DNA from: Hemerocallis citrina | Lineage: Eukaryota; Streptophyta; Magnoliopsida; Asparagales; Asphodelaceae | Assembly (NCBI GenBank): GCA_017893485.1 | Contig: CM030358.1 | Coordinates: 151,293,368 to 151,357,367, forward strand | Length of the DNA: 64,000 nucleotides | Reading direction: 5' to 3' | In this document: piece by piece, positions 1-64,000 of the stretch | Numbering within the stretch: the first letter of the stretch is position 1 | Layout: each line of letters starts with the position of its first letter | Notes under the pieces: generated by a model | What the model was told of the DNA's origin: nothing | Database searches by the model: none | What the model saw: only the letters and a program-made list of their open reading frames with translations | Position numbers and translations under genes: made by a program

Positions 1-383
1 TGAAAAGAATTTGTTGTTGTATACAGTAATACTTTAATTTAGTTGATTTGCCGAAATGGGCTAAAACTATAGTAAGTGGGGTTTTGTAGAAGAAACTTAG
101 TTTTGAAACGTTTAGTAGCAATTTTAACAACTAAATGATTGACTGAGATAAGTGGGAAAGATTTGTTTGAAGTCTACTCTCATGTCTGTCATATTGCTAT
201 AATAAGTATTCTTCTTGCTCTTACATCAATTCAAAATTTTGTTATTCATGAAAAATGTTTAAACAGTTTTGCACTTGATGCTTTGTATTGAAATGTTTTG
301 TACTAAAGAGTTAGTACTCAAAAGTTTGCACTAATATATTTAGTGAACAAGATTTACAAATTGGTAATATATATATATATACA
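1..383. other. AT-rich stretch, nothing recognised
   Basis: No open frame of note, no terminal repeats and no RNA gene are visible here. It ends in a short TA run directly before a Helitron end at 384. It may be the left part of the copia-derived sequence that resumes after the Helitron, but I see no coding similarity. Confidence 0.4.
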
Positions 384-469
384 CTAGATTTTCCCGTCGA
401 CACGTGCCTACGGCACGTCTTCAGAACGATACAACATATGAAAAGTCTTGTAAAGTCCATGTTTCCATA

Positions 470-559
<90 letters not shown>

Positions 560-722
560 ATTAAATAAATAAAGGAGTTGTTTTGGGGAGATTTAAATTT
601 GAATTTTGGGGAAAAACTTTTGGGGGTAAAATGTGTTTTGTGAGGTTAGATCTGGGCCTTTGATTTGGTGAGAGATTAAAGGAGAGCCACTCGATAGCTT
701 TCTTTGTGTTTTATTATATAGA
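384..722 (-). mobile_element. Short non-autonomous Helitron (339 bp)
   Basis: Read on the minus strand it starts with TCTATATAATAAAAC at the right edge and ends with CTAG at 387-384. A hairpin with 7 bp arms (402-408 and 412-418, loop TAC) lies 14 bases before the CTAG. Host bases are A before the TC (complement of T723) and T after the CTAG (complement of A383). This is the canonical Helitron arrangement: 5' TC, subterminal hairpin, 3' CTRR, insertion between A and T, no target duplication. There is no Rep/helicase, so it is non-autonomous. Positions 590-722 are closely similar to 15112-15194, the end of a larger member of the same family. Confidence 0.8.
473..556. repeat. (GT)n followed by (GA)n microsatellite
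   Basis: About 42 bases of GT repeat pass directly into about 42 bases of AG repeat, inside the 339 bp Helitron. The related Helitron end near 15.03-15.06 kb has a GA run at the equivalent place, so the repeat belongs to the family. Confidence 0.95.
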
Positions 723-819
723 TATTAAAAGTATTAAAATTGAGGCACAAAGAATTTGACAAAATTTTAAAGAGCCTAGATTTGAATCAAGTAATTCGGA
801 TAAATATCTTTAATTCTGT

Positions 820-1790
820 GGTAAGTCAAATATAATTGTCTTCATTTATTTGTATATTGTTGACATGCTTGTTGATTGGAAGTGACATCTCTATTCTAAA
901 TGAAGTTAAAATTGTGCTATCCAAAGAATTCAGCATTAGTGTTTAATGCTGACACCATATTAGGTATAAGGGTAAGTTTCGATTGGCAAGAAATAACTCT
1001 TAGTCAAACTTACCAAATCAATAATGTGTTTCAAAAGTGGGGATATAGTGATTGAAAGTGTGTTTTGAAACACCTTATAATTATGATAAAGAATGACACC
1101 TCATGTTGGTGCAACTATGAGGCGGTTAGATCATTCTATAAAAGGTTGACACCTAATGCTATGAAACAGTTAGATCATTCTAAACTAATTGAAAGTCTAA
1201 TATATACAAAGATATGCACTAACAGACATAGCCTTTGAGGTAGTTATAATCTGCAGATTTAGTAGTAGTCATATTAATAGACATTGAAGAGCCCTAAGAG
1301 GCTAATGAGATACTTGAGAGGTACTCAGGAGTCTGCTTTGTACTACTCTAGTAATCCTTCACGAATGAATGGATGATCTGATGTATTATCATGCTCAGAA
1401 TTTTGTTGAAAGTCGATAACTAGTGGATATGTGTTTACACTAGGAGGAAATAGAAATATTATGAAAATTAAAAGGAAAATAGACACTGTGCTATCATCCA
1501 TGAAATCAGACATCTATGTGTTATTCTCTGCAGGAAAAGAGACTGAGTGGATTGAAGGATTTGTTGCTAGTTATCCATTAAGGAGTTTAAGTAACTCTCT
1601 AATTCTATTCGTCGACTATCAAGTTGCAATGCACTAAAGCTCATAACTCACTCTATAATAGTCAGAGGAGTATAATAAGGCTGAAAGAGGCCTAGCTAAA
1701 TTTTCTCATAACTAAAGTGCAATTAAGATAAAATATGGCTAATTCTCTTACTAAGAGACTTGAAAGTGATCTAATTATTAGAATTATGGG
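820..1790 (+). pseudogene. Decayed Ty1/copia pol (RT and RNase H remnants)
   Basis: Translating the three plus frames gives broken but recognisable copia pieces. There is an RT piece near 850-1050 (a degenerate VDDML-like motif, then ILGIRVSF and LSQTYQINNVF). From 1420 there is an RNase H piece containing SGYVFTLGGN, then ETEWIEGF. A final NMADSLTKRL-like segment near 1730-1755 matches the usual copia C-terminus. Stops and frameshifts are numerous, so it cannot be functional. The polarity agrees with the LTR at 2809. No gag or integrase is visible to the left. Confidence 0.8.
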
Positions 1791-2808
1791 GGAAATGGAG
1801 TTAAAAGTTATTGAGCCAAAAGTTTTAATATCCTAGTTGTTTTGAAAATTAGAATCTAATTGGGGCCATAGAGAAGTTCAAACTTAAGCATCAATTTTAG
1901 GCAGTTGACATGCTTTAAATAATTTGAAAGTTCTATATAAATTTTGTTAATATATAATTTCATTCCAATTTTGATGATGTTATATATTCTCATAATTTAT
2001 TTAGAATCATCATTTTATTCCAAAAGAAAATGTGAAAACTTGTCGATGTGTTTCCGATATTTAGAATGTCGTTATATCATTCTAATTTTGATGATATACA
2101 TCTTTTATGGATTCTTGTTTCATTCCAATTTTTATGATTCAAAATTAACCACAATTGATTTTATTGTTCTGTCATTCCAATATGAAACATAGTATAGTTT
2201 TTGTGTAGAATTTGTAATAATTTTTATTTTTTATTTTGTTAAAGAAACTTGATTGTGAGGACTGCGTTATATTTTTGCTAAGCTAATTATGAACTGTAAT
2301 AAGTTCTTTTGCGGAACTAGATACTTTGTTAAATTCGTTGAAATTCTTTGAGATGTGTCTCTTGATATTCTTGTTTTCAATAAGTTAGCAAAGATGGATG
2401 AGTTGAATATGTCATTATAGATTTCAAAATAACGATTTGCTCAAAATGGAGTAAACATAAAGCAGTTTGCAAGGATAGAGTTTATATTTTTCAAGAATAA
2501 ATTTGTCACTTGCTTGGTAAAACTTCTATTGAGTTTAAGACTCTTGTGTTAATGAGCTTAAAACTCCTATTTTGTTCTGGAAGTTTATTTGCTTTGGTTG
2601 GTTTTGAAACTATGACAGATTTCTTCAGTTGGTTTAGTCATTGTGAACTATTCTGTTCTGATATGGTCTTTGAACTATTTGATTATTTTGGTTTAGTCCT
2701 TATTTGAACTATTTGAGTTACAATTGATTTAATCTATGAACAATATTCTTTTGTGATCCAATGATATCACAGGGCATTGCCTAATATATTGAGAATATAG
2801 GAGGAGAT
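1791..2808. other. AT-rich spacer between copia pol remnant and LTR
   Basis: There is no coding similarity. Three loose copies of a CATTCCAATTTTGATGAT-like motif occur between 1960 and 2150. The last bases before the LTR (2797-2808, GGAGGAGA core) are purine rich and sit where a polypurine tract should be. The distance from the pol end to the LTR is longer than usual for copia, so part of this may be inserted sequence. Confidence 0.5.
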
Positions 2809-3093
2809 TGTTGGATATATAGGTATATTCTCAATATAATAGAATATTATTGTGTATAATGTTCTATGGGGCAACACGTACTTTGCACGTGTTATCTGTT
2901 AATTGTTGGACTGGGTTGACTGGGGCTTCAAGCTCAGTACCCTAAATCCAGTTTTATCTCATATATACTGGTCTAGAGATAGTGCCCTTGTGATATTCCA
3001 ATTATGATAAGCAGTGTATAATATCTCAAGCAGTAGGGATATTAAATCCTAACCCTAATTTCTTATTGTTATTATCTCTCATAATCTCTAACA
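2809..3093 (+). mobile_element. LTR of a copia-type element (285 bp)
   Basis: Begins TGTTGGATAT and ends TCTCTAACA, giving the TG...CA ends with short inverted termini TGTT/AACA. A purine-rich tract lies immediately upstream, which makes it the 3' LTR of the decayed copia element to its left. No second LTR is found in the window, so the 5' half is missing or lies to the left. Confidence 0.75.
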
Positions 3094-3130
3094 TCTTCTA
3101 CTGATGATAATGCAGTGGGAATAGTTTGAT

Positions 3131-3303
3131 GAGTAATGCTACATCCACTATCAAATTCACTACCATTTTGTTCACTATCTTAGGTGGCACACTCCAATAG
3201 GTAGGAGAAGATAGAGTAGGTGGGAGAACTCTCTAATAAAAGTATGCCACCTAAGGTAGTGAATAAAATGGCAGTGAAATTGATAGTGGATGAAGCATTA
3301 CTC
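3131..3303. mobile_element. MULE-type MITE (173 bp) with 9 bp target duplication
   Basis: The first and last roughly 62 bases are near-perfect inverted repeats starting GAGTAATGCT. The element is flanked by perfect 9 bp direct repeats TAGTTTGAT at 3122-3130 and 3304-3312. Nine-base duplications are the mark of Mutator-superfamily transposition. There is no coding capacity. The clean ends suggest a fairly recent insertion. Confidence 0.9.
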
Positions 3304-3312
3304 TAGTTTGAT

Positions 3313-4014
3313 ATGCTATGTATGCATGCATGCAAGTCTGGTCAGATGTAGCTGAAAATAATACTGATGCAAGATTGACTCAGTCCATGGGTGCATGGTG
3401 TATAACTCTGGATCTAGGTTTCAATTATGTATGCATTTTGTGACTGTCTTTTGTAGGTTCAAATGACAGAAAGATCTGGCGATTTTTTGACTACGTAACA
3501 AACCATGTCAGTATGTCGTTATGATCAATGTGGTGTATTTACATATATTAATAAATAAGGGGACAATAATGAAGATGCATGTGTATATATGTATATGTGT
3601 ACGTATACAAAGATCCAAGAAAGGGTTTGCTTTCAAGTAGAGCCTGCCAAATAATCGGATCATGGCTTGTTGCTACCGGTACATACACACTGATATGCAT
3701 ACTGACATGCATTCTTTATTATATATATAGCAGGGGACCTCTATTTTTTTTTCTCTCTCTCTCTCTTACTCACGAGCAATGGCTCAAGCTTTACGTATCA
3801 TCCTCGAATATCATGGAAAGAGTAACAACATACTTGTTGTTATCTGATAATTACTATCGTTATGGTTTTATAGGTAGTAACTTTCCGTTAAAGAACCTTA
3901 TATATATATAGTTTTGCTCGCATTGTATGTGCTTATTGTTTAGCAGCACAATAACTCAGAAGTGTTCATTCCTAATTGTGTCACAGTTCTTTTTCCTATA
4001 TTGGTTTATATATA
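3313..4014. other. Intergenic, no gene seen
   Basis: Low-complexity TA and CT runs (3718-3765) break up the frames. The long frame at 3579-3911 has no recognisable domain and crosses TA and CT repeats, so I do not call it. Confidence 0.5.
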
Positions 4015-4167
4015 CTAGTAATTATACACGTGCTGTGCACGTGGGGAAAATTTTGGAGGGGGGCGGAAAATGAAAAGGGCAAAAAAAAAATCTACCAGCA
4101 TGTGCATTGCACGGGTTGGGATATGGACAAATTACACTAAGGCATTCTCCCATTATAGTAGTAGAGA
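4015..4167 (-). mobile_element. Very short Helitron or Helitron remnant (153 bp)
   Basis: On the minus strand it starts TCTCTACTACTATAAT at 4167, a common plant Helitron 5' end, and ends CTAG at 4018-4015. A CACGTGC/GCACGTG hairpin (4027-4043) lies 8 bases before the CTAG. The flanking host bases are A and T. A second GTGCATTGCAC dyad near 4101 suggests a nested or rearranged end. Confidence 0.6.
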
Positions 4168-4403
4168 TGCACAAAGAAATCATTAAAAATAAAAATTTTG
4201 ACTCCGCTAATTGAATACCTTACATCGAAAATGTATTTAACATTGGATTTATGTGAAACTTATTTTTGGAATTCTTGAGTGAAACTGATTTTGTTTACGG
4301 GACGGAAAAAAAACCAAAAAATAAAAAATAAAACAAAAAAATAAAATAAAATAGTTTACTAGTAAATGATTAGATATGAATGTGACCAAATGGAACAACT
4401 TAG

Positions 4404-4408
<5 letters not shown>

Positions 4409-4458
<50 letters not shown>
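4409..4458. repeat. (TA)n microsatellite at left edge of the large MULE
   Basis: An uninterrupted TA run abuts the TIR. A TA run also abuts the other TIR from 27211. A 9 bp target duplication would be ATATATATA-like and cannot be placed exactly in such sequence. Confidence 0.95.
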
Positions 4459-4461
<3 letters not shown>

Positions 4462-4574
4462 TGTTGTTCGGTTGCAAACGGGCCGGAACGGGTCGGTTCG
4501 CACGGACCCGTGCGAACCTCGATCTGGACCGTTGGATCGAAGATCCAACGGTTCAGATTTTTTTTCATAAAATC

Positions 4575-4668
4575 TTGCCTTAACCCGTTCTTGCCAACGA
4601 CGGGTTAAGGCAAAATTTAATAAAAAAAGTTGGCCTTAACCCGTTCTTCGGAATAACGGGTTAAGGCT
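4575..4668. repeat. Pair of AACCCGTT hairpins in left TIR
   Basis: Two perfect or near-perfect dyads, each with arms of the form CCTTAACCCGTT and its complement separated by 9-12 bases. The same pair is present in the right TIR (27000-27095), and the core recurs in four internal arrays. Placement near the ends is what one would expect of transposase-binding or cleavage-linked sites, but that is inference. Confidence 0.85.
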
Positions 4669-4957
4669 ATATTTTTCATTTTCGTCGACTTACAGTTCGT
4701 CTTCTTTCTTCCGCTCTCTTCTTCTTTCTTCGACGAACCCAGACCCAAACGACGGAAAAAAAAAAAACCCCTAAAAAAACCCTAGCTCCGACGATCGAAA
4801 CCCTAGAACTCCATCTTCTCTCCCAACTCCGAAGATTGAAACCCCCTAACTCCGACGTTCGAAACCCTAGCTTCTCTTCCCCTCTTCGGAACGAAATCGG
4901 AACCCTAGTTCTCTTCCAAAACCCATTGCTTGGCTCGATTTCGACCTACTCCGTAAG
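4662..4957 (+). promoter_or_regulatory. Putative promoter and non-coding first exon of the transposase gene, in left TIR
   Basis: A TATATTTTT motif at about 4669 is followed by a T/C-rich leader full of CCCTAG-type sequence, typical of plant 5' UTRs. It ends at a possible splice donor (CTCCGTAAGGTATAC, 4949-4963). The nearest good acceptor is TTTCTTAG at 7027-7034, two bases before the transposase ATG. The inferred intron of about 2.07 kb contains all five 341 bp units. The same leader and donor are present in the right TIR for the PMD gene. Confidence 0.55.
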
Positions 4958-5199
4958 GTATACACTATTTCTTTACCCCAATAATGTACATTTGTATTTT
5001 TTTTTGAATTTGTGTGTAGTAATTTATTTAGAAATTGGGAAAAAATTTAAATGCGTTAGTAGATTTTGGATGTAGATTCGGGTTGACCTTAAGTATATTC
5101 AATTGCCGAATTACGTTGCTTGCATTAGTAACTAGTAGAATTAGAATTGTATATACGAAATTAGTTATAAACTTTTCAGTGCGGTTATGGTTGAAAACC

Positions 5200-6935
5200 C
5201 TGCAAACGACCGTAAAAAAATACGAAACTTTCCCAGTAGGTTCGTCTCACGTAGTACAAGCCAAACCCACTTGTAGAAGCGAGTTTCGACTCACGGTTCG
5301 AGAGTTACGGCCGCGTATTGCTTACGGTCGGAAAAAACCAAGTATTGCGGTGCACGGCCGTATATCGCAAACCGTGACTCGAAACTCGCTTCTACAAGTT
5401 CGGGTGGCTTGCCCTATGTGAACCTGACCAACTCTGAAAGTTTTAAAATTTTCGGATGCCGTTTGTGCGGTTTTCTCAACTTCCTCGCATTATAAGTTTC
5501 AGACTTAGAATTCTTTAAGTTTTTGTAGATTAGAAAACCCTCCAAATGGCCTCCAAAAAATACGAAACTTTGCGATTTGGTTGGTGACACGTACGAGAAG
5601 TGACCCGAAGTTGTAGAAGTGAATTTCGACTCACGGTTCGAGAGATACGGCCGCGTATCGGTTTTGATTGGAAAAAAACAACTTAAGCCGGTACACGGCC
5701 GTATCTCCCGAACCGTGAGTCGAAACTCGCTTCTACAAGTTCGGGTGGCTTGCCCTACGTGAATCCGACCTAGTCGGAAAGATTTATAATTTTCGGGTAC
5801 CGTTTGCGCGGTTTTCTCAACTTTCTCGCACTACAAGTTTTAGACTTAGAATTTTCTAAGTGCGGGTAGATTAGAAAACCCTTCAAACGGCCTCCCAAAA
5901 ATACGAAACTTTGCGAATTGGTTGGTGTCACCTAAGGGAACCCAAACCAACTTGGAGGGTTGTGTTTTTCGACTCACGGTTCGAGAGATACGGTCGCGTA
6001 TCGCATTCGGTTGAAAACAACTATTATAATGCGGTATACGGTCGTATCTCGCAAACCGTGAGTCGAAACTCGCTTCTACAAGTTCGGGTTGCTTGCCCTA
6101 CGTGAATCCGACCAATTGGGAAAGTTTTAAAATTTTCGGGTGCCGTTTGCGGGATTTTCTCAACTTCCTCGCATTATAAGTTTCAGACTTAGAATTTTCT
6201 TAGTGCGGGTAGCTTAGAAAACCCTTGAAACGGCCTACAAAAAATACGAAACTTTGCAATTTGGTTGGTGTCACCTACGAGAAGTGAACCGAAGTTGTAG
6301 TAGTGAATTTCGACTCACGGTCCGAGAGATACGGCCGCGTATCGGTTTTGGTTGGAAAAAAAACAACTAAAGCCGGTACACGGCCATGTCTCGCAAACCG
6401 TGAGTCGAAACTCGTTTTTACAAGTTTGGGTGACTTGCCCTACGTGAATCCGGCCTAGTCGGAAAGTTTCTTAATTTTCGGGTGCCGTTGCGCAGTTTTC
6501 TCAACTTCCCTGCACCACAAGTTTTAAACTTAGAAATTTCTAAGTGCGGGTAGATTAGAAAACCCTTCAAACGCCCTCCCAAAAAATACGAAACTTTGCA
6601 GGTAGGTTGGTGTCCCCTATGAGAAGCCCCCCAAACTTGTAGAAGTGATTTTCGACTCCCGATTCGAGAGATACAACCGCGTATCGCTTTCGGTTGAAAA
6701 AAACTATTATAAAGCGGTATACGGTCGTATCTTGCAAACCGTCAGTCGAAACTCCCTTCTACAAGTTCGGGTGGCTTGCCCTACGTGAATTCCACCTAGA
6801 TGGAAATTTTTGTAATTTTCGTATGCCGTTTGTGTGGTTTTGCTCTATTTCCTCGCATTTTAAGTTTGAGAATTAGATATTTATAAGTGCGGACCGTTTA
6901 CAAAACACTTCAAACCACCTCCAAATAGTACGAAA
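5200..6935. repeat. Tandem array of about 341 bp units with internal dyads (left, five copies)
   Basis: The marker TCGACTC occurs at 5286, 5626, 5969, 6310 and 6652, spacing 340-343 bases. Each unit is itself a fold-back: a GAAGCGAGTTTCGACTCACG arm, ending in a segment with ATACGGCCGCGTATCG, mirrors the second half of the unit. Open frames crossing the array (for example 5035-5421) translate both arms and have no domain. Confidence 0.9.
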
Positions 6936-7036
6936 CTTTTCTCCTTTTCAAGTTGTGGTGGCTTGCGCAGTTACAAAAACACCAAATACAGCGGTTTAGT
7001 ACCCCTAACTATTCTCCTCTTCACCGTTTCTTAGGT

Positions 7037-9375
7037 ATGGACAGTTTCGAAGGAAGTTCTGTTGCCGGGGATAAATTTGTTCGTGCACAACCACTTGGCG
7101 AGTATCTTCCTCATGTTGACGAGCACCTAAAACCGAAGATTGGTATGACATTTCCCACCCTTGATGATGCGGAAAAATTTTATTCATCATATTGCAAATG
7201 TGCGGGATTCGCTATGCGTAAGGGTGGAAATAAATATAAGGGAAACGATGTAGTGGATAAATCATACGTCTGTAATAAAGTCGGGGAGTCACCGAATAGC
7301 TATAATGAAACCAGACGAGGTACAACTTCTAGAACGGGTTGCAAAGCTTTTGTCCGTGTGAAAATAAACCCACATAGTAGTTCACAAAGTAATACATGGA
7401 TTATTTATTCGTTAAATGAAGCACACAATCACGAATTCACTTCACCCGGTAGACGTCACTTGCTACCTCGAAACCGTGAATTGACTAAGACAGTTAAAAA
7501 TGTAATTGGTCAAATGACCGAAGCTAATGTCCCTGTATGCAAACAAATGCTATTCTTTGAAGCTGCAAGTGGAGGTAATGAGAAAATTGGATTCACCGAA
7601 ACCGATGTAAGAAATTTCAAGAGAGACGAGATGGAAGGTTTAAAAGGTCACGACGGACAAATGCTACTTGAGTTTTTTGAATCGAAAAAGGCGACCGATC
7701 CCTTATTCTATTTTGACTACCAATGTGACCCCGAAGGGCGATTGACACATTGTGTGTGGGTGGACGGTATCGCCAGAAATAATTACAAAGTATTTGCGGA
7801 TGTTCTTTGCTTTGACGCTACCTACAACACAAACCGATACGGGATGTTGTTCGTACCATTTGTTGGATTCAACCATCATTGGCAATCAATATTCCTAGGT
7901 TGTGGGTTCATCCCCAATGAGACGGCATCCTCATTTGAGTGGTTCTTTGAAAAGTGGCGTGCTGCAATGCCTTTTGATCCGATCAACATCGTGACAGATG
8001 AGGATCGCGGGATAACTTCTGCAATTTCCAAAGTTTTCCCAACCACGTCACATAGATATTGCATTTGGCATATTTTGGATAAGCTACCGCATGAAGTTCG
8101 AATGTCGAATAACGTTGATGAGTTCAGGGATGCTTTGAAGACTATTATTTATACGGCGGAATTTAAAACAGAATTCGAACAGAAGTGGAAAAATTTGATC
8201 TGTCAGTACAAATTAGAAAATAACAGATGGTTGAAGGAAAAATTTGAGATCCGTGAAAAATGGGCCCCGGTGTACGCAAGAGACTCATTTTGGGGGGGCA
8301 TGCTGAGTACCCAACGTAGCGAATCGCTACATTCATCCTTGAAGCACCATACTCATAAAAAGTACTCACTACATGAATTTGCTATCATCTTTGACCGACT
8401 CTTAGTAAAACAAAGACACGATGAACTTAAAGAAACACATCGTAATCGCGAGGAGCGGCCAAAATTGAAGACCGAGTGGGCATTGGAGTCACAAATGGCA
8501 GGGACATACACTTTGAAGATTTTCTACAAATTTCAACAAGAAGTGGTCAAAAGCTTATTACTTAATGTGAGTTTAATTGCGAGTATGGATACACCGGATA
8601 GTGCAGCTTATTCTGTAACAGTTTGTGGAAATTCAGAACCGGGGAGGGTGATTTCTTATTGTAAAATCAGTAAAATTGCTAAATGCCCTTGTTCCATGTA
8701 CTACTTCGTAGGCATTCCCTGCAAACATCTACTTGCAGTTATTCGGTTCACAGATCACACCGCACTACCTGAACAATATATTTGTAGGCGATGGACCAGG
8801 GATCAAATGAGGAGAAGCAGTATACCGGTGGGCAATAATATGGGCGACAATTTTGCATCGCGTTATTGCGAACTTAGTATGCACTCAAGACATATGGTCG
8901 ATCTTGGTTGTTCTTCAGAGCGAGGATACAAGTACATGCTCGACCACATGCTGAAGGGAATTGAAGGCTTTGCGGAGATTGATCCAGTGAACAGCACACC
9001 ACACGAAGGTAGCGCACAACCTGAGAGTGGTGGACAAGCACATACACATGCACATGTAGGTGACCCTGTACAGTGCACCACAAAGGGTAGGCCTAAAGGG
9101 AAACGGTTGAAGTCGGTAAGAGAATGCCAAAAAACAAAGAGGCCAAGACTTTGCAGGACATGTCTTCGTGTCGTAGGTCACGATTCACGGAATTGCCCCA
9201 GAAATTTAGGAAGGTATTATATCAGACATTTTGTATTTGTTTATTCAACTCAAACTTTGTTATTTTTGGTCAGTACTAACTCATTCTTCCTTCTTTTTTT
9301 AGTGGATCGGTGGGCAATGAAGAAGCTCCAAACGCGGTAGAGAGTGATGCTGACGAAGGCGAAGGTTCGTGCTAA
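7037..9375 (+). CDS. FAR1/MULE-type transposase (two exons, 749 aa)
   Basis: This should cut and join the ends of the large MULE in the nucleus. I choose ATG 7037 because it follows a good acceptor (7034); the frame is open further upstream but enters TIR repeat. An 89 bp intron at 9214-9302 (GT...AG) restores a C-terminus that ends GEGSC at TAA 9373. Order of domains: FAR1 DNA-binding region (residues about 36-132), MULE catalytic core with D in CFDATYN (about 258), D in VTDEDRG (about 318), HRYCIWH (about 339) and E in TQRSES (about 425), SWIM zinc finger with CPC and CKH (about 550-565), and a terminal CX2CX5HX4C knuckle (about 706-720). No stops interrupt it, so it is potentially active. 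Plant FAR1/FHY3 transcription factors share this architecture, but position between TIRs makes it a transposase. Confidence 0.92.
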
Positions 9376-9920
9376 GGGGGCTTTAAGAAATTTATTAATA
9401 TGTATGTCATGTCAAAATTTGGAAATAATCACCGAATAATTGCCAAATTTTAAATTGATTCGTGCCGATTTATTTGAATTTCGACTGGATTGTTAACCTT
9501 TTTTTTTTCTCCCTGGTATAGGTCCGGAATGAAACAAGTTTAACGCGCCCAAATGGAAAGACGCACCGCCTTGAAAAGTTGTGTTATTTTTGGTTTGTAT
9601 ATATGTGTGGATAATTGCCGTGTTCTTGTTTGGTACAAGTAAATTAACCATGTTTTTAATTATAATGCAATTTCTGTACGTCAGTGTATTTTGTGTATTT
9701 GTGAACAAAGTTATATTACTATGCATTTTGACCAGGCAATTTGGTTGTGAATGCTTATTGCAGTCGGAAAATGTAAAATTAGTAGATGTATACAATTTGG
9801 GGAACTCGTTCTGTTTGGGAATTTTGTGTTAAGGAAAATTGTCTGCCTGCTAATGTGAACAGTTTTTTATTTGTGTTGGCGATTGTGTATTTCGTGCATA
9901 ACCAATACTGCACCTGTAAG
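9376..9920. other. Transposase 3' flank
   Basis: T-rich sequence downstream of the stop. A CTGGTATAG acceptor-like site near 9523 may belong to a 3' UTR intron. The 9581-9832 frame is AT-rich and hydrophobic with no domain, so it is not called. Confidence 0.4.
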
Positions 9921-10372
9921 TTCGGCCAATATCTCTTTTCTTAACCCGTTCTTGACGATAACGGTTTAATACAATCTAACCCGTTATCGGAAATAACGGG
10001 TTAAGGAGATAGACATTGGCAGTACTTTGGTTCAATACTTCACATACGGTGGTTTTAGTTCGGCCAATATCCCTCTACTTAGGCCGTTCTTATTGGTAAC
10101 GGTTTTATACAATCTAACTCGTTATCAGGAATAACGGGCTAAGGAGCTAGATATTGGCAGTCCTTCGGTTTAATAATACACATGTAGGGATTTAGTTCGG
10201 CCAATATCTCTCTACTTAAGCCGTTGTTGGTGGTAACGGTTTTATACAGTATAACACGTTATTAGCAATAACGGTCTAAGTAGAGAGGTATTGGCAGTAC
10301 TTCGGTTCAATACTTCACATATAGCGGTGTTAGATCGGACAATATCTCTCTACTTAATCCGTTGACACATTT
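9921..10372. repeat. Array of AACCCGTT hairpin units (three full, one cut short)
   Basis: Units at 9921-10026, 10057-10164 and 10195-10300, with a truncated one at about 10328-10372. Each is bounded by inverted CCAATATC and GATATTGG-like boxes. Each contains two inner dyads built from AACCCGTT or a variant and its complement around loops of about 10 bases. Spacing is about 137 bases. The fourth unit is cut off in its first inner hairpin, marking a breakpoint near 10370. Confidence 0.85.
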
Positions 10373-10974
10373 TAGAAGCAATACTAAAACTGAGTTGTTC
10401 CAAACGAAATAAATACTGTGTAGTTGGCATCCAGATGATTGGTACTAAACTTGTATGGTTAGTGATGGTAACTATCTAGTTGATGTTATCCAATCTTAAA
10501 TAACAAATGTACGTACACACTGCCAGAATTCAAGTGTTGTGTGAATGCATTACTATGTAATTTGCTTTGAAGATGATGTTAGTAAACTGTCAATGTTAGT
10601 GATGATATTCAAGCTCAATTTTTAAATCGATATTCAATTCTCACTGTCAATGTTAGTCCTGTGTGATGATATTCAAACACCAAGGTTGGCCGTTATGTTT
10701 TACACAAAGTAAATTCACTTTTCTCCTGGCAACTCATATTAGTCCTGTGTGAATTCTATTCGCTGTGCCATTTTGATTGTACTAACTCTGTTGCGGATTT
10801 TATCTATTGTTCTACCATCTAATATGAAGGTTGGCACTTCTCTTATTGCTTGAAATATACATAAAATTTATCTTTCATTATTCATAAAATTTATATACCA
10901 TTACCTTCACTTAAACTTATATACCAATACCTTAACTTAAATTTATATACCATTACCATTACCTTCATTTAAAT
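10373..10974. other. AT-rich sequence leading to a Helitron 3' end
   Basis: No gene seen. It lies between the truncated hairpin unit and the Helitron terminus at 11008, so it may be Helitron body. I could not find a matching 5' TC end. Confidence 0.4.
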
Positions 10975-11008
10975 ACGTGCCGTACGCACGTCTCACGGGC
11001 AATCCTAG
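10975..11008 (+). mobile_element. Helitron 3' terminus (plus strand)
   Basis: An ACGTGC/GCACGT hairpin (10975-10980 and 10986-10991) followed 13 bases later by CTAG (11005-11008) and host T. It is the plus-strand equivalent of the Helitron ends at 384 and 4015. Only the 3' end is identified. Confidence 0.65.
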
Positions 11009-13230
11009 TCCTCACATACAATCCAGAAAACTCATTCTCACAATCTCTTAAAAGTTCACAATTTCACAATTCTACAAAATTTACCACTTTCGCAATATTC
11101 AAGCTTCAAGTGTACCACCTACAAAATCTTCACGCTTCAAGCCATTAATGATCCTACAAAATCTTGAAGCTTCAAGATACAAAATCTTCATCTTCACTGA
11201 ACCTACAAAATCTTCATCTTGAAGCTACAAATTTAGAAAATCTTCAAGCTTGAATCCTGAAAGCTTCAAGCTTCAAGTGTACCACCTACAAAATCTTCAC
11301 TGAACCTACAAAATGATGACAATTTCACAATCTCAAGTATTAGGAAAACATAATAGATTTAAAAAAATTTTGACAGAACCTCCCCTAAAATATTCGCCCT
11401 TTTACAAAAATTCCTTACGGAATTCTGCTAACAGTTAAATATATGACATCACACGCAATAAATATAAATCCTCCCCAGGCTCAACCGAGCAACATCACAC
11501 ATGCAACATATATATATGGCTCTGGGGGAAAAAATCAGAATATAATGCAAGATACAAAATATAAACCAAATATTCTTTTGAAAATGTAATAATTTTTTTG
11601 TAAAACCTTCGAAAAACATTTAAAAAACCAAACAATATACCCAATACTCCACAAAATTGCGGGTACGGGTATTAACATAACTATATTATATCATTATTAT
11701 ATACAGTTACTTACATCATCTCCCAAAATGCTAAATATTACAATTTTTACAACCTCCACCATACTAAACACCAACCGAATGAATGAAAAAAATAATTACA
11801 GGGTTGTAGAAGAACACAATGGTTGAGGTCTTCAAAATAGAACACAATGGCTGAAGTAAAAATGAGAACAACTTATTACTAGTATCTTCGTGTTGTAGAT
11901 TTTATTTAAAAAAAAAGAAGATACTTATATGGCCATATTGGCAGTGATGTCATCCATTGCTGTTCTTTCATTAGAGCAATTGACCTGTATATAAAGGAGG
12001 GGAAACATATTAACTAACCAATTGAAGTTCTTCAATTGGAGCAATTGACGTTGTAATTATTTTAACAAACCAATCAAGAAAACATATTAACTACTATTGA
12101 TTACTACGACCTATCTTCTTTGATGATTAACTACAATGAGATACTTGTGTAAAATTGTGTAGATTATTTCAGTTTTAGAAGTGTTATAGAGAAAGATGGG
12201 GCTATACAGAAAGATCGGAAGAAGCGGTAAGACAGTAAAATTGTGTAGCTATTTCAGTTTCAGAAGTGAATCTGACAGTCAGGAGTTTTTCAAAGATCAC
12301 TTTCTTCTAAGGAAAGTATGTAAATGCGAAGAATTCAAAGGACAGATTTGAAAATATAAATCATTTTAGGGGACTGTGTAAGAAGCCTTTTAAGTATAAT
12401 GGAAATAATATGCAATAGAAGCACAGTGAGCATTGGAACAAATTTTGGGTACGGTAACATAGTTAACTGAATTCTATCATAAGGCAATCTCAAACGAGAC
12501 CAAAGTACTGCTTTGTTCTTAATACCATCATACTATTCTCGATTAAGTATCCATGTGACCTAGTTCATATCTAAAATTTAAATTTAGTTAATCAACCTTA
12601 AAGTAAAACTCTTCCACCTCAGAAATTGGATCTAAAAAACATTTACAATTGACAAATATGTCCTTTCTGAAGAGAAAAAACTAAGGTGTGCAGACAACTC
12701 CAAATGCACGGGCAACTTCTTCAGACTGAATGAGAAGGACAATCCGAGTTTTTATGAATGTTGAATGCTTATGAAATAGCAAAATTCGAGTTGTACTTCG
12801 GTCCATTTAAAATTCAAAAATACACAAATTATTATGCTAAAAATAATGTTAATGTTGAAATAGCAAAATTCAAAAAATGTGTGCATAAACGATAATAATG
12901 CGTGCATAAGAGATAATATTCAAAGGTACATGTCTAAGAAAATATTGCTTAATTTAAGCTTGTTAATTTTGTGTAATCTACGTTTATCAAATTTTCTTCA
13001 CCTAAAAACAAAGTATTTTCATAATATCATACATCATAATTGGAAAGTCAAATAATTCTGAAGTATTCATAAATAAGTATAGAATTTTGTTTTTAATAGG
13101 TTCTTTATAAATGAGAAGTTATTGCTGGTATTAGGATTAGTATTTAGGAAGAATGTGACTAACAACACTAAACATAAGCAACAACACAAAACGAAGAAAT
13201 ACCGAATATTTAAAATAAGAGCAGACTTAC
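11009..13230. other. AT-rich stretch, no gene seen
   Basis: Positions 11085-11320 are a loose repeat of CTTCAAGCTTCAAG and CTACAAAATCTTCA blocks. The rest is AT-rich with no frame of interest. It may be body of the minus-strand Helitron that ends at 15194, whose other end I could not find. Confidence 0.4.
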
Positions 13231-13306
13231 TTTCATGTAGTTCTCAAAGCGCTCACTGAAGAAATGATACGCAAACTCGGTTTCCAAAAATTCTTGCAAC
13301 TTATTA
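13231..13306 (-). pseudogene. Captured exon 2 of an unidentified gene
   Basis: A 76-base exon-like segment with a donor GTAAGT directly after it (13230-13225) and an AG before it. It encodes NKLQEFLETEFAYHFF and then SERFENYMK. The reading phase fits the exon copies at 13743-13830 and 14083-14170, giving a join through ...LFGPS. I do not recognise the protein. With no start or end visible it is a fragment. Confidence 0.55.
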
Positions 13307-13742
13307 CTTGGACCTGTGCACAAATTAAAGTGCATTGGTATCAGAATCAATCTGTTTTCATAGATAAGTGAGATTTTAGATTTTAGATTCTCAAGTGAGA
13401 TTCTCAAGTAATATTTTGAATAGATAAGAGTCCTCATACTGATCATGGTTGACCATGCAGACATTCTCAGGTGAGATTTTAGATTTTAGATCTAGATCAT
13501 GCTTGACCATGCAGACATAATTCTGAGTATCTAGATCACTTCTAAGCCAAGCTTCCAAAATCAAACCTCATATGGGCATATCGCGATGCGATCAAACTCT
13601 ACCTAGTTGATCTATAACTCTCATATTTACAATCACACCACACAAAATCATCACCAATACAGATACTCTTCCGAAAAAATAATGTAATAATAAGAAAACT
13701 AAAACTAATTCCAACTCGATATGAATGTGTCCATGTTCCTAC

Positions 13743-13830
13743 CTGGGTCCAAACAGAATGTTTTCGAGCTCCAACAACTCCTCATCCGTCGCCAATTCAA
13801 GCACTGATCTCAATTCCGGATCAAAATCCC
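13743..13830 (-). pseudogene. Captured exon 1, copy A
   Basis: An 88-base segment bounded by TTTTTTTCAG and a GTAGGA donor. It encodes DFDPELRSVLELATDEEL followed by LELENILFGP. Its hydrophilic, acidic composition and exact splice borders argue for a real exon taken from a host gene. A near-identical copy lies 340 bp to the right. Confidence 0.55.
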
Positions 13831-14082
13831 CTGAAAAAAATCCAACACAATCAAAACTTTTTCACGACCCCTCTCAAATCCTTAAAAACCCAGAAGAAAA
13901 AACAACCAAAGATGCGCACTTTGTGAGGTAGAAGTGATCGCGGCCGCCCGCTATAACTCTCATATTTACAATCACACCACACGAAATCATCACCAATACA
14001 GATACTCTTCCGAAAAAAAATAATGTACTAATCGAAAACTAAAACTAATTCCAACTCGATATGAATGTGTCCATGTTGTTAC

Positions 14083-14170
14083 CTGGGTCCAAACAGAATG
14101 TTTTCGAGCTCTAACAACTCCTCATCCGTCGCCAATTCAAGCACCGATCTCAATTCCGGATCAAAATCCC
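14083..14170 (-). pseudogene. Captured exon 1, copy B (tandem duplicate)
   Basis: Nearly identical to 13743-13830, with the same acceptor and with GTAACA at the donor. The duplication covers about 13613-13870 and 13952-14235. The junction near 13935-13950 carries GCGGCCGC. In the transcript direction copy B comes before copy A, so exon 1 would be included twice or one copy skipped. Confidence 0.55.
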
Positions 14171-14599
14171 CTGAAAAAAATCCAACACAATCAAAACTTT
14201 TTCAAGACCCATCTCAAATCCCTAAAAACCCACCTCAATTCTCTTAATTAAAAAAAAATCAACTAAGCTAAAAATGATATAAGCAAAGAATGGTTCTGTT
14301 GAGGTTGGCGACGGGATTAACAACTTAGGCTTAGAAAGATAAAACCCAAAATCATCACAACTAATCATCACAACTAATTTCTGTTGAATGGAAGCAAATC
14401 AACTAAGCTGAAACTGATAAAAGCAAAGAATCAACTAAGCCAAAAATTAACAGCAAACCCTTTCCTCGGACAGGGAATTCACAGCAAAAATTCACAGTAA
14501 TCAAGAAATCAAAAACATCCTAATTCCAATTGAAGAAAAAAAATTCTGCTGATGTTGGCGACGGGAAGGTGAAATCAATGGAGAAATTTTGTATACCTG

Positions 14600-15000
14600 A
14601 GAGATGAAATCGATGGTTGAGTGCGGAAGGCGAAGGGAAGGCGACGGGACTTCGCGGAAGCGACTGGGAAGCTGCGAACGGCGCTGGGAGGTCTGAGGTG
14701 GAGAGACGGTGCTGGGAAGCTGCGAACGGCGCTGAGACGGCGCTAGGAAGCTGCGAACGGAAGCTGCGATGGAGAGACGGGCGCTGGGAAGTTGCGAACG
14801 GCGCTGGGAGATCTGAGGTGGAGGATGAGAGAGCAGAGGAGAGAGTGAGAGAGCGGGAGGTCGGGAGGATGAGGGGGGGTTGGGATCGGGAGGTTGGAGG
14901 GGGGGGGGGGGCGCCGATGGAGGAGAACGGAAGGGCGGAGGAGGGAGAGAGTGACGAGCGGGGAGATTAGAGAGTGGGCGGGAGAAAGAGGGAGAGAAGG
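14600..15000 (-). promoter_or_regulatory. GC-rich leader-like segment inside the Helitron
   Basis: On the minus strand this is a C/T- and GCC-rich tract with repeated CTTCCCAGCGCCGTT-like phrases, ending near 14600 with TCATCTCTCAGGTATAC, a possible donor. It is upstream of the captured exons and could be their original 5' UTR. A G run (14898-14911) breaks it. Confidence 0.35.
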
Positions 15001-15024
15001 GGGGGTGTTTTTGGTTTTTGGGGG

Positions 15025-15063
<39 letters not shown>

Positions 15064-15394
15064 TGTTTTTAAATTTGTGGAGTTTGAAATTTGGTTGGGA
15101 AAATATGTTTTGTGAGAGTAGATCTGGTCCATTGATTTTGGGATAGATTGAATGTGAGCCACTTGATAGCTTTTTTTGTGTTTTATTATCTAGATATATA
15201 GATAATATACAAATCTACTAATTCACAACAAGCCATTTGCAAGACAAAATTTATTCATATAAAGGAACATTACAAACTGGTAACAACATATTGTTTGAAG
15301 AATGATATTAAAATTGTACATGATCCGCATGCTAGTTGACATTACAAAGTCATCCCTTGATACCGGATTTTTAAATTGAAATTAATTTAGTATA

Positions 15395-15955
15395 CAAGTA
15401 CATGCTCGCTTTCTTCTCGAATTGGAAGGAAGGACTGCTGACTCTGCCTGATTTTGGATAGATAAGTAGTTCCGGTTGTAGGCGACCATCCTTGAACTGA
15501 AGAGGCTTGCCTTGAATGTATAAATAGCCGGTTGCACCCCCCTGCATACAAGACCCGTTCTCTACTGTTACACAGAATGCAAAAATCCCCTGCTTTCGTC
15601 GGCCGGAGTAGTAGTGGGTGTTACCGTATATTCGAAGTACTTAACGACTTCTTGACACGCACTCCTCATAATCGTGAAATTTGTGGCACGATTGTGAGGT
15701 GTGCATGCCAAGAAGTCGAAAAGTACAATGAATACACCGTGACACCCAGCACTACTCCGTCCGACAAAAGCAGGGAATTTTTGCATTCTGTGTAACAATA
15801 GAGAACGAACTTGTATGAAAGGCGTACAAATGCTACTTATGCAAACACATCTAAAAGCTAAAAAAATAGAAGACCAAGAAAAACACTGTGGGAAAAAAAG
15901 GCAGAGCAAGCGGCCCTCCCAAGAACGGGTGATAGAAACCGAGCATGCACTTGTA
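15395..15955. repeat. Long fold-back, copy 1
   Basis: The core at about 15544-15830 is a near-perfect hairpin: two arms of about 135 bases converge on CCTCATAATCGTG and CACGATTGTGAGG with a 10-base loop. Weaker pairing continues outward. The same sequence gives similar frames on both strands, which is why paired open frames appear here. No domain is recognised. Confidence 0.85.
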
Positions 15956-16329
15956 CACTGAAACAAGTCATCTCTACTCCTGCATCTTCATACACAAGAA
16001 CAATTGTAGGCGACCATCCTTGATCTCAAATTTCTCCTGCATCTCATTTGAGTTCTCTTGAAGAGAAGAAGAGAAGTCATATTTGAGTTGATGAGAGTCT
16101 AACTCTCTCAGTTATAGGCAATGAAAAAGAAAAAGTGTAGAATGATATGATAGCCCACTTGGGTTTCTCACTGCTCATCAATAGTCCGAGAGATACGGGT
16201 CAATACAAGGAGAAGGCAAAGGCTATATGGATCACTGCTCATCAATAGGGAGGAGATATGGGTCTCTCAATTAAGACAATGAATGCTGAAACATGAAGGT
16301 GAAGAAGACAATAATGATAAACTTTGTTA

Positions 16330-16392
16330 GTCTTAACCTAATCCTAACCCTAACCCTAGACTAACCCTACTTTAACCTAACCCTAACCCTCG
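16330..16392. repeat. Short CCCTAA-rich patch
   Basis: Irregular CCTAACCCTAACC-type runs over about 60 bases. The unit is six bases, not the usual plant CCCTAAA heptamer, and it is interrupted. It is best described as a simple repeat and not a telomere remnant. Confidence 0.6.
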
Positions 16393-16394
16393 TT

Positions 16395-16960
16395 CCAAAA
16401 AACCCCGTAATTTAATTTTTTTTATTTTGTAAGACTTAATATGGTAACAAATTTAGAGTGCTTAGTTATTGGAGAAAAAATGGATAATTATAAAAATAAT
16501 AAACAATTTATGGACATATGAATGTCACCTTGCACAGTTCTGGAGACAGTTCTCGCAAAGAGTTAAGAGAAATTTTTAGAAAACCCAATATTAGCTGAAC
16601 ACCCTAAACCGTGATTCACGAGAACGGCTTATATAACCTTTAACCGTTGTTCCCAAGAACGGGTTAAGTACTTCCATTTTTGGGGGTATAGTTTGAAAAC
16701 TTGGATAGGGCCCTGGTAATAATACTCTCCATAACCCGTTCTTGCGAACAGCGGGTTAAGTTCGTTCACACGTTATTCCCAGCGACGGATTAAGTACTGT
16801 GATATTAGCAGGACTTTGATCTAAGGGCGATTAAATGTCTGCCAACATCGCTATACTTAACCCGTTGTCATGAAGAACGGATTAAGGCAATATAACCCGT
16901 TGTTAGACGTGACGGGTTAAGTATATCCATATTAGCAGAACTATACCAAGACTTGGTCTG
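16395..16960. repeat. Inverted-repeat arm with hairpins (left)
   Basis: Pairs with the reverse complement of 18650-19200 over about 550 bases. It holds an AT-rich outer part, a conserved GCACAGTTCTGGAGACAG segment, and several AACCCGTT hairpins (16600-16925) bounded by ATATTAGCAG boxes. The outer part recurs a third time at 21178-21345. Confidence 0.8.
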
Positions 16961-16981
16961 TACCAAGACTAGGTTTTTAAC

Positions 16982-17105
16982 GATCTCGTAAGCGATACGC
17001 GGTTGTATCTCACAAACCGTGAGTCCAAACTCACTTCAACAAATTGGTTTGGCGTCTCGTAGGTGACACCAACAAAACCTGACAGTTTCGTAATTTTTTG
17101 GGACA
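16982..17105. repeat. Isolated half-unit of the 341 bp TIR repeat
   Basis: Carries GCGATACGCGG, CAAACCGTGAGTC and GGTGACACCAAC in the order seen in the TIR arrays, but with more changes. It links the middle of the element to its ends. Confidence 0.7.
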
Positions 17106-17267
17106 CCATCAAGTTAGACATATTTTCGTTTGTTGATACATGTACAAGATATTGCATTCACAACAGGCTATTTGCAGAACCAAATTTTATTCATATAAAG
17201 GAACATTACATACTGGCACTAACATATTGTTTGAAGATACAGAAATTTGAAGTTGAAATTAATTTAG

Positions 17268-17781
17268 TATACAAGTGCATGCTCGCTTTCTTCTCGGAAG
17301 TGGAAGGAAGGACTGTTGACTCTGCCTTTTTTTGATTGCATAAGTAGCCAGCTGTACCCCCTGCATACAATTTCGTTCTCTACTGTTATACAGAATGTAA
17401 AAATCCTCGGCTTCCTTCGAAAGTTAGTGGTAGTGGGTGTAACCGTATATTCAAAGTACTTAACGACTTCTTGACACGCACTCCTCATATTCGTGATATT
17501 TGTGGCACGATTGTGAGGTGTGCATGCCAAGAAGTCGAAAAGTACCATGAATACACCGTGACGCCCACCTCTACTCCGTCCGATGAAAGCCGAGAATTTT
17601 TGCATTCTGTGTAACAATAGGGAACGAATGTGTATGAAAGGCGTACAATTGCTACATATGCAAACACACCCGGTCTTGCAAAAAAAATAGAAGACTAAAG
17701 AAACGAACACTGTGGGGAAAAAAAGGCAGAGCCAACGGCCCTCCCTACCGCTTGAGAGAAACCGAGCATGCACTTGTACCC
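17268..17781. repeat. Long fold-back, copy 2
   Basis: Same fold-back as 15395-15955, with pairing that can be followed out to TACAAGTGCATGCTCG at both ends. About 100 bases of flank (from 17157) also match the flank of copy 1 (from 15226), so a larger segment was duplicated. Confidence 0.85.
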
Positions 17782-18110
17782 TCTGCATACAAGACCCGTT
17801 CTCTACTGTTACACAGAATGCAAAAATCCCCTGCTTTCGTCGGCCGGAGTAGTAGTGGGTGTAACCGCATATTCAAAGTACTTAACGACTTCTTGACACG
17901 CACTCCTCATAATCGTGATATTTGTGGCACGATTGTGAGGTGTGCATGCCAAGAAGTCGAAAAGTACCATGAATACACCGTGACACTCACCACTACTCCG
18001 TCCGGCGAAAGCAGAGAATTTCTGCATTCTGTGTAACAATAGAGAACGAATGTGTATGAAAGGCGTACAAATGCAGCTTATGCTAACAATTGTAAAAACT
18101 AACAAATTAG
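17779..18110. repeat. Long fold-back, copy 3
   Basis: Starts directly at the end of copy 2 with CTCTGCATACAAGACCCG and repeats the core hairpin. Its loop region matches copy 2 more closely than copy 1. Copies 2 and 3 are therefore in tandem. Confidence 0.85.
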
Positions 18111-18649
18111 AAGACTAAGAAAAATATGAAGAAAAAAGAGAGAGAGCCGGCAGCCATTCTCTAATCTTGAGCTTTGTCTTCTACAACTTCAGCTTCAACT
18201 TCAGCTTCAGCTTCATCTTTGTCTTCCCTATTGGGAACTAAAGATGGGTTTTGAAGAGAAGAGGAGAACATTGATAGGGCCCTGGTTGCAAACAGTTAGA
18301 AGAGAAGAGGAGACCCCTAACTCAAATGAGGAGACCCCATTTGAGTTCTCCTGGCAATAGAAGGAGAGGAGACTCCCTCTTGAAGTGCATGAGGGAGAGG
18401 AGACTCCCTCATATAGATGGCTAACCGAATAATTGGGGAGCATGACATGACCAAAGAATGTAGAGAGGGGTGTTGATAAATAGGGAATGGATTAGCAGGG
18501 AACGGATGGCCATGGCTGGATTAAAAATAATTAAAAGATGACAAGATGCCATCAAATGTTAGTCAACGAAGTTTTGACACTCCATGTTGAAAAATTAGCA
18601 GTAAGGACAACAATTGTCCCCACCAAATTGATACACATCTCAACTTGTA

Positions 18650-19200
18650 CAGTGTCTGTAAATTAGCCCTAGTTAACCCGTTATTGGTGATAACGGTTTA
18701 AGTACAACTGACCCGTTATTGGTGATAACGGGTTACGTACAAACCAAGCCTTGATATAGTTCTGGTAATATCGATGTACTTAACCCGTTCTTGGTAATAA
18801 CGTGTTAAGTTAACTTAATCCGTTCTTCGCAAGAACGGGTTATGTAGAGTGTTATTGCCAGGGGGCTCTCTAAGTTTTCAAATTATACTGCCAAAAATCG
18901 AAGTACTTAAACCGTCCTTGGGAATAACGGATTAAGTTAACTTAACTCGTGATTACCAAGAACGGTTTAAGGTGTTGAATAAATTTTGGGTTTTCCAAAA
19001 ATCTCTCTTCGCTCTTTGCGAGAATTGTCTCCAGAACTGTGCAAGGTGACATTAATATGCCCGTAAATTGTTTATTATTTTTATTAATTTCCATTTATTC
19101 TCCCGTAACTAACCACTCTAACTTTATTACCATAATAAGTTTTGTCAAGGTAAAAAAATTTCCTTAAACGGTTTTTTGTACGAATCGTTAACTTGTAGTA
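18650..19200. repeat. Inverted-repeat arm with hairpins (right)
   Basis: Inverted copy of 16395-16960 with about six hairpins between 18665 and 18985. The two arms enclose fold-back copies 2 and 3. The block 16395-19200 therefore looks like an internal inverted-repeat unit or a nested non-autonomous element, though no target duplication is visible. Confidence 0.8.
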
Positions 19201-19259
19201 AATTAACAGGCCGTTCTAAATTCCCACACTAATCAATCCATCAATCCATCAGTCAATCA

Positions 19260-20990
19260 AATATATCTACTCCCACATGTTAAGGGAATCTACATGTGTT
19301 ATTTCTTCAATATGGGCCACATGTGAGATCTACATTCGATTTTGTTCTAATATGGGCTACATGTGAGATCTACATGTGGTTTTTCTAATAATAAACTTGT
19401 TCTAATATGGAGAAAAGCAGAAGTGACAGCCTGTCAACCGCAAACTAGAATGAGGACCAGCAAGAACCCATAAAATGATTCTTATACTTGCTTCCACAAT
19501 AAGTGCATCCCTCATGTACCAACGTTAGGCAATCCACATATAGTTTTTACCATACATGGACTACATGTGGGGATTTAGATGTGGTTTTTCACCCACATAG
19601 GCTACATGTGTGATGTACATGTGGTTTTTTGCCTGTATAGGATACATGTGGGATTCTACATGTAGTTTTTCCCCATACAGACTACATGTGGGAATCTACA
19701 TGTTGTCTGTACCGAATAGGCTATGTTGTCATTTAAAACAAGTGACAATCACAAGCCTTTAAAAAATTCACATTAAGTAATCTCATCACATGTACAGATC
19801 CAGTTCTTGATAGCCAATTAATCTCATCTGAGGACGAGATGCGGATCACGTGACGCGTCTGGTTAGGCATATTCATGAGGGATCTCAGCACCGCAATTTT
19901 GTCTGAGGACCAGCAACAAAATCGCAAAATGATTCTTATCCGGCCTTCCACAATTTAGATACACAATTCTGTCAGCTTTGGTAAGCAGACTCTTTCTCGC
20001 TGAAGAGAACTGTAAGATATATGGAACACTAACAGGTTTAACAGTCTTACAAACTGTAAGTTGTAGCAGAGATTTTACCGTTTCATATCTCTCCATTAGG
20101 GATACCATCATCATCACAGTTGATCCAAATATGTATTGGAATTTTTTTACATGCATGTGGGGATCTACATATGGCTTGCTCCATGTATAGGCTACATGTG
20201 GGGATCTACATGTTTTTTTTTCCCCATGTGGGCTACATGTGGAGATCTAAATATTTTTGTACATGTGTTAAAGCCTACATGTGGCATGTAAATGTTTTTT
20301 TTTCACACAATCTTTACATATGGGGATGTACATTTGGTTTTTCCCCCAAATAGGCTAAATGTGGGGATGTACGTGTGGTTTTTGCTCCATATAGGCAACG
20401 TTTTTTTTTAACATACACCTTAGTGGGAAAACGCACCAAGCTAAACAAGTAGAACTCAACACCCGCCTACAACATCACATGTACGTCCCTACATATAGCT
20501 TTTCCATAACGGCTACATGTGCGAATCCAAATGTGGATTTTCCCCCATTTATTAAACAGGGGATCTTTTGCACAGACAGTAGAAAACATATTTGTATTGT
20601 CATTTCTGGTAAAAGATGGCAGTTTTTGTTAGCCCTCTATATTAAACCTGGAGGCACTGCGCTCAATAATAACACAGAGGGGCTTTTCCATTAGGAATAT
20701 TTTCATCATTACAATTATTCCAAACCCTAACTTGGTCTTTTTGTACGTTGATGTGGGGATCTACATGTGGTGTTTCTCCCACATGGGCTACATGTGGGAT
20801 CTAAAAGTGGTATTTCTGATATTAAACTTGTTCTACTATGAGAAGAAGCAGAAGTGAGAGTCTATCAACGGGAAATTAGAACGAGGACCGACCAGATAAC
20901 CTAAAATGATTCTTGTCAGTCCTCCCACAATAAATGCATGCCCCATGTACCCACATTAGAGAGTCTACAAGTTTTTTTCCCCTCGTATAG
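19260..20990. repeat. Dispersed GGCTACATGTGGGGATCTAC repeats
   Basis: About twenty imperfect copies of a 35-50 base unit built from ACATGTGGG, ATCTACATGTGG and TTTTTCCCC, separated by unique sequence. A second motif (AAAATGATTCTT near CCACAAT) recurs at about 19474, 19926 and 20901. Frames in this stretch have no recognisable product. Confidence 0.8.
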
Positions 20991-21177
20991 TGCACATGTG
21001 GGATGTGCTCAATTTTAATACATTTGTCTGTATTTGAATATCCGTTTGATGTGGTCAAATTTATATTGGTTAGTTACGTGGCTAGCCAAGAAATTAAAAA
21101 AATAAATATAAACAGGGAAAAAACAAATACATATGACTTTTTTTTTTTTTTTTTTTTTACAACAGAACTCGTAATTT

Positions 21178-21345
21178 TTTTTTTTTTTTTACTTTCACAA
21201 AACTTATCATGTTACAAATTTAGAGTGGTTAGTTGCGGGCGAATAATGGGAAAATTATAAAAATAATAAACAATTTATGGGCATATTAATGTCACTTTGC
21301 ACAGTTCCGGAGACAGTTCTCGCAAAGAGTTAAGAGAAATTTGTA
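21178..21345. repeat. Third copy of the inverted-arm outer segment
   Basis: Matches 16430-16590 in the same orientation, including TTAGAGTGGTTAGTTG, the AATAATAAACAATTTATGGG stretch and GGAGACAGTTCTCGCAAAG, and leads straight into the next hairpin array. Confidence 0.75.
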
Positions 21346-21357
21346 GAAGTGGTTAGT

Positions 21358-21816
21358 TGCTGCCAATATCTCTCTACCTAAGCCGTTGCCGACAAGAACG
21401 GATTACTTTAACCTCACCCGTTGTTGGCAACGACGGGTTAGGATGACCCATATTGGCAGCACTTGTTTCTGTATGAATTATATTGCTGCCAACCTCTCTC
21501 TACTTAAGCCGTTGTCGCCAAGAACGGGTTACGTTAACCTAACCCGTTGTTGGCAACGACGGGTTAGGATGACCCATATTGGCAGCACTTTCGCCTGTAT
21601 GAATTATATTGCTGCCAATCTCTCTCTACTTAAGCCGTTGTCGCCAAGAACGGGTTAAGTTAACCTAACCCGTTGTTGGCAGTGACGGGTTAGGAAGACC
21701 CATATTGGCAGCACTTGTTTCATGTACTACTTGAGTAGTTTTCCAAAGGACTGACAATATCTCTCCACTTAACCCGTCCTTGCTGATAACGGGTTAAGTA
21801 CAGAGATATTGGCAGC
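21358..21816. repeat. Array of AACCCGTT hairpin units (three full, one single-hairpin)
   Basis: Full units at about 21358-21462, 21484-21588 and 21610-21714, spaced about 126 bases. Each is closed by GCTGCCAATAT and ATATTGGCAGC and holds two inner hairpins (GCCGTTGTCGCC...AACGGG type and AACCCGTTGTTGG type). A fourth at 21749-21816 has one inner hairpin. The ends pair with each other, so each full unit can fold as a three-way junction. Confidence 0.88.
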
Positions 21817-22180
21817 AATATAACTAATTAAATGTGGTTCACAAAATAACAAATGAAAGCACATCAAAGTAAATAAGACAACATATATATTCAAAAGAAA
21901 CTTGAAGGCGTACAAAAGTCCAATAACGACCAACTACTTAATTACTTGAACTGAATTCAATATTCACAAAATCCAAGAGTTTACAACAAAATTATACATA
22001 TAAGACTGCACATGGCCAAAAGACAATTATTCACAAATGAAGCCGTTCTCGAATTTGGCTTGCATCCGGCGCACCAAAATTCACCTACAACAGTTTATCA
22101 ACGTAGAAACAAACAATACGTTAGTTACTGCAGTGACAAAAACACCAACCAAAAGACACGCTATTACAGAGTATTACAGA
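21817..22180. other. 3' flank of the PMD gene
   Basis: AT-rich, no frame of interest. It probably contains the PMD 3' UTR, read on the minus strand. Confidence 0.4.
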
Positions 22181-24391
22181 TTACCGTCTACGGCCAGTCC
22201 GCTTGCGACCGCTTGGTGTGAATTGTTTGGGAGGTTGCCTGGTCCTTTTAGGATTTCGCCGTGCGCGATGTGTTTGGGGAGAGTCAGAATCATCCGACGA
22301 CTCTTCCTCATCAGTACCCTGTTGACGACCAGGGATTATAATTGCCCTACTAACAACCTGTTTTCGCCTTAAGGGTGTTGGCGGCACATTGGCGCTCAAA
22401 TAGGCCTCAACCTGTGGACCTTCACCCGCGTCCTCCAGAGTACGACGGCACGGGGCTAACATCTCCCGGATTACCGTCTTTAAGCTCTCGGGTATTCTAG
22501 TCTTCAGGTGGCGGGCAGCTGTTCGGACAACCTCCCATGCGTTGTCAATCTACAGTTGGTGAAAAATTCCAATTTAAACATCATTCAAAATTAGTGTACA
22601 TCAATTGAACACAGTACAAATATACAAACTATATGAAATTGGACTGACCGCTTTTCGATGTGCCTCAGCCCTCGGTTGGTACATCGGCTGGGAGGAGGAA
22701 TATGCTGGAGGTGGTTCTACCTGGGCTTCGGGAATCGGAAGTTGCACCCCAGCTGGTACGGCGACCGTTCGAGAAATGAACAACCGGGTTATTCGCTTGT
22801 ACCACATCATGTATGCCTGCTGGAGGGACCCATCGTATGGTCTCGCGACAAACATCAAATTCAGTGTCATTTGATGTCGCATGGTGTTCCAGTTGGCTAC
22901 GTGGTAACGATGAAAATCAGCCCAATCGAAGTTGGGCACCCGTCCCGTTCCCCTAACCTCGTGCAACTTTTTATCGTACGACCTGACATCGGGAATCTTC
23001 TGTTGATATCCGAATTGCCGCAAGACCCGGTCAGGATACTGGAACTCCACAACCGAAAAGTTCACAAGAGGTGCTGCCGTCAACCAAAGGGATCTGTCTA
23101 GGCAGACTGGAGGAACGCGTTGCAACCTATCGGCCGAGTACGGTTCCCATGTGACGAACTCGTCCCGCATGTTGTCCAACTCATCTCTGTAGTAGGTCAG
23201 CGAATGGCGTGGGTTATCGGTCCACGTGTGTCGGCCGGCCCAATATGCTCCTACAGGAGGTAACAACTCTGCTGCCCCTGGGTCGGCCAAAAATTCCGGT
23301 ATAGGCTGAGTAATACGGGGACGTCCGATGTGGATGCGTTCCCAACTCCATATCTGCATCAGCACCATTGGGTCACCCATCTGTGCGCCACCTAAAGAAC
23401 ATATGCACAAACTCCTGTATAGTAGCGCCAGTGCCGCACTCCCCCAACTATAGCGACTCGCATACTGGAAATCCTCCAACAACCGTAGGTACATCAACGG
23501 CACGGTTGATCCGGATGAGTTCGGGAAGATAAGTCCCCCTATCAAACTAAAAATGTATGCACGTGCATAGCACACTAGGTCAGCCTCACCCGACTCGGGG
23601 TTCAAATATCCCTCCTCGAACTGGTATTTTAACCAGGTGATGTAAAGTGATTTACCCTCGAAAGCGTCATCCATCACTTCTTCCTCCGCTTTTTGTTTCG
23701 CAGCTTCTATTTGTTCATTCAATAAATCTTCATCAGAATCTGCGGGGGCATTTTCGCGGATATTTTTTTCGGCCTTCTCTTGTTCTTCAAGAACTACCAA
23801 CTGCAAGTCGATACCGAGTAAGTCCCGAACGACTTCAACTCGATCGAAGTCCATGTTTCCCGTCACGGCAACCCCATCGATTAGTAGTCCTGTTATCATT
23901 GCCACATCCTGCAGGGTCACAGTCATCTCACCCACAGGCAGGTGGAATGTGTGGGTCTCCGGCCTCCATCGCTCGACTAGAGCTGTGAGGAGTGGCCGAT
24001 CTAGCTTCACAGAGTGAATGAATCTTGCTCCATAGAAACCGGCCTCTACCACGTACGGCGTGATACGTTCATCCCAAGGAAGAACTGTGTGCTTCCGAAA
24101 ATTTAGTTTTCTATCGGACCCATTCCACACGGCTTCCGATCGGTGTTTGCCCTGCAGGGTGAGTACACTTGTGTCCACGGGTCCGGGTGATGTAACCGAG
24201 GACGACGGACCTGCCTCAGCCGATGTGGATTGACGGCCACCAACCTACACGAATAAATATAACAAATGTTATTATTGAGATAATGTTACATGTTTGTATT
24301 TAAAACCAATAATAGTAATCGATCTTACCTCAGTAGTTGGTGCGCCACTGGTGTTCCCGGACTCGATTCTTGGTTGCCTTGTTCTAGCCAT
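22181..24391 (-). CDS. Plant mobile domain (PMD) protein, three exons, 675 aa
   Basis: Exons 24391-24329, 24244-22649 and 22549-22181 join in frame with GT...AG introns. The ATG at 24391 follows a TTTTTTACAG acceptor. The protein starts MARTRQPRIESG. PMD hallmarks at about residues 80-150 are the ERWRPETHTFHLP stretch, then GEMTVTLQDVAMITGL. The domain runs to about residue 470 and contains an acidic, coil-prone insert (about 174-218). The C-terminus is basic (RRNPKRTRQPP, then GRKRTGRRR), a likely nuclear signal. PMD proteins such as MAIN and MAIL1 act in gene and transposon silencing in Arabidopsis, and PMD genes are known passengers of transposons. Here it reads inward from the right TIR, in the mudrB position. 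Its role in the element is unknown; helper for transposition or escape from silencing are possibilities only. Confidence 0.9.
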
Positions 24392-24499
24392 TTAGATACC
24401 CGTCTGTAAAAAATTAAAAAGTTGTTAAAAAAGATGACAACAAAACAAACATACCGAGATTATACTGAAAAACGCATGAATGAAAACAAAAAAATCTAT

Positions 24500-26465
24500 A
24501 AAACTTTACGACTATGTCGGATTCACGTAGGGCAAGCGACCCCAACTTGTACAAGTGAGTTTCGACTCATGGTTTGCGAGATACGGCCGTATACCGCTTA
24601 ATTAGGTTGTTTTCCAACCTCCAACCGATACGCGGCCGTATCTCTCGAACCGTGAGTCGAAATTCACTTCTACAACTTCGGGTCAGTTCTCATAGGTAAC
24701 ACCAATCAACTCGCCAAATTTCGTATTTTTGGGAGGTGGTTCGAATTGTTTTCTAATCGGCCCGTTTTTTAAAAAATTCTATGTCAAAAACTTCTCACTT
24801 GAGCAATTGACGCAATACCCCGCAAACGGCATCCGAATATTTTAAAACTTTCCGACCAGGTCCAATTCACGTAGGGGAAGCCACCCGAACTTGTAGAAGC
24901 GAGTTTCGAGTCACGGTTCGCGAGATACGGCCATCTACCGCTTTACTCGGTTTTTTTCCAAGCATAAGCGATACGCGGCCGTATCTCACGAACCGTGAGT
25001 CGAAACTCACTTCCACGAGTTGGTTTGGCTTCGCGTAGGTGATACCAACCAAATCGCAAAGTTTCGTATTTTTGGAAGATCATTTGGAGGGTTTTCTAAT
25101 CTACCCGCACTTAGAAAATTCTAAGGCTCAAACTTGTAATGCGAGGAAGTTGAGAAAACCGCCCAAATGCCATCCGAAAATTATAAAACTTTCCGACTTG
25201 GTCGAATTCACGTAGGGCAAGCCACCCGAACTTGTAGAGGCGAGTTTCGACTCACGGTTTGCGAGATACGGCCGTCTACCGCTTTATTTGTTTTTTTTCG
25301 AACCAAAACCGATACGCGCCCGTATCTCTCGGACCGTGGGTCGAAATTCACTTCTACAACTTCGGGTCAATTCTCGTACGTGACACCAACCAAATCGCAA
25401 AGTTTCGTATTTTTTGGAGGTCGTTTGCAGGGTTTTCTAACCTACCCGCACTTAGAAAATTCTAATTATAAAACTTATAATGGGAGGAAATAGAGCAATA
25501 CCGCGCAAACGGCACCCGAAAATTTTAAAACTTTCCCAATTGGTCGGATTCACGTAGGGCAAGCAACCCGAACTTGTAGAAGCGAGTTTCGACTCACGGT
25601 TTGCGAGATACGACCGTATACCGCTTTATAATAGTTTTTTTCAACCGGAAGCGATACGCGACCGTATCTCTCGAACCGTGAGTCGAAACTCACTTCTACA
25701 AGTTGGTTTGGCTTCTCCTAGGTGACACCAACCAAATCGCAAAGTTTCATATTTTTTGGAGGCCGTTTGAAGGATTTTCTAATCTACCCGCACTTAGAAA
25801 ATTCTTAGGCTCAAACTTGTAATGCGAGAAAATTGATAAAACCGCCCAAATGGCATCCAAAAATTATAAAACTTTCCGACTTGGTCGGATTCACGTAGGG
25901 CAAGCCACCCGAACTTGTAGAAGCGAGTTTCGACTCACGGTTTGCGAGATACGGCCGTCTACCGCTTTACTCGGTTTTTTCCCAACCGTAACCGGTACGC
26001 AGCCGTATCTCTCGAACCGTGAGTCGAAACTCACTTCTACAAGTTCGGGTGGCTTATCGTAGGTGACACCAACCAACTCGCACGGTTTCGTATTTTTTGG
26101 AGGTCGTTTGAAGGGTTTTCTAATCTAATCTAACCGCACTTACAAAATTCTAATACGAAAAACTATCGTGCGAAGAAGTTGAGAAAACCGCGCAAACGGC
26201 CTCCAAAAACCCTCGAAACTTTCCCACTTGGTAGGATTCACGTAGGCGAAGCCACCCGAACTTGTAGAAGCGAGTTTCGAGTCACGGTTTGCGATATACG
26301 GCCGTGCACCGCTATACTTGGTTTTTTCCAACCGAAAGCGATACGCGGCCGTATCTCTCGAACCGTGAGTCAAAACTCGTTTCTACAAGTTGGTGTGGCT
26401 TGTACTACGTGAGACGAACCTACTCGGAAAGTTTCGTATTTTTTTACGGTCATTCGCAGGGTTTT
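24500..26465. repeat. Tandem array of about 341 bp units with internal dyads (right, six copies)
   Basis: The marker CGTGAGTCGA or a one-base variant recurs at about 24651, 24994, 25335, 25677, 26018 and 26364, spacing 341-346 bases, in inverted orientation to the left array. Each unit has the same internal dyad around GATACGGCCGT. Units differ by scattered substitutions, so the array is not freshly amplified. Confidence 0.9.
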
Positions 26466-26705
26466 CAACCATAACCGCACTGAAAATTCTAACTAATTTC
26501 GTATATACAATTCTAATTCTACAAGATACTAATGCAAGAAACATAATTCGGCAATTGAATATACTTGAGGTCAACCCGATTCTACATCTATAATCTACTA
26601 ACACATTTTAATTTTTTTTCCAATTTCTAAATAAATCACTACACACAAATTCAACCAAAAAAATACAAATGTAGATTATTGGGTTCAAGAAATAGTGTAT
26701 ACCTT

Positions 26706-27000
26706 ACGGAATAGGTCGAAATCGAGCCAAGCAATGGGTTTTCGAAGAGAACTAGGGTTCCAATTTCGTATCTAGGGTTCCGAAGAGGGGAAGAGAAGCT
26801 AGGGTTTCGAACGTCGGAGTTAGGGGGTTTCAATCTTCGGAGTTGGGAGAGAAGATGGAGTTCTAGGGTTTCGATCGTCGGAGCTAGGGTTTTTTTAGGG
26901 TTTTTTTTTTTTCCGTCGTTTGGGTCTGGGTTCGTCGAAGAAAGAAGAAGAGAGCGGAAGAAAGAAGACGAACTGTAAGTCGACGAAAATGAAAAATATA
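26706..27000 (-). promoter_or_regulatory. Putative promoter and non-coding first exon of the PMD gene, in right TIR
   Basis: Inverted copy of the left-TIR promoter and leader: the TATA-like motif near 26994, the T/C-rich leader, and a donor near 26710 (minus strand). The acceptor TTTTTTACAG lies at 24403-24412, 12 bases upstream of the PMD start codon. Both genes of the element would therefore carry the same leader. Confidence 0.55.
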
Positions 27001-27207
27001 GCCTTAACCCGTTATTCCGAAGAACGGGTTAAGGCCAACTTTTTTTATTAAATTTTGCCTTAACCCGTCGTTGGCAAGAACGGGTTAAGGCAAGATTTTA
27101 TGAAAAAAAATCTGAACCGTTGGATCTTCGATCCAACGGTCCAGATCGAGGTTCGCACGGGTCCGTGCGAACCGACCCGTTCCGGCCCGTTTGCAACCGA
27201 ACAACAC

Positions 27208-27210
<3 letters not shown>

Positions 27211-27263
<53 letters not shown>

Positions 27264-27329
27264 CTGCTTATTTCGGTGTAGGAGCATATATATATATATA
27301 TATGTTGCTGCTTATTTCAGTGTAGGAGC

Positions 27330-27400
<71 letters not shown>
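27211..27400. repeat. (TA)n with two extra copies of an LTR start
   Basis: Long TA runs are interrupted twice, at 27259-27286 and 27303-27331, by the first 28-30 bases of the LTR that begins at 27401. The three copies differ by single bases. This looks like local duplication in a microsatellite after the retrotransposon inserted. Confidence 0.85.
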
Positions 27401-27405
<5 letters not shown>

Positions 27406-28002
27406 CTGCTTATTTCGGTGTAGGAGCAGATAGATAGTGAGTTAATAAATGAAGGGCACTACTAAAGTCAAACCTGTGATCTGGCCGTTATAAACTGTTA
27501 GGGCTCCAGAAAATGGATCTGGACTGTTGATTAACCTCCTGTGATCTGAATTCGACGGTGAATGATGCGGCCGACAGACCTGCAAAAACGCCTGAAACAC
27601 CGGGATGTGGCCCCGGCGACAGACCCTCCAACGCTCAAGTCAGAACCTGAAAGAGAGAAAGAGTAACAGAGTGAAAACTAGTGAATTGTTAATTACCTGA
27701 TGACTGAAAAGGGGGAGGAGTATTTATAGGTCTGAGAGTCATTCTAGAAGCCGAATCATGACCGTCGAAGAGATAAGATATCCCTGTGAGGGGATAAGAA
27801 ATCGGACTCCTAACCATCATGGGTTGGGTGTCTCTCTTAGTGGGCCTAATCTGTCACTATTTATGGGCTTGAGAGAAGCCCATGTTTTGGAGTGGGCCCA
27901 GACCTGTAAAATAGGCTTGTGATGACTAATCTGCCTGTAGATGCTCTGAGATCCGTGCAGGGATCGTACGGCTCTGATTTGTTGCAATTTTTACCATCAT
28001 CA
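27401..28002 (-). repeat. 3' LTR of element A
   Basis: A 602 bp LTR, TG...CA, aligned along its length with 37690-38339. It carries a TATTTATAG motif near 27720 in both copies. Confidence 0.9.
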
Positions 28003-30410
28003 TAAGCCCCCCACTCCCGGGAGGCGATTTGTATGACTTTCGGGAAGTAGTACGTCTTATTTTTAGAATCTGGCGAATAATCTTAGCAGTCGGAGTGTTC
28101 GGAGATACATGGAATTGATTTGTGGCTTCTGTAGACAGTGAATATATTCCTGAATTTTTTCATATTTTTTCGGATTTTTCCGAATTTTCTGGAATTTTTT
28201 TGAGAATTTTCTGTGATTTTTCCATAGTTCTTCGGATTTCTCCGAATTTTATGGAATTTTTACAATTTCAAAATCACACTTTCGAATTTTATAATTAATA
28301 AATTCAATTTAATTATTTTTTCGGATTTTTAAATTATTTTTCTGAATTTAAATAATTATTTATGAATTTTTTAATCAATTTTTCGAATTAAAAATGATTT
28401 TTAATTGATTTTTTGGATTTATCGGGGTTGGCGCGAGATTTGAAGTAATCTGGGGCACCCATCATGGCTGGGCTCGCGCGCTGAGGCGATCAGACGGCTG
28501 AAAGGTTTTGATCAAGCCGAAAAAACCTGAAGCGCTGATCATGGGCTGGCGCGAAAATCTTGGAGATCCGACGGCGTTGGGCCATCTTCTTCCACCCCTT
28601 AGTTCGGCGAACGTTTTCGCAGAGCTATTTTCTTCCTCTTTGTCCCGTAGCTCGGTGAATGCTTTAGGATGTTCGCGCACTTTCTGGGTCGCTGCACTTC
28701 ATCTTCGTCGAGGTACCATGCCGTTGAGCCTTTGCCACGTCGACTCACCACCTCGAAGTGAAGCTTGTGGAGCTATGGGGAGATTCGGCCTAGCTATGGT
28801 GATAACTCACCTTTGCCGAGCTACGGAGCTTCTTCGCTGAGCTATGGAGCTTGAGCTCTGGCCGAGTCATCTCCGTTTCGCCGAGCTGTGGAACTCCAGG
28901 GGTTTTTGGGTTTTGCCGCATTTCGAAGCTCAAGCTCTCACCGAGGTGTTACGGTCTTCGCCGAGCTATGGAGAATCGCCAAGCTATGGAGAAAGTCACG
29001 TCGCCGAGCTATAGTAGCTCTGACTTCGCCGAGCTGTGGATTCGCAGAGCCGTGGTAGCTCGTTCGCCGAGCTACGGAGCGAGAGATCTCGCCGAGCTAT
29101 GGTAGCCCGTTTCGCCGAGCTATGGCCCTCCGAAGTTTTGCCAAGCTATGGTAGCTCGTTCGCCGAGCTATGGCCCTCCGAAGTTTCGCCGAGCTATGGC
29201 AGCTTGTCGCCGAGCTATGGACAAGGAGATTTCGCTGCACTATGGACTCGCGGAGCTACGGTAGCTCGTTCGTCGAGCTATGGTAGCCCGTTTTGCCGAG
29301 CTAATGAGTTGTGGTTCTCACCAGGCTATCGAGCCGTGGTTCTCACCGAGCTATGGAGACTCGTCTTCGCCGAGCTATGGAGTTAGAAATTTTTTAATGC
29401 CCTGTTTTTGAATTCCATGGGTTTCGGCGAGGAGAACCACGACCTGGAGCGATGGTGGGGTCATGACGGCGAGTGGAGGAGCTCGGTTTGGTCGAGACGT
29501 TGGCTTGAGGGGGAGTGACGACGAGTGTGGGCGAGCTCCATCTTCGAGTTTTCGACGGAGAACTTCGAAGGGTTTTTGGCGCCAAAACTTGAAGAAGAAG
29601 AAGAAAGAAGAGGAGGAGAAGCGGAGCGGTGCGACTTTGGGTTTCGGGTTTTGGATCCACAACCCGTTTACACCCCCTTTAGTGTTCACTTGATTTCTGT
29701 TGCGGGTTTGGGTCGCAGACCCGACCTGTTCCGCCCCTTTTCCTCTTCTTAGTCCACCGAAAGTTTTTTTTTGGATTTTTTGAGAGTATTTTGGAGCTTT
29801 AAACTAGGAATTGGGTTCACACAAAAATATTCATATAAGTTTCGTGTATCAGCAACAAATACATATATGTGCATCTTCATGTGAGTATACCCATCGTCTA
29901 GTTTTCCAAAAAAATCTCGCTTTCGCTCGGAGTTGGCTCGACTTTGTTGTGGTGTCTTCTCGTTGAGGTAGGAGTAATATTGTGCTTGGATTGTTGAAAT
30001 AGGTTTCAATCGAAAGAGTTAATCTTGGAGTTGTCACGGGATAGTAAGCTTTGTCTCAAGAGAAGCTTGGTGTTTGATGAGTTTTTGTGGTGGTGTTCAT
30101 AGTGCCCACCAAGTGTTTGTAATTTTGCTCCCCCCACCATAGTCACCAAGTGTTTTTGAGATTGCCTCTTCCATGATGTTCATAAGGTGTTTGTGAGATT
30201 GCTCCTTCCAAGACGTTCAGAAGGTGTTTGTGAGATTGCTCCTTAGTATTGCTTCTTCTGTCGACCGAACGTTGTGACGACCGTTCGTGTTGTCGACTGA
30301 CTATATGGTTGTTGAGTTACTGCTACTGTTGGACCCGGATCAATGTGATTTGACCGTCAATTCATTGAGAAGAGCCTAGATGTCGCCATGTGGCGATTTT
30401 ACTCTCTCTG
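28003..30410. other. Non-coding part of element A with GCCGAGCTATGG repeats
   Basis: First AT-rich with repeated TTTTTCGGATTTT phrases (28140-28420). Then GC-rich, with a dense array of TCGCCGAGCTATGG-type units at about 28940-29390, spaced irregularly by 14-60 bases. Open frames through the array are by-products of its composition. It lies between the 3' LTR and the antisense gene. Confidence 0.6.
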
Positions 30411-30414
30411 GTCC

Positions 30415-30422
30415 TATAAATA
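30415..30422 (+). promoter_or_regulatory. TATA box of the antisense gene in element A
   Basis: TATAAATA within CCTATAAATAGGGG, followed by a C/T-rich leader (30440-30500). Element B has TATAAAA at 53122 before the equivalent gene, which supports a true promoter opposite to the main transcript. Confidence 0.65.
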
Positions 30423-30598
30423 GGGGTTGATCATATCCCCCATTCCTCATTTACCACATTCCCTTTCTCTCTCCTAAAAAATTTTGGAGAGCTTCTCTCT
30501 AGAAATCGATGCGTCACATTTGGTGGTGCTAGCTTCAGTTGTTAGTTCGGAGTTTCTTCCGCTTGGACTATGTAACTTTCTTGCGACTGTTGTTTGCC

Positions 30599-33500
30599 AT
30601 GTCTAGTTTTCTGTCGATTTGTGCCTCTACTAGATCAGGTGGTCTAGATGGAGAAGAGGGTGTCATGCCTGATCACCTTTCTGGAGTGAAGGGCGTTCGT
30701 GGTGAGGCTGATCGTTCTGCCGTTGTGGAAAAGATCGTCGAACCTGAGAGAGATAGGGGGTGTAGGCTCCAGACCCCGTTGTTCCTTGTTCCAGAGTTGA
30801 TTAGGAATACTTGGTAGTAGATCAACAGTTCCTGAGGAGCGGCATGGAAAACGATGAATCAGAGCTTGTTCATACTACTGAGGCTAATCATACCGCCACC
30901 ATTCTTACACGCGATGAGTTGATCGTGATGAGAGCTAGTTTTGGCATTCCTAGTGAGTACATCCTACTCCTGCCAGGGCCTGGTGTCAGGGTGTGTTACG
31001 CCATGTTGGAGGAGTATTGTTTCTTTCCTTGTGACGCTTTCTTCGCGGGACTTCGTCTACCCCTCTATCCCTTCGTTAAAGAAGTACTTAATTGGTATCG
31101 GCTGTGCCCGGTGCAGCTGATGTCAAATACATAGAGGCACATCACTGGCTTCGTCTTGCAGTGCCGCCAACTCGGAGCTGTGCCGAGTCTCGCGGTGTTT
31201 AGAAGACATTTCAAGCTTAACCAACTCAGCCAAATAGAGGAACGTTGGTATCTCATCCCTCGAAGAATAGGGGGCTGGTTGATACTCCTCGATCATTAAG
31301 ATGCTGGAAGGAGAAGTTCTTCATTGTTCGTAGTGCCGAGCCGTGGGGAATTCCCACTACTTGGAGGGAAACTGTTCCTTCGGCAGTGCAAGTAGAGCCA
31401 ATAATGAGCGTAGAGGAGAAGAGCCTTAGCGACGCGCTTCTAGGGCTGAAGGTGTTGTCGTGGCAATATATTACCAATGAAGTGCTCTTTGAAGACGGCC
31501 TTAGACTGGCTGTTCCTAGTATGATTCTGTTGATACTATTTTCGTGCCTTGTTATCCATGCGTTTGTCGATTTCTAGCTTTTTGAGTTATGCCTTTACTG
31601 CTTTCCTTTGATTTTATGGTTTTTGACTATTCCATGTTTCATCTCGCAAGCAAGATGGACATGGATTTTGAGGATATCTTTGCAGAGCTGGATGCAATAC
31701 AGAACAAGAGGGAAGAGGAGCCAAGGAAGCGGAAGAGGACGGTGTTGCGTCCTACTTCTTCCCTGAGCTTACTGCCCACGGTTCCCGTTGCACAGACTGA
31801 GTCCTCTGTAGGGGTGCCGCCTGCCGTTGGGGCAGGTTCTTCTTTAGCTGCCATCGTGGCTAGTGTCGCGTCAACCCCACTGACTGCTACGGCTACCGCA
31901 GTGCTTGTTAGTCAGGGAGATGTGGTCTACACTCCCGACTGGAATGTGAAGGCCCAGGAGAACTTTTTGGGGAACTCCGCTGCTTGTCTTGAGGCCTGTC
32001 GCCACCTCCCTACTCCTTCTGACAGAAAGAGGTTGAAGATGGAGCCCCTGAGAGATCGGTCTTGGAGATTGCGAGGGCACATGTGACGGTATGGCATAGT
32101 TTCCTTAGTTATTTATGTTGTGCTCCCTTTTCTTACATTGTTATGTTTTTAACTGATTTCTCCTTGTTCAGGCGATGAGCCACTTCGGGCACTTGGTAGA
32201 CTTTTACGTGACCGAAGAGAAGAACATGAGGGCTCGCATCACTCGTGCCAAAAAAGACAAGAAGAAAACCGCCAAGGTGTCCAAGGCAGAGCTGGAAGGG
32301 ATGAAGAAGAATGAGTAGGAGGTGCGCCTTGAGTTGGAGGCGTTGGCCGCAAAGGTGGAGGGGATGTGCCTCGAGCTAGAGGCATCCACAGAGAGAGAGT
32401 CAGCGTTAGAGAAGAAGAATGTCGATCTTCTATTGGAGCTAGAGAAGGCCCGCACTGACGCGGCCTCGGATGTGAAGGTGGAAGTGGCCAAGGTCCATGC
32501 GGAGTGTAAATCGAAGCTTCGGGGGGTGATGTTAAGGTCCTATATCTTGGCGATCTCACATGTGGTGGAGCGCGTTCCCGGTTTTGACGAGAAGGGCTAC
32601 CATGTGATGCTTCGATCTGGTGAGCCTCTAGATCCCAACAGGAAGGACAATGTTGAGGCTGATACTCCTTCGGGAGGTGCGAACAGCGATTCTGGGAAGA
32701 AGGACAAAGGGAAAGGCGCAGCTGGAAGTGCCTTGTCAGAGATGATACCGAAGCAGGTGGATGCTTGATTCACCTTGATGTACTTTTTTTTCTTTTCAGT
32801 CTATTGTTGGATTGTTTTGTCTTAGACTTTGTAGTTTGCTTCTGTGATGCCTAATTGCGGACTGACCACCGCATCTCTGTATTTCCTTTCAGTGTTTTAA
32901 AGAAACTATCTTCTAGACTGGTTATTGCTTGTCATGTTGTGTTGATGTGCCTTAAAGCGGTGTTTGCTTGTGACACTTTGTACTTTGATCCTATGTCTGA
33001 TTATACTTTTGGGTTTGCTGACAGGTGACCGTGGGATCTGATAAAGATCCCCGCAGTGACGAGGTGGGGCGCCTCCGCAAGCAACTGCGCATAACGGAAT
33101 TGGCCTTCGACCATTTGCATGTTCAATCGGATGAGGAATGGTTGAAATCCATTCGCCTTAAGTCGGTACTAGTTAAGCGGGATTGTGAGTTAGCACTCCT
33201 ATATTCCAGTCGTCTGGCAAGCTTGCCACTACCTTCAAAAGTGACAAAGGACAGCATTGGGAAATGCGCCCTACTCAGGGAGATAATTGTTAAGAAGGAC
33301 TTGGAGCTATACCGCCTCCAGGCAAGGCTTGGTGGGTTGCGGACGACAAGCACCCCTCATGTTGTCGGTTCTAGGGTGGACCAGCTGGTTGGAGCGAAGA
33401 AAAGCACCACGACTGTTGTGAAGGATTGTGTGACGGTAGGAGGAGCTGGGCCGAGTGTCGGGGGAGCTGTGCAAACAGCGTTGGTGCCCTTTCAACACCC

Positions 33501-33725
33501 CATAGGCGCTCCGAGAGGAGCATCGGCTTTGTTGAGTCTAACTTTGGTTGGTGGAGAGTCACTCACCTCGTGTGCCGGTCAGCAATCACAGTCACTGGGA
33601 TCGAGTTTGCTGTCCAAGGTGCTGGCAGCCAAGGGAAAGAGGTGGCTGTCAGGCGTTCTACAAGGAGGCTCGTGTCTCTCAGGAAAAATGTTTCTCGCCC
33701 AGTAAGTCGCAGGGATGGCTTGTAA
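30599..33725 (+). pseudogene. Antisense gene of element A (putative gypsy-type transposon domain)
   Basis: Encoded opposite to gag. The first exon starts MSSFLSICAS at 30599. After a frame change, 30811-31131 carries ASFGIPSEYILLLPGPG and LRLPLYPFVKEVLNWY, which match the plant 'putative gypsy type transposon' (Transposase_28) pattern. Further pieces are an acidic and basic segment (31653-32085), a coiled-coil segment (32171-32766, ELEALAAKVEGM then LELEASTERES) and a final segment (33025-33705). Introns with GT...AG separate several pieces. Internal stops and a frame change near 30805-31300 indicate decay, or a structure I did not resolve. Similar antisense genes are known in Tat-lineage elements such as Grande; their function is not established. 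Confidence 0.7.
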
Positions 33726-33759
33726 ATCGAGTTGTGTGGTTGATGTCTCCTTACTTGTA

Positions 33760-35440
33760 AATATTTGTCGTGCTGTTGAATATGAAATTGTGGATTTGTG
33801 ATAATTCTACAACTCTTTTTACATGCTTAGTCCTTGTTGTCGTGGTTGAGATGTTATCGACGGGTTCTTTGTCGTTAAATAACTGGGCCTCAAGTCTGTT
33901 GCGTATAGCTTAAAGAGTTATCGATGGTGTAAGACAGAGCTGAATTCATTTTCAGTCCTATACCCAGCTAGTTGTAGGGACAATTCTGAAGGAGAATTGT
34001 TTTCCAAACTTGCTGTACGGGTCCTCTAATAGATTATTAGAATCACATCAAATGGGGTGTTTAACTCCAAGCGTGGCTTTTTACCAGTGTTGCTAGAGTA
34101 ACCCCGATCCATGATTTTGGACCTCTTAATCTGTTGTTGAGGGAATTTAACTAGTTGCAGGAACAGATCGAATGGTGAGTTGAACTCTGAACATGTATGA
34201 TTACACGTTGCGAGAGTAACTCTGAACCATGAACATGGATTCCGAACTTGTTAGTTTAAGTATTAACAGGTTGCAGGAGCAGCGCTCGAATGGTAAAGTG
34301 CACTCTGAACTTGCTTCTTAGCAAATTGACAGAGTCTCTTTTAAACCATGAACATGGACTCCGAACTGGTCGTCGAAGCGTTAACGGATTGCAGGAGCAG
34401 ATCGAATAGTGAAGTGCACTGTGAATTTGCGTGATTACAAATTGTTAGAGTCTCTGTCGAGCCATGGGTATGGACTTCGAATCCGTCTTATGGGGAGACT
34501 CGCAATGAGTGTTTAGTGCTGCTTAAGTGTATAAGTGTGGAACACAACTCGCTGTTTCAGAGCCTCCAAGGAAGTTCAACTAGTTGTAGGAACAGATCGA
34601 TCGGTAAGTTGTGTTCTAAACGTGCGTGTTTGCACGGTGCAACTTCCGAGTTCTGGATTCCGAACTTGCATTGTAGAAAGCTTGTAACGAGTGTTTAGCG
34701 CCACTTTTGAGTATGACTTGGGCGTTTCTAGCTCATTGTTTGCTTTGCACAATTGACCAAGATGTAATGAAATAAACTGGCTAATCTTTATTGAAGAATA
34801 AACTAGAGGGGCAACTCTAATGGCTGGCCCGTATTACATACTTGGCTGCTTTAGTAATGGCGGTTCTTATTGAAAGAAAAACTAAATGGCTGCTCTAGTG
34901 GCTGGCCTTTATTACAAAAAATTAAAAATTCTGCAGAAATTAGGAGAGTGTGTTTCAAACACTCTCGTTGTACTCCATAGGGTGTTGCTCACTTGATGTC
35001 CCTACTGACACATCCCTGCCCCCTGGGTCTTCAAGTTAGTGTGATGTCAGGCGAATAACTTGGTAGACCTTGTCTGGACTTGCCTGTTTCTGGGGAACGC
35101 CCGCGTTGTCTTGCTCGGAGACAACAGAATGTTTTGACGGGTCGACGTGCTTAGGCGAGATTGATTATTCACCATGACTGAGTGGTGCGACTTTGGGTGA
35201 GGGAGTTAAGTGGACTGTTGGGTTCTGGTAAGGATGTAGTTGGATCTAGGAGAAAGTTATTTGACGACTTCGAAAATTCCCGGTTTGGCTACCCAGTGTA
35301 GCTGCTTCGAGCTCGCTTATTGTCCTTGTGATGCAGTGGTCATTTTCTTGTAGTAGTTCTTCAGCATGAAGAGGGAGAACTGAGCCCCTATGGTAGCAGT
35401 GTAGCATGCACGTGCCGCTTGTTGGCTTCCTACTACTTGG
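33760..35440. other. Internal non-coding part of element A with roughly 115 bp repeats
   Basis: Between about 34080 and 34700 a phrase containing GTTGCAGGAGCAGATCGAAT and CTCTGAAC...TGCATG recurs about five times at irregular spacing near 115 bases. Element B has a comparable array at 60.6-61.1 kb in the same place relative to the antisense gene. RT and integrase would be expected in this part of a complete element and are absent. Confidence 0.65.
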
Positions 35441-35443
35441 CCC

Positions 35444-35985
35444 ATGCCTGTTGTTGTTGGAAATTTCATTTTCATATGGAACGTAGAGGCAACGGCATGG
35501 AAGGCAGCTAGTCCTGGACGGCCGAATATGGCATTGTATGCGGATTTAACATCGACTACCAGAAAATCTAAGGACTCTGTCCGAGTTGTCGGTGCTTTCC
35601 CTGTTGTTACGTCGAGTGCAACAATTTCGTCGACTTGGACAGGTGCACCCGAGAAGCCATGAAGGGTATAGCTGACTGGCTTGAGACGATCTCAGGAGAG
35701 CTTTAGCGCATCGAATGTGGCCATGAATAGGATGATGACAGAACTGCCATTGTCAACGAGGATACGTCGCACCTCATGGTTTGCCATGCCTAGATTGATA
35801 ACTAGTGCATCGCAATGAGGCGTTTTGATGCCCTCGAGATCTTTGTCAGAGAAGGAGACTAAGAGGCCTGAACCCTTCGGGGGTGGAATGTTATGAACTG
35901 AATTAACCTCTCTTACAAAAGCTTTACGAGAGGAGTTAGAATCTCCCCCTATGGGCCCGCCATGGATGGTGTGCAAAATGGCCAT
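35444..35985 (-). pseudogene. Aspartic protease and linker of element A
   Basis: The minus frame from 35985 gives a retropepsin-type segment around EVRRILVDNGSS, where DNGSS stands for the usual D-T/S-G catalytic motif of this lineage. After a stop, the linker continues with SAYNAIFGRPGLAAFHAVAS and FHMKMKFP, conserved between protease and RT in Tat elements. The RT itself does not follow. Confidence 0.75.
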
Positions 35986-36036
35986 TTGTTCAGAGTCCCC
36001 AGATTCAGAGGGTCTTTCAGGATGCTTGTTAGCCCC

Positions 36037-36900
36037 TCATGGCGGAGGGTTTTCGGCATTGTTGTTTCGTTGGACAAACTGAGATAGGTTGCTCCGCTGA
36101 ATCAGGTCTTCAATTTCTTGTTTGAGGGCTTTGCAATTATCAGTTGTATGTCTGTGGCCTTTCTGAAAGGCGCACCATAGGCTTTTGTCTCTTCTCTTGC
36201 CGGGTGTCGTCATCCTGGGAGGAGGACGGACTATCCCATCTTTCTCTACCACCATGAGAATGGTAGATGTACTTGCATTTAGAGGAGTAAACTTGTCGAA
36301 GCGAGGCAGAGGAGGAGGGCGACCCAGTCCTGTGCCGTTTTTCTGAAACTTTTTGGGCATTTCCTCAGTTGGGCTCTTCCGTTTGTTCCCGGAGAATGAT
36401 TCTTTCTTGTCTGGAGGGTTGAGGGCTTCCTCAACTCTGATGTACTTCTCACTCCGTTCTAGGAACTCTGTGAAATCGCGAGGCGGCCTCTTGGCGAGGG
36501 TTGCTTTTAGCTCTTTATGCCTGACGTTGTGGCGGAAGGCGGCAGCCGCCACTGAGGAGTCTAGAGAGGAAATTGATCTTGCTTCTGCTGTGAATTGCTT
36601 GACAAAGTCCTTTAGCAATTCTCCATCTTTTTGCTTCAGTTCTAGCAGGGAGACACTGGTCTTTTCAGTTCTCCGTCTAGTAACGAAGTGTGCGATGAAG
36701 AGTTCTTCAAACTGATTGAAGGAAAATATGGACTCAGGTTTCAGACATGCATATCATTCCCTAGCTGATCCTTTCAGTGTAGCAGGAAATGTCCGACACA
36801 TGAGTGCATCGGTGGCATTATAGACCATCATGAGCGTTTTAAAGCTCTCGATATGGTCTGTCGGGTCTGATTCCGCATCATAAGAATCGAATTAAGGAGC
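36037..36900 (-). pseudogene. Gag core of element A
   Basis: The frame at 36618-36037 contains the Ty3/gypsy gag (retrotransposon gag) pattern: LKDFVKQFTAEARSI, RHKELKATLAKRPPRDFTEF, a basic segment, and a CX5HX5C-like variant knuckle near CAFQKGHRHTTDNC. The upstream part (to 36900) continues in other frames with stops. It would form the particle that packages the RNA. Confidence 0.75.
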
Positions 36901-37029
36901 CTTGAAACCCCTTGGAATAGGTCCATCGAGAATAGTTTGGCTGAACGGAGGTCGACTAGGGCGGTAGGCCCTGTGGGAGTGGCTCCCCTCATTTCTTATT
37001 TGCTCGAGACATTTCTCTACCTCTTGGAT

Positions 37030-37416
37030 TCAGCGGAGGACTTGATCGTCCTTCTTTTGGGATTCAATTGAGTTAGTGGATCCTTCATTCAGGAGAAGGC
37101 TCTGAGCTTGACTTCCTTGGAGAGCATAGATAAGGTGACGTTTGAATTGATCGAGCTCGGCCCTAGTGACCGGTGCATTTCGATATCTGTTCTGCCCAGG
37201 TTGCTTTTGATCATCCTGCGTCGGGTTTCCCCTAGCTGGCTGCCCCCTGTGAGAGGAGGATTGCCTTGATATTTGTCTAGAAGGCTGGGCTCTCTGGCTA
37301 GCTTGATGTCCTGAACGGGAGGCCTCAGATCGGGCGTGCCTCTCATTCAGCTTTATTCGTAGGTCACCTTCAATTTGGTTGAGATTTTTAGATCCCCGTG
37401 GGCCTCGTGTAGCCAT
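37030..37416 (-). CDS. N-terminal gag region of element A
   Basis: A 128-residue frame starting MATRGPRGSKNLNQ, rich in Q, R, S and G, with ELDQFKRHLIYALQGSQ at its end. This composition is usual for the start of Tat-lineage gag. It is separated from the gag core by a frame break. It sits just inside the 5' LTR, as expected. Confidence 0.6.
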   Translation of the reverse strand: MATRGPRGSKNLNQIEGDLRIKLNERHARSEASRSGHQASQRAQPSRQISRQSSSHRGQPARGNPTQDDQKQPGQNRYRNAPVTRAELDQFKRHLIYALQGSQAQSLLLNEGSTNSIESQKKDDQVLR

Positions 37417-37689
37417 TGAATCAGTCGAGGCATTGTGGACCGAGACGCGGTCGTTGTGAGGATGCTGTTCAGGACGGTTATGTCGGGAGCCTCCCGGCGC
37501 CTCTCCATTGATAGGAGCGTGATTGGGCTCCAGGGGCTGCTATTAAGGAGGAATTTGATCTTCCATAGGAGGAACCCGAGTTGGCTAACGAAGAGAGTTG
37601 GTGTGACGGTTGGAGCCTGCCCCTCTCAGTTTTGGTGGCATGGAGAAAAATTTGACTTGTGCAGTTGATTCTCACAGACGACACCAATT

Positions 37690-38067
37690 TGTTGCTGCTT
37701 ATTTCGGCGTGGGAGCAAACAGATAGTGAGTTAATAAATGAAGGACACTACTAAAAGTCAAACCTGTGACCTGGCCATTATAAACTGTTAGGGCTCCTGA
37801 AAATGGATCTAGACCATTGATTAACCTCCTTTGATCTGAATTCGACGGTGGATGATGCGGCCGACGGACCTGCAAAAATGCCCGAAACACCGGGGTGTGG
37901 CCTCGGCTACAGACCCTCCGACGCTCAAGTCAGAACCAGAAAGAGAGAAAACGTAACAGAGTGAAAACTGGTGAATTATTGATTACCTGATGACTGAAGA
38001 GGGGGAGGAGTATTTATAGGCTTGAGAGACATTCTAGAAGCCGAATCGTGACCGTTGAATCTTTTAT

Positions 38068-38104
<37 letters not shown>

Positions 38105-38339
38105 AAAAGATAAGATATCCCTGTAAGGGGATAATAGATTGGACTCCTAGCCATCATGGGCTGGGTGTCTCTCTTAGTGGGCCTAATCTGTCACTTTTTA
38201 TGGGCTTGAGAGAAGTCCATATTTTGGAGTGGGCCCAGGCCTGTAAAATAGGCTTGTGATGGCTAATCTGCCTGTAGATGCTTTGAGATCCATGCAGGGA
38301 TCGTGCGGCTCTGATTTGCTGTAATTTTTACCATCATCA
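37690..38339 (-). repeat. 5' LTR of element A
   Basis: A 650 bp LTR. The excess over the left copy comes mainly from an insertion containing 34 consecutive C (38070-38103). The primer-binding-type site lies just inside, at about 37668-37687 on the minus strand. Confidence 0.9.
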
Positions 38340-38344
38340 ATATA

Positions 38345-40505
38345 TATTTTTGAAATGAACAGGATAAAGTTGATCGACTCCAGCCCTTAAATAAATTAAA
38401 TGCGGAAATATACAAAGTCCATATTACAACAGATAAATAAACCGAAGGAGAAAAATAGACAGTTAACAAGGAAAAAAACTGACTACCCCTGTACAGACCC
38501 GATGAAAGGAAAATAACACAACTCCAAGATACCGAGGAGGTATCTGCAGCTCAGACCAAACTGGAAAAGGCTAGAGATCACCCAAAAGGCGCCACAAACA
38601 AGCAAACCACAGTGCAAGACCGGAGACCTGGATCACAACAAATGAACACAACCACACCGACGGGCCAAAAGGAAAACACGGCCCATCGAGCACCATCCAG
38701 AATTCTACCCGCACAACGCAAAGAAAAACAGAAGCACAGACCCAAAAAAACACCAAACACAAGCAGGCAAACATACACCCGAACTCCCACGAAGGAAAGG
38801 GAGGAAAAGATAGAGTAAAGCAAACACCGAAATACGACAGCCGCAAGGCACCACCACACAGCACCGCAGCACACAACCAAAACCACAATTGCACCAGAAC
38901 CATACCACATAACAAAACAAAAATGCTACTACAGTGAAAAGGAACATAGTCAGGAAGATAAAGGGTTCCCACAGAGGTCGAAAGTGAAGCAAGAGAACGC
39001 CACCACTACCACGACAGGGGGAGAAGCACAAGACTCAGAAAATAAGAGAGCTACACAGCCCACAAAATAACAGCCACCGAAATAAACAGACCCGCAAGAC
39101 AGCCACCAGTCAAGCGAGGAGCCAATCCGCTACAAACAGCAAACAAAAGAGCGACTGCAGCAAGAAAAGCAAACAAAATCAAAGAATAAGGGAAAACCAC
39201 CTGAAGCCCCAAGGCCAAAAAACATGCTAAATGCCACCAAAAAACCCGAAAGGCACTCCCATCTTTAACTCTGCGCAAGAAGAGGAGAAGAAAATATAAG
39301 TAGGATAAACCAAACAAACACTAAAAAAAAATAATTGGTCATTAAGAGACCAAAACAAAGAAAAGAAGAGAGGAAATTAATCAAGCGAAGCAGGAAAACC
39401 ATGCTCATTAAAAAAACACAAGGCATTATCGATACAGAACAATTGCAATTTAAAAGACTTAACACGGTTGAGCAACGAAGCCCAAAATTTAGTGTAAAAA
39501 TGATATCTTCGAGAAGAGAAGTAATAGAACGCGATGAGTTAGAGAAAATTCTTTCATTTATCTCCTTCCAGACCACCCTAATTAGAGCCATCATAGAAAG
39601 GTCTCATGAGGCACGTAGAGGCTGGAGAGGTTGGTTCTCCAGGAAGACCACCAAGCTGGCAAGGACCTCGGTGTCCCATGCACATTCCACGCTCTTTTAT
39701 AAAGCACCCAAAGATGAAGGATAAAAGGACAGTTAATGAATAAATACACTCTGTCTTCATGATGAATAAGATAGAGGGCACATTTTTGATCCCACACAAT
39801 GTTTCTTTTGTTGAGTACATCGAAAGTGAGAAGTTTATCATGGATAGCAAGCCAATCAAGGATCTTGACTTTGAGCGGAGCAGCACCCTTCCAGATGAGC
39901 TTGTGATAGGGAGAAACCACTCCACCCAAATTTAGGAAATTATAGCAAGATTTAACAGAGTAAACACCAGAACCGTTCCAACGCCACGAAATGGCATCAC
40001 GTGCGGACCAAATGTAGGAGCGCAATAACGAGAGGAGGTTATGATACTGGGGAAAAAGAGAAAGGGGAAGAGCCCTTTTGAATGGGATATGCCATTCCCG
40101 ACGGTCACCGACATAGGTGAAGTAATCCGCTACAGTGGCTTGGGGATTCCGAGCTAGGGAGAATAATTGAGGAAAATTAAAAGCGATCTGGTTGTTATCA
40201 ATCCAGAGATCGGTCCAAAATTTGACTGTTGAGCCTTCACCACAATGTTTACGCAAGCCGCATTTAAAAGGTTCAACCACCTTCCATACTCCCTTCCAAA
40301 AAGGGGAGGCGGAGGGAAAAATGACGGGGAATAATTTCCAAATTTTGTGCCTTTTATGGTAACAGTGCGAAATAATTTTGACCCAGACTGAGTCAGGATG
40401 ATTGAGAGCCTTCCAAATCCAGTTTTCAACAAGGGCAAGGTTTTGGAGCCTCAGATTAAGGATACCAAGATCTTCTTCACATTTCGATTTGCACACCAAA
40501 TTCCA
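38345..40505 (-). pseudogene. 3' part of a LINE (RT zinc-binding region and 3' UTR)
   Basis: The minus frame 40505-39591 has the C-terminal part of plant L1-type ORF2: GEGSTVKFWTDLWIDN, AISWRWNGSGVYSVKSCYNF, LIWKGAAPLKVKILDWL and a partial zf-RVT pattern (CALYL, HHEDRVYLFINC). The next frame (39594-39265) continues with VVWKEINERIF, the usual end of this domain, so one frameshift is present. The stretch 38345-39260 is 3' UTR-like. The polymerase and endonuclease domains are missing: the element is 5' truncated at the TA/GA repeat at 40512. No clear A-tail remains at the left end. Confidence 0.8.
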
Positions 40506-40510
40506 CTTGC

Positions 40511-40511
40511 A

Positions 40512-40588
<77 letters not shown>

Positions 40589-40920
40589 TTCGGTTGCACA
40601 CTACTTTGGTGAGCACTCACGAACTAGAGACCCTATGAAAAATCCGAACCGCTCATATTGTTCTATATGTCTTAGATAGCCTAACAATAAAAAATCAAGT
40701 AATTTGAAGTTCATATGCCCATGATTTACATCATCACAAAATTGTATGGCTAAAAATTCTAACAGCATGATGGATGGGCAAATGAACTTCAAATTACTTG
40801 ATTTTTTATTGTTAGGCTATCTAAGGCATATAGAACAATACGAGCGGTTCGGATTTTTCATAGGGTCTCTAGTTCGTGAGTGCTCACGGAGTGCTCACCA
40901 AAAGTAGTGTGCAACCGAAG

Positions 40921-40996
<76 letters not shown>
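40511..40996. mobile_element. Fold-back MITE with microsatellite ends
   Basis: Arms of about 165 bases (from TTCGGTTGCACACTACTTT at 40589 to the mirror near 40920) pair almost perfectly around a short loop near 40730. The right arm has a 12-base local duplication of GTGCTCAC. The outer ends are also mirror images: (TA)n(GA)n on the left and (TC)n(TA)n on the right. No coding capacity and no clear target duplication. Confidence 0.8.
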
Positions 40997-41560
40997 GAGG
41001 AGTGATCCAATGAAAAACACTTTTAAATGAGAAAATGAGAAACAAAGATTTTGACCATTGGATATGAGGGGAAATAGATGAATGGCTCTAATTCAATTGG
41101 ATTAATTAGTAGAAAATCCGGTTTTTTTTCTATACATCTATTAAAAAAAAACCAAAAGCAAAAACCGAAACATCATTAACGTTCTTTCGTTAATCCAAAC
41201 AACAGCAAAAACCTGAGATTGCAAAAACCCAAACATCTCAGTTTTCCCTAACCCTAACTTTTCTCCGCGTCTGCGCTGCCACCGTCCGCCGTCGCCATCT
41301 CCAGCCGCCGCGTCCGCCGTCGCCATCTCCAGCGCTGAGATTGCAAAAACCCAAACATCTCAGTTTTCCCTAAACCTAACTTTTCTCCGCGTCTGCGCTG
41401 CCACCGTCCGCCGTCGCCATCTCCAGCCGCCGCGTCCACCGTCGCCATCTCCAGCCGCCACGTCTCAGTTTTCCCTAACCCTAACTTTCATTAATTCTCC
41501 GCGTCTGCGCTGCCACCGTCCGCCGTCGCCATCTCCACCCGCCGCGTCCGTGACCCATCA
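40997..41560 (+). repeat. Left TIR of the second MULE with amplified segment
   Basis: Pairs with 48800-49236. The inner part has been amplified: a block containing TTTTCTCCGCGTCTGCGCTG and CCGTCGCCATCTCCAGCCGC occurs three times between 41255 and 41550. It includes CTGAGATTGCAAAAACCC twice. Confidence 0.8.
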
Positions 41561-44500
41561 GACCCTTCTACTCATGTTTGGGTCGTTTGATTATATTGAG
41601 GTATATAACCCTGGTTTTGCTATTTGATTAAAAAAAATGTTTATAACCATGTATTTGTTGATGGAAAACCTTTCATTCATAAAGTTTTGAGCGCAACTGC
41701 TAAGTATTTGATAAGAGTTTAGTATGTATGTGATGTATGTGACTAATTATCAAATTTAGCTAAGGATCTCGCCATGTTAACTAATTAAGTATTTTGAATG
41801 AACATCAAGCATAGGAAGTCAAGATTTACATGCACAAAGCTTGAATTTTAATAATTTCTTTGTTATGTTTGTCTGTGTAGCTCCTTCTTTGGATATCCAA
41901 CTACAACACATTCTCATTGTGGCTGTCATCATGCTCATCCAGAACTTCATCAGTCAAAATGTATTCACCCCACAGCCCAGACCAATTAGGGCAAAGATTG
42001 AAGATACAAACCAAGAAATCTCTGAAGGTGAAAGAAGCCAGGATTATCAACCTGGAAACAAGGAAGAGCGAGTGCGTGACATCTTATTGTTGGGATTTTG
42101 TTTCTTAATGGGAAGTGACTATTACATATATCATTGTAAAGAATATGGTTACTGATACAGGATGTTTTGTACGTTTTAGATTTTTTTTTTTTGTTTTAAC
42201 ATTCTTTTTGTAATTTCAATTCATACTTATCGTGCAACTCACGTGTGTAATTTGATGTCTTGACCAATGGATTTATTTTCCGGTGGCTTCTCTTCAATCA
42301 GAATTGTTAGTTTGGTCTAGTATCTGTTATTATCGTATGATCTGATGCAAGCTCTATAAATAAGCATTCCAATATTTGAAAAATAGTTTTATGCTTCAAA
42401 CTGTTCTATCCATTTTTACCATTTTTTTTCTTTAACGATATTATTGATAAACAGTCACCTGCAACAAAGAAAAGCTAGGAGGCAACAAGCATCTGTACAG
42501 TCATTGATGAATTATGCTTGCTTCTTGAATTACATTTTCTTTTGTTCACCATGAACCATGATTCATCTATAGTTGGAGCACATTGTTTTCCATACATGCC
42601 TACCCATCTTTCAATTTGAGTTTGCAAAAATGGTGAGCAATTATTTGTTGAGCCGTTACTTGGTTTATTTCTATTATTTTCAATCGGGAGATGACTAGCG
42701 GTTATTGTTCATGGACATTGGATATAAGAATAGACTGAAAATCTTCACATGGGAAAATGGCTGAAAATTGTGAGTTTGTTTGTTAACATGCTTTATTAAT
42801 AAACAGATGCATTTGTATTCATGTGTTTCATGGGGTGGCCTGTGGATGTGGATGGTCTTAGTGTTCATGGACATGGGTTATCAGATATTTGTATCTTTGT
42901 AAAATTCATACGTGAGCAAATGACTGAAACTTGTTTGTTTGTAGTATACTTTATTAATGAACAGATACATTTATATACATGTATTCATGTATATCTATGC
43001 AGAGACTGTAAAAGTTTTTTTATTCTTTTCTCTGGATAGGCTTCATGTAGCCGACCTCAATATCTTACTATTAGAACTAGAGAGAGTTGAGGGTTGTGTG
43101 CTTTGTTTTAAACAATTGACTTATGAATCTCAACCATTCATTTTTAAGTCTAAGCTATATTGACCACCTACTTAATATCAATCACCTAATTATTAAATCT
43201 CAACCACACTTTAGTCTTCCACATGCACTGCAGGTGCTAACTAAAAGGCTTTTGCTGTTTTTGTTAATATTGTCTGAATAGCATAGTAAAAAGTTGAAGC
43301 TCTGACCATATAAAACCACAATACAAAATTAATTTGTGTTTTATGTTGAATTTTCTACAGGTTAGATATAGCTTAGCATTACTAGTCAAGGAGAAAGCAT
43401 AATTAAACCTAAAGCATAAATCAATAAATAAATAATTTACATTTTATGTTAAAATTTCTATATATTACATATAACTTGTAGCCTTGTAGTTCCCATACAA
43501 GGGCTGGATGCAATTCTTTGGTGTGGGTGGACTCCCCGTGGCATCATCAGAAATGGGTGGACTACTTATACATATTAACTATTTCTCTCTCCAACTTATC
43601 ACAAATTTTCCTGTGTGCAGGTTTGTTGTGATTTTTGGTACTTGTTATTGTTTTTGCATAGTATCTATTTTAAAAGGTAGTTAGAAGTATAAATTTTAAT
43701 ATCTGTTAGTATCTTCATAGTATCTGTTTTTGCATAGTATCTGTTTTTGCATAGTATCTGTTAGGCTCATTTGGTAGGGTAAACAACTTAAAATCAATTA
43801 TTTTCATATGACTAGCTCAGTCCAATTGTGCAGTGAGGGACAAAGTTTGAGCTAGCTTCTTATTGCAGGATTGCTGGTGAACAAACTTAACTGCATGACT
43901 TATTAGGTGTTTGAGCTAATTAGGTGTTTGAGGGACAAACTTAACTGCATGACAAACTTAACTTCTTATTGCAGTTTGAGCTAACTTTCAATAAATGAAA
44001 ACATCAATCACAGGGAGCGTCTACAGTGTTTCATTTCTCGGCTGCAAGCTTGGAAAAATAATGAAATGCCCAATTTCTCGGCTGCAAGCTTGAATAAAAT
44101 ATGACAGTGGATAACATTGACAGTGAATAAAATATGACAGTGGATAACATTACAGGGTCTATCGGTATTTCAGATATAGATGACCAAATAAACCTCTAAG
44201 AGTAGACTGATAAAAGAGGTTTCAGATATAGATTCACACACAAGCAACAATCCTGATACATTGAGCAAAATCCTGACACGCTCAGCTAAATTATTCTGCT
44301 TCCAGATTTCTACAACCAACAATCCTTATACAACTCTGCAAACAAACTATACAACTTTGCAAACAAACAAACAAACTAACTAAAAAAAGCAACGGATAAT
44401 CCCATTCCAGTTTCCAAATCCAGCAAAGAATAAGCTTGATCAAAATGTTCCAGCAAACAAATCCAGCAAAGAATAAGCTTGATCAAAATGTTCCAGCAAA

Positions 44501-44830
44501 CAAATCCAGCAAAGAATAAGCTTGATCAAAATGTTCCAGCAAAGAATAAGCTTGATCAAAATGTTTCCAAATCCAGCAAACAAATCCAGCAAATCCCATT
44601 ACAGTACACAACCTGTAAAAATACAAAACAGAGGAATGTTAAACAAAGATGATCAAAATGTAAAACAACCGAAAAACATCAAAGATTGACGAGAAATAAA
44701 AACACAAAACTAAAGATAAACGTGAATGTTACATAAAATTAAGGCACGAGCAATACCACAAAGGAAATTGCTAAATTGCAACATAACATAAATTGCTAAA
44801 TTAATTCATGTAGTTATCTTACCAAAGAAA
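41561..44830. other. Non-coding left interior of the second MULE
   Basis: Mostly AT-rich. Local direct repeats: a CATAGTATCTGTTTTTG unit around 43680-43760, and a 42-45 base unit containing AATCCAGCAAAGAATAAGC repeated four times at 44405-44590. One possible captured exon lies at 41881-42030. Confidence 0.6.
41881..42029 (+). other. Possible captured exon, unidentified
   Basis: A segment following TTGTCTGTGTAG and ending before GTGAAAG. Its frame encodes SLDIQLQHILIVAVIMLIQN followed by a polar stretch with NVFTPQPRPIRAKIEDTNQE. One membrane-like helix is apparent. No family is recognised. The borders fit splice sites only moderately. Confidence 0.3.
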
Positions 44831-44837
44831 ATCAAAT

Positions 44838-47800
44838 TTACGATTCCTTCTTTTCTGGACAGTTTCGACTATCATGGTCGACATACTTGTTACATGTTCT
44901 ACAAAGTCTAAGATTCTTTTCTTGTTGTTCCATGGCCTTCTCTTTCCCTCCTTTTAATCTTTTCCCACTTCCCTTCGTCTTTGAAATACCCGGTATGCAA
45001 ACATTGTCATTATTTGAAGTTGTTGGAAGATTCCCCTCGGTGAAATGTTTCTCTTTCTTATTATTCAAATTTGCACCCAGATTTTCTTTCATTCTTAGTA
45101 AATCATCTCTAAGATTTTTACCTCTTTCCATAGCATGTAAAAAGCTCTCATTTGAATAGCCAGCAAGATGCATGCACTCTGAAAGCAAATCCCACAATGA
45201 TGATAAGTTAATTCCAGTTATGTTACTTGAAGTTCCACATAACTCATTTCCTTCAACATCGAATATTTGAGCACTTGTTGCAAGTTTAGTCCACCTCCTT
45301 ACAATATAGTGAGTAGACAACTCATCCACAAATTCATTTTTTAACACAGCAAGAATATGCCGACAAGGAAGTCCCTCTCCCTCAAACATTTTACAATCAC
45401 AATATGCCACCTTAGTAGCTTGAAGATAAACAACTTCTCTTGATCTGAGTTTCTTATTCTCCTTATTTTCTTGAACAATGTAAAAATACACATCTTCTAC
45501 CTCATCGATTTTTTTTGTAGCACAATTGACACAACTCTTAAGCAACTCATCTTGAAATAGATGAAAGTTAGCGCGTGTGTATATCTCGCTCATTTGTTTC
45601 TCCAATGAATTCTTTATTTTCATCTTTGGCCTGGTATAAATTGTATCATGATCAACCTTCAATTCATTATGTCGTTGGTGCTCCAATGCCCTCTCGAATC
45701 GTGTATGGAATTCCACCAAACTATTCCTCTGGCTAACAAAGTGACTAAAAAAAGAATTCATACTTTCGCTGCGCTGTGTTGTCCTCATTCCAGCTAAAAA
45801 AGTATCCTTGAAAAATGCTGGTATCCATAGTTCACGTAAGCCATGCATCATTTTCAGCCACATATTGTTCCCTAAATGATAAGTTGTTATAACTTCATTC
45901 CACCGCATTTCGAACTCCTCAATAGTTTCAGAAGAATAAACACAAGATTTAAAGTCTTCATGAAATTTTTTGTTAGAGGCCAACTCAGATCCAACCTTTC
46001 CCGACAACTTATGGAAAATATGCCACATGCAATATCTTTGTTTTGTTTTGTCCAGTTTAACTTTTACAGCATTACCAATTGATGGACATTGATCTGTAAT
46101 GAATGCTAATGGTTGTTTCCCCCCCATGGCTTCCAAGAATTTCTCAAACAACCAAATAAAAGATTCTGACTTCTCATCAGCCAAAAATCCGACACCAAAG
46201 TTCACCGACTGTCTATGATGATTAACTCCTGTAAAAGCGCAAATACAATAATTAATATTGAACTTTTATATGGATTGCAAATAATAATAATAATAGATAG
46301 TTTCATATAATAGATAAATTAGTACCTGTAAACGGCGCAAATATCAACGAATATTTGTTTGTTTCATATGTAGTGTCAAAAACTACTACATCTCCAAATA
46401 GGTGGTATGCTTTCCTTGAAAGTCCATCCGTCCAAAATACATGAGTGAGCTTCATGTCTTTATCAACCTTATAATCATAGAAAAATGAAGGATTGATTTT
46501 TTTCATCCTTGCAAAATTATCTAGAAATATCTGCGCATCTGTTTCTTTCATTGCCTTTCTTACATTCCTTTTATGATTTCTGATGTCTCTTTCAGTGCAA
46601 CCCATATTCTCATACCCATTAGCTTGAATCTTTAGAACTGTAACTAATTGGGATGTGGAGATATTAGCTTCATCATAGATTTGTATTAATGACTTTTGTG
46701 TCGATGATACTCCTCGGTTTATATTTAAAAATTGTTGCCTACGAGGACTAGTGAGAACATGATAATGACCTTCATGAAATTTAACAATCTCCCACATGTC
46801 ATTTTCAACTTTCTTAAATTTTATCATAGCTATACAATTCTCTCTAATTACAGATCGTCGTCTTTTTTTTTTACCTGCAGTTGATCCCACTGGAAGCTCC
46901 TTGATAGTTTCACCTTGTAGTACTTTTGCAGTACTTTCTCCTTGTTTTGAGCAAACATAATATTTTGTTATCAATTCTCTTCTCTTCCTATCCAAATTTG
47001 TACTCCCTTTCCGAATAGAAAAACCTCCAAGCTTTCCATATGCATAGTAAAAAAGTTTCCCCTCTTCTAATGATGCAAATTGCATTCCAAGTTTCGGCCT
47101 ATTAATATCATCTACGGTTGGTGTCCACTCACCATGGTCATGTTCTCTTGCTGTTTCAGGAGTCGAACTCAAGGCCTATAAAAAAGAAAAGTGAAACTAG
47201 TTAGTTTAGGAGTCAACAGTAATAAAAGGAAAATTGTTATATATTTTGGAGTTAAGTGTTGCATGTATATAAAGAAAATTAATTCTTTTTACTAACCAAC
47301 CTCAACGACATCTGAATCTGAGATATTACCACTGTTAGGATCTCCAAAGTTCGTGTTTGTTGCTCGGTCATCAAGAAATGCATCCTTCGTGTGAATTGTT
47401 TCAAACCCTTAAGAGAAAAAGGATAAAACCAAACAACAATTAATTTTAGACGATTAGTAACACACAAAAATAACAATATTTTAAGTAGTATGTTATTTAT
47501 ACCTATCTCATGTTCCTCACTGGCTTCAGGAACTACATGTTCTTCCTGTAGAGGTTCAATATATAGCACAACCTTCTTCAAGTTTTGATGTTTTGTGAAG
47601 GCATCATGCAGTGACTCATCTGTATTAATAAGTATGTAGCCATCGTCTACTGAGCTTTCATGCAACTTACAAAAGACTCTATAATCCTCAAAATATTCAC
47701 ACTCCATCATTATTTCTTTTATTGAACTCATGTAGAATTCATCCGGACGCACCTTCTCGAGACGAGCGCAAGAACCATTTACATATTGCTTAGGTGGACC

Positions 47801-47860
47801 TAGATCAAAGTTACCACCTAGATAAATCTCTACAGAAAAAAGGTTATCACTGATACTCAT
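44838..47860 (-). CDS. MULE transposase with PB1-like N-terminus and FAR1 domain (four exons, 901 aa)
   Basis: Exons 47860-47503, 47407-47301, 47175-46326 and 46228-44838 join in frame with no stop, all introns GT...AG. The ATG at 47860 follows a TTTCAG acceptor, so a non-coding exon in the right TIR is likely. Domains: PB1-like region seen in mudrA-type transposases (about 8-110, GGNFDLGPPKQYVNG and later DDGYILI), FAR1 DNA-binding (about 175-290), catalytic core with D in VVFDTTYETN (about 420), D in ITDQCPS (about 484), RYCMWHI, E in TTQRSES (about 593), SWIM finger CDC...CRH (about 715-730), and a terminal CRTCNKYVDHDSRNC knuckle. All catalytic residues are present. It should act on the TIRs at 40997 and 49236. 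Confidence 0.92.
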
Positions 47861-47869
47861 GAATACCTG

Positions 47870-48309
47870 AAATTTAAAAAATCACACTATTGTTAACTGT
47901 GTAAAATTTACTACTCATTTTTGAATTTAAAAAAGTTTTCAAATGGTTTTGAATTATTTAAGAATATAATCTAACTAAAGTACAGCTAACCAAACAGGAG
48001 TCTATTTGCCTCTTCTGGCTAACTAAAGTTTTCAAATGGTTATCATCAATCATTTTCCTTTATAATGCTTCTTCTGGCATGCATCATCAAAAATACACGA
48101 TGCCAAATTAGGCAATTACAATCACATATAAATTGTTAAAATGCAATGCCATTTAGGAAAAGAGGCAGAGAAATGTGACCTGGAGAAATAAAGAAAATGA
48201 ATATTTAGAACTTTATACAAGTAATATATTTTCGCTGGACTTTATACAAGTAATAAATTTTCTCTGGGCAATTGAGATACCCATATTTGTTCACAAAATG
48301 CACATTTGC
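47870..48309. other. AT-rich intron-like stretch
   Basis: Nothing recognised between the transposase coding start and the captured exon. A CTTTATACAAGTAATA phrase is repeated at 48211 and 48239. Confidence 0.4.
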
Positions 48310-48469
48310 AGGCATTCTCAATGGCATAGGAGCTCTCTACGGTAGATTTTCTGCTAGAAATCTATATTCCTATTGGCCACTTTCAATAGCAATTCCTCTT
48401 ATATGCCTCGCACTAACATCAAGATCTTTCATCCTACTTTTAGCATTTCTGAGACCAAAATACTCCTAA
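48310..48469 (+). pseudogene. Captured last exon of an unidentified membrane protein
   Basis: After a TTTGCAG acceptor (48305-48311), the plus frame reads GILNGIGALYGRFSARNLYS, then YWPLSIAIPLICLALTS and SFILLLAFLRPKYS, then a stop. Two hydrophobic segments and the clean acceptor look like a terminal exon of a host membrane protein. It is antisense to the transposase and lies in its inferred 5' intron. I do not recognise the parent gene. Confidence 0.5.
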
Positions 48470-48557
48470 CCTCAACATCATCTTGAAGGAGACTGAAGGA
48501 AAATGAACTAGTTAAATTGAGTTCATTTTCACTCCTTTCAAGAGACAAACATGAATG

Positions 48558-48790
48558 TCAAGTAAACATACCTTTCAAGAGCAGAGCAATCTGTAGAAGA
48601 AAACTGAAACACTCTGTTTCGGAAGGGAAGAGAGGAAACACTCTGTTTCGGAAGGAAACAGAGGAAGGGAGGACTGTGCGGTTGGCTGATTGAAGACGAC
48701 GAGGATGCAGTGGTGGTGGAAGTCGACGATGAGGAGGAGAAGCGGGATGGGTTTCGGTTGGATTTTGGCGCCAAATCTTCAATGACAGAA
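48558..48790 (-). promoter_or_regulatory. Leader exon of the second MULE transposase (inferred)
   Basis: A Ser/Thr-rich frame starting MAPKSNRNPSRFSSSSS ends at CTTGAAAG followed by GTATGTTT, a good donor. It could be a 5' UTR exon spliced to the acceptor before 47860, or a captured N-terminal (transit-peptide-like) exon. The sequence cannot decide between the two. Confidence 0.4.
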
Positions 48791-48799
48791 TTGCGGAAG

Positions 48800-49229
48800 A
48801 AGAAGTGCAGAGGAGAGAATGAGCGGGGTGACGGCGGCTGGAGAAGGAGTGGGCGGACGCGGCGGCTGGAGAAGGAGTGGGCGGACGCGGCGGCTGGAGA
48901 TGGCGACGGCGGACGCGGCGGCTGGAGATGGCGACGGCGGACGGTGGCAGCGCAGACGCGGAGAAAAGTTAGGGTTAGGGAAAACTGAGATGTTTGGGTT
49001 TTTGCAATCTCAGGTTTTTGCTGTTGTTTGGATTTTCGAAAGAACGTAAATGATGTTTGGGTTTTGTTTGGGTTTTTGCTTTTGGTTTTTTTAATAGATG
49101 TATAGAAAAAAACCGGATTTTCTACTAATTAATCCAATTGAATTAGAGTCATTCATCTATTTTTCCTCATATCCAATGGTCAAAATCTTTGTTTCTCATT
49201 TTCTCATTTAAAAGTGTTCTCATTGGATC

Positions 49230-49236
<7 letters not shown>
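48800..49236 (-). repeat. Right TIR of the second MULE
   Basis: Inverted copy of the left TIR, with a GC-rich minisatellite (GGCGGCTGGAGA and GGCGACGGCGGACGC units, 48830-48950) at its inner edge. The T/C-rich leader of the transposase gene begins here on the minus strand. Confidence 0.8.

Positions 49237-49324
<88 letters not shown>
49237..49324. repeat. (CT)n(TA)n microsatellite
   Basis: CT run to about 49284, then TA run to 49324, abutting the right end of the second MULE. It mirrors the arrangement at 40924-40990. Confidence 0.95.
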
Positions 49325-49327
<3 letters not shown>

Positions 49328-50002
49328 AGTGTAATAGTAGCACATAACATCAGAATGGCAAGGAAGAGAGCTAGCTGATCAATATATTGTTTTTCACTGT
49401 AGATGGTAACTCTTGTGATGAAAATGATTACGGCTAAGGCCGATGAGCAGTGCTGTCCCTTATCCTGCTAAAAGCATTAATGTTCTTTGGAGTGTATCCA
49501 TGCAAATTATTAACAGGTCACTGTAAATCCAACATCTTTAGATTTCTTCCAATAATTCATATGATTTTGTAATGTAGATAGATAAGGGGCCTTTTATCGC
49601 TTCTTGGAATGTACTGGCTGTTTTCAACTACCAAAATTTTACTTTTTAACACAAAGCAAAAAAAAACAAAAACAAAAAAACATTCGGTTACTATGTGGTG
49701 TCTCTCTCATGTTGCAGAGAAGTCATGTGATTGCTCTCCTTTTTTTTTTCTTCCAACACTTTATTGGGTTTTGCTAACAGTTTACAAGTACTCAATGAGT
49801 TAATGTGTTAAAAAACAAGTAGTTCAATACATGGGTACATTAATAAATTTTCCTCCCTATCAGTGATCACTAATTCCTTCTCTGTATGCTGAGATTGATA
49901 TATATGGTCTGAGTTTGTTAGCTAACTTTTCAGCTACAGTCAAAAAGTCCTCTCCTTCACCTATTTCCATACATATCCTCTCTTTCTTTTTCTAGGATCC
50001 CC
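49325..50002. promoter_or_regulatory. Upstream region of the GATA gene
   Basis: Non-repetitive, AT-rich sequence between the MULE end and the GATA start codon. The last 70 bases are C/T-rich (leader-like) and end TTTTTCTAGGATCCCC before the ATG, so either a leader or a 5' UTR acceptor. I see no convincing single TATA box. Confidence 0.4.
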
Positions 50003-50642
50003 ATGAACGACAATCAGAATCAGTATCAGTTCCCTAACTCATCATTAATCTCATTATGTGATCAAGGTGCAAGTCATGGAGATTATCATATGCCTCAACA
50101 ACGAGAGGTATGGAAGTTAAACACATCAAATTGTGTACTAATCATACTTGAACAAATTTTTACTAGCACTTTTTTTCTTTCTTTGTTTCTTTCAGCCAAA
50201 TGGTCTTTTGTCTACCGGAGGATCAAGCAGCGTCCCTCAAGAGGTAAGAATTCGAGAGATTATACGTGAGCGAATATGTAAGTTGATAAAGAAGAGAGAA
50301 AAAACATTAATGTGGATGCGAAAAACTTGCTTCTTCTTTTGATGAGCTCCTGTTCGATAATTGTAGATACATGATCTCTTATCAATTGGCGGATCAAGCA
50401 ATCACCATCTGCTACACCAAACTACTGACAACATGTGGTTGCCATCCAAGATGAGGTGGATAAGAAAGATGCTGATTAGCAAACAAAGAGGAATTAGAAC
50501 TCTTCCAACTATCCAAGATGAAGTGCAGCTTGATCAAGCAAGCAACAATGACAACAATATAACAAGTGGTGTCATCAGAGTTTGTTCTAATTGCAACACC
50601 ACAAAGACCCCTTTGTGGAGAGGCGGCCCTCAAGGTCCCAAG
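50003..50642 (+). pseudogene. GATA-type zinc-finger transcription factor, exons 1-3 (3' part missing)
   Basis: Exons 50003-50107, 50196-50243 and 50367-50642 join in frame (143 residues) with GT...AG introns in phase 0. The protein starts MNDNQNQYQFPNSS and includes [14 protein letters not shown], like the conserved WMPSKMR...KKMM stretch of plant class B GATA factors (GNC/CGA1 group). It ends with [20 protein letters not shown] and PQGPK, the first half of the CX2CX18CX2C finger. The next exon should supply LCNACG. After donor 50643 (GTATGC) no such exon is found before the retrotransposon at 51146. The rest may lie beyond element B outside the window. The gene would be a nuclear regulator if spliced across. 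Calling it broken is an inference from this window only. Confidence 0.8.
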
Positions 50643-50711
50643 GTATGCTAAAATTAATGGATTATGTTAAAATACAAAGTGCAATTTTCATCCTTCTATA
50701 ACTTGGAAGTT

Positions 50712-50800
50712 TTAGCCTAGTGGCAGTAACTCTCACATAGTATCTGAGTACCGAGGTTCGAATCTTGCTGGTTGGGTTTATTTATTTTCAAAAAAAAATA
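50712..50800 (+). mobile_element. SINE-like (tRNA-derived) sequence
   Basis: An A-box-like TAGCCTAGTGG at 50712 and a B-box-like GAGGTTCGAATC at 50753, about 40 bases apart, followed by T-rich then A-rich sequence. This is the internal pol III promoter layout of plant tRNA-derived SINEs. No cloverleaf and no clear target duplication. Confidence 0.5.
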
Positions 50801-51145
50801 GATTTCGTTATGCACATTCATGTCTCAGCCCACAATTTATTGGACATTTATCTCGTTTGTTTGGCTCATTTAAAAAATATATATATCTAAAAAACAATTT
50901 CCCTCAATCCTTCTATAACTTCAAAGTTTTAACTTAGTTAAAGGGATTTTCACATATTATATATAACAAAAACATACACATTGTTTTGAATTAAAAAAAA
51001 CCTTTTATTTGTGAAAGAATTGGATTTTTTTTAATCTGGGGGAAATTAGTCAGATATAAGTTTTGCAACCTTATAAACAGTTTAATGAAACAGAAGTTCT
51101 TTTGGATGAAAAGAAGCATATATATACATAGCACAGCATGGACAG

Positions 51146-51713
51146 TGTTGCCGCTAAATCTGGTGTGGGGGCAAACAGATAGAATTTGTGGATTCTTGTA
51201 ATGTTGAATAGTCAAACCTGAAACCTTTCCGCCGGAGTTTAATCGTTATCTTCCGCCGTTGACCTGCAAAAAGTGCAAAACACCGGGATTGATCCCGGCG
51301 ACGCACCCTCCGACGCTTAAGTCAGTAATCAGAAAGATTATGAATGAGCTTTTACTGGCAAAAGATTGATTACCTGTTAGCAGTGGGGGATGGGGGGTAT
51401 TTATAGCCGCCTTAGGGACCAGTTTCGGGATAAGATCAAATTCCTACTTCCCAGTGAATGGATAGAGTGAATCAGGGCCGTTGATTAAATATAATAATAA
51501 ACCCTAATTCTATCTAGTTGGATCGGGTTCTTTGCGGGTTAGAACCCACACCCAGTTGAGGCGGATCCGTTCATGGGCTATGGGGTCTTTGGAGAAAAGA
51601 CCTAGTACCCATTTCATTCCCGTCTGTAGGTGAAATTACCATTTTACCCCCGAGCTTTAAGATTTGTGACCAATTTGGACGGTTCCGATTTAACCCTATT
51701 TTCAGCCATATCA
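51146..51713 (-). repeat. 3' LTR of element B
   Basis: A 568 bp LTR with TG...CA ends. It shares short blocks with the element A LTR (TGTTGC start, GACCTGCAAAAA, CACCGGG, GACGC...AAGTCAG, TATTTATAG), so the two elements are related but distinct families. The five bases to its left are GACAG, the expected target duplication to look for at the far end. Confidence 0.85.
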
Positions 51714-52430
51714 CGAGCCCCCCACCCCTGAAGACTGAGTTTAATCAGCCTTTGAGGAGTAGTTCCATTGTTTTAATGGCTTGCGGAGTTGTATCGGTGT
51801 CCAAATGTGGGGTGTCGAATCTTTATATGAGGTATTATGGTGGCTTTCAGAGTTAGTTGCGCACTCAAGGTTATTCTTGAGCTCTCCTGGGCTTTTGGTG
51901 ATTTTTCTTAATTTTTATTTATTTTTCGGCCCATTTATTTAATTTTACGGAGTGGTATTCTATTTTTCGGGAGCACTAATTAATTATCCTAAGCAACAAT
52001 TATTTATCCAGGGGCTCAACAATGTCTCCCCGAATTTATAATTATTTTTTAAGAATTTTTAGTTAATTCTCTCAAACTTTTACCCATTTTTTGCAATTTT
52101 TAAATAAATAATTCGAGTTAAATAAATAGAAGATTAATTTTTAATCCCATTTGTGACTTGGCGAGATCTGGGCTCTCCATCAGCATTGGGCGTGAATTTT
52201 GGAGAGATCTAAGACCTGCGGGTGCTCGAAGGTGTGTTTCTCTTCATTCCGCGGCAGGTCGCTTCGGTGTCGCTGCCGATCCCCTCCAAACACGTGTTAG
52301 GATGGAGGCCGAAGTCTAGGGGAGTTCGGGATCTCCTGCCGAGGTGTACAGAAAACTCAGCGAGGCGACACGTGTAATTAAGGGGTTCGGCGAGTCTTTG
52401 CCGAAGTCCGGAGTGGGTTTTACCATGTTT
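51714..52430. other. Non-coding part of element B after the 3' LTR
   Basis: AT-rich, then GC-rich at the approach to the tandem array. No gene seen. The AT-rich part resembles 28140-28420 of element A in composition and place. Confidence 0.5.
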
Positions 52431-52965
52431 GGGCGTCGGTGCCAAGAGTGCTCGGCAAGGCGTGTCGAGGTCCCAAAGTGAGGATTTTTATCACGTTTGG
52501 GCGTCGCTGCCAAGAGCGCTCGGCAAGGCGTGCCGAGGTCCCAAAGTGAGGATTTTTTTCACATTTGGGCATCGGTGCCAAGAGCGCTCGGCAAGGCGTG
52601 CCGAGATCCCAAGGTGAGGATTTTTTCCTCGTTTGGGCATCGGTACCAAGAGCGCTCGGCAAGGCGTGCCGAGGTCCCAAAGTGAGAATTTTTTTCACGT
52701 TTGGGCATCGGTGCCAAGAGCGCTCTGGAAGGCGTGCCGAGATCCCAATGTGAGGATTTTTTCCACGTTTGGGCATCGGTGCCAAGAGCGCTCGGCAAGG
52801 CGTGCCGAGGTCCCAAGGTGAGGATTTTTTTCCACGTTTGGGCGTCGGTGCCAAGAGCGCTCGGCAAGGCGTGCCGAGGTCCCAAGGTGAGGATTTTTTC
52901 CACGTTTGGGCGTCGGTGCCAAGAGCGCTCGGCAAGGCGTGCCGAGGTCCCAAAGTGAGGAATAC
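52430..52965. repeat. Tandem array of 68 bp units (about eight copies)
   Basis: Units contain CGTTTGGGCGTCGGTGCCAA, GAGCGCTCGGCAAGGCGTGC and CGAGGTCCCAA, spaced 68 bases. Frames run open on both strands only because 68 bases cycle through three frames without stops. The same unit occurs again at 60145-60390, beyond the antisense gene. Confidence 0.95.
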
Positions 52966-53121
52966 TGCTTGGAGATGACAGCTGGCCTTTGGACCACTGA
53001 TCTTCTGAAGACTTTGACCGTTAGTTATTAATGCGACGGTACAACTTTTGTCGTTTTGCGTAAATGGGCCTGACTGTTAGTCTTTTTGAGGCCCAACATC
53101 CTCGTTTGGTGTGTCCGCTTC

Positions 53122-53128
53122 TATAAAA
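53122..53128 (+). promoter_or_regulatory. TATA box of the antisense gene in element B
   Basis: TATAAAA within GCTTCTATAAAACTC, followed by a C/T-rich leader and an ATG at 53288. Its position relative to the gene is like TATAAATA at 30415 in element A. Confidence 0.6.
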
Positions 53129-56105
53129 CTCAACCCCCCTCATTTCTTCACTTCTCCAAATTTTTACTCAGGTGGTGATTTTTACTATTGAGAGCTTCTG
53201 GAGATCGTCGACCGTTTTTCGGTGAATACTCCGACCACGACAGTCACTTCAAGGTAACTTACACTTAGTTTATTTTAAGTAGAAAAAATGTCTCTTTCCC
53301 CTGTTTCGGAGCCCTCCCCCTCTGCTGGTGAAGCGCCATCTCCGAGTCAGAGACCTCGCACCGACAAGGGCAAGAGAGTTGATGGTCGAGACACCATAGT
53401 GGAAGATCCAAAACGTATGGGGGACAGGGGGAGTTCGGCAGACTGCCAGGGGTGCTGACGGGGCTCCATAGGGTTCGGGAACTTCCGGAGGAGCACGCCG
53501 AGTGTATAGTACATGGGAGGGGTCGAAGTTTTGAGGAGAACGCAGCGAGACAGACCTCGGAAGCAGACGACATAGTCTCCATTCTCAACGAGGCAGACTT
53601 GGCAGCGATCTGGGAGTGCTTTCATATTTCGGAGGAGTACGAGTTGATGCTGCTGGGTCCCGGGGTGATGGCCAACTCGCCGATGCCGGTAAACATGTGT
53701 TTCTGGCCGGTCGACGCCTTCATCGCTGGGGCGGGCCTTCCTCTCCACCCATTCTCAGATCAAGTGCTTAGGTGGTTCGGGGTCAGCCCCATCCAACTAA
53801 TGCCGAACGCATGGAGGGTCATCAACAGGTTCGCGCTCCACTGCCAGGCGGCCGAGATTGAGCCGGAGGTGAGGGTGCTCCGGACACTCTATAGGCTTCA
53901 TCAGCAGCATAAGGCCTAGTTCAGATACTACTTGGCTCCGAGGCATGGTGCTCGGCTTGTCAGCTACCCCGACTCGATAAAACACTGGTAAGACAAGTAT
54001 TTCATAGTCCGGAGTTGCGAGGCGTGGCCGATACCTTCAGGTTGGGTGGAGGAGGTGATGAAGAGGGTGAGGGAGTCGCCAGTGCTTCATCCCAATGAGG
54101 AAGAGGCGGTTCGGATTCTTCTTGATCGGTCGAAGTTCGACTGGAGAAATCTGACCGAAGACGCGCTCTTTAAGGGAGGGCTCTGTTGCGTAGACCCCAG
54201 TACGCGGCTTTATCCGTTGTTGTTTTTTTATATATATACATATTTATTTTCGATCTTGTGTTTTAACCAACTTTCCTTGCTGTAGAGACTATGGACTACA
54301 ATGCAATCCTGGCGCAGATGGCGGCCCTCGAAAGTAAGGCGCCTAAGAAGCGCACGAGGGTCACCATGAAGTTGGCCTTGGGGAAGCCGAAGGCCATCGA
54401 TGCTGCCATTCAGGAGGCGGAGGCTTCGACGATTTTGACACCAAGGTAGGCGCCAGTAACAGCCTCGCTGTAACGCCCTGAATCCCAAATACACTGAATT
54501 CGAGATGTTCTACAGGATCTTTCCACTTCCTTTAGTACAATTTTACAAGAAAATTTAAACTTTTCACTTTACATCAGAGTTTACATAAAACATTACACTT
54601 TACATTGCACAGCGGAAGTAAAATTTACAACAATTGAAACAAATTTACAACAACATGGAGTAATCTTTAAGCATTTGTTCCTCTTTAATCTGTATCAAGC
54701 CATTTATCTGCATATAAGACTGTGGGTACGTCAGTTTATTCAACCGACGATCATTATACACGGCCATCCTCTCTATGCCGAAAATAGTATAACCTATTTT
54801 CCATATTTAGCAAACACAAACTTGTCACATATCAAACTAAAGGGACTACCCTATTGATGTCGTATTGTGATTGTGCACTTAGTCCTTAATGCACTTAATT
54901 ATGTTACATGACACTAATGCACACTTGTTCGGATTCTATGCATCCCATACTACATAGGTCCGAGGGCAAGCCTCTTAATCGTTCTTCATCTTTGTAGGGT
55001 TCAATCCCCCGTTATGACTTATTCTACTACTGTAATTACGGTAGGTATCTTAGATGATCTATGAGTACAAGCTCGTGTACAGAAAATTCTAGAGGGGAAT
55101 CCCACGCACTGACACGACGCATCGAGCAGGCAACCTATGGACAATTCAGCCTCACTTCATGGCACACGATTCTCTTGTAGCCACTAAACATCCCACAAGC
55201 GTCGTCACCGGGACGATAATTCTGGAGTAGTCCCCACGCCATGTCTTGACGCATCAAGTAGGCAGCCTGTGGATCACTCTCACACCGCTAATCGGATGGC
55301 CCTCAAACTCGTGTTTTTCTCCTACTTTCATCACGTCTCTACTATGTACTAATCCTTGGTTTTTATCAAAATCATGAACAAAAATCAAAGCTCTAGAGTT
55401 AGCCTCTCCACTAAACCGGACTTATTCATTCATTCAAACACGACTAACCTTGGTCTTTCATTTCAATTTTTTTCATTTCATTTCTTTCCAAATGCCGGGG
55501 GAGACTTAACTACTCTTTTTGTTTCAATTTTCAATTCACAATTTCCAAAATGAGCATTTCCAACTCATAAATTTCCATGTTGAGTCATCATACTCAAAAG
55601 TATTTTTCTTTTCAAATCATGATTTCTAATTCGTTCACATAGTCCATAACTATACATGAATTTCAACTATTCATCATGTAACTCATGAATTATTATTTTC
55701 ACATTAAAAACCCACATCACTAGTATTCAATCAAGATGGATATTCACGTATCATAATTTGTCGCACTATTCTCCCACGAGAACAATTCACATTTCATAGT
55801 TGTCACATTATTCTCAAATGAGAAATACTTTACATCACTAACGAATATTCACAATTCATATTTTTTCATACTATTCTCAATTAGGAATAAATCACATCCA
55901 TCACATCCATCACATACTATTCTCAATAGAACCATAGTTCTATTTATGCATTTTATTTTCAAATCACATTTTATTTCATGCGAATAATCCCCAATTTATT
56001 TTTATAAAGTCTCATATATTTTTAGAAGAATAACCATATTTTTTCCATAATTTTTGGCCACCAAAACATTCAAAAAAATAAAATTTTCAATCTTGTCGAT
56101 GGCAA

Positions 56106-56158
56106 GATTCGAACCCAGCACCCCAGGAAAAATGCCCAAGGCACAGACCACTAGGCCG
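56106..56158 (-). promoter_or_regulatory. tRNA-like A/B box pair, first
   Basis: On the minus strand GGCCTAGTGGTCTGTGCC (A-box-like) is followed about 35 bases later by GGGTTCGAATC (B-box-like). It does not fold as a complete tRNA. It lies within the solo LTR. Confidence 0.45.
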
Positions 56159-56259
56159 GGTGTCACAAGCATTATAAAGAGGACTGAGAGTATTATATGC
56201 TCTCGGTCGCTGCTTCCTTTTATTTTAAAAAATCATAGAATAAAATGTGTTGCCCAGAG

Positions 56260-56314
56260 GATTCGAACCGATCACCACAGGGAACCCAACCGCACACTAT
56301 GACCACTTGAGCTA
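56260..56314 (-). promoter_or_regulatory. tRNA-like A/B box pair, second
   Basis: On the minus strand TAGCTCAAGTGGTC (A-box-like) precedes CGGTTCGAATCC (B-box). Spacing is near that of a true tRNA, but arms do not pair well. It lies about 150 bases from the first pair. Confidence 0.45.
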
Positions 56315-57235
56315 CATGCTCAGGTTGTCACTAGTATAATTCCAATTTCATTTAACTCATACTCTCTGTTATTTAGAACATTTCGATGTTCAACTAGTCC
56401 CCATTTCATTTGGTTTTCATAAAATTACTGTACAACTCCAGATTAATTCTTCCTCACATAATTTACATACCAGTATGCGTAAAATAATTTTTGTAACAAT
56501 TAAAACATATTTTCATGTAACTAATTCAAATTATACATTCTAATTACCACATTTCTTCTTTTCGACATTTCTTCACAATTAACATCTCAATCTCTTTACT
56601 AGAAATTCTTCATATTAATTTCTGTTTTTAGTCATTTACCAACCATACGAATCCATAATTTGATTTGTTTATTTCAATGCAACACAAAGGCTCATTAAAA
56701 CACATAAAGTAGCATGGTTTATCTACTAACTTTTGTGTATATAATGTATGACATAGATAATGAAATTTTCCTTCAACAATCCATGGCCATAACTAATTCA
56801 CATAAAAATTAGATTTTTACTAATCAAATCACATACAATTGCACATCAACATTCCAATCAATTTATAGCTCAATTTTTCAATTAAAATGTGTACTCTAAT
56901 TAGCCTTTTTCATGCATCATTTTTTCATTCCAATCTAGCATATATCCCTATTTAGAAATATAGAAAATTTACCCACCTTGTATGGAGAGAAAAATTCACT
57001 AGCAATCCCTAGACAAATGTCCTTGCAGCGAAAATGCTCCTCCTTGAACACGTGCACACAAGCCTCCCAAGCACACCCGAGCTCCTCCTTCTAGTGGTAG
57101 CCGGCCTCCTCTCCATGGTGCAAGCAAAATCCCACACACTCTCAATCTTTCAACTCACAAAAACACTACTAGATAATATAGTTTAGGCTATAGGTTTGGA
57201 AGAGAATAATTTTACACAAGAATAACTAGCCATGT

Positions 57236-57261
57236 GGGGGGGGGGGGGGGGGGGGGGGGGG
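57236..57261. repeat. Run of 26 G
   Basis: Homopolymer inside the solo LTR, directly before TATTTATAC. It may be real or an assembly artefact. Confidence 0.8.
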
Positions 57262-59910
57262 TATTTATACTAAAAATCAAAGAAAATGGAAGGCTAGGAT
57301 CAATTGGTTGGTTGTAAGATGGAGGGCTAGGATAAAATTAGGAGTTACATTAACTACCCACAACCTAGTAACCACCCACTCCAAAATTTGATTTCCCTCC
57401 AAAGATTGCAACCGGCCTACTCTAGAAAATGCATATTGCACGTGTACGTGTAGTGCACGTGCATGTAACTAGGTCCAAAAATTGTACATTTTATTTTATA
57501 TAAAATAAACTCTAGTTTGTATTCTACATTACAAGTTGCATTTTAAAAATAAATTGACTCATGGGCTTTAGTTTTGTGGGCCAAAAATAATTATTTTAAA
57601 AAAAATAAAATAAATAAATTAAATTTTGGGCTTTTAAAAGAAAAGGCTTTTTAAAAGAAAGGGCTTTTCATCCATTTAAAAGAAGGCTTTTGTATAAAAT
57701 AATTTGAAAGCACAAATTTAAATATTTATACCCATCACAATGAAAATAATTATAAGATTTAATTCAACCAAAATATTGCACTTGCACACTACGTGCAAAA
57801 TAAAATAATTTTTCATTAACGAAAAATCAGGGCATTACACTCGCCGTCAACCGAGGCTGGCGAGTTCCCATAGTCGCTACACTCGGGATGGAGGTGCCTC
57901 CGCTGACGGCGGACGCCGTGGTATTCCTCACCGAGGAACACAAGAAGATTTTCGTTCTGAACTGGCAAGTTCGGAAACATGATGGCTTCCTCGGCGATTC
58001 GACGTCGAGCATGCAGGCGGTGAAACACCTGGCGACGCCGAAGGATCGAGCGGCCATGGACACCAGCAGTGCGGGCGACGATGCCTTCGAGATCGCCCGT
58101 TCGGCAGTTTCGGTAAGTATTGATTCCCTCCTTGTTATTTACTTGCATGTTGGTTTTTCTAACTCCCCCCTTCTTTTTTTGTTCGGCTGCAGATAAACAT
58201 TCACTTCGGTCATCTCATGGAGAAGATGATGGAGCTCGAGAAGGAGCTCAAGCAGGAGGCCGATCGTGCTCGGGCTGAAAAGGCGTGCCTCGCCAGCGAG
58301 CTCGACAAACTGAAGGTCGAGTTCGAAGGGAAGACGATGAGGCTTGAATACTTTGAAGGCCTTGTTATGAAGCTCGAGGACGACCTGCTTCGGTAGAGGG
58401 AGGAGTTGGCCAAGTACCTGGTCGAGGCGGTGGAAGCTGCCAAGGTCGCGGTGGCGAAGAAGGCCAAAGATGCGACTATGGGGAAAGCGTAGGGCTTCCT
58501 CGCGGCTAACATGACCAAGGCATATGCTCGCGCCATCGAGGAAGTGACGGAGCGGTACCCTGAGGTCGACTGCTCCGGATGGCAGCTCTTCCCTGACCAC
58601 GTCGACGGCTTCGACGCCGAGTTCGAGGTGGAAGGAGGGGATGACGAAGAGGACATCGAGGTCGAGGTGGTCGGCAAATGCCAGGGGCCCGAGGTGACTC
58701 CGCTAGAAATGGTCCCTCCTTCAGGGGAATCCGACCCCGTCCAATTCGGTCGCCCCGGGAAAGAGGTCGCCCCCTGACTTCTTCTTTTTTTTTTTTGATG
58801 TACTGCCTAATTGCGGACTGGCCACCATATTTTTTTGGACTGAATGAAAAATCCATCTTCTTGAGTTTGGCTAAATCTTTGTGAGTCCATGTCAATGAGT
58901 TTACAAAAGTTCTTGAAATTTGGCTGAGTGTTAATGTTGTCTCGTTCAGGAGTTGTCTTAGTGTTAACCAAACTTGCTAATTTTTTCAGCTCGTTGAGGT
59001 GACCCAACTCGATGACGCGACTCATGCGACAGAGGGGTCAGGTTCCGAGGTCAGCTCAGGGGCGACGAAGTTGTGCCTCGCGAGGTGCCGAGAGCATCTT
59101 TATGAAGTCGAGTTGGGGCGGCGCAGAGCCGAAAGCGAACGAAATCATCTGCAACTAATTGTAGGCCGCAGCGATATCGAGATTCAGAGACTAGAAGGGA
59201 GGCTTGCTGATATGACCCCGAAAGGCGACGATGATGGGTCGTCAACGGCCTTTACTCTTGGCTTGAGACTTAAGTGTCTCCGCCACTCCTTGTCAAAGAT
59301 GACGACGGAGAGGGGCGAGTTATTAGCTGAAATCCACCACTTGCAGATAGTAGAAGAAGAGCTTTTGGCGGAAGAAGAAGAATTAATATCGGCGGTGGGC
59401 AAGTTGATGGCCGAGCGTGACGAGTTAACGACAGAGGTCGACGAGTTGAAGAGGATTACAGTTGACAAGAGTATCGAAGTTACCCAGCTCCGCCAAATTA
59501 TTGCCGACCGTTCTGGTGCTGCAGGCTCCGTTGTGCCCCCTCGCTTCAAGATAGCCGTGAAGGATGACTCTCTGAAGCATCGGATAGTCAAGCTAGAGGC
59601 CGAAGTCGCTCGCCTTAAACCTCGTTCAGGGCCGATCAACGTCAGAAGCACTTCGTGTACCCGTGAAGAGAGCGAGCGAGGGATTTCGTTCTATGAGCTC
59701 GCGACTCGTTCGCTTGTGGTTCGGCAAAGTCCAGGTGACACCCAAAGCGGGGTGGCTATCTCATCGAGCGGAGCATCCGTAGGGGCGACTGTGAGGAGTA
59801 GCGCAGAAGGTACATCTCAGTTTGTCGGTCTAGGGACAAGTGCCGAGGTTAGGCACTGCCGCCCCTGGGTATCTTTGAAGCAAAACATCCCTGTGCCTAG
59901 GAGGCGTTGA

Positions 59911-61297
59911 GGCAGTCTTCTGTTTTCCAAGTTTTGAATCTGTGTCTAAGTATAAGGAGTCGGTCTTGTAATTTTGCTTTTTAACCCCTGTAACTTCGTT
60001 GTAAAGAGAAGTACTTGTAATTTTGATTTGTTCCCCAACTTTATAGAAGCGAAACTTGTTCCCTCTTCTGGACTTGTGTGTTTTGTTAGTCAATTGTGGT
60101 TGTAGGAGCACTTTTGAAGGGCGGGCCACTTCTTACTCGCTTATGAGAACGCTCGGCCAGGTGTGCCGAAGTCCAACGCGATAGTATTTTCTCACGTTTG
60201 AGCGTCGGTGCCCAGAGCGCTCGGCAAGGCGTGCCGAAGTCCAACACGGGAGTTTTTTCTCACGTTTGAGCGTCGGTGCCCAGAGCGCTTGGCAAGGCGT
60301 GCCAAAGCCCAACACGAGAGTTTTTTCTCATGTTTGAGCATCGGTGCCAAGAGCACTCGGCAAGGCATGCAGAAGTCCAACTTTTGACAACTACTTAAAA
60401 TCAGAAGCAAGTCTTCCTTCTTATAGGCACGAAATGTCGACTTTACGAACTTGGGATTGATAAGCAGTGCCATGGTTTTTGCAGCCTCCCGAGGCGCTGC
60501 GAACTGTAAGAGAAATCATTTCAACTTTAAATGAACCATAAGGTTAGCTCTTCTAAGTACTCTTTTCCCATGTCTAGTATAGTGGTAGGAACCCAGTTGT
60601 CAGCCGAGTGAGTTGGATTCCGAAGACGTGGTTCGAGTAAGTTTCAACAGTTGTGCGAGCAGTTCCGAATGGCGAACCACTTCTAGCTCGCTTAAGAGCG
60701 AGCTTGCGAAGCGGAGTCGAGCAAAGTTTTGAACTCCGAACATGTTGTTTGAGTAAGTTTCAACGGTTGTGGGAGCAGTTCCGAATGGCGAACTACTTCT
60801 AGCTCGCTTAAAAGCGAGCTTGCGAAGCGGAGTCGACCCAAGTTTTGGACTCCGAACACGTCGTTTGAGTAAGTTTCAACGGTTGTGGGACCAGTTCCGA
60901 ATGGTGAACCACTTCTAGCTCACTTAAGAGCGAGCTTGCGAAGCGGAGTCGAGCCAAGTTTTAGACTCCGAACACATCGTTTGAGTAAGTTTCAACGGTT
61001 GTGGGAGCAGTTCCGAATGGCGAACTACTTCTAGCTCGCTTAAGAGCGAGCTTGCGAAGCGGAGTCGAGCCAAGTTTTGGACTCCAAACACGTCGTTTGA
61101 GTAAGAGCAATTAAAGGCCTTAAACAGAGAGACAAAATAACCACAAGAGAAGTATGAGGGGGAAAGAAGTCTTTTATTGATAATTGCTAATTGGCTGCTT
61201 CTAAGTTGCAAGCCATTATTACAATGAGAAAGTAAAGAAGAAAATACAAATAAAATGATAGGAATGGCTCGACATTTGAAGGTACTCGGAGAGGCGT
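59911..61297. repeat. Element B interior with two tandem arrays
   Basis: 60145-60390: four 68 bp units (GCGCTCGGCAAGGCGTGCCG) of the type at 52430. 60600-61100: about four units of roughly 112-115 bases containing GTTGTGGGAGCAGTTCCGAA and GCTCGCTTAAGAGCGAGC, the latter a perfect short dyad. No gene is seen here. Confidence 0.85.
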
Positions 61298-62750
61298 TCA
61301 GGCACTCTCTTGGTACTTCAGTAAATGGTCGGCATTCCAAATTCTGGGTATCTTTCTGCCTTCAAGGTCCTCTAGACGATACGCTCCGGGACGGACTACT
61401 TTGGAAACTTTGTACGGTCCTTCCCAATTCGGAGCTAGCTTACTCTTTTGACCAGGAAACGAGATAGCTAGCTTTCTGAGGACCAATGTCCCTTCCTTGA
61501 GATCTGTGGGACGAACCCTTTTTTTGTAGGCCTGCTCAATCCTTCTCCGATAATTTTGCTGGCGAATAGAAGCTCTTTTACGGAGCTCATCAATCAGGTC
61601 CAAATTTGCTCGGAGTTCTCTGGCGTTCTGCTCTTCATCATAGGCAATAAGGCGAAGAGATGGCAGACCAACCTCTAAGGGGATTACAGCCTCGGACCCA
61701 TAGGTGAGATTGAATGGAGACTCTCCTGTGGGGGTCCGTTTCGTAGTGCAGTAGTTCCACAATACATTTGGAAGTTATTCCGCCCATAAGCCTCTGGCCG
61801 ACTTATCTAGTCTCTTCTTGACCCTGGAGAGGATCTGCCTGTTGGCATTCTCTACTTGGCCATTTGACTGAGGATGGGAGACGGAGGAGAAACGTTGCTG
61901 AATGCCAAAGTCTTCACATAAAGATCAGAACGATGCTCTGGTAAACTGTGTTCCATTATCTGTTATTAGGACCCGAGGTACGCCGAACCTACAGATGACA
62001 TTTTTCCAGAAGAACTGCAGCACTTTGTTCTCAGTAATAGTAGCCAATGGTTCAGCCTCAATCCACTTAGAAAAATAGTCGATGGCCACGACTAGGAACT
62101 TGAGTTGGCCTGGAGCTGGTGGGAAAGGACAAAGCAAGTCCATCCCCCACATTGCGAAGGGAATTGGACTTGAGAGAGATGTGAGTTGTGCTTGGGGGAG
62201 CCGACGGATGTTGGAGAACTGCTGACAAGGGCTACATTGCCGGACATGTTGCTCGGCATCTCGAAGTATGGTAGGCCAAAAATACCCGTAGTTCAACACT
62301 TATCTGGCGAGGGACCTTGACCCTGAATGGGCTCCGCCTATACCTTCGTGAAGTTCTTGCAAGGCATACAAGGCTTCTTCCGGGGAGAGGCACCTCAAAT
62401 AGAGTCTGCCATCTACTTGGGTGTAGGAGCATTTGTACAAGACTCATTCAACAAGGGTGTACCGCTCCGCTCTCGTTCGGATTCGACGGGCTTCTTTGCG
62501 GTCTTCGGGAAGGACCCCGTCCCTGAGGAACTCTATCAAAGGCTTCATCCAGTTGTCCTGGAGTTGGACGGGCAGCGACTCCATCGAGTCGGGAGCTTCT
62601 TCTTCTATGCTCGGTCTTAGGAGTACTTCGATTAGGACGGTCTGCTCGAGACCCTGAAGGGAGGAGGAGGCCAATTTGGAGAGGGCATCTGCCTGGGAGT
62701 TTTCTTCTCTAGGGATCTGCTGAATTTGTGCCTCTTCTAATGAAGCCATG
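61298..62750 (-). pseudogene. Integrase region of element B pol
   Basis: In minus-strand order: a linker and the zinc region (H...H then CSPCQQ), VLNYGYFWPTILRDAEQHVR, and the catalytic core with D in GMDLLCPFPP, D in ITDNGTQFT and E in NGQVENANRQ. The C-terminal part follows: YGSEAVIPLEVGLPSLR, KLAPNWEGPYKVSKVV and NADHLLKYQESA. In-frame stops occur near 62300, 61925 and 61770, so no active integrase can be made. The order after RNase H is that of Ty3/gypsy. Confidence 0.88.
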
Positions 62751-62755
62751 AGACC

Positions 62756-64000
62756 TTAAACCTTGGCTAGGTACTTAGCCATTCGGTCGTTTCGCGCCTC
62801 GTACTCTCTTAAGACCTGATTCATGACCAGCTGCGAATCACTGAATATTCGGAGACGTTGTGCCCCTGTCCTGCGTGCCATACCCAGGTCGGCAATAAGG
62901 GCTTCATACTCAGCTTCGTTGTTGGAGGCCTTAAAGTTGATGCGGAGGGAGTATTGGAGAACGAAGTCATCTGGGCCTGCCAGAATGACCCCAGCTCCGC
63001 TCCCTTCGGTGCAAGAGGACCCGTCTACATATACTGTCCAGATGGAAGGCCCGTTTGTCGCTTGGCTAACTTTCGGGATGGTGCTCTCAACAATAAAGTC
63101 AGCTAAGGCTTGAGCCTTGATTGCGGTCCGAGGCTGGTAAGATATGTCATGTTGACTCAGCTCGATCGACCACTTCATCAGATGCCCGGAGGTCTCGGGT
63201 TTGTGTAGGACTTGCTTAAGCAGCTGGTCGGTGAGAACGACCACCGAGTGGGATTGACAATAAGGGCGGAACTTCCTGGCTGCCATAACCAAGGCGTATG
63301 CTATCTTTTCTAATCTCGGATAGCGGAGCTCGGCATCTCTGAGAACCTTGCTCACATAATAGATAGGCTTCTGAGCCTTGTCTTCTTTCCTCACTAGGAC
63401 AGCACTGAGGGTTTGCTCGGAGGCAGCTAGGTAGAGGTAGAATGTTTTCCCGGGGATAGGCTTGCTGAGGAGAGGGGGATTAACCAGGTAGGCCTTCAGT
63501 TGATTGAACGATTCTTGTTGCTGTTGGCCCCACTCGAAGCCCTTAGCCCCCCTGAGGGCTTTGAAGAAAGGAAGACACTTCTCTCCTGACTTAGACAGGA
63601 AGCACCCTATGGCCGCGAGGCGCCCTGTGAGCTTCTGAACCTCTTTCACACTTGTAGGAGGAGCCATGTCCAGTATGGCTTTGATCTTCTCGGGGTTGGC
63701 TTCGATCCCTCTTTGACTGACCATGAAGCCTAGGAACTTTTCCGACGAGACTCCGAACGCACACTTGTTCGGGTTGAGCTTTATATCATGCTTCCTCAAC
63801 ACATCGAATGCTTCTTGGAGATCGGCAATATGGTCAGTCCCATGGATGCTTTTAACTAGCATATCATCTACATTCACTTCCATGTTTTGGCCGATCTGAT
63901 TCTGGAAGACCTTATTGATGAGGTGCTGGTAGGTTGCACCGGCATTTTTCAGCCCGAAGGACCCTATAGCAATAGAGTCCTTGATCGGTGACGAAGGAGG
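62756..64000 (-). pseudogene. RT (C-terminal part), RNase H and second RNase H of element B
   Basis: From 63883 the frame starts in RT palm sequence at VNVDDMLVKS, where the usual Y before VDD is N. It continues with HDIKLNPNKCAFGV and FLGFMVSQRGIEANPEKI. RNase H follows (TFYLYLAASEQTLSAVLV, KIAYALVMAARKFRPY), then a second, archaeal-type RNase H (IWTVYVDGSSCTEGSGAGVI, NNEAEYEALIADLGMA). The frame ends at a TAA at 62756-62758, while the protein pattern continues past it (MASLEEAQIQQIPREENSQA), so the stop is a mutation. The N-terminal RT lies beyond the window. Confidence 0.9.

Follow-up and report, generated by a model that had tools for sequence, protein, structure and literature searches.

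A 22.75-kb Mutator-like element of Hemerocallis citrina with a FAR1-type transposase gene and a convergent plant mobile domain gene

The element and its two genes

The window, i.e. the whole 64,000-nucleotide stretch of Hemerocallis citrina DNA analysed here, contains at positions 4459-27209 one transposable element of 22,751 bp, in which two convergent genes lie inside inverted arms. A first-pass annotation had described a 22.75-kb element with these coordinates, and its size, gene lengths and gene convergence were all borne out when the sequence was reanalysed. The features are listed below.

4407-4458, no strand: (TA)26 microsatellite, left insertion flank, read from the sequence
4459-5177, plus: left outer terminal inverted repeat (TIR), with four hairpins at 4489-4670 followed by a promoter-like stretch that holds three AAACCCTA boxes
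4958-4959, plus: candidate splice donor (AAG|GTATAC) of a predicted noncoding leader exon
5178-6939, plus: left subterminal array, its 341-bp units showing internal dyad symmetry
7037-9340, plus: FAR1/MULE transposase gene, 767 aa, ATG at 7037 and stop at 9338-9340, from the open frame and Pfam
9919-10363, no strand: hairpin-motif cluster ~600 bp past the transposase gene, with AACCCGTT/AACGGGTT dyads
16396-16942, no strand: internal hairpin-motif cluster
18676-19178, no strand: internal hairpin-motif cluster
21183-21799, no strand: hairpin-motif cluster behind the plant mobile domain (PMD) gene, motifs 385-650 nt past its stop
22181-22549, minus: third exon of the PMD gene, encoding a basic C-terminal tail; GT-AG introns placed by eye
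22649-24244, minus: second exon of the PMD gene, encoding the plant mobile domain (Pfam PMD 258 bits)
24329-24391, minus: PMD gene exon 1 (MARTRQ...), GT-AG introns placed by eye
24491-26492, minus: right subterminal array of 341-bp units
26480-27209, minus: right outer TIR, same hairpins as the left, candidate leader donor at 26702
27210-27401, no strand: (TA)n microsatellite, right insertion flank

The transposase frame was open over its 767 aa. The Pfam MULE domain (PF10551) scored 98.4 bits (cut-off 27.6) and the FAR1 N-terminal domain 55.9 bits (cut-off 28.1); SWIM scored 16.7 bits, under its cut-off of 19.6. PF03108, the MuDR-type DNA-binding domain, gave no match at E values up to 1, and FAR1 was found instead. 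With a FAR1 N-terminal domain and a MULE domain, the transposase is of the FAR1/Jittery type, and the element, having an intact transposase of its own, is not a Pack-MULE.

The PMD gene model, which comprises three exons on the minus strand and encodes 675 aa, likewise reads through without stops. The gene starts 100 bp inward of the arm array, and no separate insertion was seen at its flank. Its product retains 74 of the 79 columns with at least 90% conservation among 44 other PMDs; when the exon-2 frame was used as the query, no relative was found among solved structures at E values up to 1. The two genes lie on opposite strands with their stops 12.8 kb apart and do not form a PMD-transposase fusion. 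In the 12.8-kb middle, 13 ORFs reach 100 aa or more; the Pfam scan covered 9 of them, leaving aside the 4 overlapping and all shorter frames, and gave nothing over the cut-off.

Element ends, dispersed copies and selection

Both TIRs are present. The outer TIR is 95.4% identical between the two ends over 732 columns and about 99% identical over the outermost ~430 bp, and the 2.5-kb inverted arms, counted inward from the element ends, are 88.7% identical across 2,499 columns. The statement in the first-pass annotation that each gene lies next to its own TIR was right for the arms; the TIR proper touches neither gene, the array of 341-bp units intervening on both sides. The candidate leader donor was present in 20/20 fetched loci of the window family (family A). 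In 12 family-A copies, TA runs abutted all 22 intact ends that were read, one TA run being interrupted, with one truncated end and one unfetched end set aside. The family thus inserts into (TA)n as TA-microsatellite-targeting MULEs do, and since the insertions sit in TA arrays, its target-site duplication is unreadable. The element has the long TIRs and many dispersed copies of a MULE, and is one unit, with near-identical TIRs, insertion in a TA microsatellite and both genes reading inward.

Of 154 exact termini, 100 were listed, and these gave 34 TIR pairs, 30 of which contained a listed PMD. Most copies selected by the TIR thus include the PMD gene, and neither outcome named in the first-pass annotation as refuting its reading was seen, namely TIR copies that never contain the PMD gene or a separate insertion at the PMD flank. 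The remaining four pairs comprised one with a frameshifted PMD, one 8.7-kb derivative with the transposase only, and two of uncertain content. A convergent PMD lay beside 46 of the 59 scored transposases, at a distance of 7.0-19.5 kb. Both genes were ~99% identical in 9/11 further fetched copies, and wherever the further copies carried PMD (9/9), its exon 1 lay ~2.8 kb away from the TIR end. Both genes are kept in many near-identical copies. Two of the observations that count against the explanation preferred below are these: in the copies C4_108 and C10_194 (C10 fetched in part) the transposase was seen and PMD was not, and intact genes were found for PMD in 6/10 family-A copies vs 10/12 for the transposase.

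The first-pass annotation had also proposed that both genes be examined for purifying selection, and no constraint was detectable among recent family-A copies, which for PMD also counts against the preferred explanation. For PMD, 36 N, 15 S and 4 stops were counted (expected 34.5, 17.1 and 3.4), giving no signal; for the transposase, the 29 N, 15 S and 1 stop (expected 31.6, 11.4 and 2.1) did not depart significantly from expectation (P 0.13). Copies changed in length, 1/10 for PMD and 1/12 for the transposase, were dropped from these counts.

A second PMD-bearing MULE family and the relationships of PMD genes

The same genome has a second family, of ~8-kb elements (family B); all 3/3 copies examined were built on the same plan, but with a transposase of the MuDR type, PF03108 scoring 28 bits. 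Target duplications were perfect in 2/3 copies, with 9 bp in C11 and 9-11 bp in C5; the right end of copy C7 was not found. The family-B PMD dN/dS was 0.13-0.29 in 14/15 pairs, and the PMD exon-2 stretch held no stop in 6/6. Between C5 and the other two copies, PMD dN was 0.065-0.071 and noncoding divergence 0.30; C7 and C11, the closest pair with noncoding sequence, gave a weaker sign of constraint (PMD dN 0.037 vs noncoding 0.072). On these substitution patterns the family-B PMD genes look to be under purifying constraint, for copies taken from a protein-similarity ranking, which favours intact genes and in which 57 of 20360 candidates were scored.

Families A and B each have their own palindromic motif, found both within the TIRs and downstream of the genes; the family-A dyad is TTAACCCGTT...AACGGGTTAA. 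In a PMD tree that sampled monocot PMDs, with Hemerocallis host PMD genes not among them, families A, B and a third family, C, formed one clade (100/97) separate from the other monocot PMDs sampled, within which A was grouped with B alone weakly (82/59). The PMDs of A and B have both introns at the same places and resemble each other in the first exon. In one family-C PMD, the N-terminal region matches the N-terminus of the family-B transposase at 41.7% identity (151 columns). For family C (L031 with L037) as a possible third MULE, tblastn over 18 kb detected no transposase.

Comparison with known systems and role of the PMD gene

In maize MuDR, mudrA and mudrB are convergent and each is read from its own TIR. 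The window element also has two convergent genes with their 5' ends at their own TIR arms, and differs from MuDR in having a FAR1-type transposase and a PMD in the place of MURB, the second gene being assigned on domain content. The MuDR-like plan with a PMD protein as second gene, as first annotated, is supported. Its description as little described is not supported as it stands, since Table 1 of PMC6446971 lists antisense PMD for several MuDR-type MULE groups and PMD capture is reported in PMC5418596. In the text of PMC6446971 (Dupeyron 2019) consulted, where "PMD" is unexpanded and is taken here as plant mobile domain, the plant MuDR-type MULEs of groups 47-50 resemble the window element in having a MULE transposase and a PMD frame, often in antisense. 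The window element departs from them in its FAR1 transposase, its length of 22.75 kb and its 341-bp subterminal arrays. Family B, with its MuDR-type DBD_Tnp_Mut domain, looks like a member of these antisense-PMD MULEs. Group 36 (FAR1 in N-term) appears in the same table with one ORF and no PMD, and in the window element PMD is a second gene. As described in PMC5418596 (Ikeda 2017), PMD-C was captured by MULEs as fusion proteins, for which an anti-silencing role was guessed; the window PMD is a separate convergent gene, not fused to the transposase. Within the sources checked, the pairing of PMD with a FAR1-type transposase does not appear, and two-gene PMD-bearing MULEs are already known.

We prefer, with an even chance of being right, the explanation that this is an autonomous two-gene Mutator-like element whose PMD is a trans-acting accessory factor, most likely opposing host silencing. 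Against it, host PMD proteins MAIN and MAIL1 silence transposons, so that an element-borne PMD could do several things, among which we infer silencing evasion or transposition help. On the preferred explanation, both genes would share the TIR promoter, their transcripts carrying a noncoding leader exon whose splicing skips the 341-bp array, with predicted junctions at 4958->7034 and 26702->24404, and the transposase would cut and paste the element. The PMD protein would be retained by selection and act in trans on DNA of the element itself, its likeliest target being the family-specific palindromic motif that lies in the TIRs and past both genes. The recurrence of the same plan under a MuDR-type transposase in family B supports PMD as an integral second gene; the family-B constraint, the conserved columns of the window PMD and the family-specific dyads also speak for this explanation. 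The likeliest effect of PMD would be to oppose silencing, the part played by VANC in VANDAL elements (PMC5735166), rather than to take part in cut-and-paste chemistry. VANDALs, too, have an accessory gene within a MULE and family-specific repeated noncoding motifs; VANC is by description a different protein, the VANDAL motifs are short and often tandem repeats, and VANC binding and demethylation have been demonstrated, whereas the window PMD is known from its sequence.

A rather unlikely alternative is that PMD helps transposition in the mudrB role, acting with the transposase in integration or end pairing. PMD occupies the same position in the element as mudrB, which is apparently required for integration according to PMC6446971, and the likeness between the family-C PMD and the family-B transposase N-terminus could mark a contact surface. 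However, a FAR1 MULE at 40996-49237 of the same window, which may or may not be mobile, has transposase pieces and no PMD; since the group-36 MULEs as tabulated have none either, a FAR1-type transposase can probably dispense with it. That family A acquired its PMD from a host gene on its own, A and B having converged on one plan, seems unlikely to us. A host gene may lie inside the A, B and C clade, given the tree sampling, and the grouping of A with B is weak, but the clade itself and the shared intron places and similar first exon argue against such a separate capture. Still less probable is a captured host gene carried as a passenger without function: recent family-A copies show no constraint and fragments of host genes are common cargo of MULEs (PMC8616336), but the same gene with the same intron places and position in two MULE types, the family-B constraint and the conserved columns of the window PMD disfavour it. 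Finally, PMD-bearing Ty3/Gypsy elements exist (PMC5418596), but we give practically no credence to one nested inside the MULE, since no LTR-like direct repeat pair surrounds the PMD gene, no gag/pol domain was found in the 9 internal ORFs scanned, and the distance of exon 1 from the TIR end recurs in the further PMD-bearing copies.

We tentatively raise the rather doubtful idea that the PMD gene serves as a mobile module against silencing, handed from one MULE lineage to another although their transposases are unlike; each lineage would pair it with a palindromic motif array of its own, located in the TIRs and past the genes. This would be a VANC-like, sequence-specific self-protection, separately arisen from a host silencing protein, and if true it would account for daylily's burst of intact copies. 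The domain of MAIN/MAIL1-type plant silencing proteins also occurs in transposons, and elements may turn PMD against the host. Here, one genome holds two MULE types in many near-identical copies, with PMD in the same place and family-specific motifs alongside, and one type (family B) shows signs of purifying selection on PMD. This makes the counter-silencing idea directly testable.

Alternatively, the palindromes might be sites used by the transposase, or structural modules of the foldback kind. Jittery-type MULEs and AutoMuTAnT (PMC4486113) have in common with the window element a Jittery-like transposase, insertion in TA microsatellites and foldback TIR modules; AutoMuTAnT differs from it in being 4.9 kb long with a single ORF.

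The window element and its copies

The window contained a MULE with a plant mobile domain (PMD) gene, as well as a second MULE and retrotransposon pieces, located as follows.

4459-27209: PMD-bearing MULE, a single element of 22,751 bp
5178-6939 and 24491-26492: subterminal tandem arrays of 341-bp units with inner dyad symmetry, inward of the terminal inverted repeat (TIR)
27398-28002 and 37687-38339: LTR-like direct repeat pair (85%) with a gag-like ORF between
39594-40616: zf-RVT piece
40996-49237: second MULE, inverted TIRs 93-98%, no PMD, TA/GA microsatellite, transposase pieces on the minus strand
61301-64000: LTR-type retrotransposon, reverse transcriptase and RNase H pieces

The mirror-image arms of the PMD-bearing MULE were 88.7% identical over 2,499 columns, and the identity was near 99% in the outermost ~430 bp. 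The outer TIR of each arm measured ~720 bp and held four hairpins, as demonstrated on the left TIR, and the AAACCCTA box was present three times in the left and four times in the right outer TIR. Since both subterminal arrays aligned to their own reverse complement at 65-77%, each array is a chain of foldbacks. On either side, a gene started ~100 bp inward of the array. The left gene encoded a protein of 767 aa bearing FAR1 and MULE domains, and the right gene, on the opposite strand, encoded a 675-aa PMD protein (258 bits) in three exons. Both frames were open, in agreement with the first-pass annotation, which had read the two gene models as stop-free. In the middle of the element, a Pfam scan of 9 of the 13 ORFs with 100 aa or more gave no hit above the cut-off; a unit of ~300-450 bp recurred there in several copies and both orientations (15512-18155). 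The LTR-like unit (27398-38339) began at the right TA flank of this element, and the transposase pieces of the second MULE were 35-36% identical to the transposase of the first.

The original description of PMD was with a rice MULE, and MULEs have also taken up PMD-C as transposase fusions, with an anti-silencing function proposed (PMC5418596); in the window element, however, PMD is a separate convergent gene. Table 1 of PMC6446971 assigns 'PMD' (an abbreviation not spelled out there), often antisense, to the majority of MULEs in groups 47-50. Group 36 MULEs, with FAR1 at the N-terminus, are listed in that table with one ORF and no PMD, whereas the window element adds the convergent PMD gene. 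Jittery-like MULEs targeting TA have already been known (PMC4486113). As far as these three sources go, the presence of a separate convergent PMD gene in a FAR1-type MULE is new, as are the element size, the subterminal arrays and the copy number.

The genome (3.775 Gb, 701 sequences) was searched for further copies of this family, family A. Its 54-base terminal pattern occurred exactly 154 times, and the reversed control gave 0. From 100 listed of these termini, neighbouring plus/minus pairs less than 60 kb apart yielded 34 TIR pairs; PMD exon 2, among the matches listed, lay inside 30 of them, although a pair is not necessarily one element, since one of these 30 pairs extends over 52 kb and has its PMD and transposase in the same orientation. 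The other four were a copy with a frameshifted PMD (C6), an 8.7-kb transposase-only derivative, and two pairs with no listed PMD. A convergent PMD was located at 7.0-19.5 kb, mostly 17-18 kb, from at least 46 of 59 scored transposase copies, a minimum, since the lists hold the best 81 of 24294 and the best 59 of 15690 candidates. Another 11 copies were retrieved through their ends, and nine of them carried both genes at ~99%; only the transposase was seen in C4_108 and in C10_194, the latter partly fetched. Copies with the same TIR thus generally keep both genes, a point raised by the first-pass annotation. Counting the window copy, 10 of 12 copies had an intact transposase and 6 of 10 an intact PMD gene, and both were intact in 6 of 10; in the protein-ranked list (best 81 of 24294), 75 of the 81 exon-2 matches were stop-free. 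TA runs abutted all 22 intact copy ends read, one run being interrupted.

A second PMD-bearing family and signs of selection

A search with grass PMD (best 57 of 20360 candidates scored) revealed further PMD genes, and four loci were fetched. Three of them formed one family, family B, of ~8-kb elements in which the PMD gene lies next to one TIR and a convergent MULE transposase next to the other. This transposase has the MuDR-type domain PF03108, as tested in copy C7, and its coding sequence changes frame in all three copies, through introns or damage; tblastn of the window transposase against the fetched family-B loci gave no match. The target duplications were perfect in C11 (9 bp) and C5 (9-11 bp); the script that located the ends of these two did not find the right end of C7. 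At the single family-C locus (L031 with L037; C2:294831500-294849500), the PMD has an N-terminal mudrA-like region matching the N-terminal region of the B transposase at 41.7% over 151 columns; a tblastn search of 18 kb gave no transposase match.

Signs of purifying selection, which the first-pass annotation had asked about for both genes, were seen for the family-B PMD and not among recent family-A copies. In six family-B copies, picked from a similarity-ranked list that therefore favoured intact ones, dN/dS of PMD exon 2 was 0.13-0.29 for 14 of the 15 pairs; the remaining pair had a dS of 0.012 and a dN/dS of 0.69. Noncoding divergence beside the gene was 0.30 for C5 versus C7 and C11 (PMD dN 0.065-0.071), and 0.072 for C7 versus C11 (PMD dN 0.037). 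The B transposase had a dN/dS of 0.36-0.49. PMD differences among nine recent family-A copies (36 N, 15 S, 4 stops) fitted the neutral expectation of the same spectrum (34.5, 17.1, 3.4), and the transposase in 11 copies (29 N, 15 S, 1 stop; expected 31.6, 11.4, 2.1) did not depart significantly. Copies decay freely once inserted, and constraint is visible only between older lineages.

Palindromic motifs and a proposed role of the PMD protein

AACCCGTT or AACGGGTT occurred 24 times in the window, 23 of them within the element, where an order-1 model predicts ~1.2. They lay in the TIR hairpins, in four inner clusters and at one spot in the transposase gene. Motifs lay ~600-654 nt past the transposase stop in 12 of 12 family-A copies, and 385-758 nt past the PMD stop in nine of ten, the tenth (C1_111) not being located by the anchor. 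In family B, the palindrome GGTCTTT(C/G)AAAGACC lay in each TIR and in the stretch separating the gene ends, with 9, 10 and 10 occurrences in three copies (raw counts). The layout is alike in the two families and the letters are different. In Arabidopsis, VANC proteins act on the elements that encode them, binding family-specific motif repeats and removing methylation (PMC5735166); the motif layout of A and B resembles those repeats, a likeness that is suggestive only. Relative to PMC5418596, PMC6446971 and PMC4486113, as far as they go, this parallel layout and the selection signs on the family-B PMD are also new.

In the most likely scenario, both genes would be driven by the TIR promoter, with a leader exon possibly spliced across the 341-bp array; a candidate leader donor, AAG|GTATAC, was found in 20 of 20 fetched family-A loci, and the candidate acceptors are 7034 and 24404. 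The transposase would carry the element into TA repeats, and the PMD protein would be an accessory maintained by selection. The first-pass annotation had placed the PMD gene in the mudrB position and suggested help in moving or in avoiding silencing. Since the window also contains a FAR1 MULE without PMD (40996-49237), and MULEs of that kind are the norm in the literature, we favour a silencing counter-measure, which would target the element's own motifs, over a mudrB-like helper.

Kinship of the PMD genes

In a tree of 51 PMDs, those of families A, B and C formed one clade (100/97), nested in a 14-member group (100/98) in which all other named rows were monocots; two more monocot rows, oil palm and pineapple, fell outside this group. 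The grouping of A with B alone was weak (82/59). An earlier quick tree of 121 rows, with B and C left out, placed the window PMD among monocot PMDs on a long branch. Since the A and B genes, compared by eye, agree in the positions of both introns, in having a splice acceptor immediately upstream of the ATG and in a similar exon 1, a single PMD gene probably underlies both, though their transposases belong to different MULE groups.

The two halves of the family-B elements have different histories: between C5 and C11, the PMD half was 0.67-0.88 identical, compared with 0.87-0.96 along the transposase gene, and dS was 0.43 for PMD versus 0.16 for the transposase. An exchange of halves is a plausible route by which PMD could have entered a FAR1-type element. 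The B elements L029/L035, L030/L033 and L032/L036 have a mosaic look, the PMD and transposase halves being unlike in divergence.

Exon 1 starts with MARTR in the window and with MARTR, MACTR and MAHTI in one B copy each. The start of the window exon 1 (24391-24329), MARTRQ, resembles that of histone H3, ARTKQ, possibly by chance.
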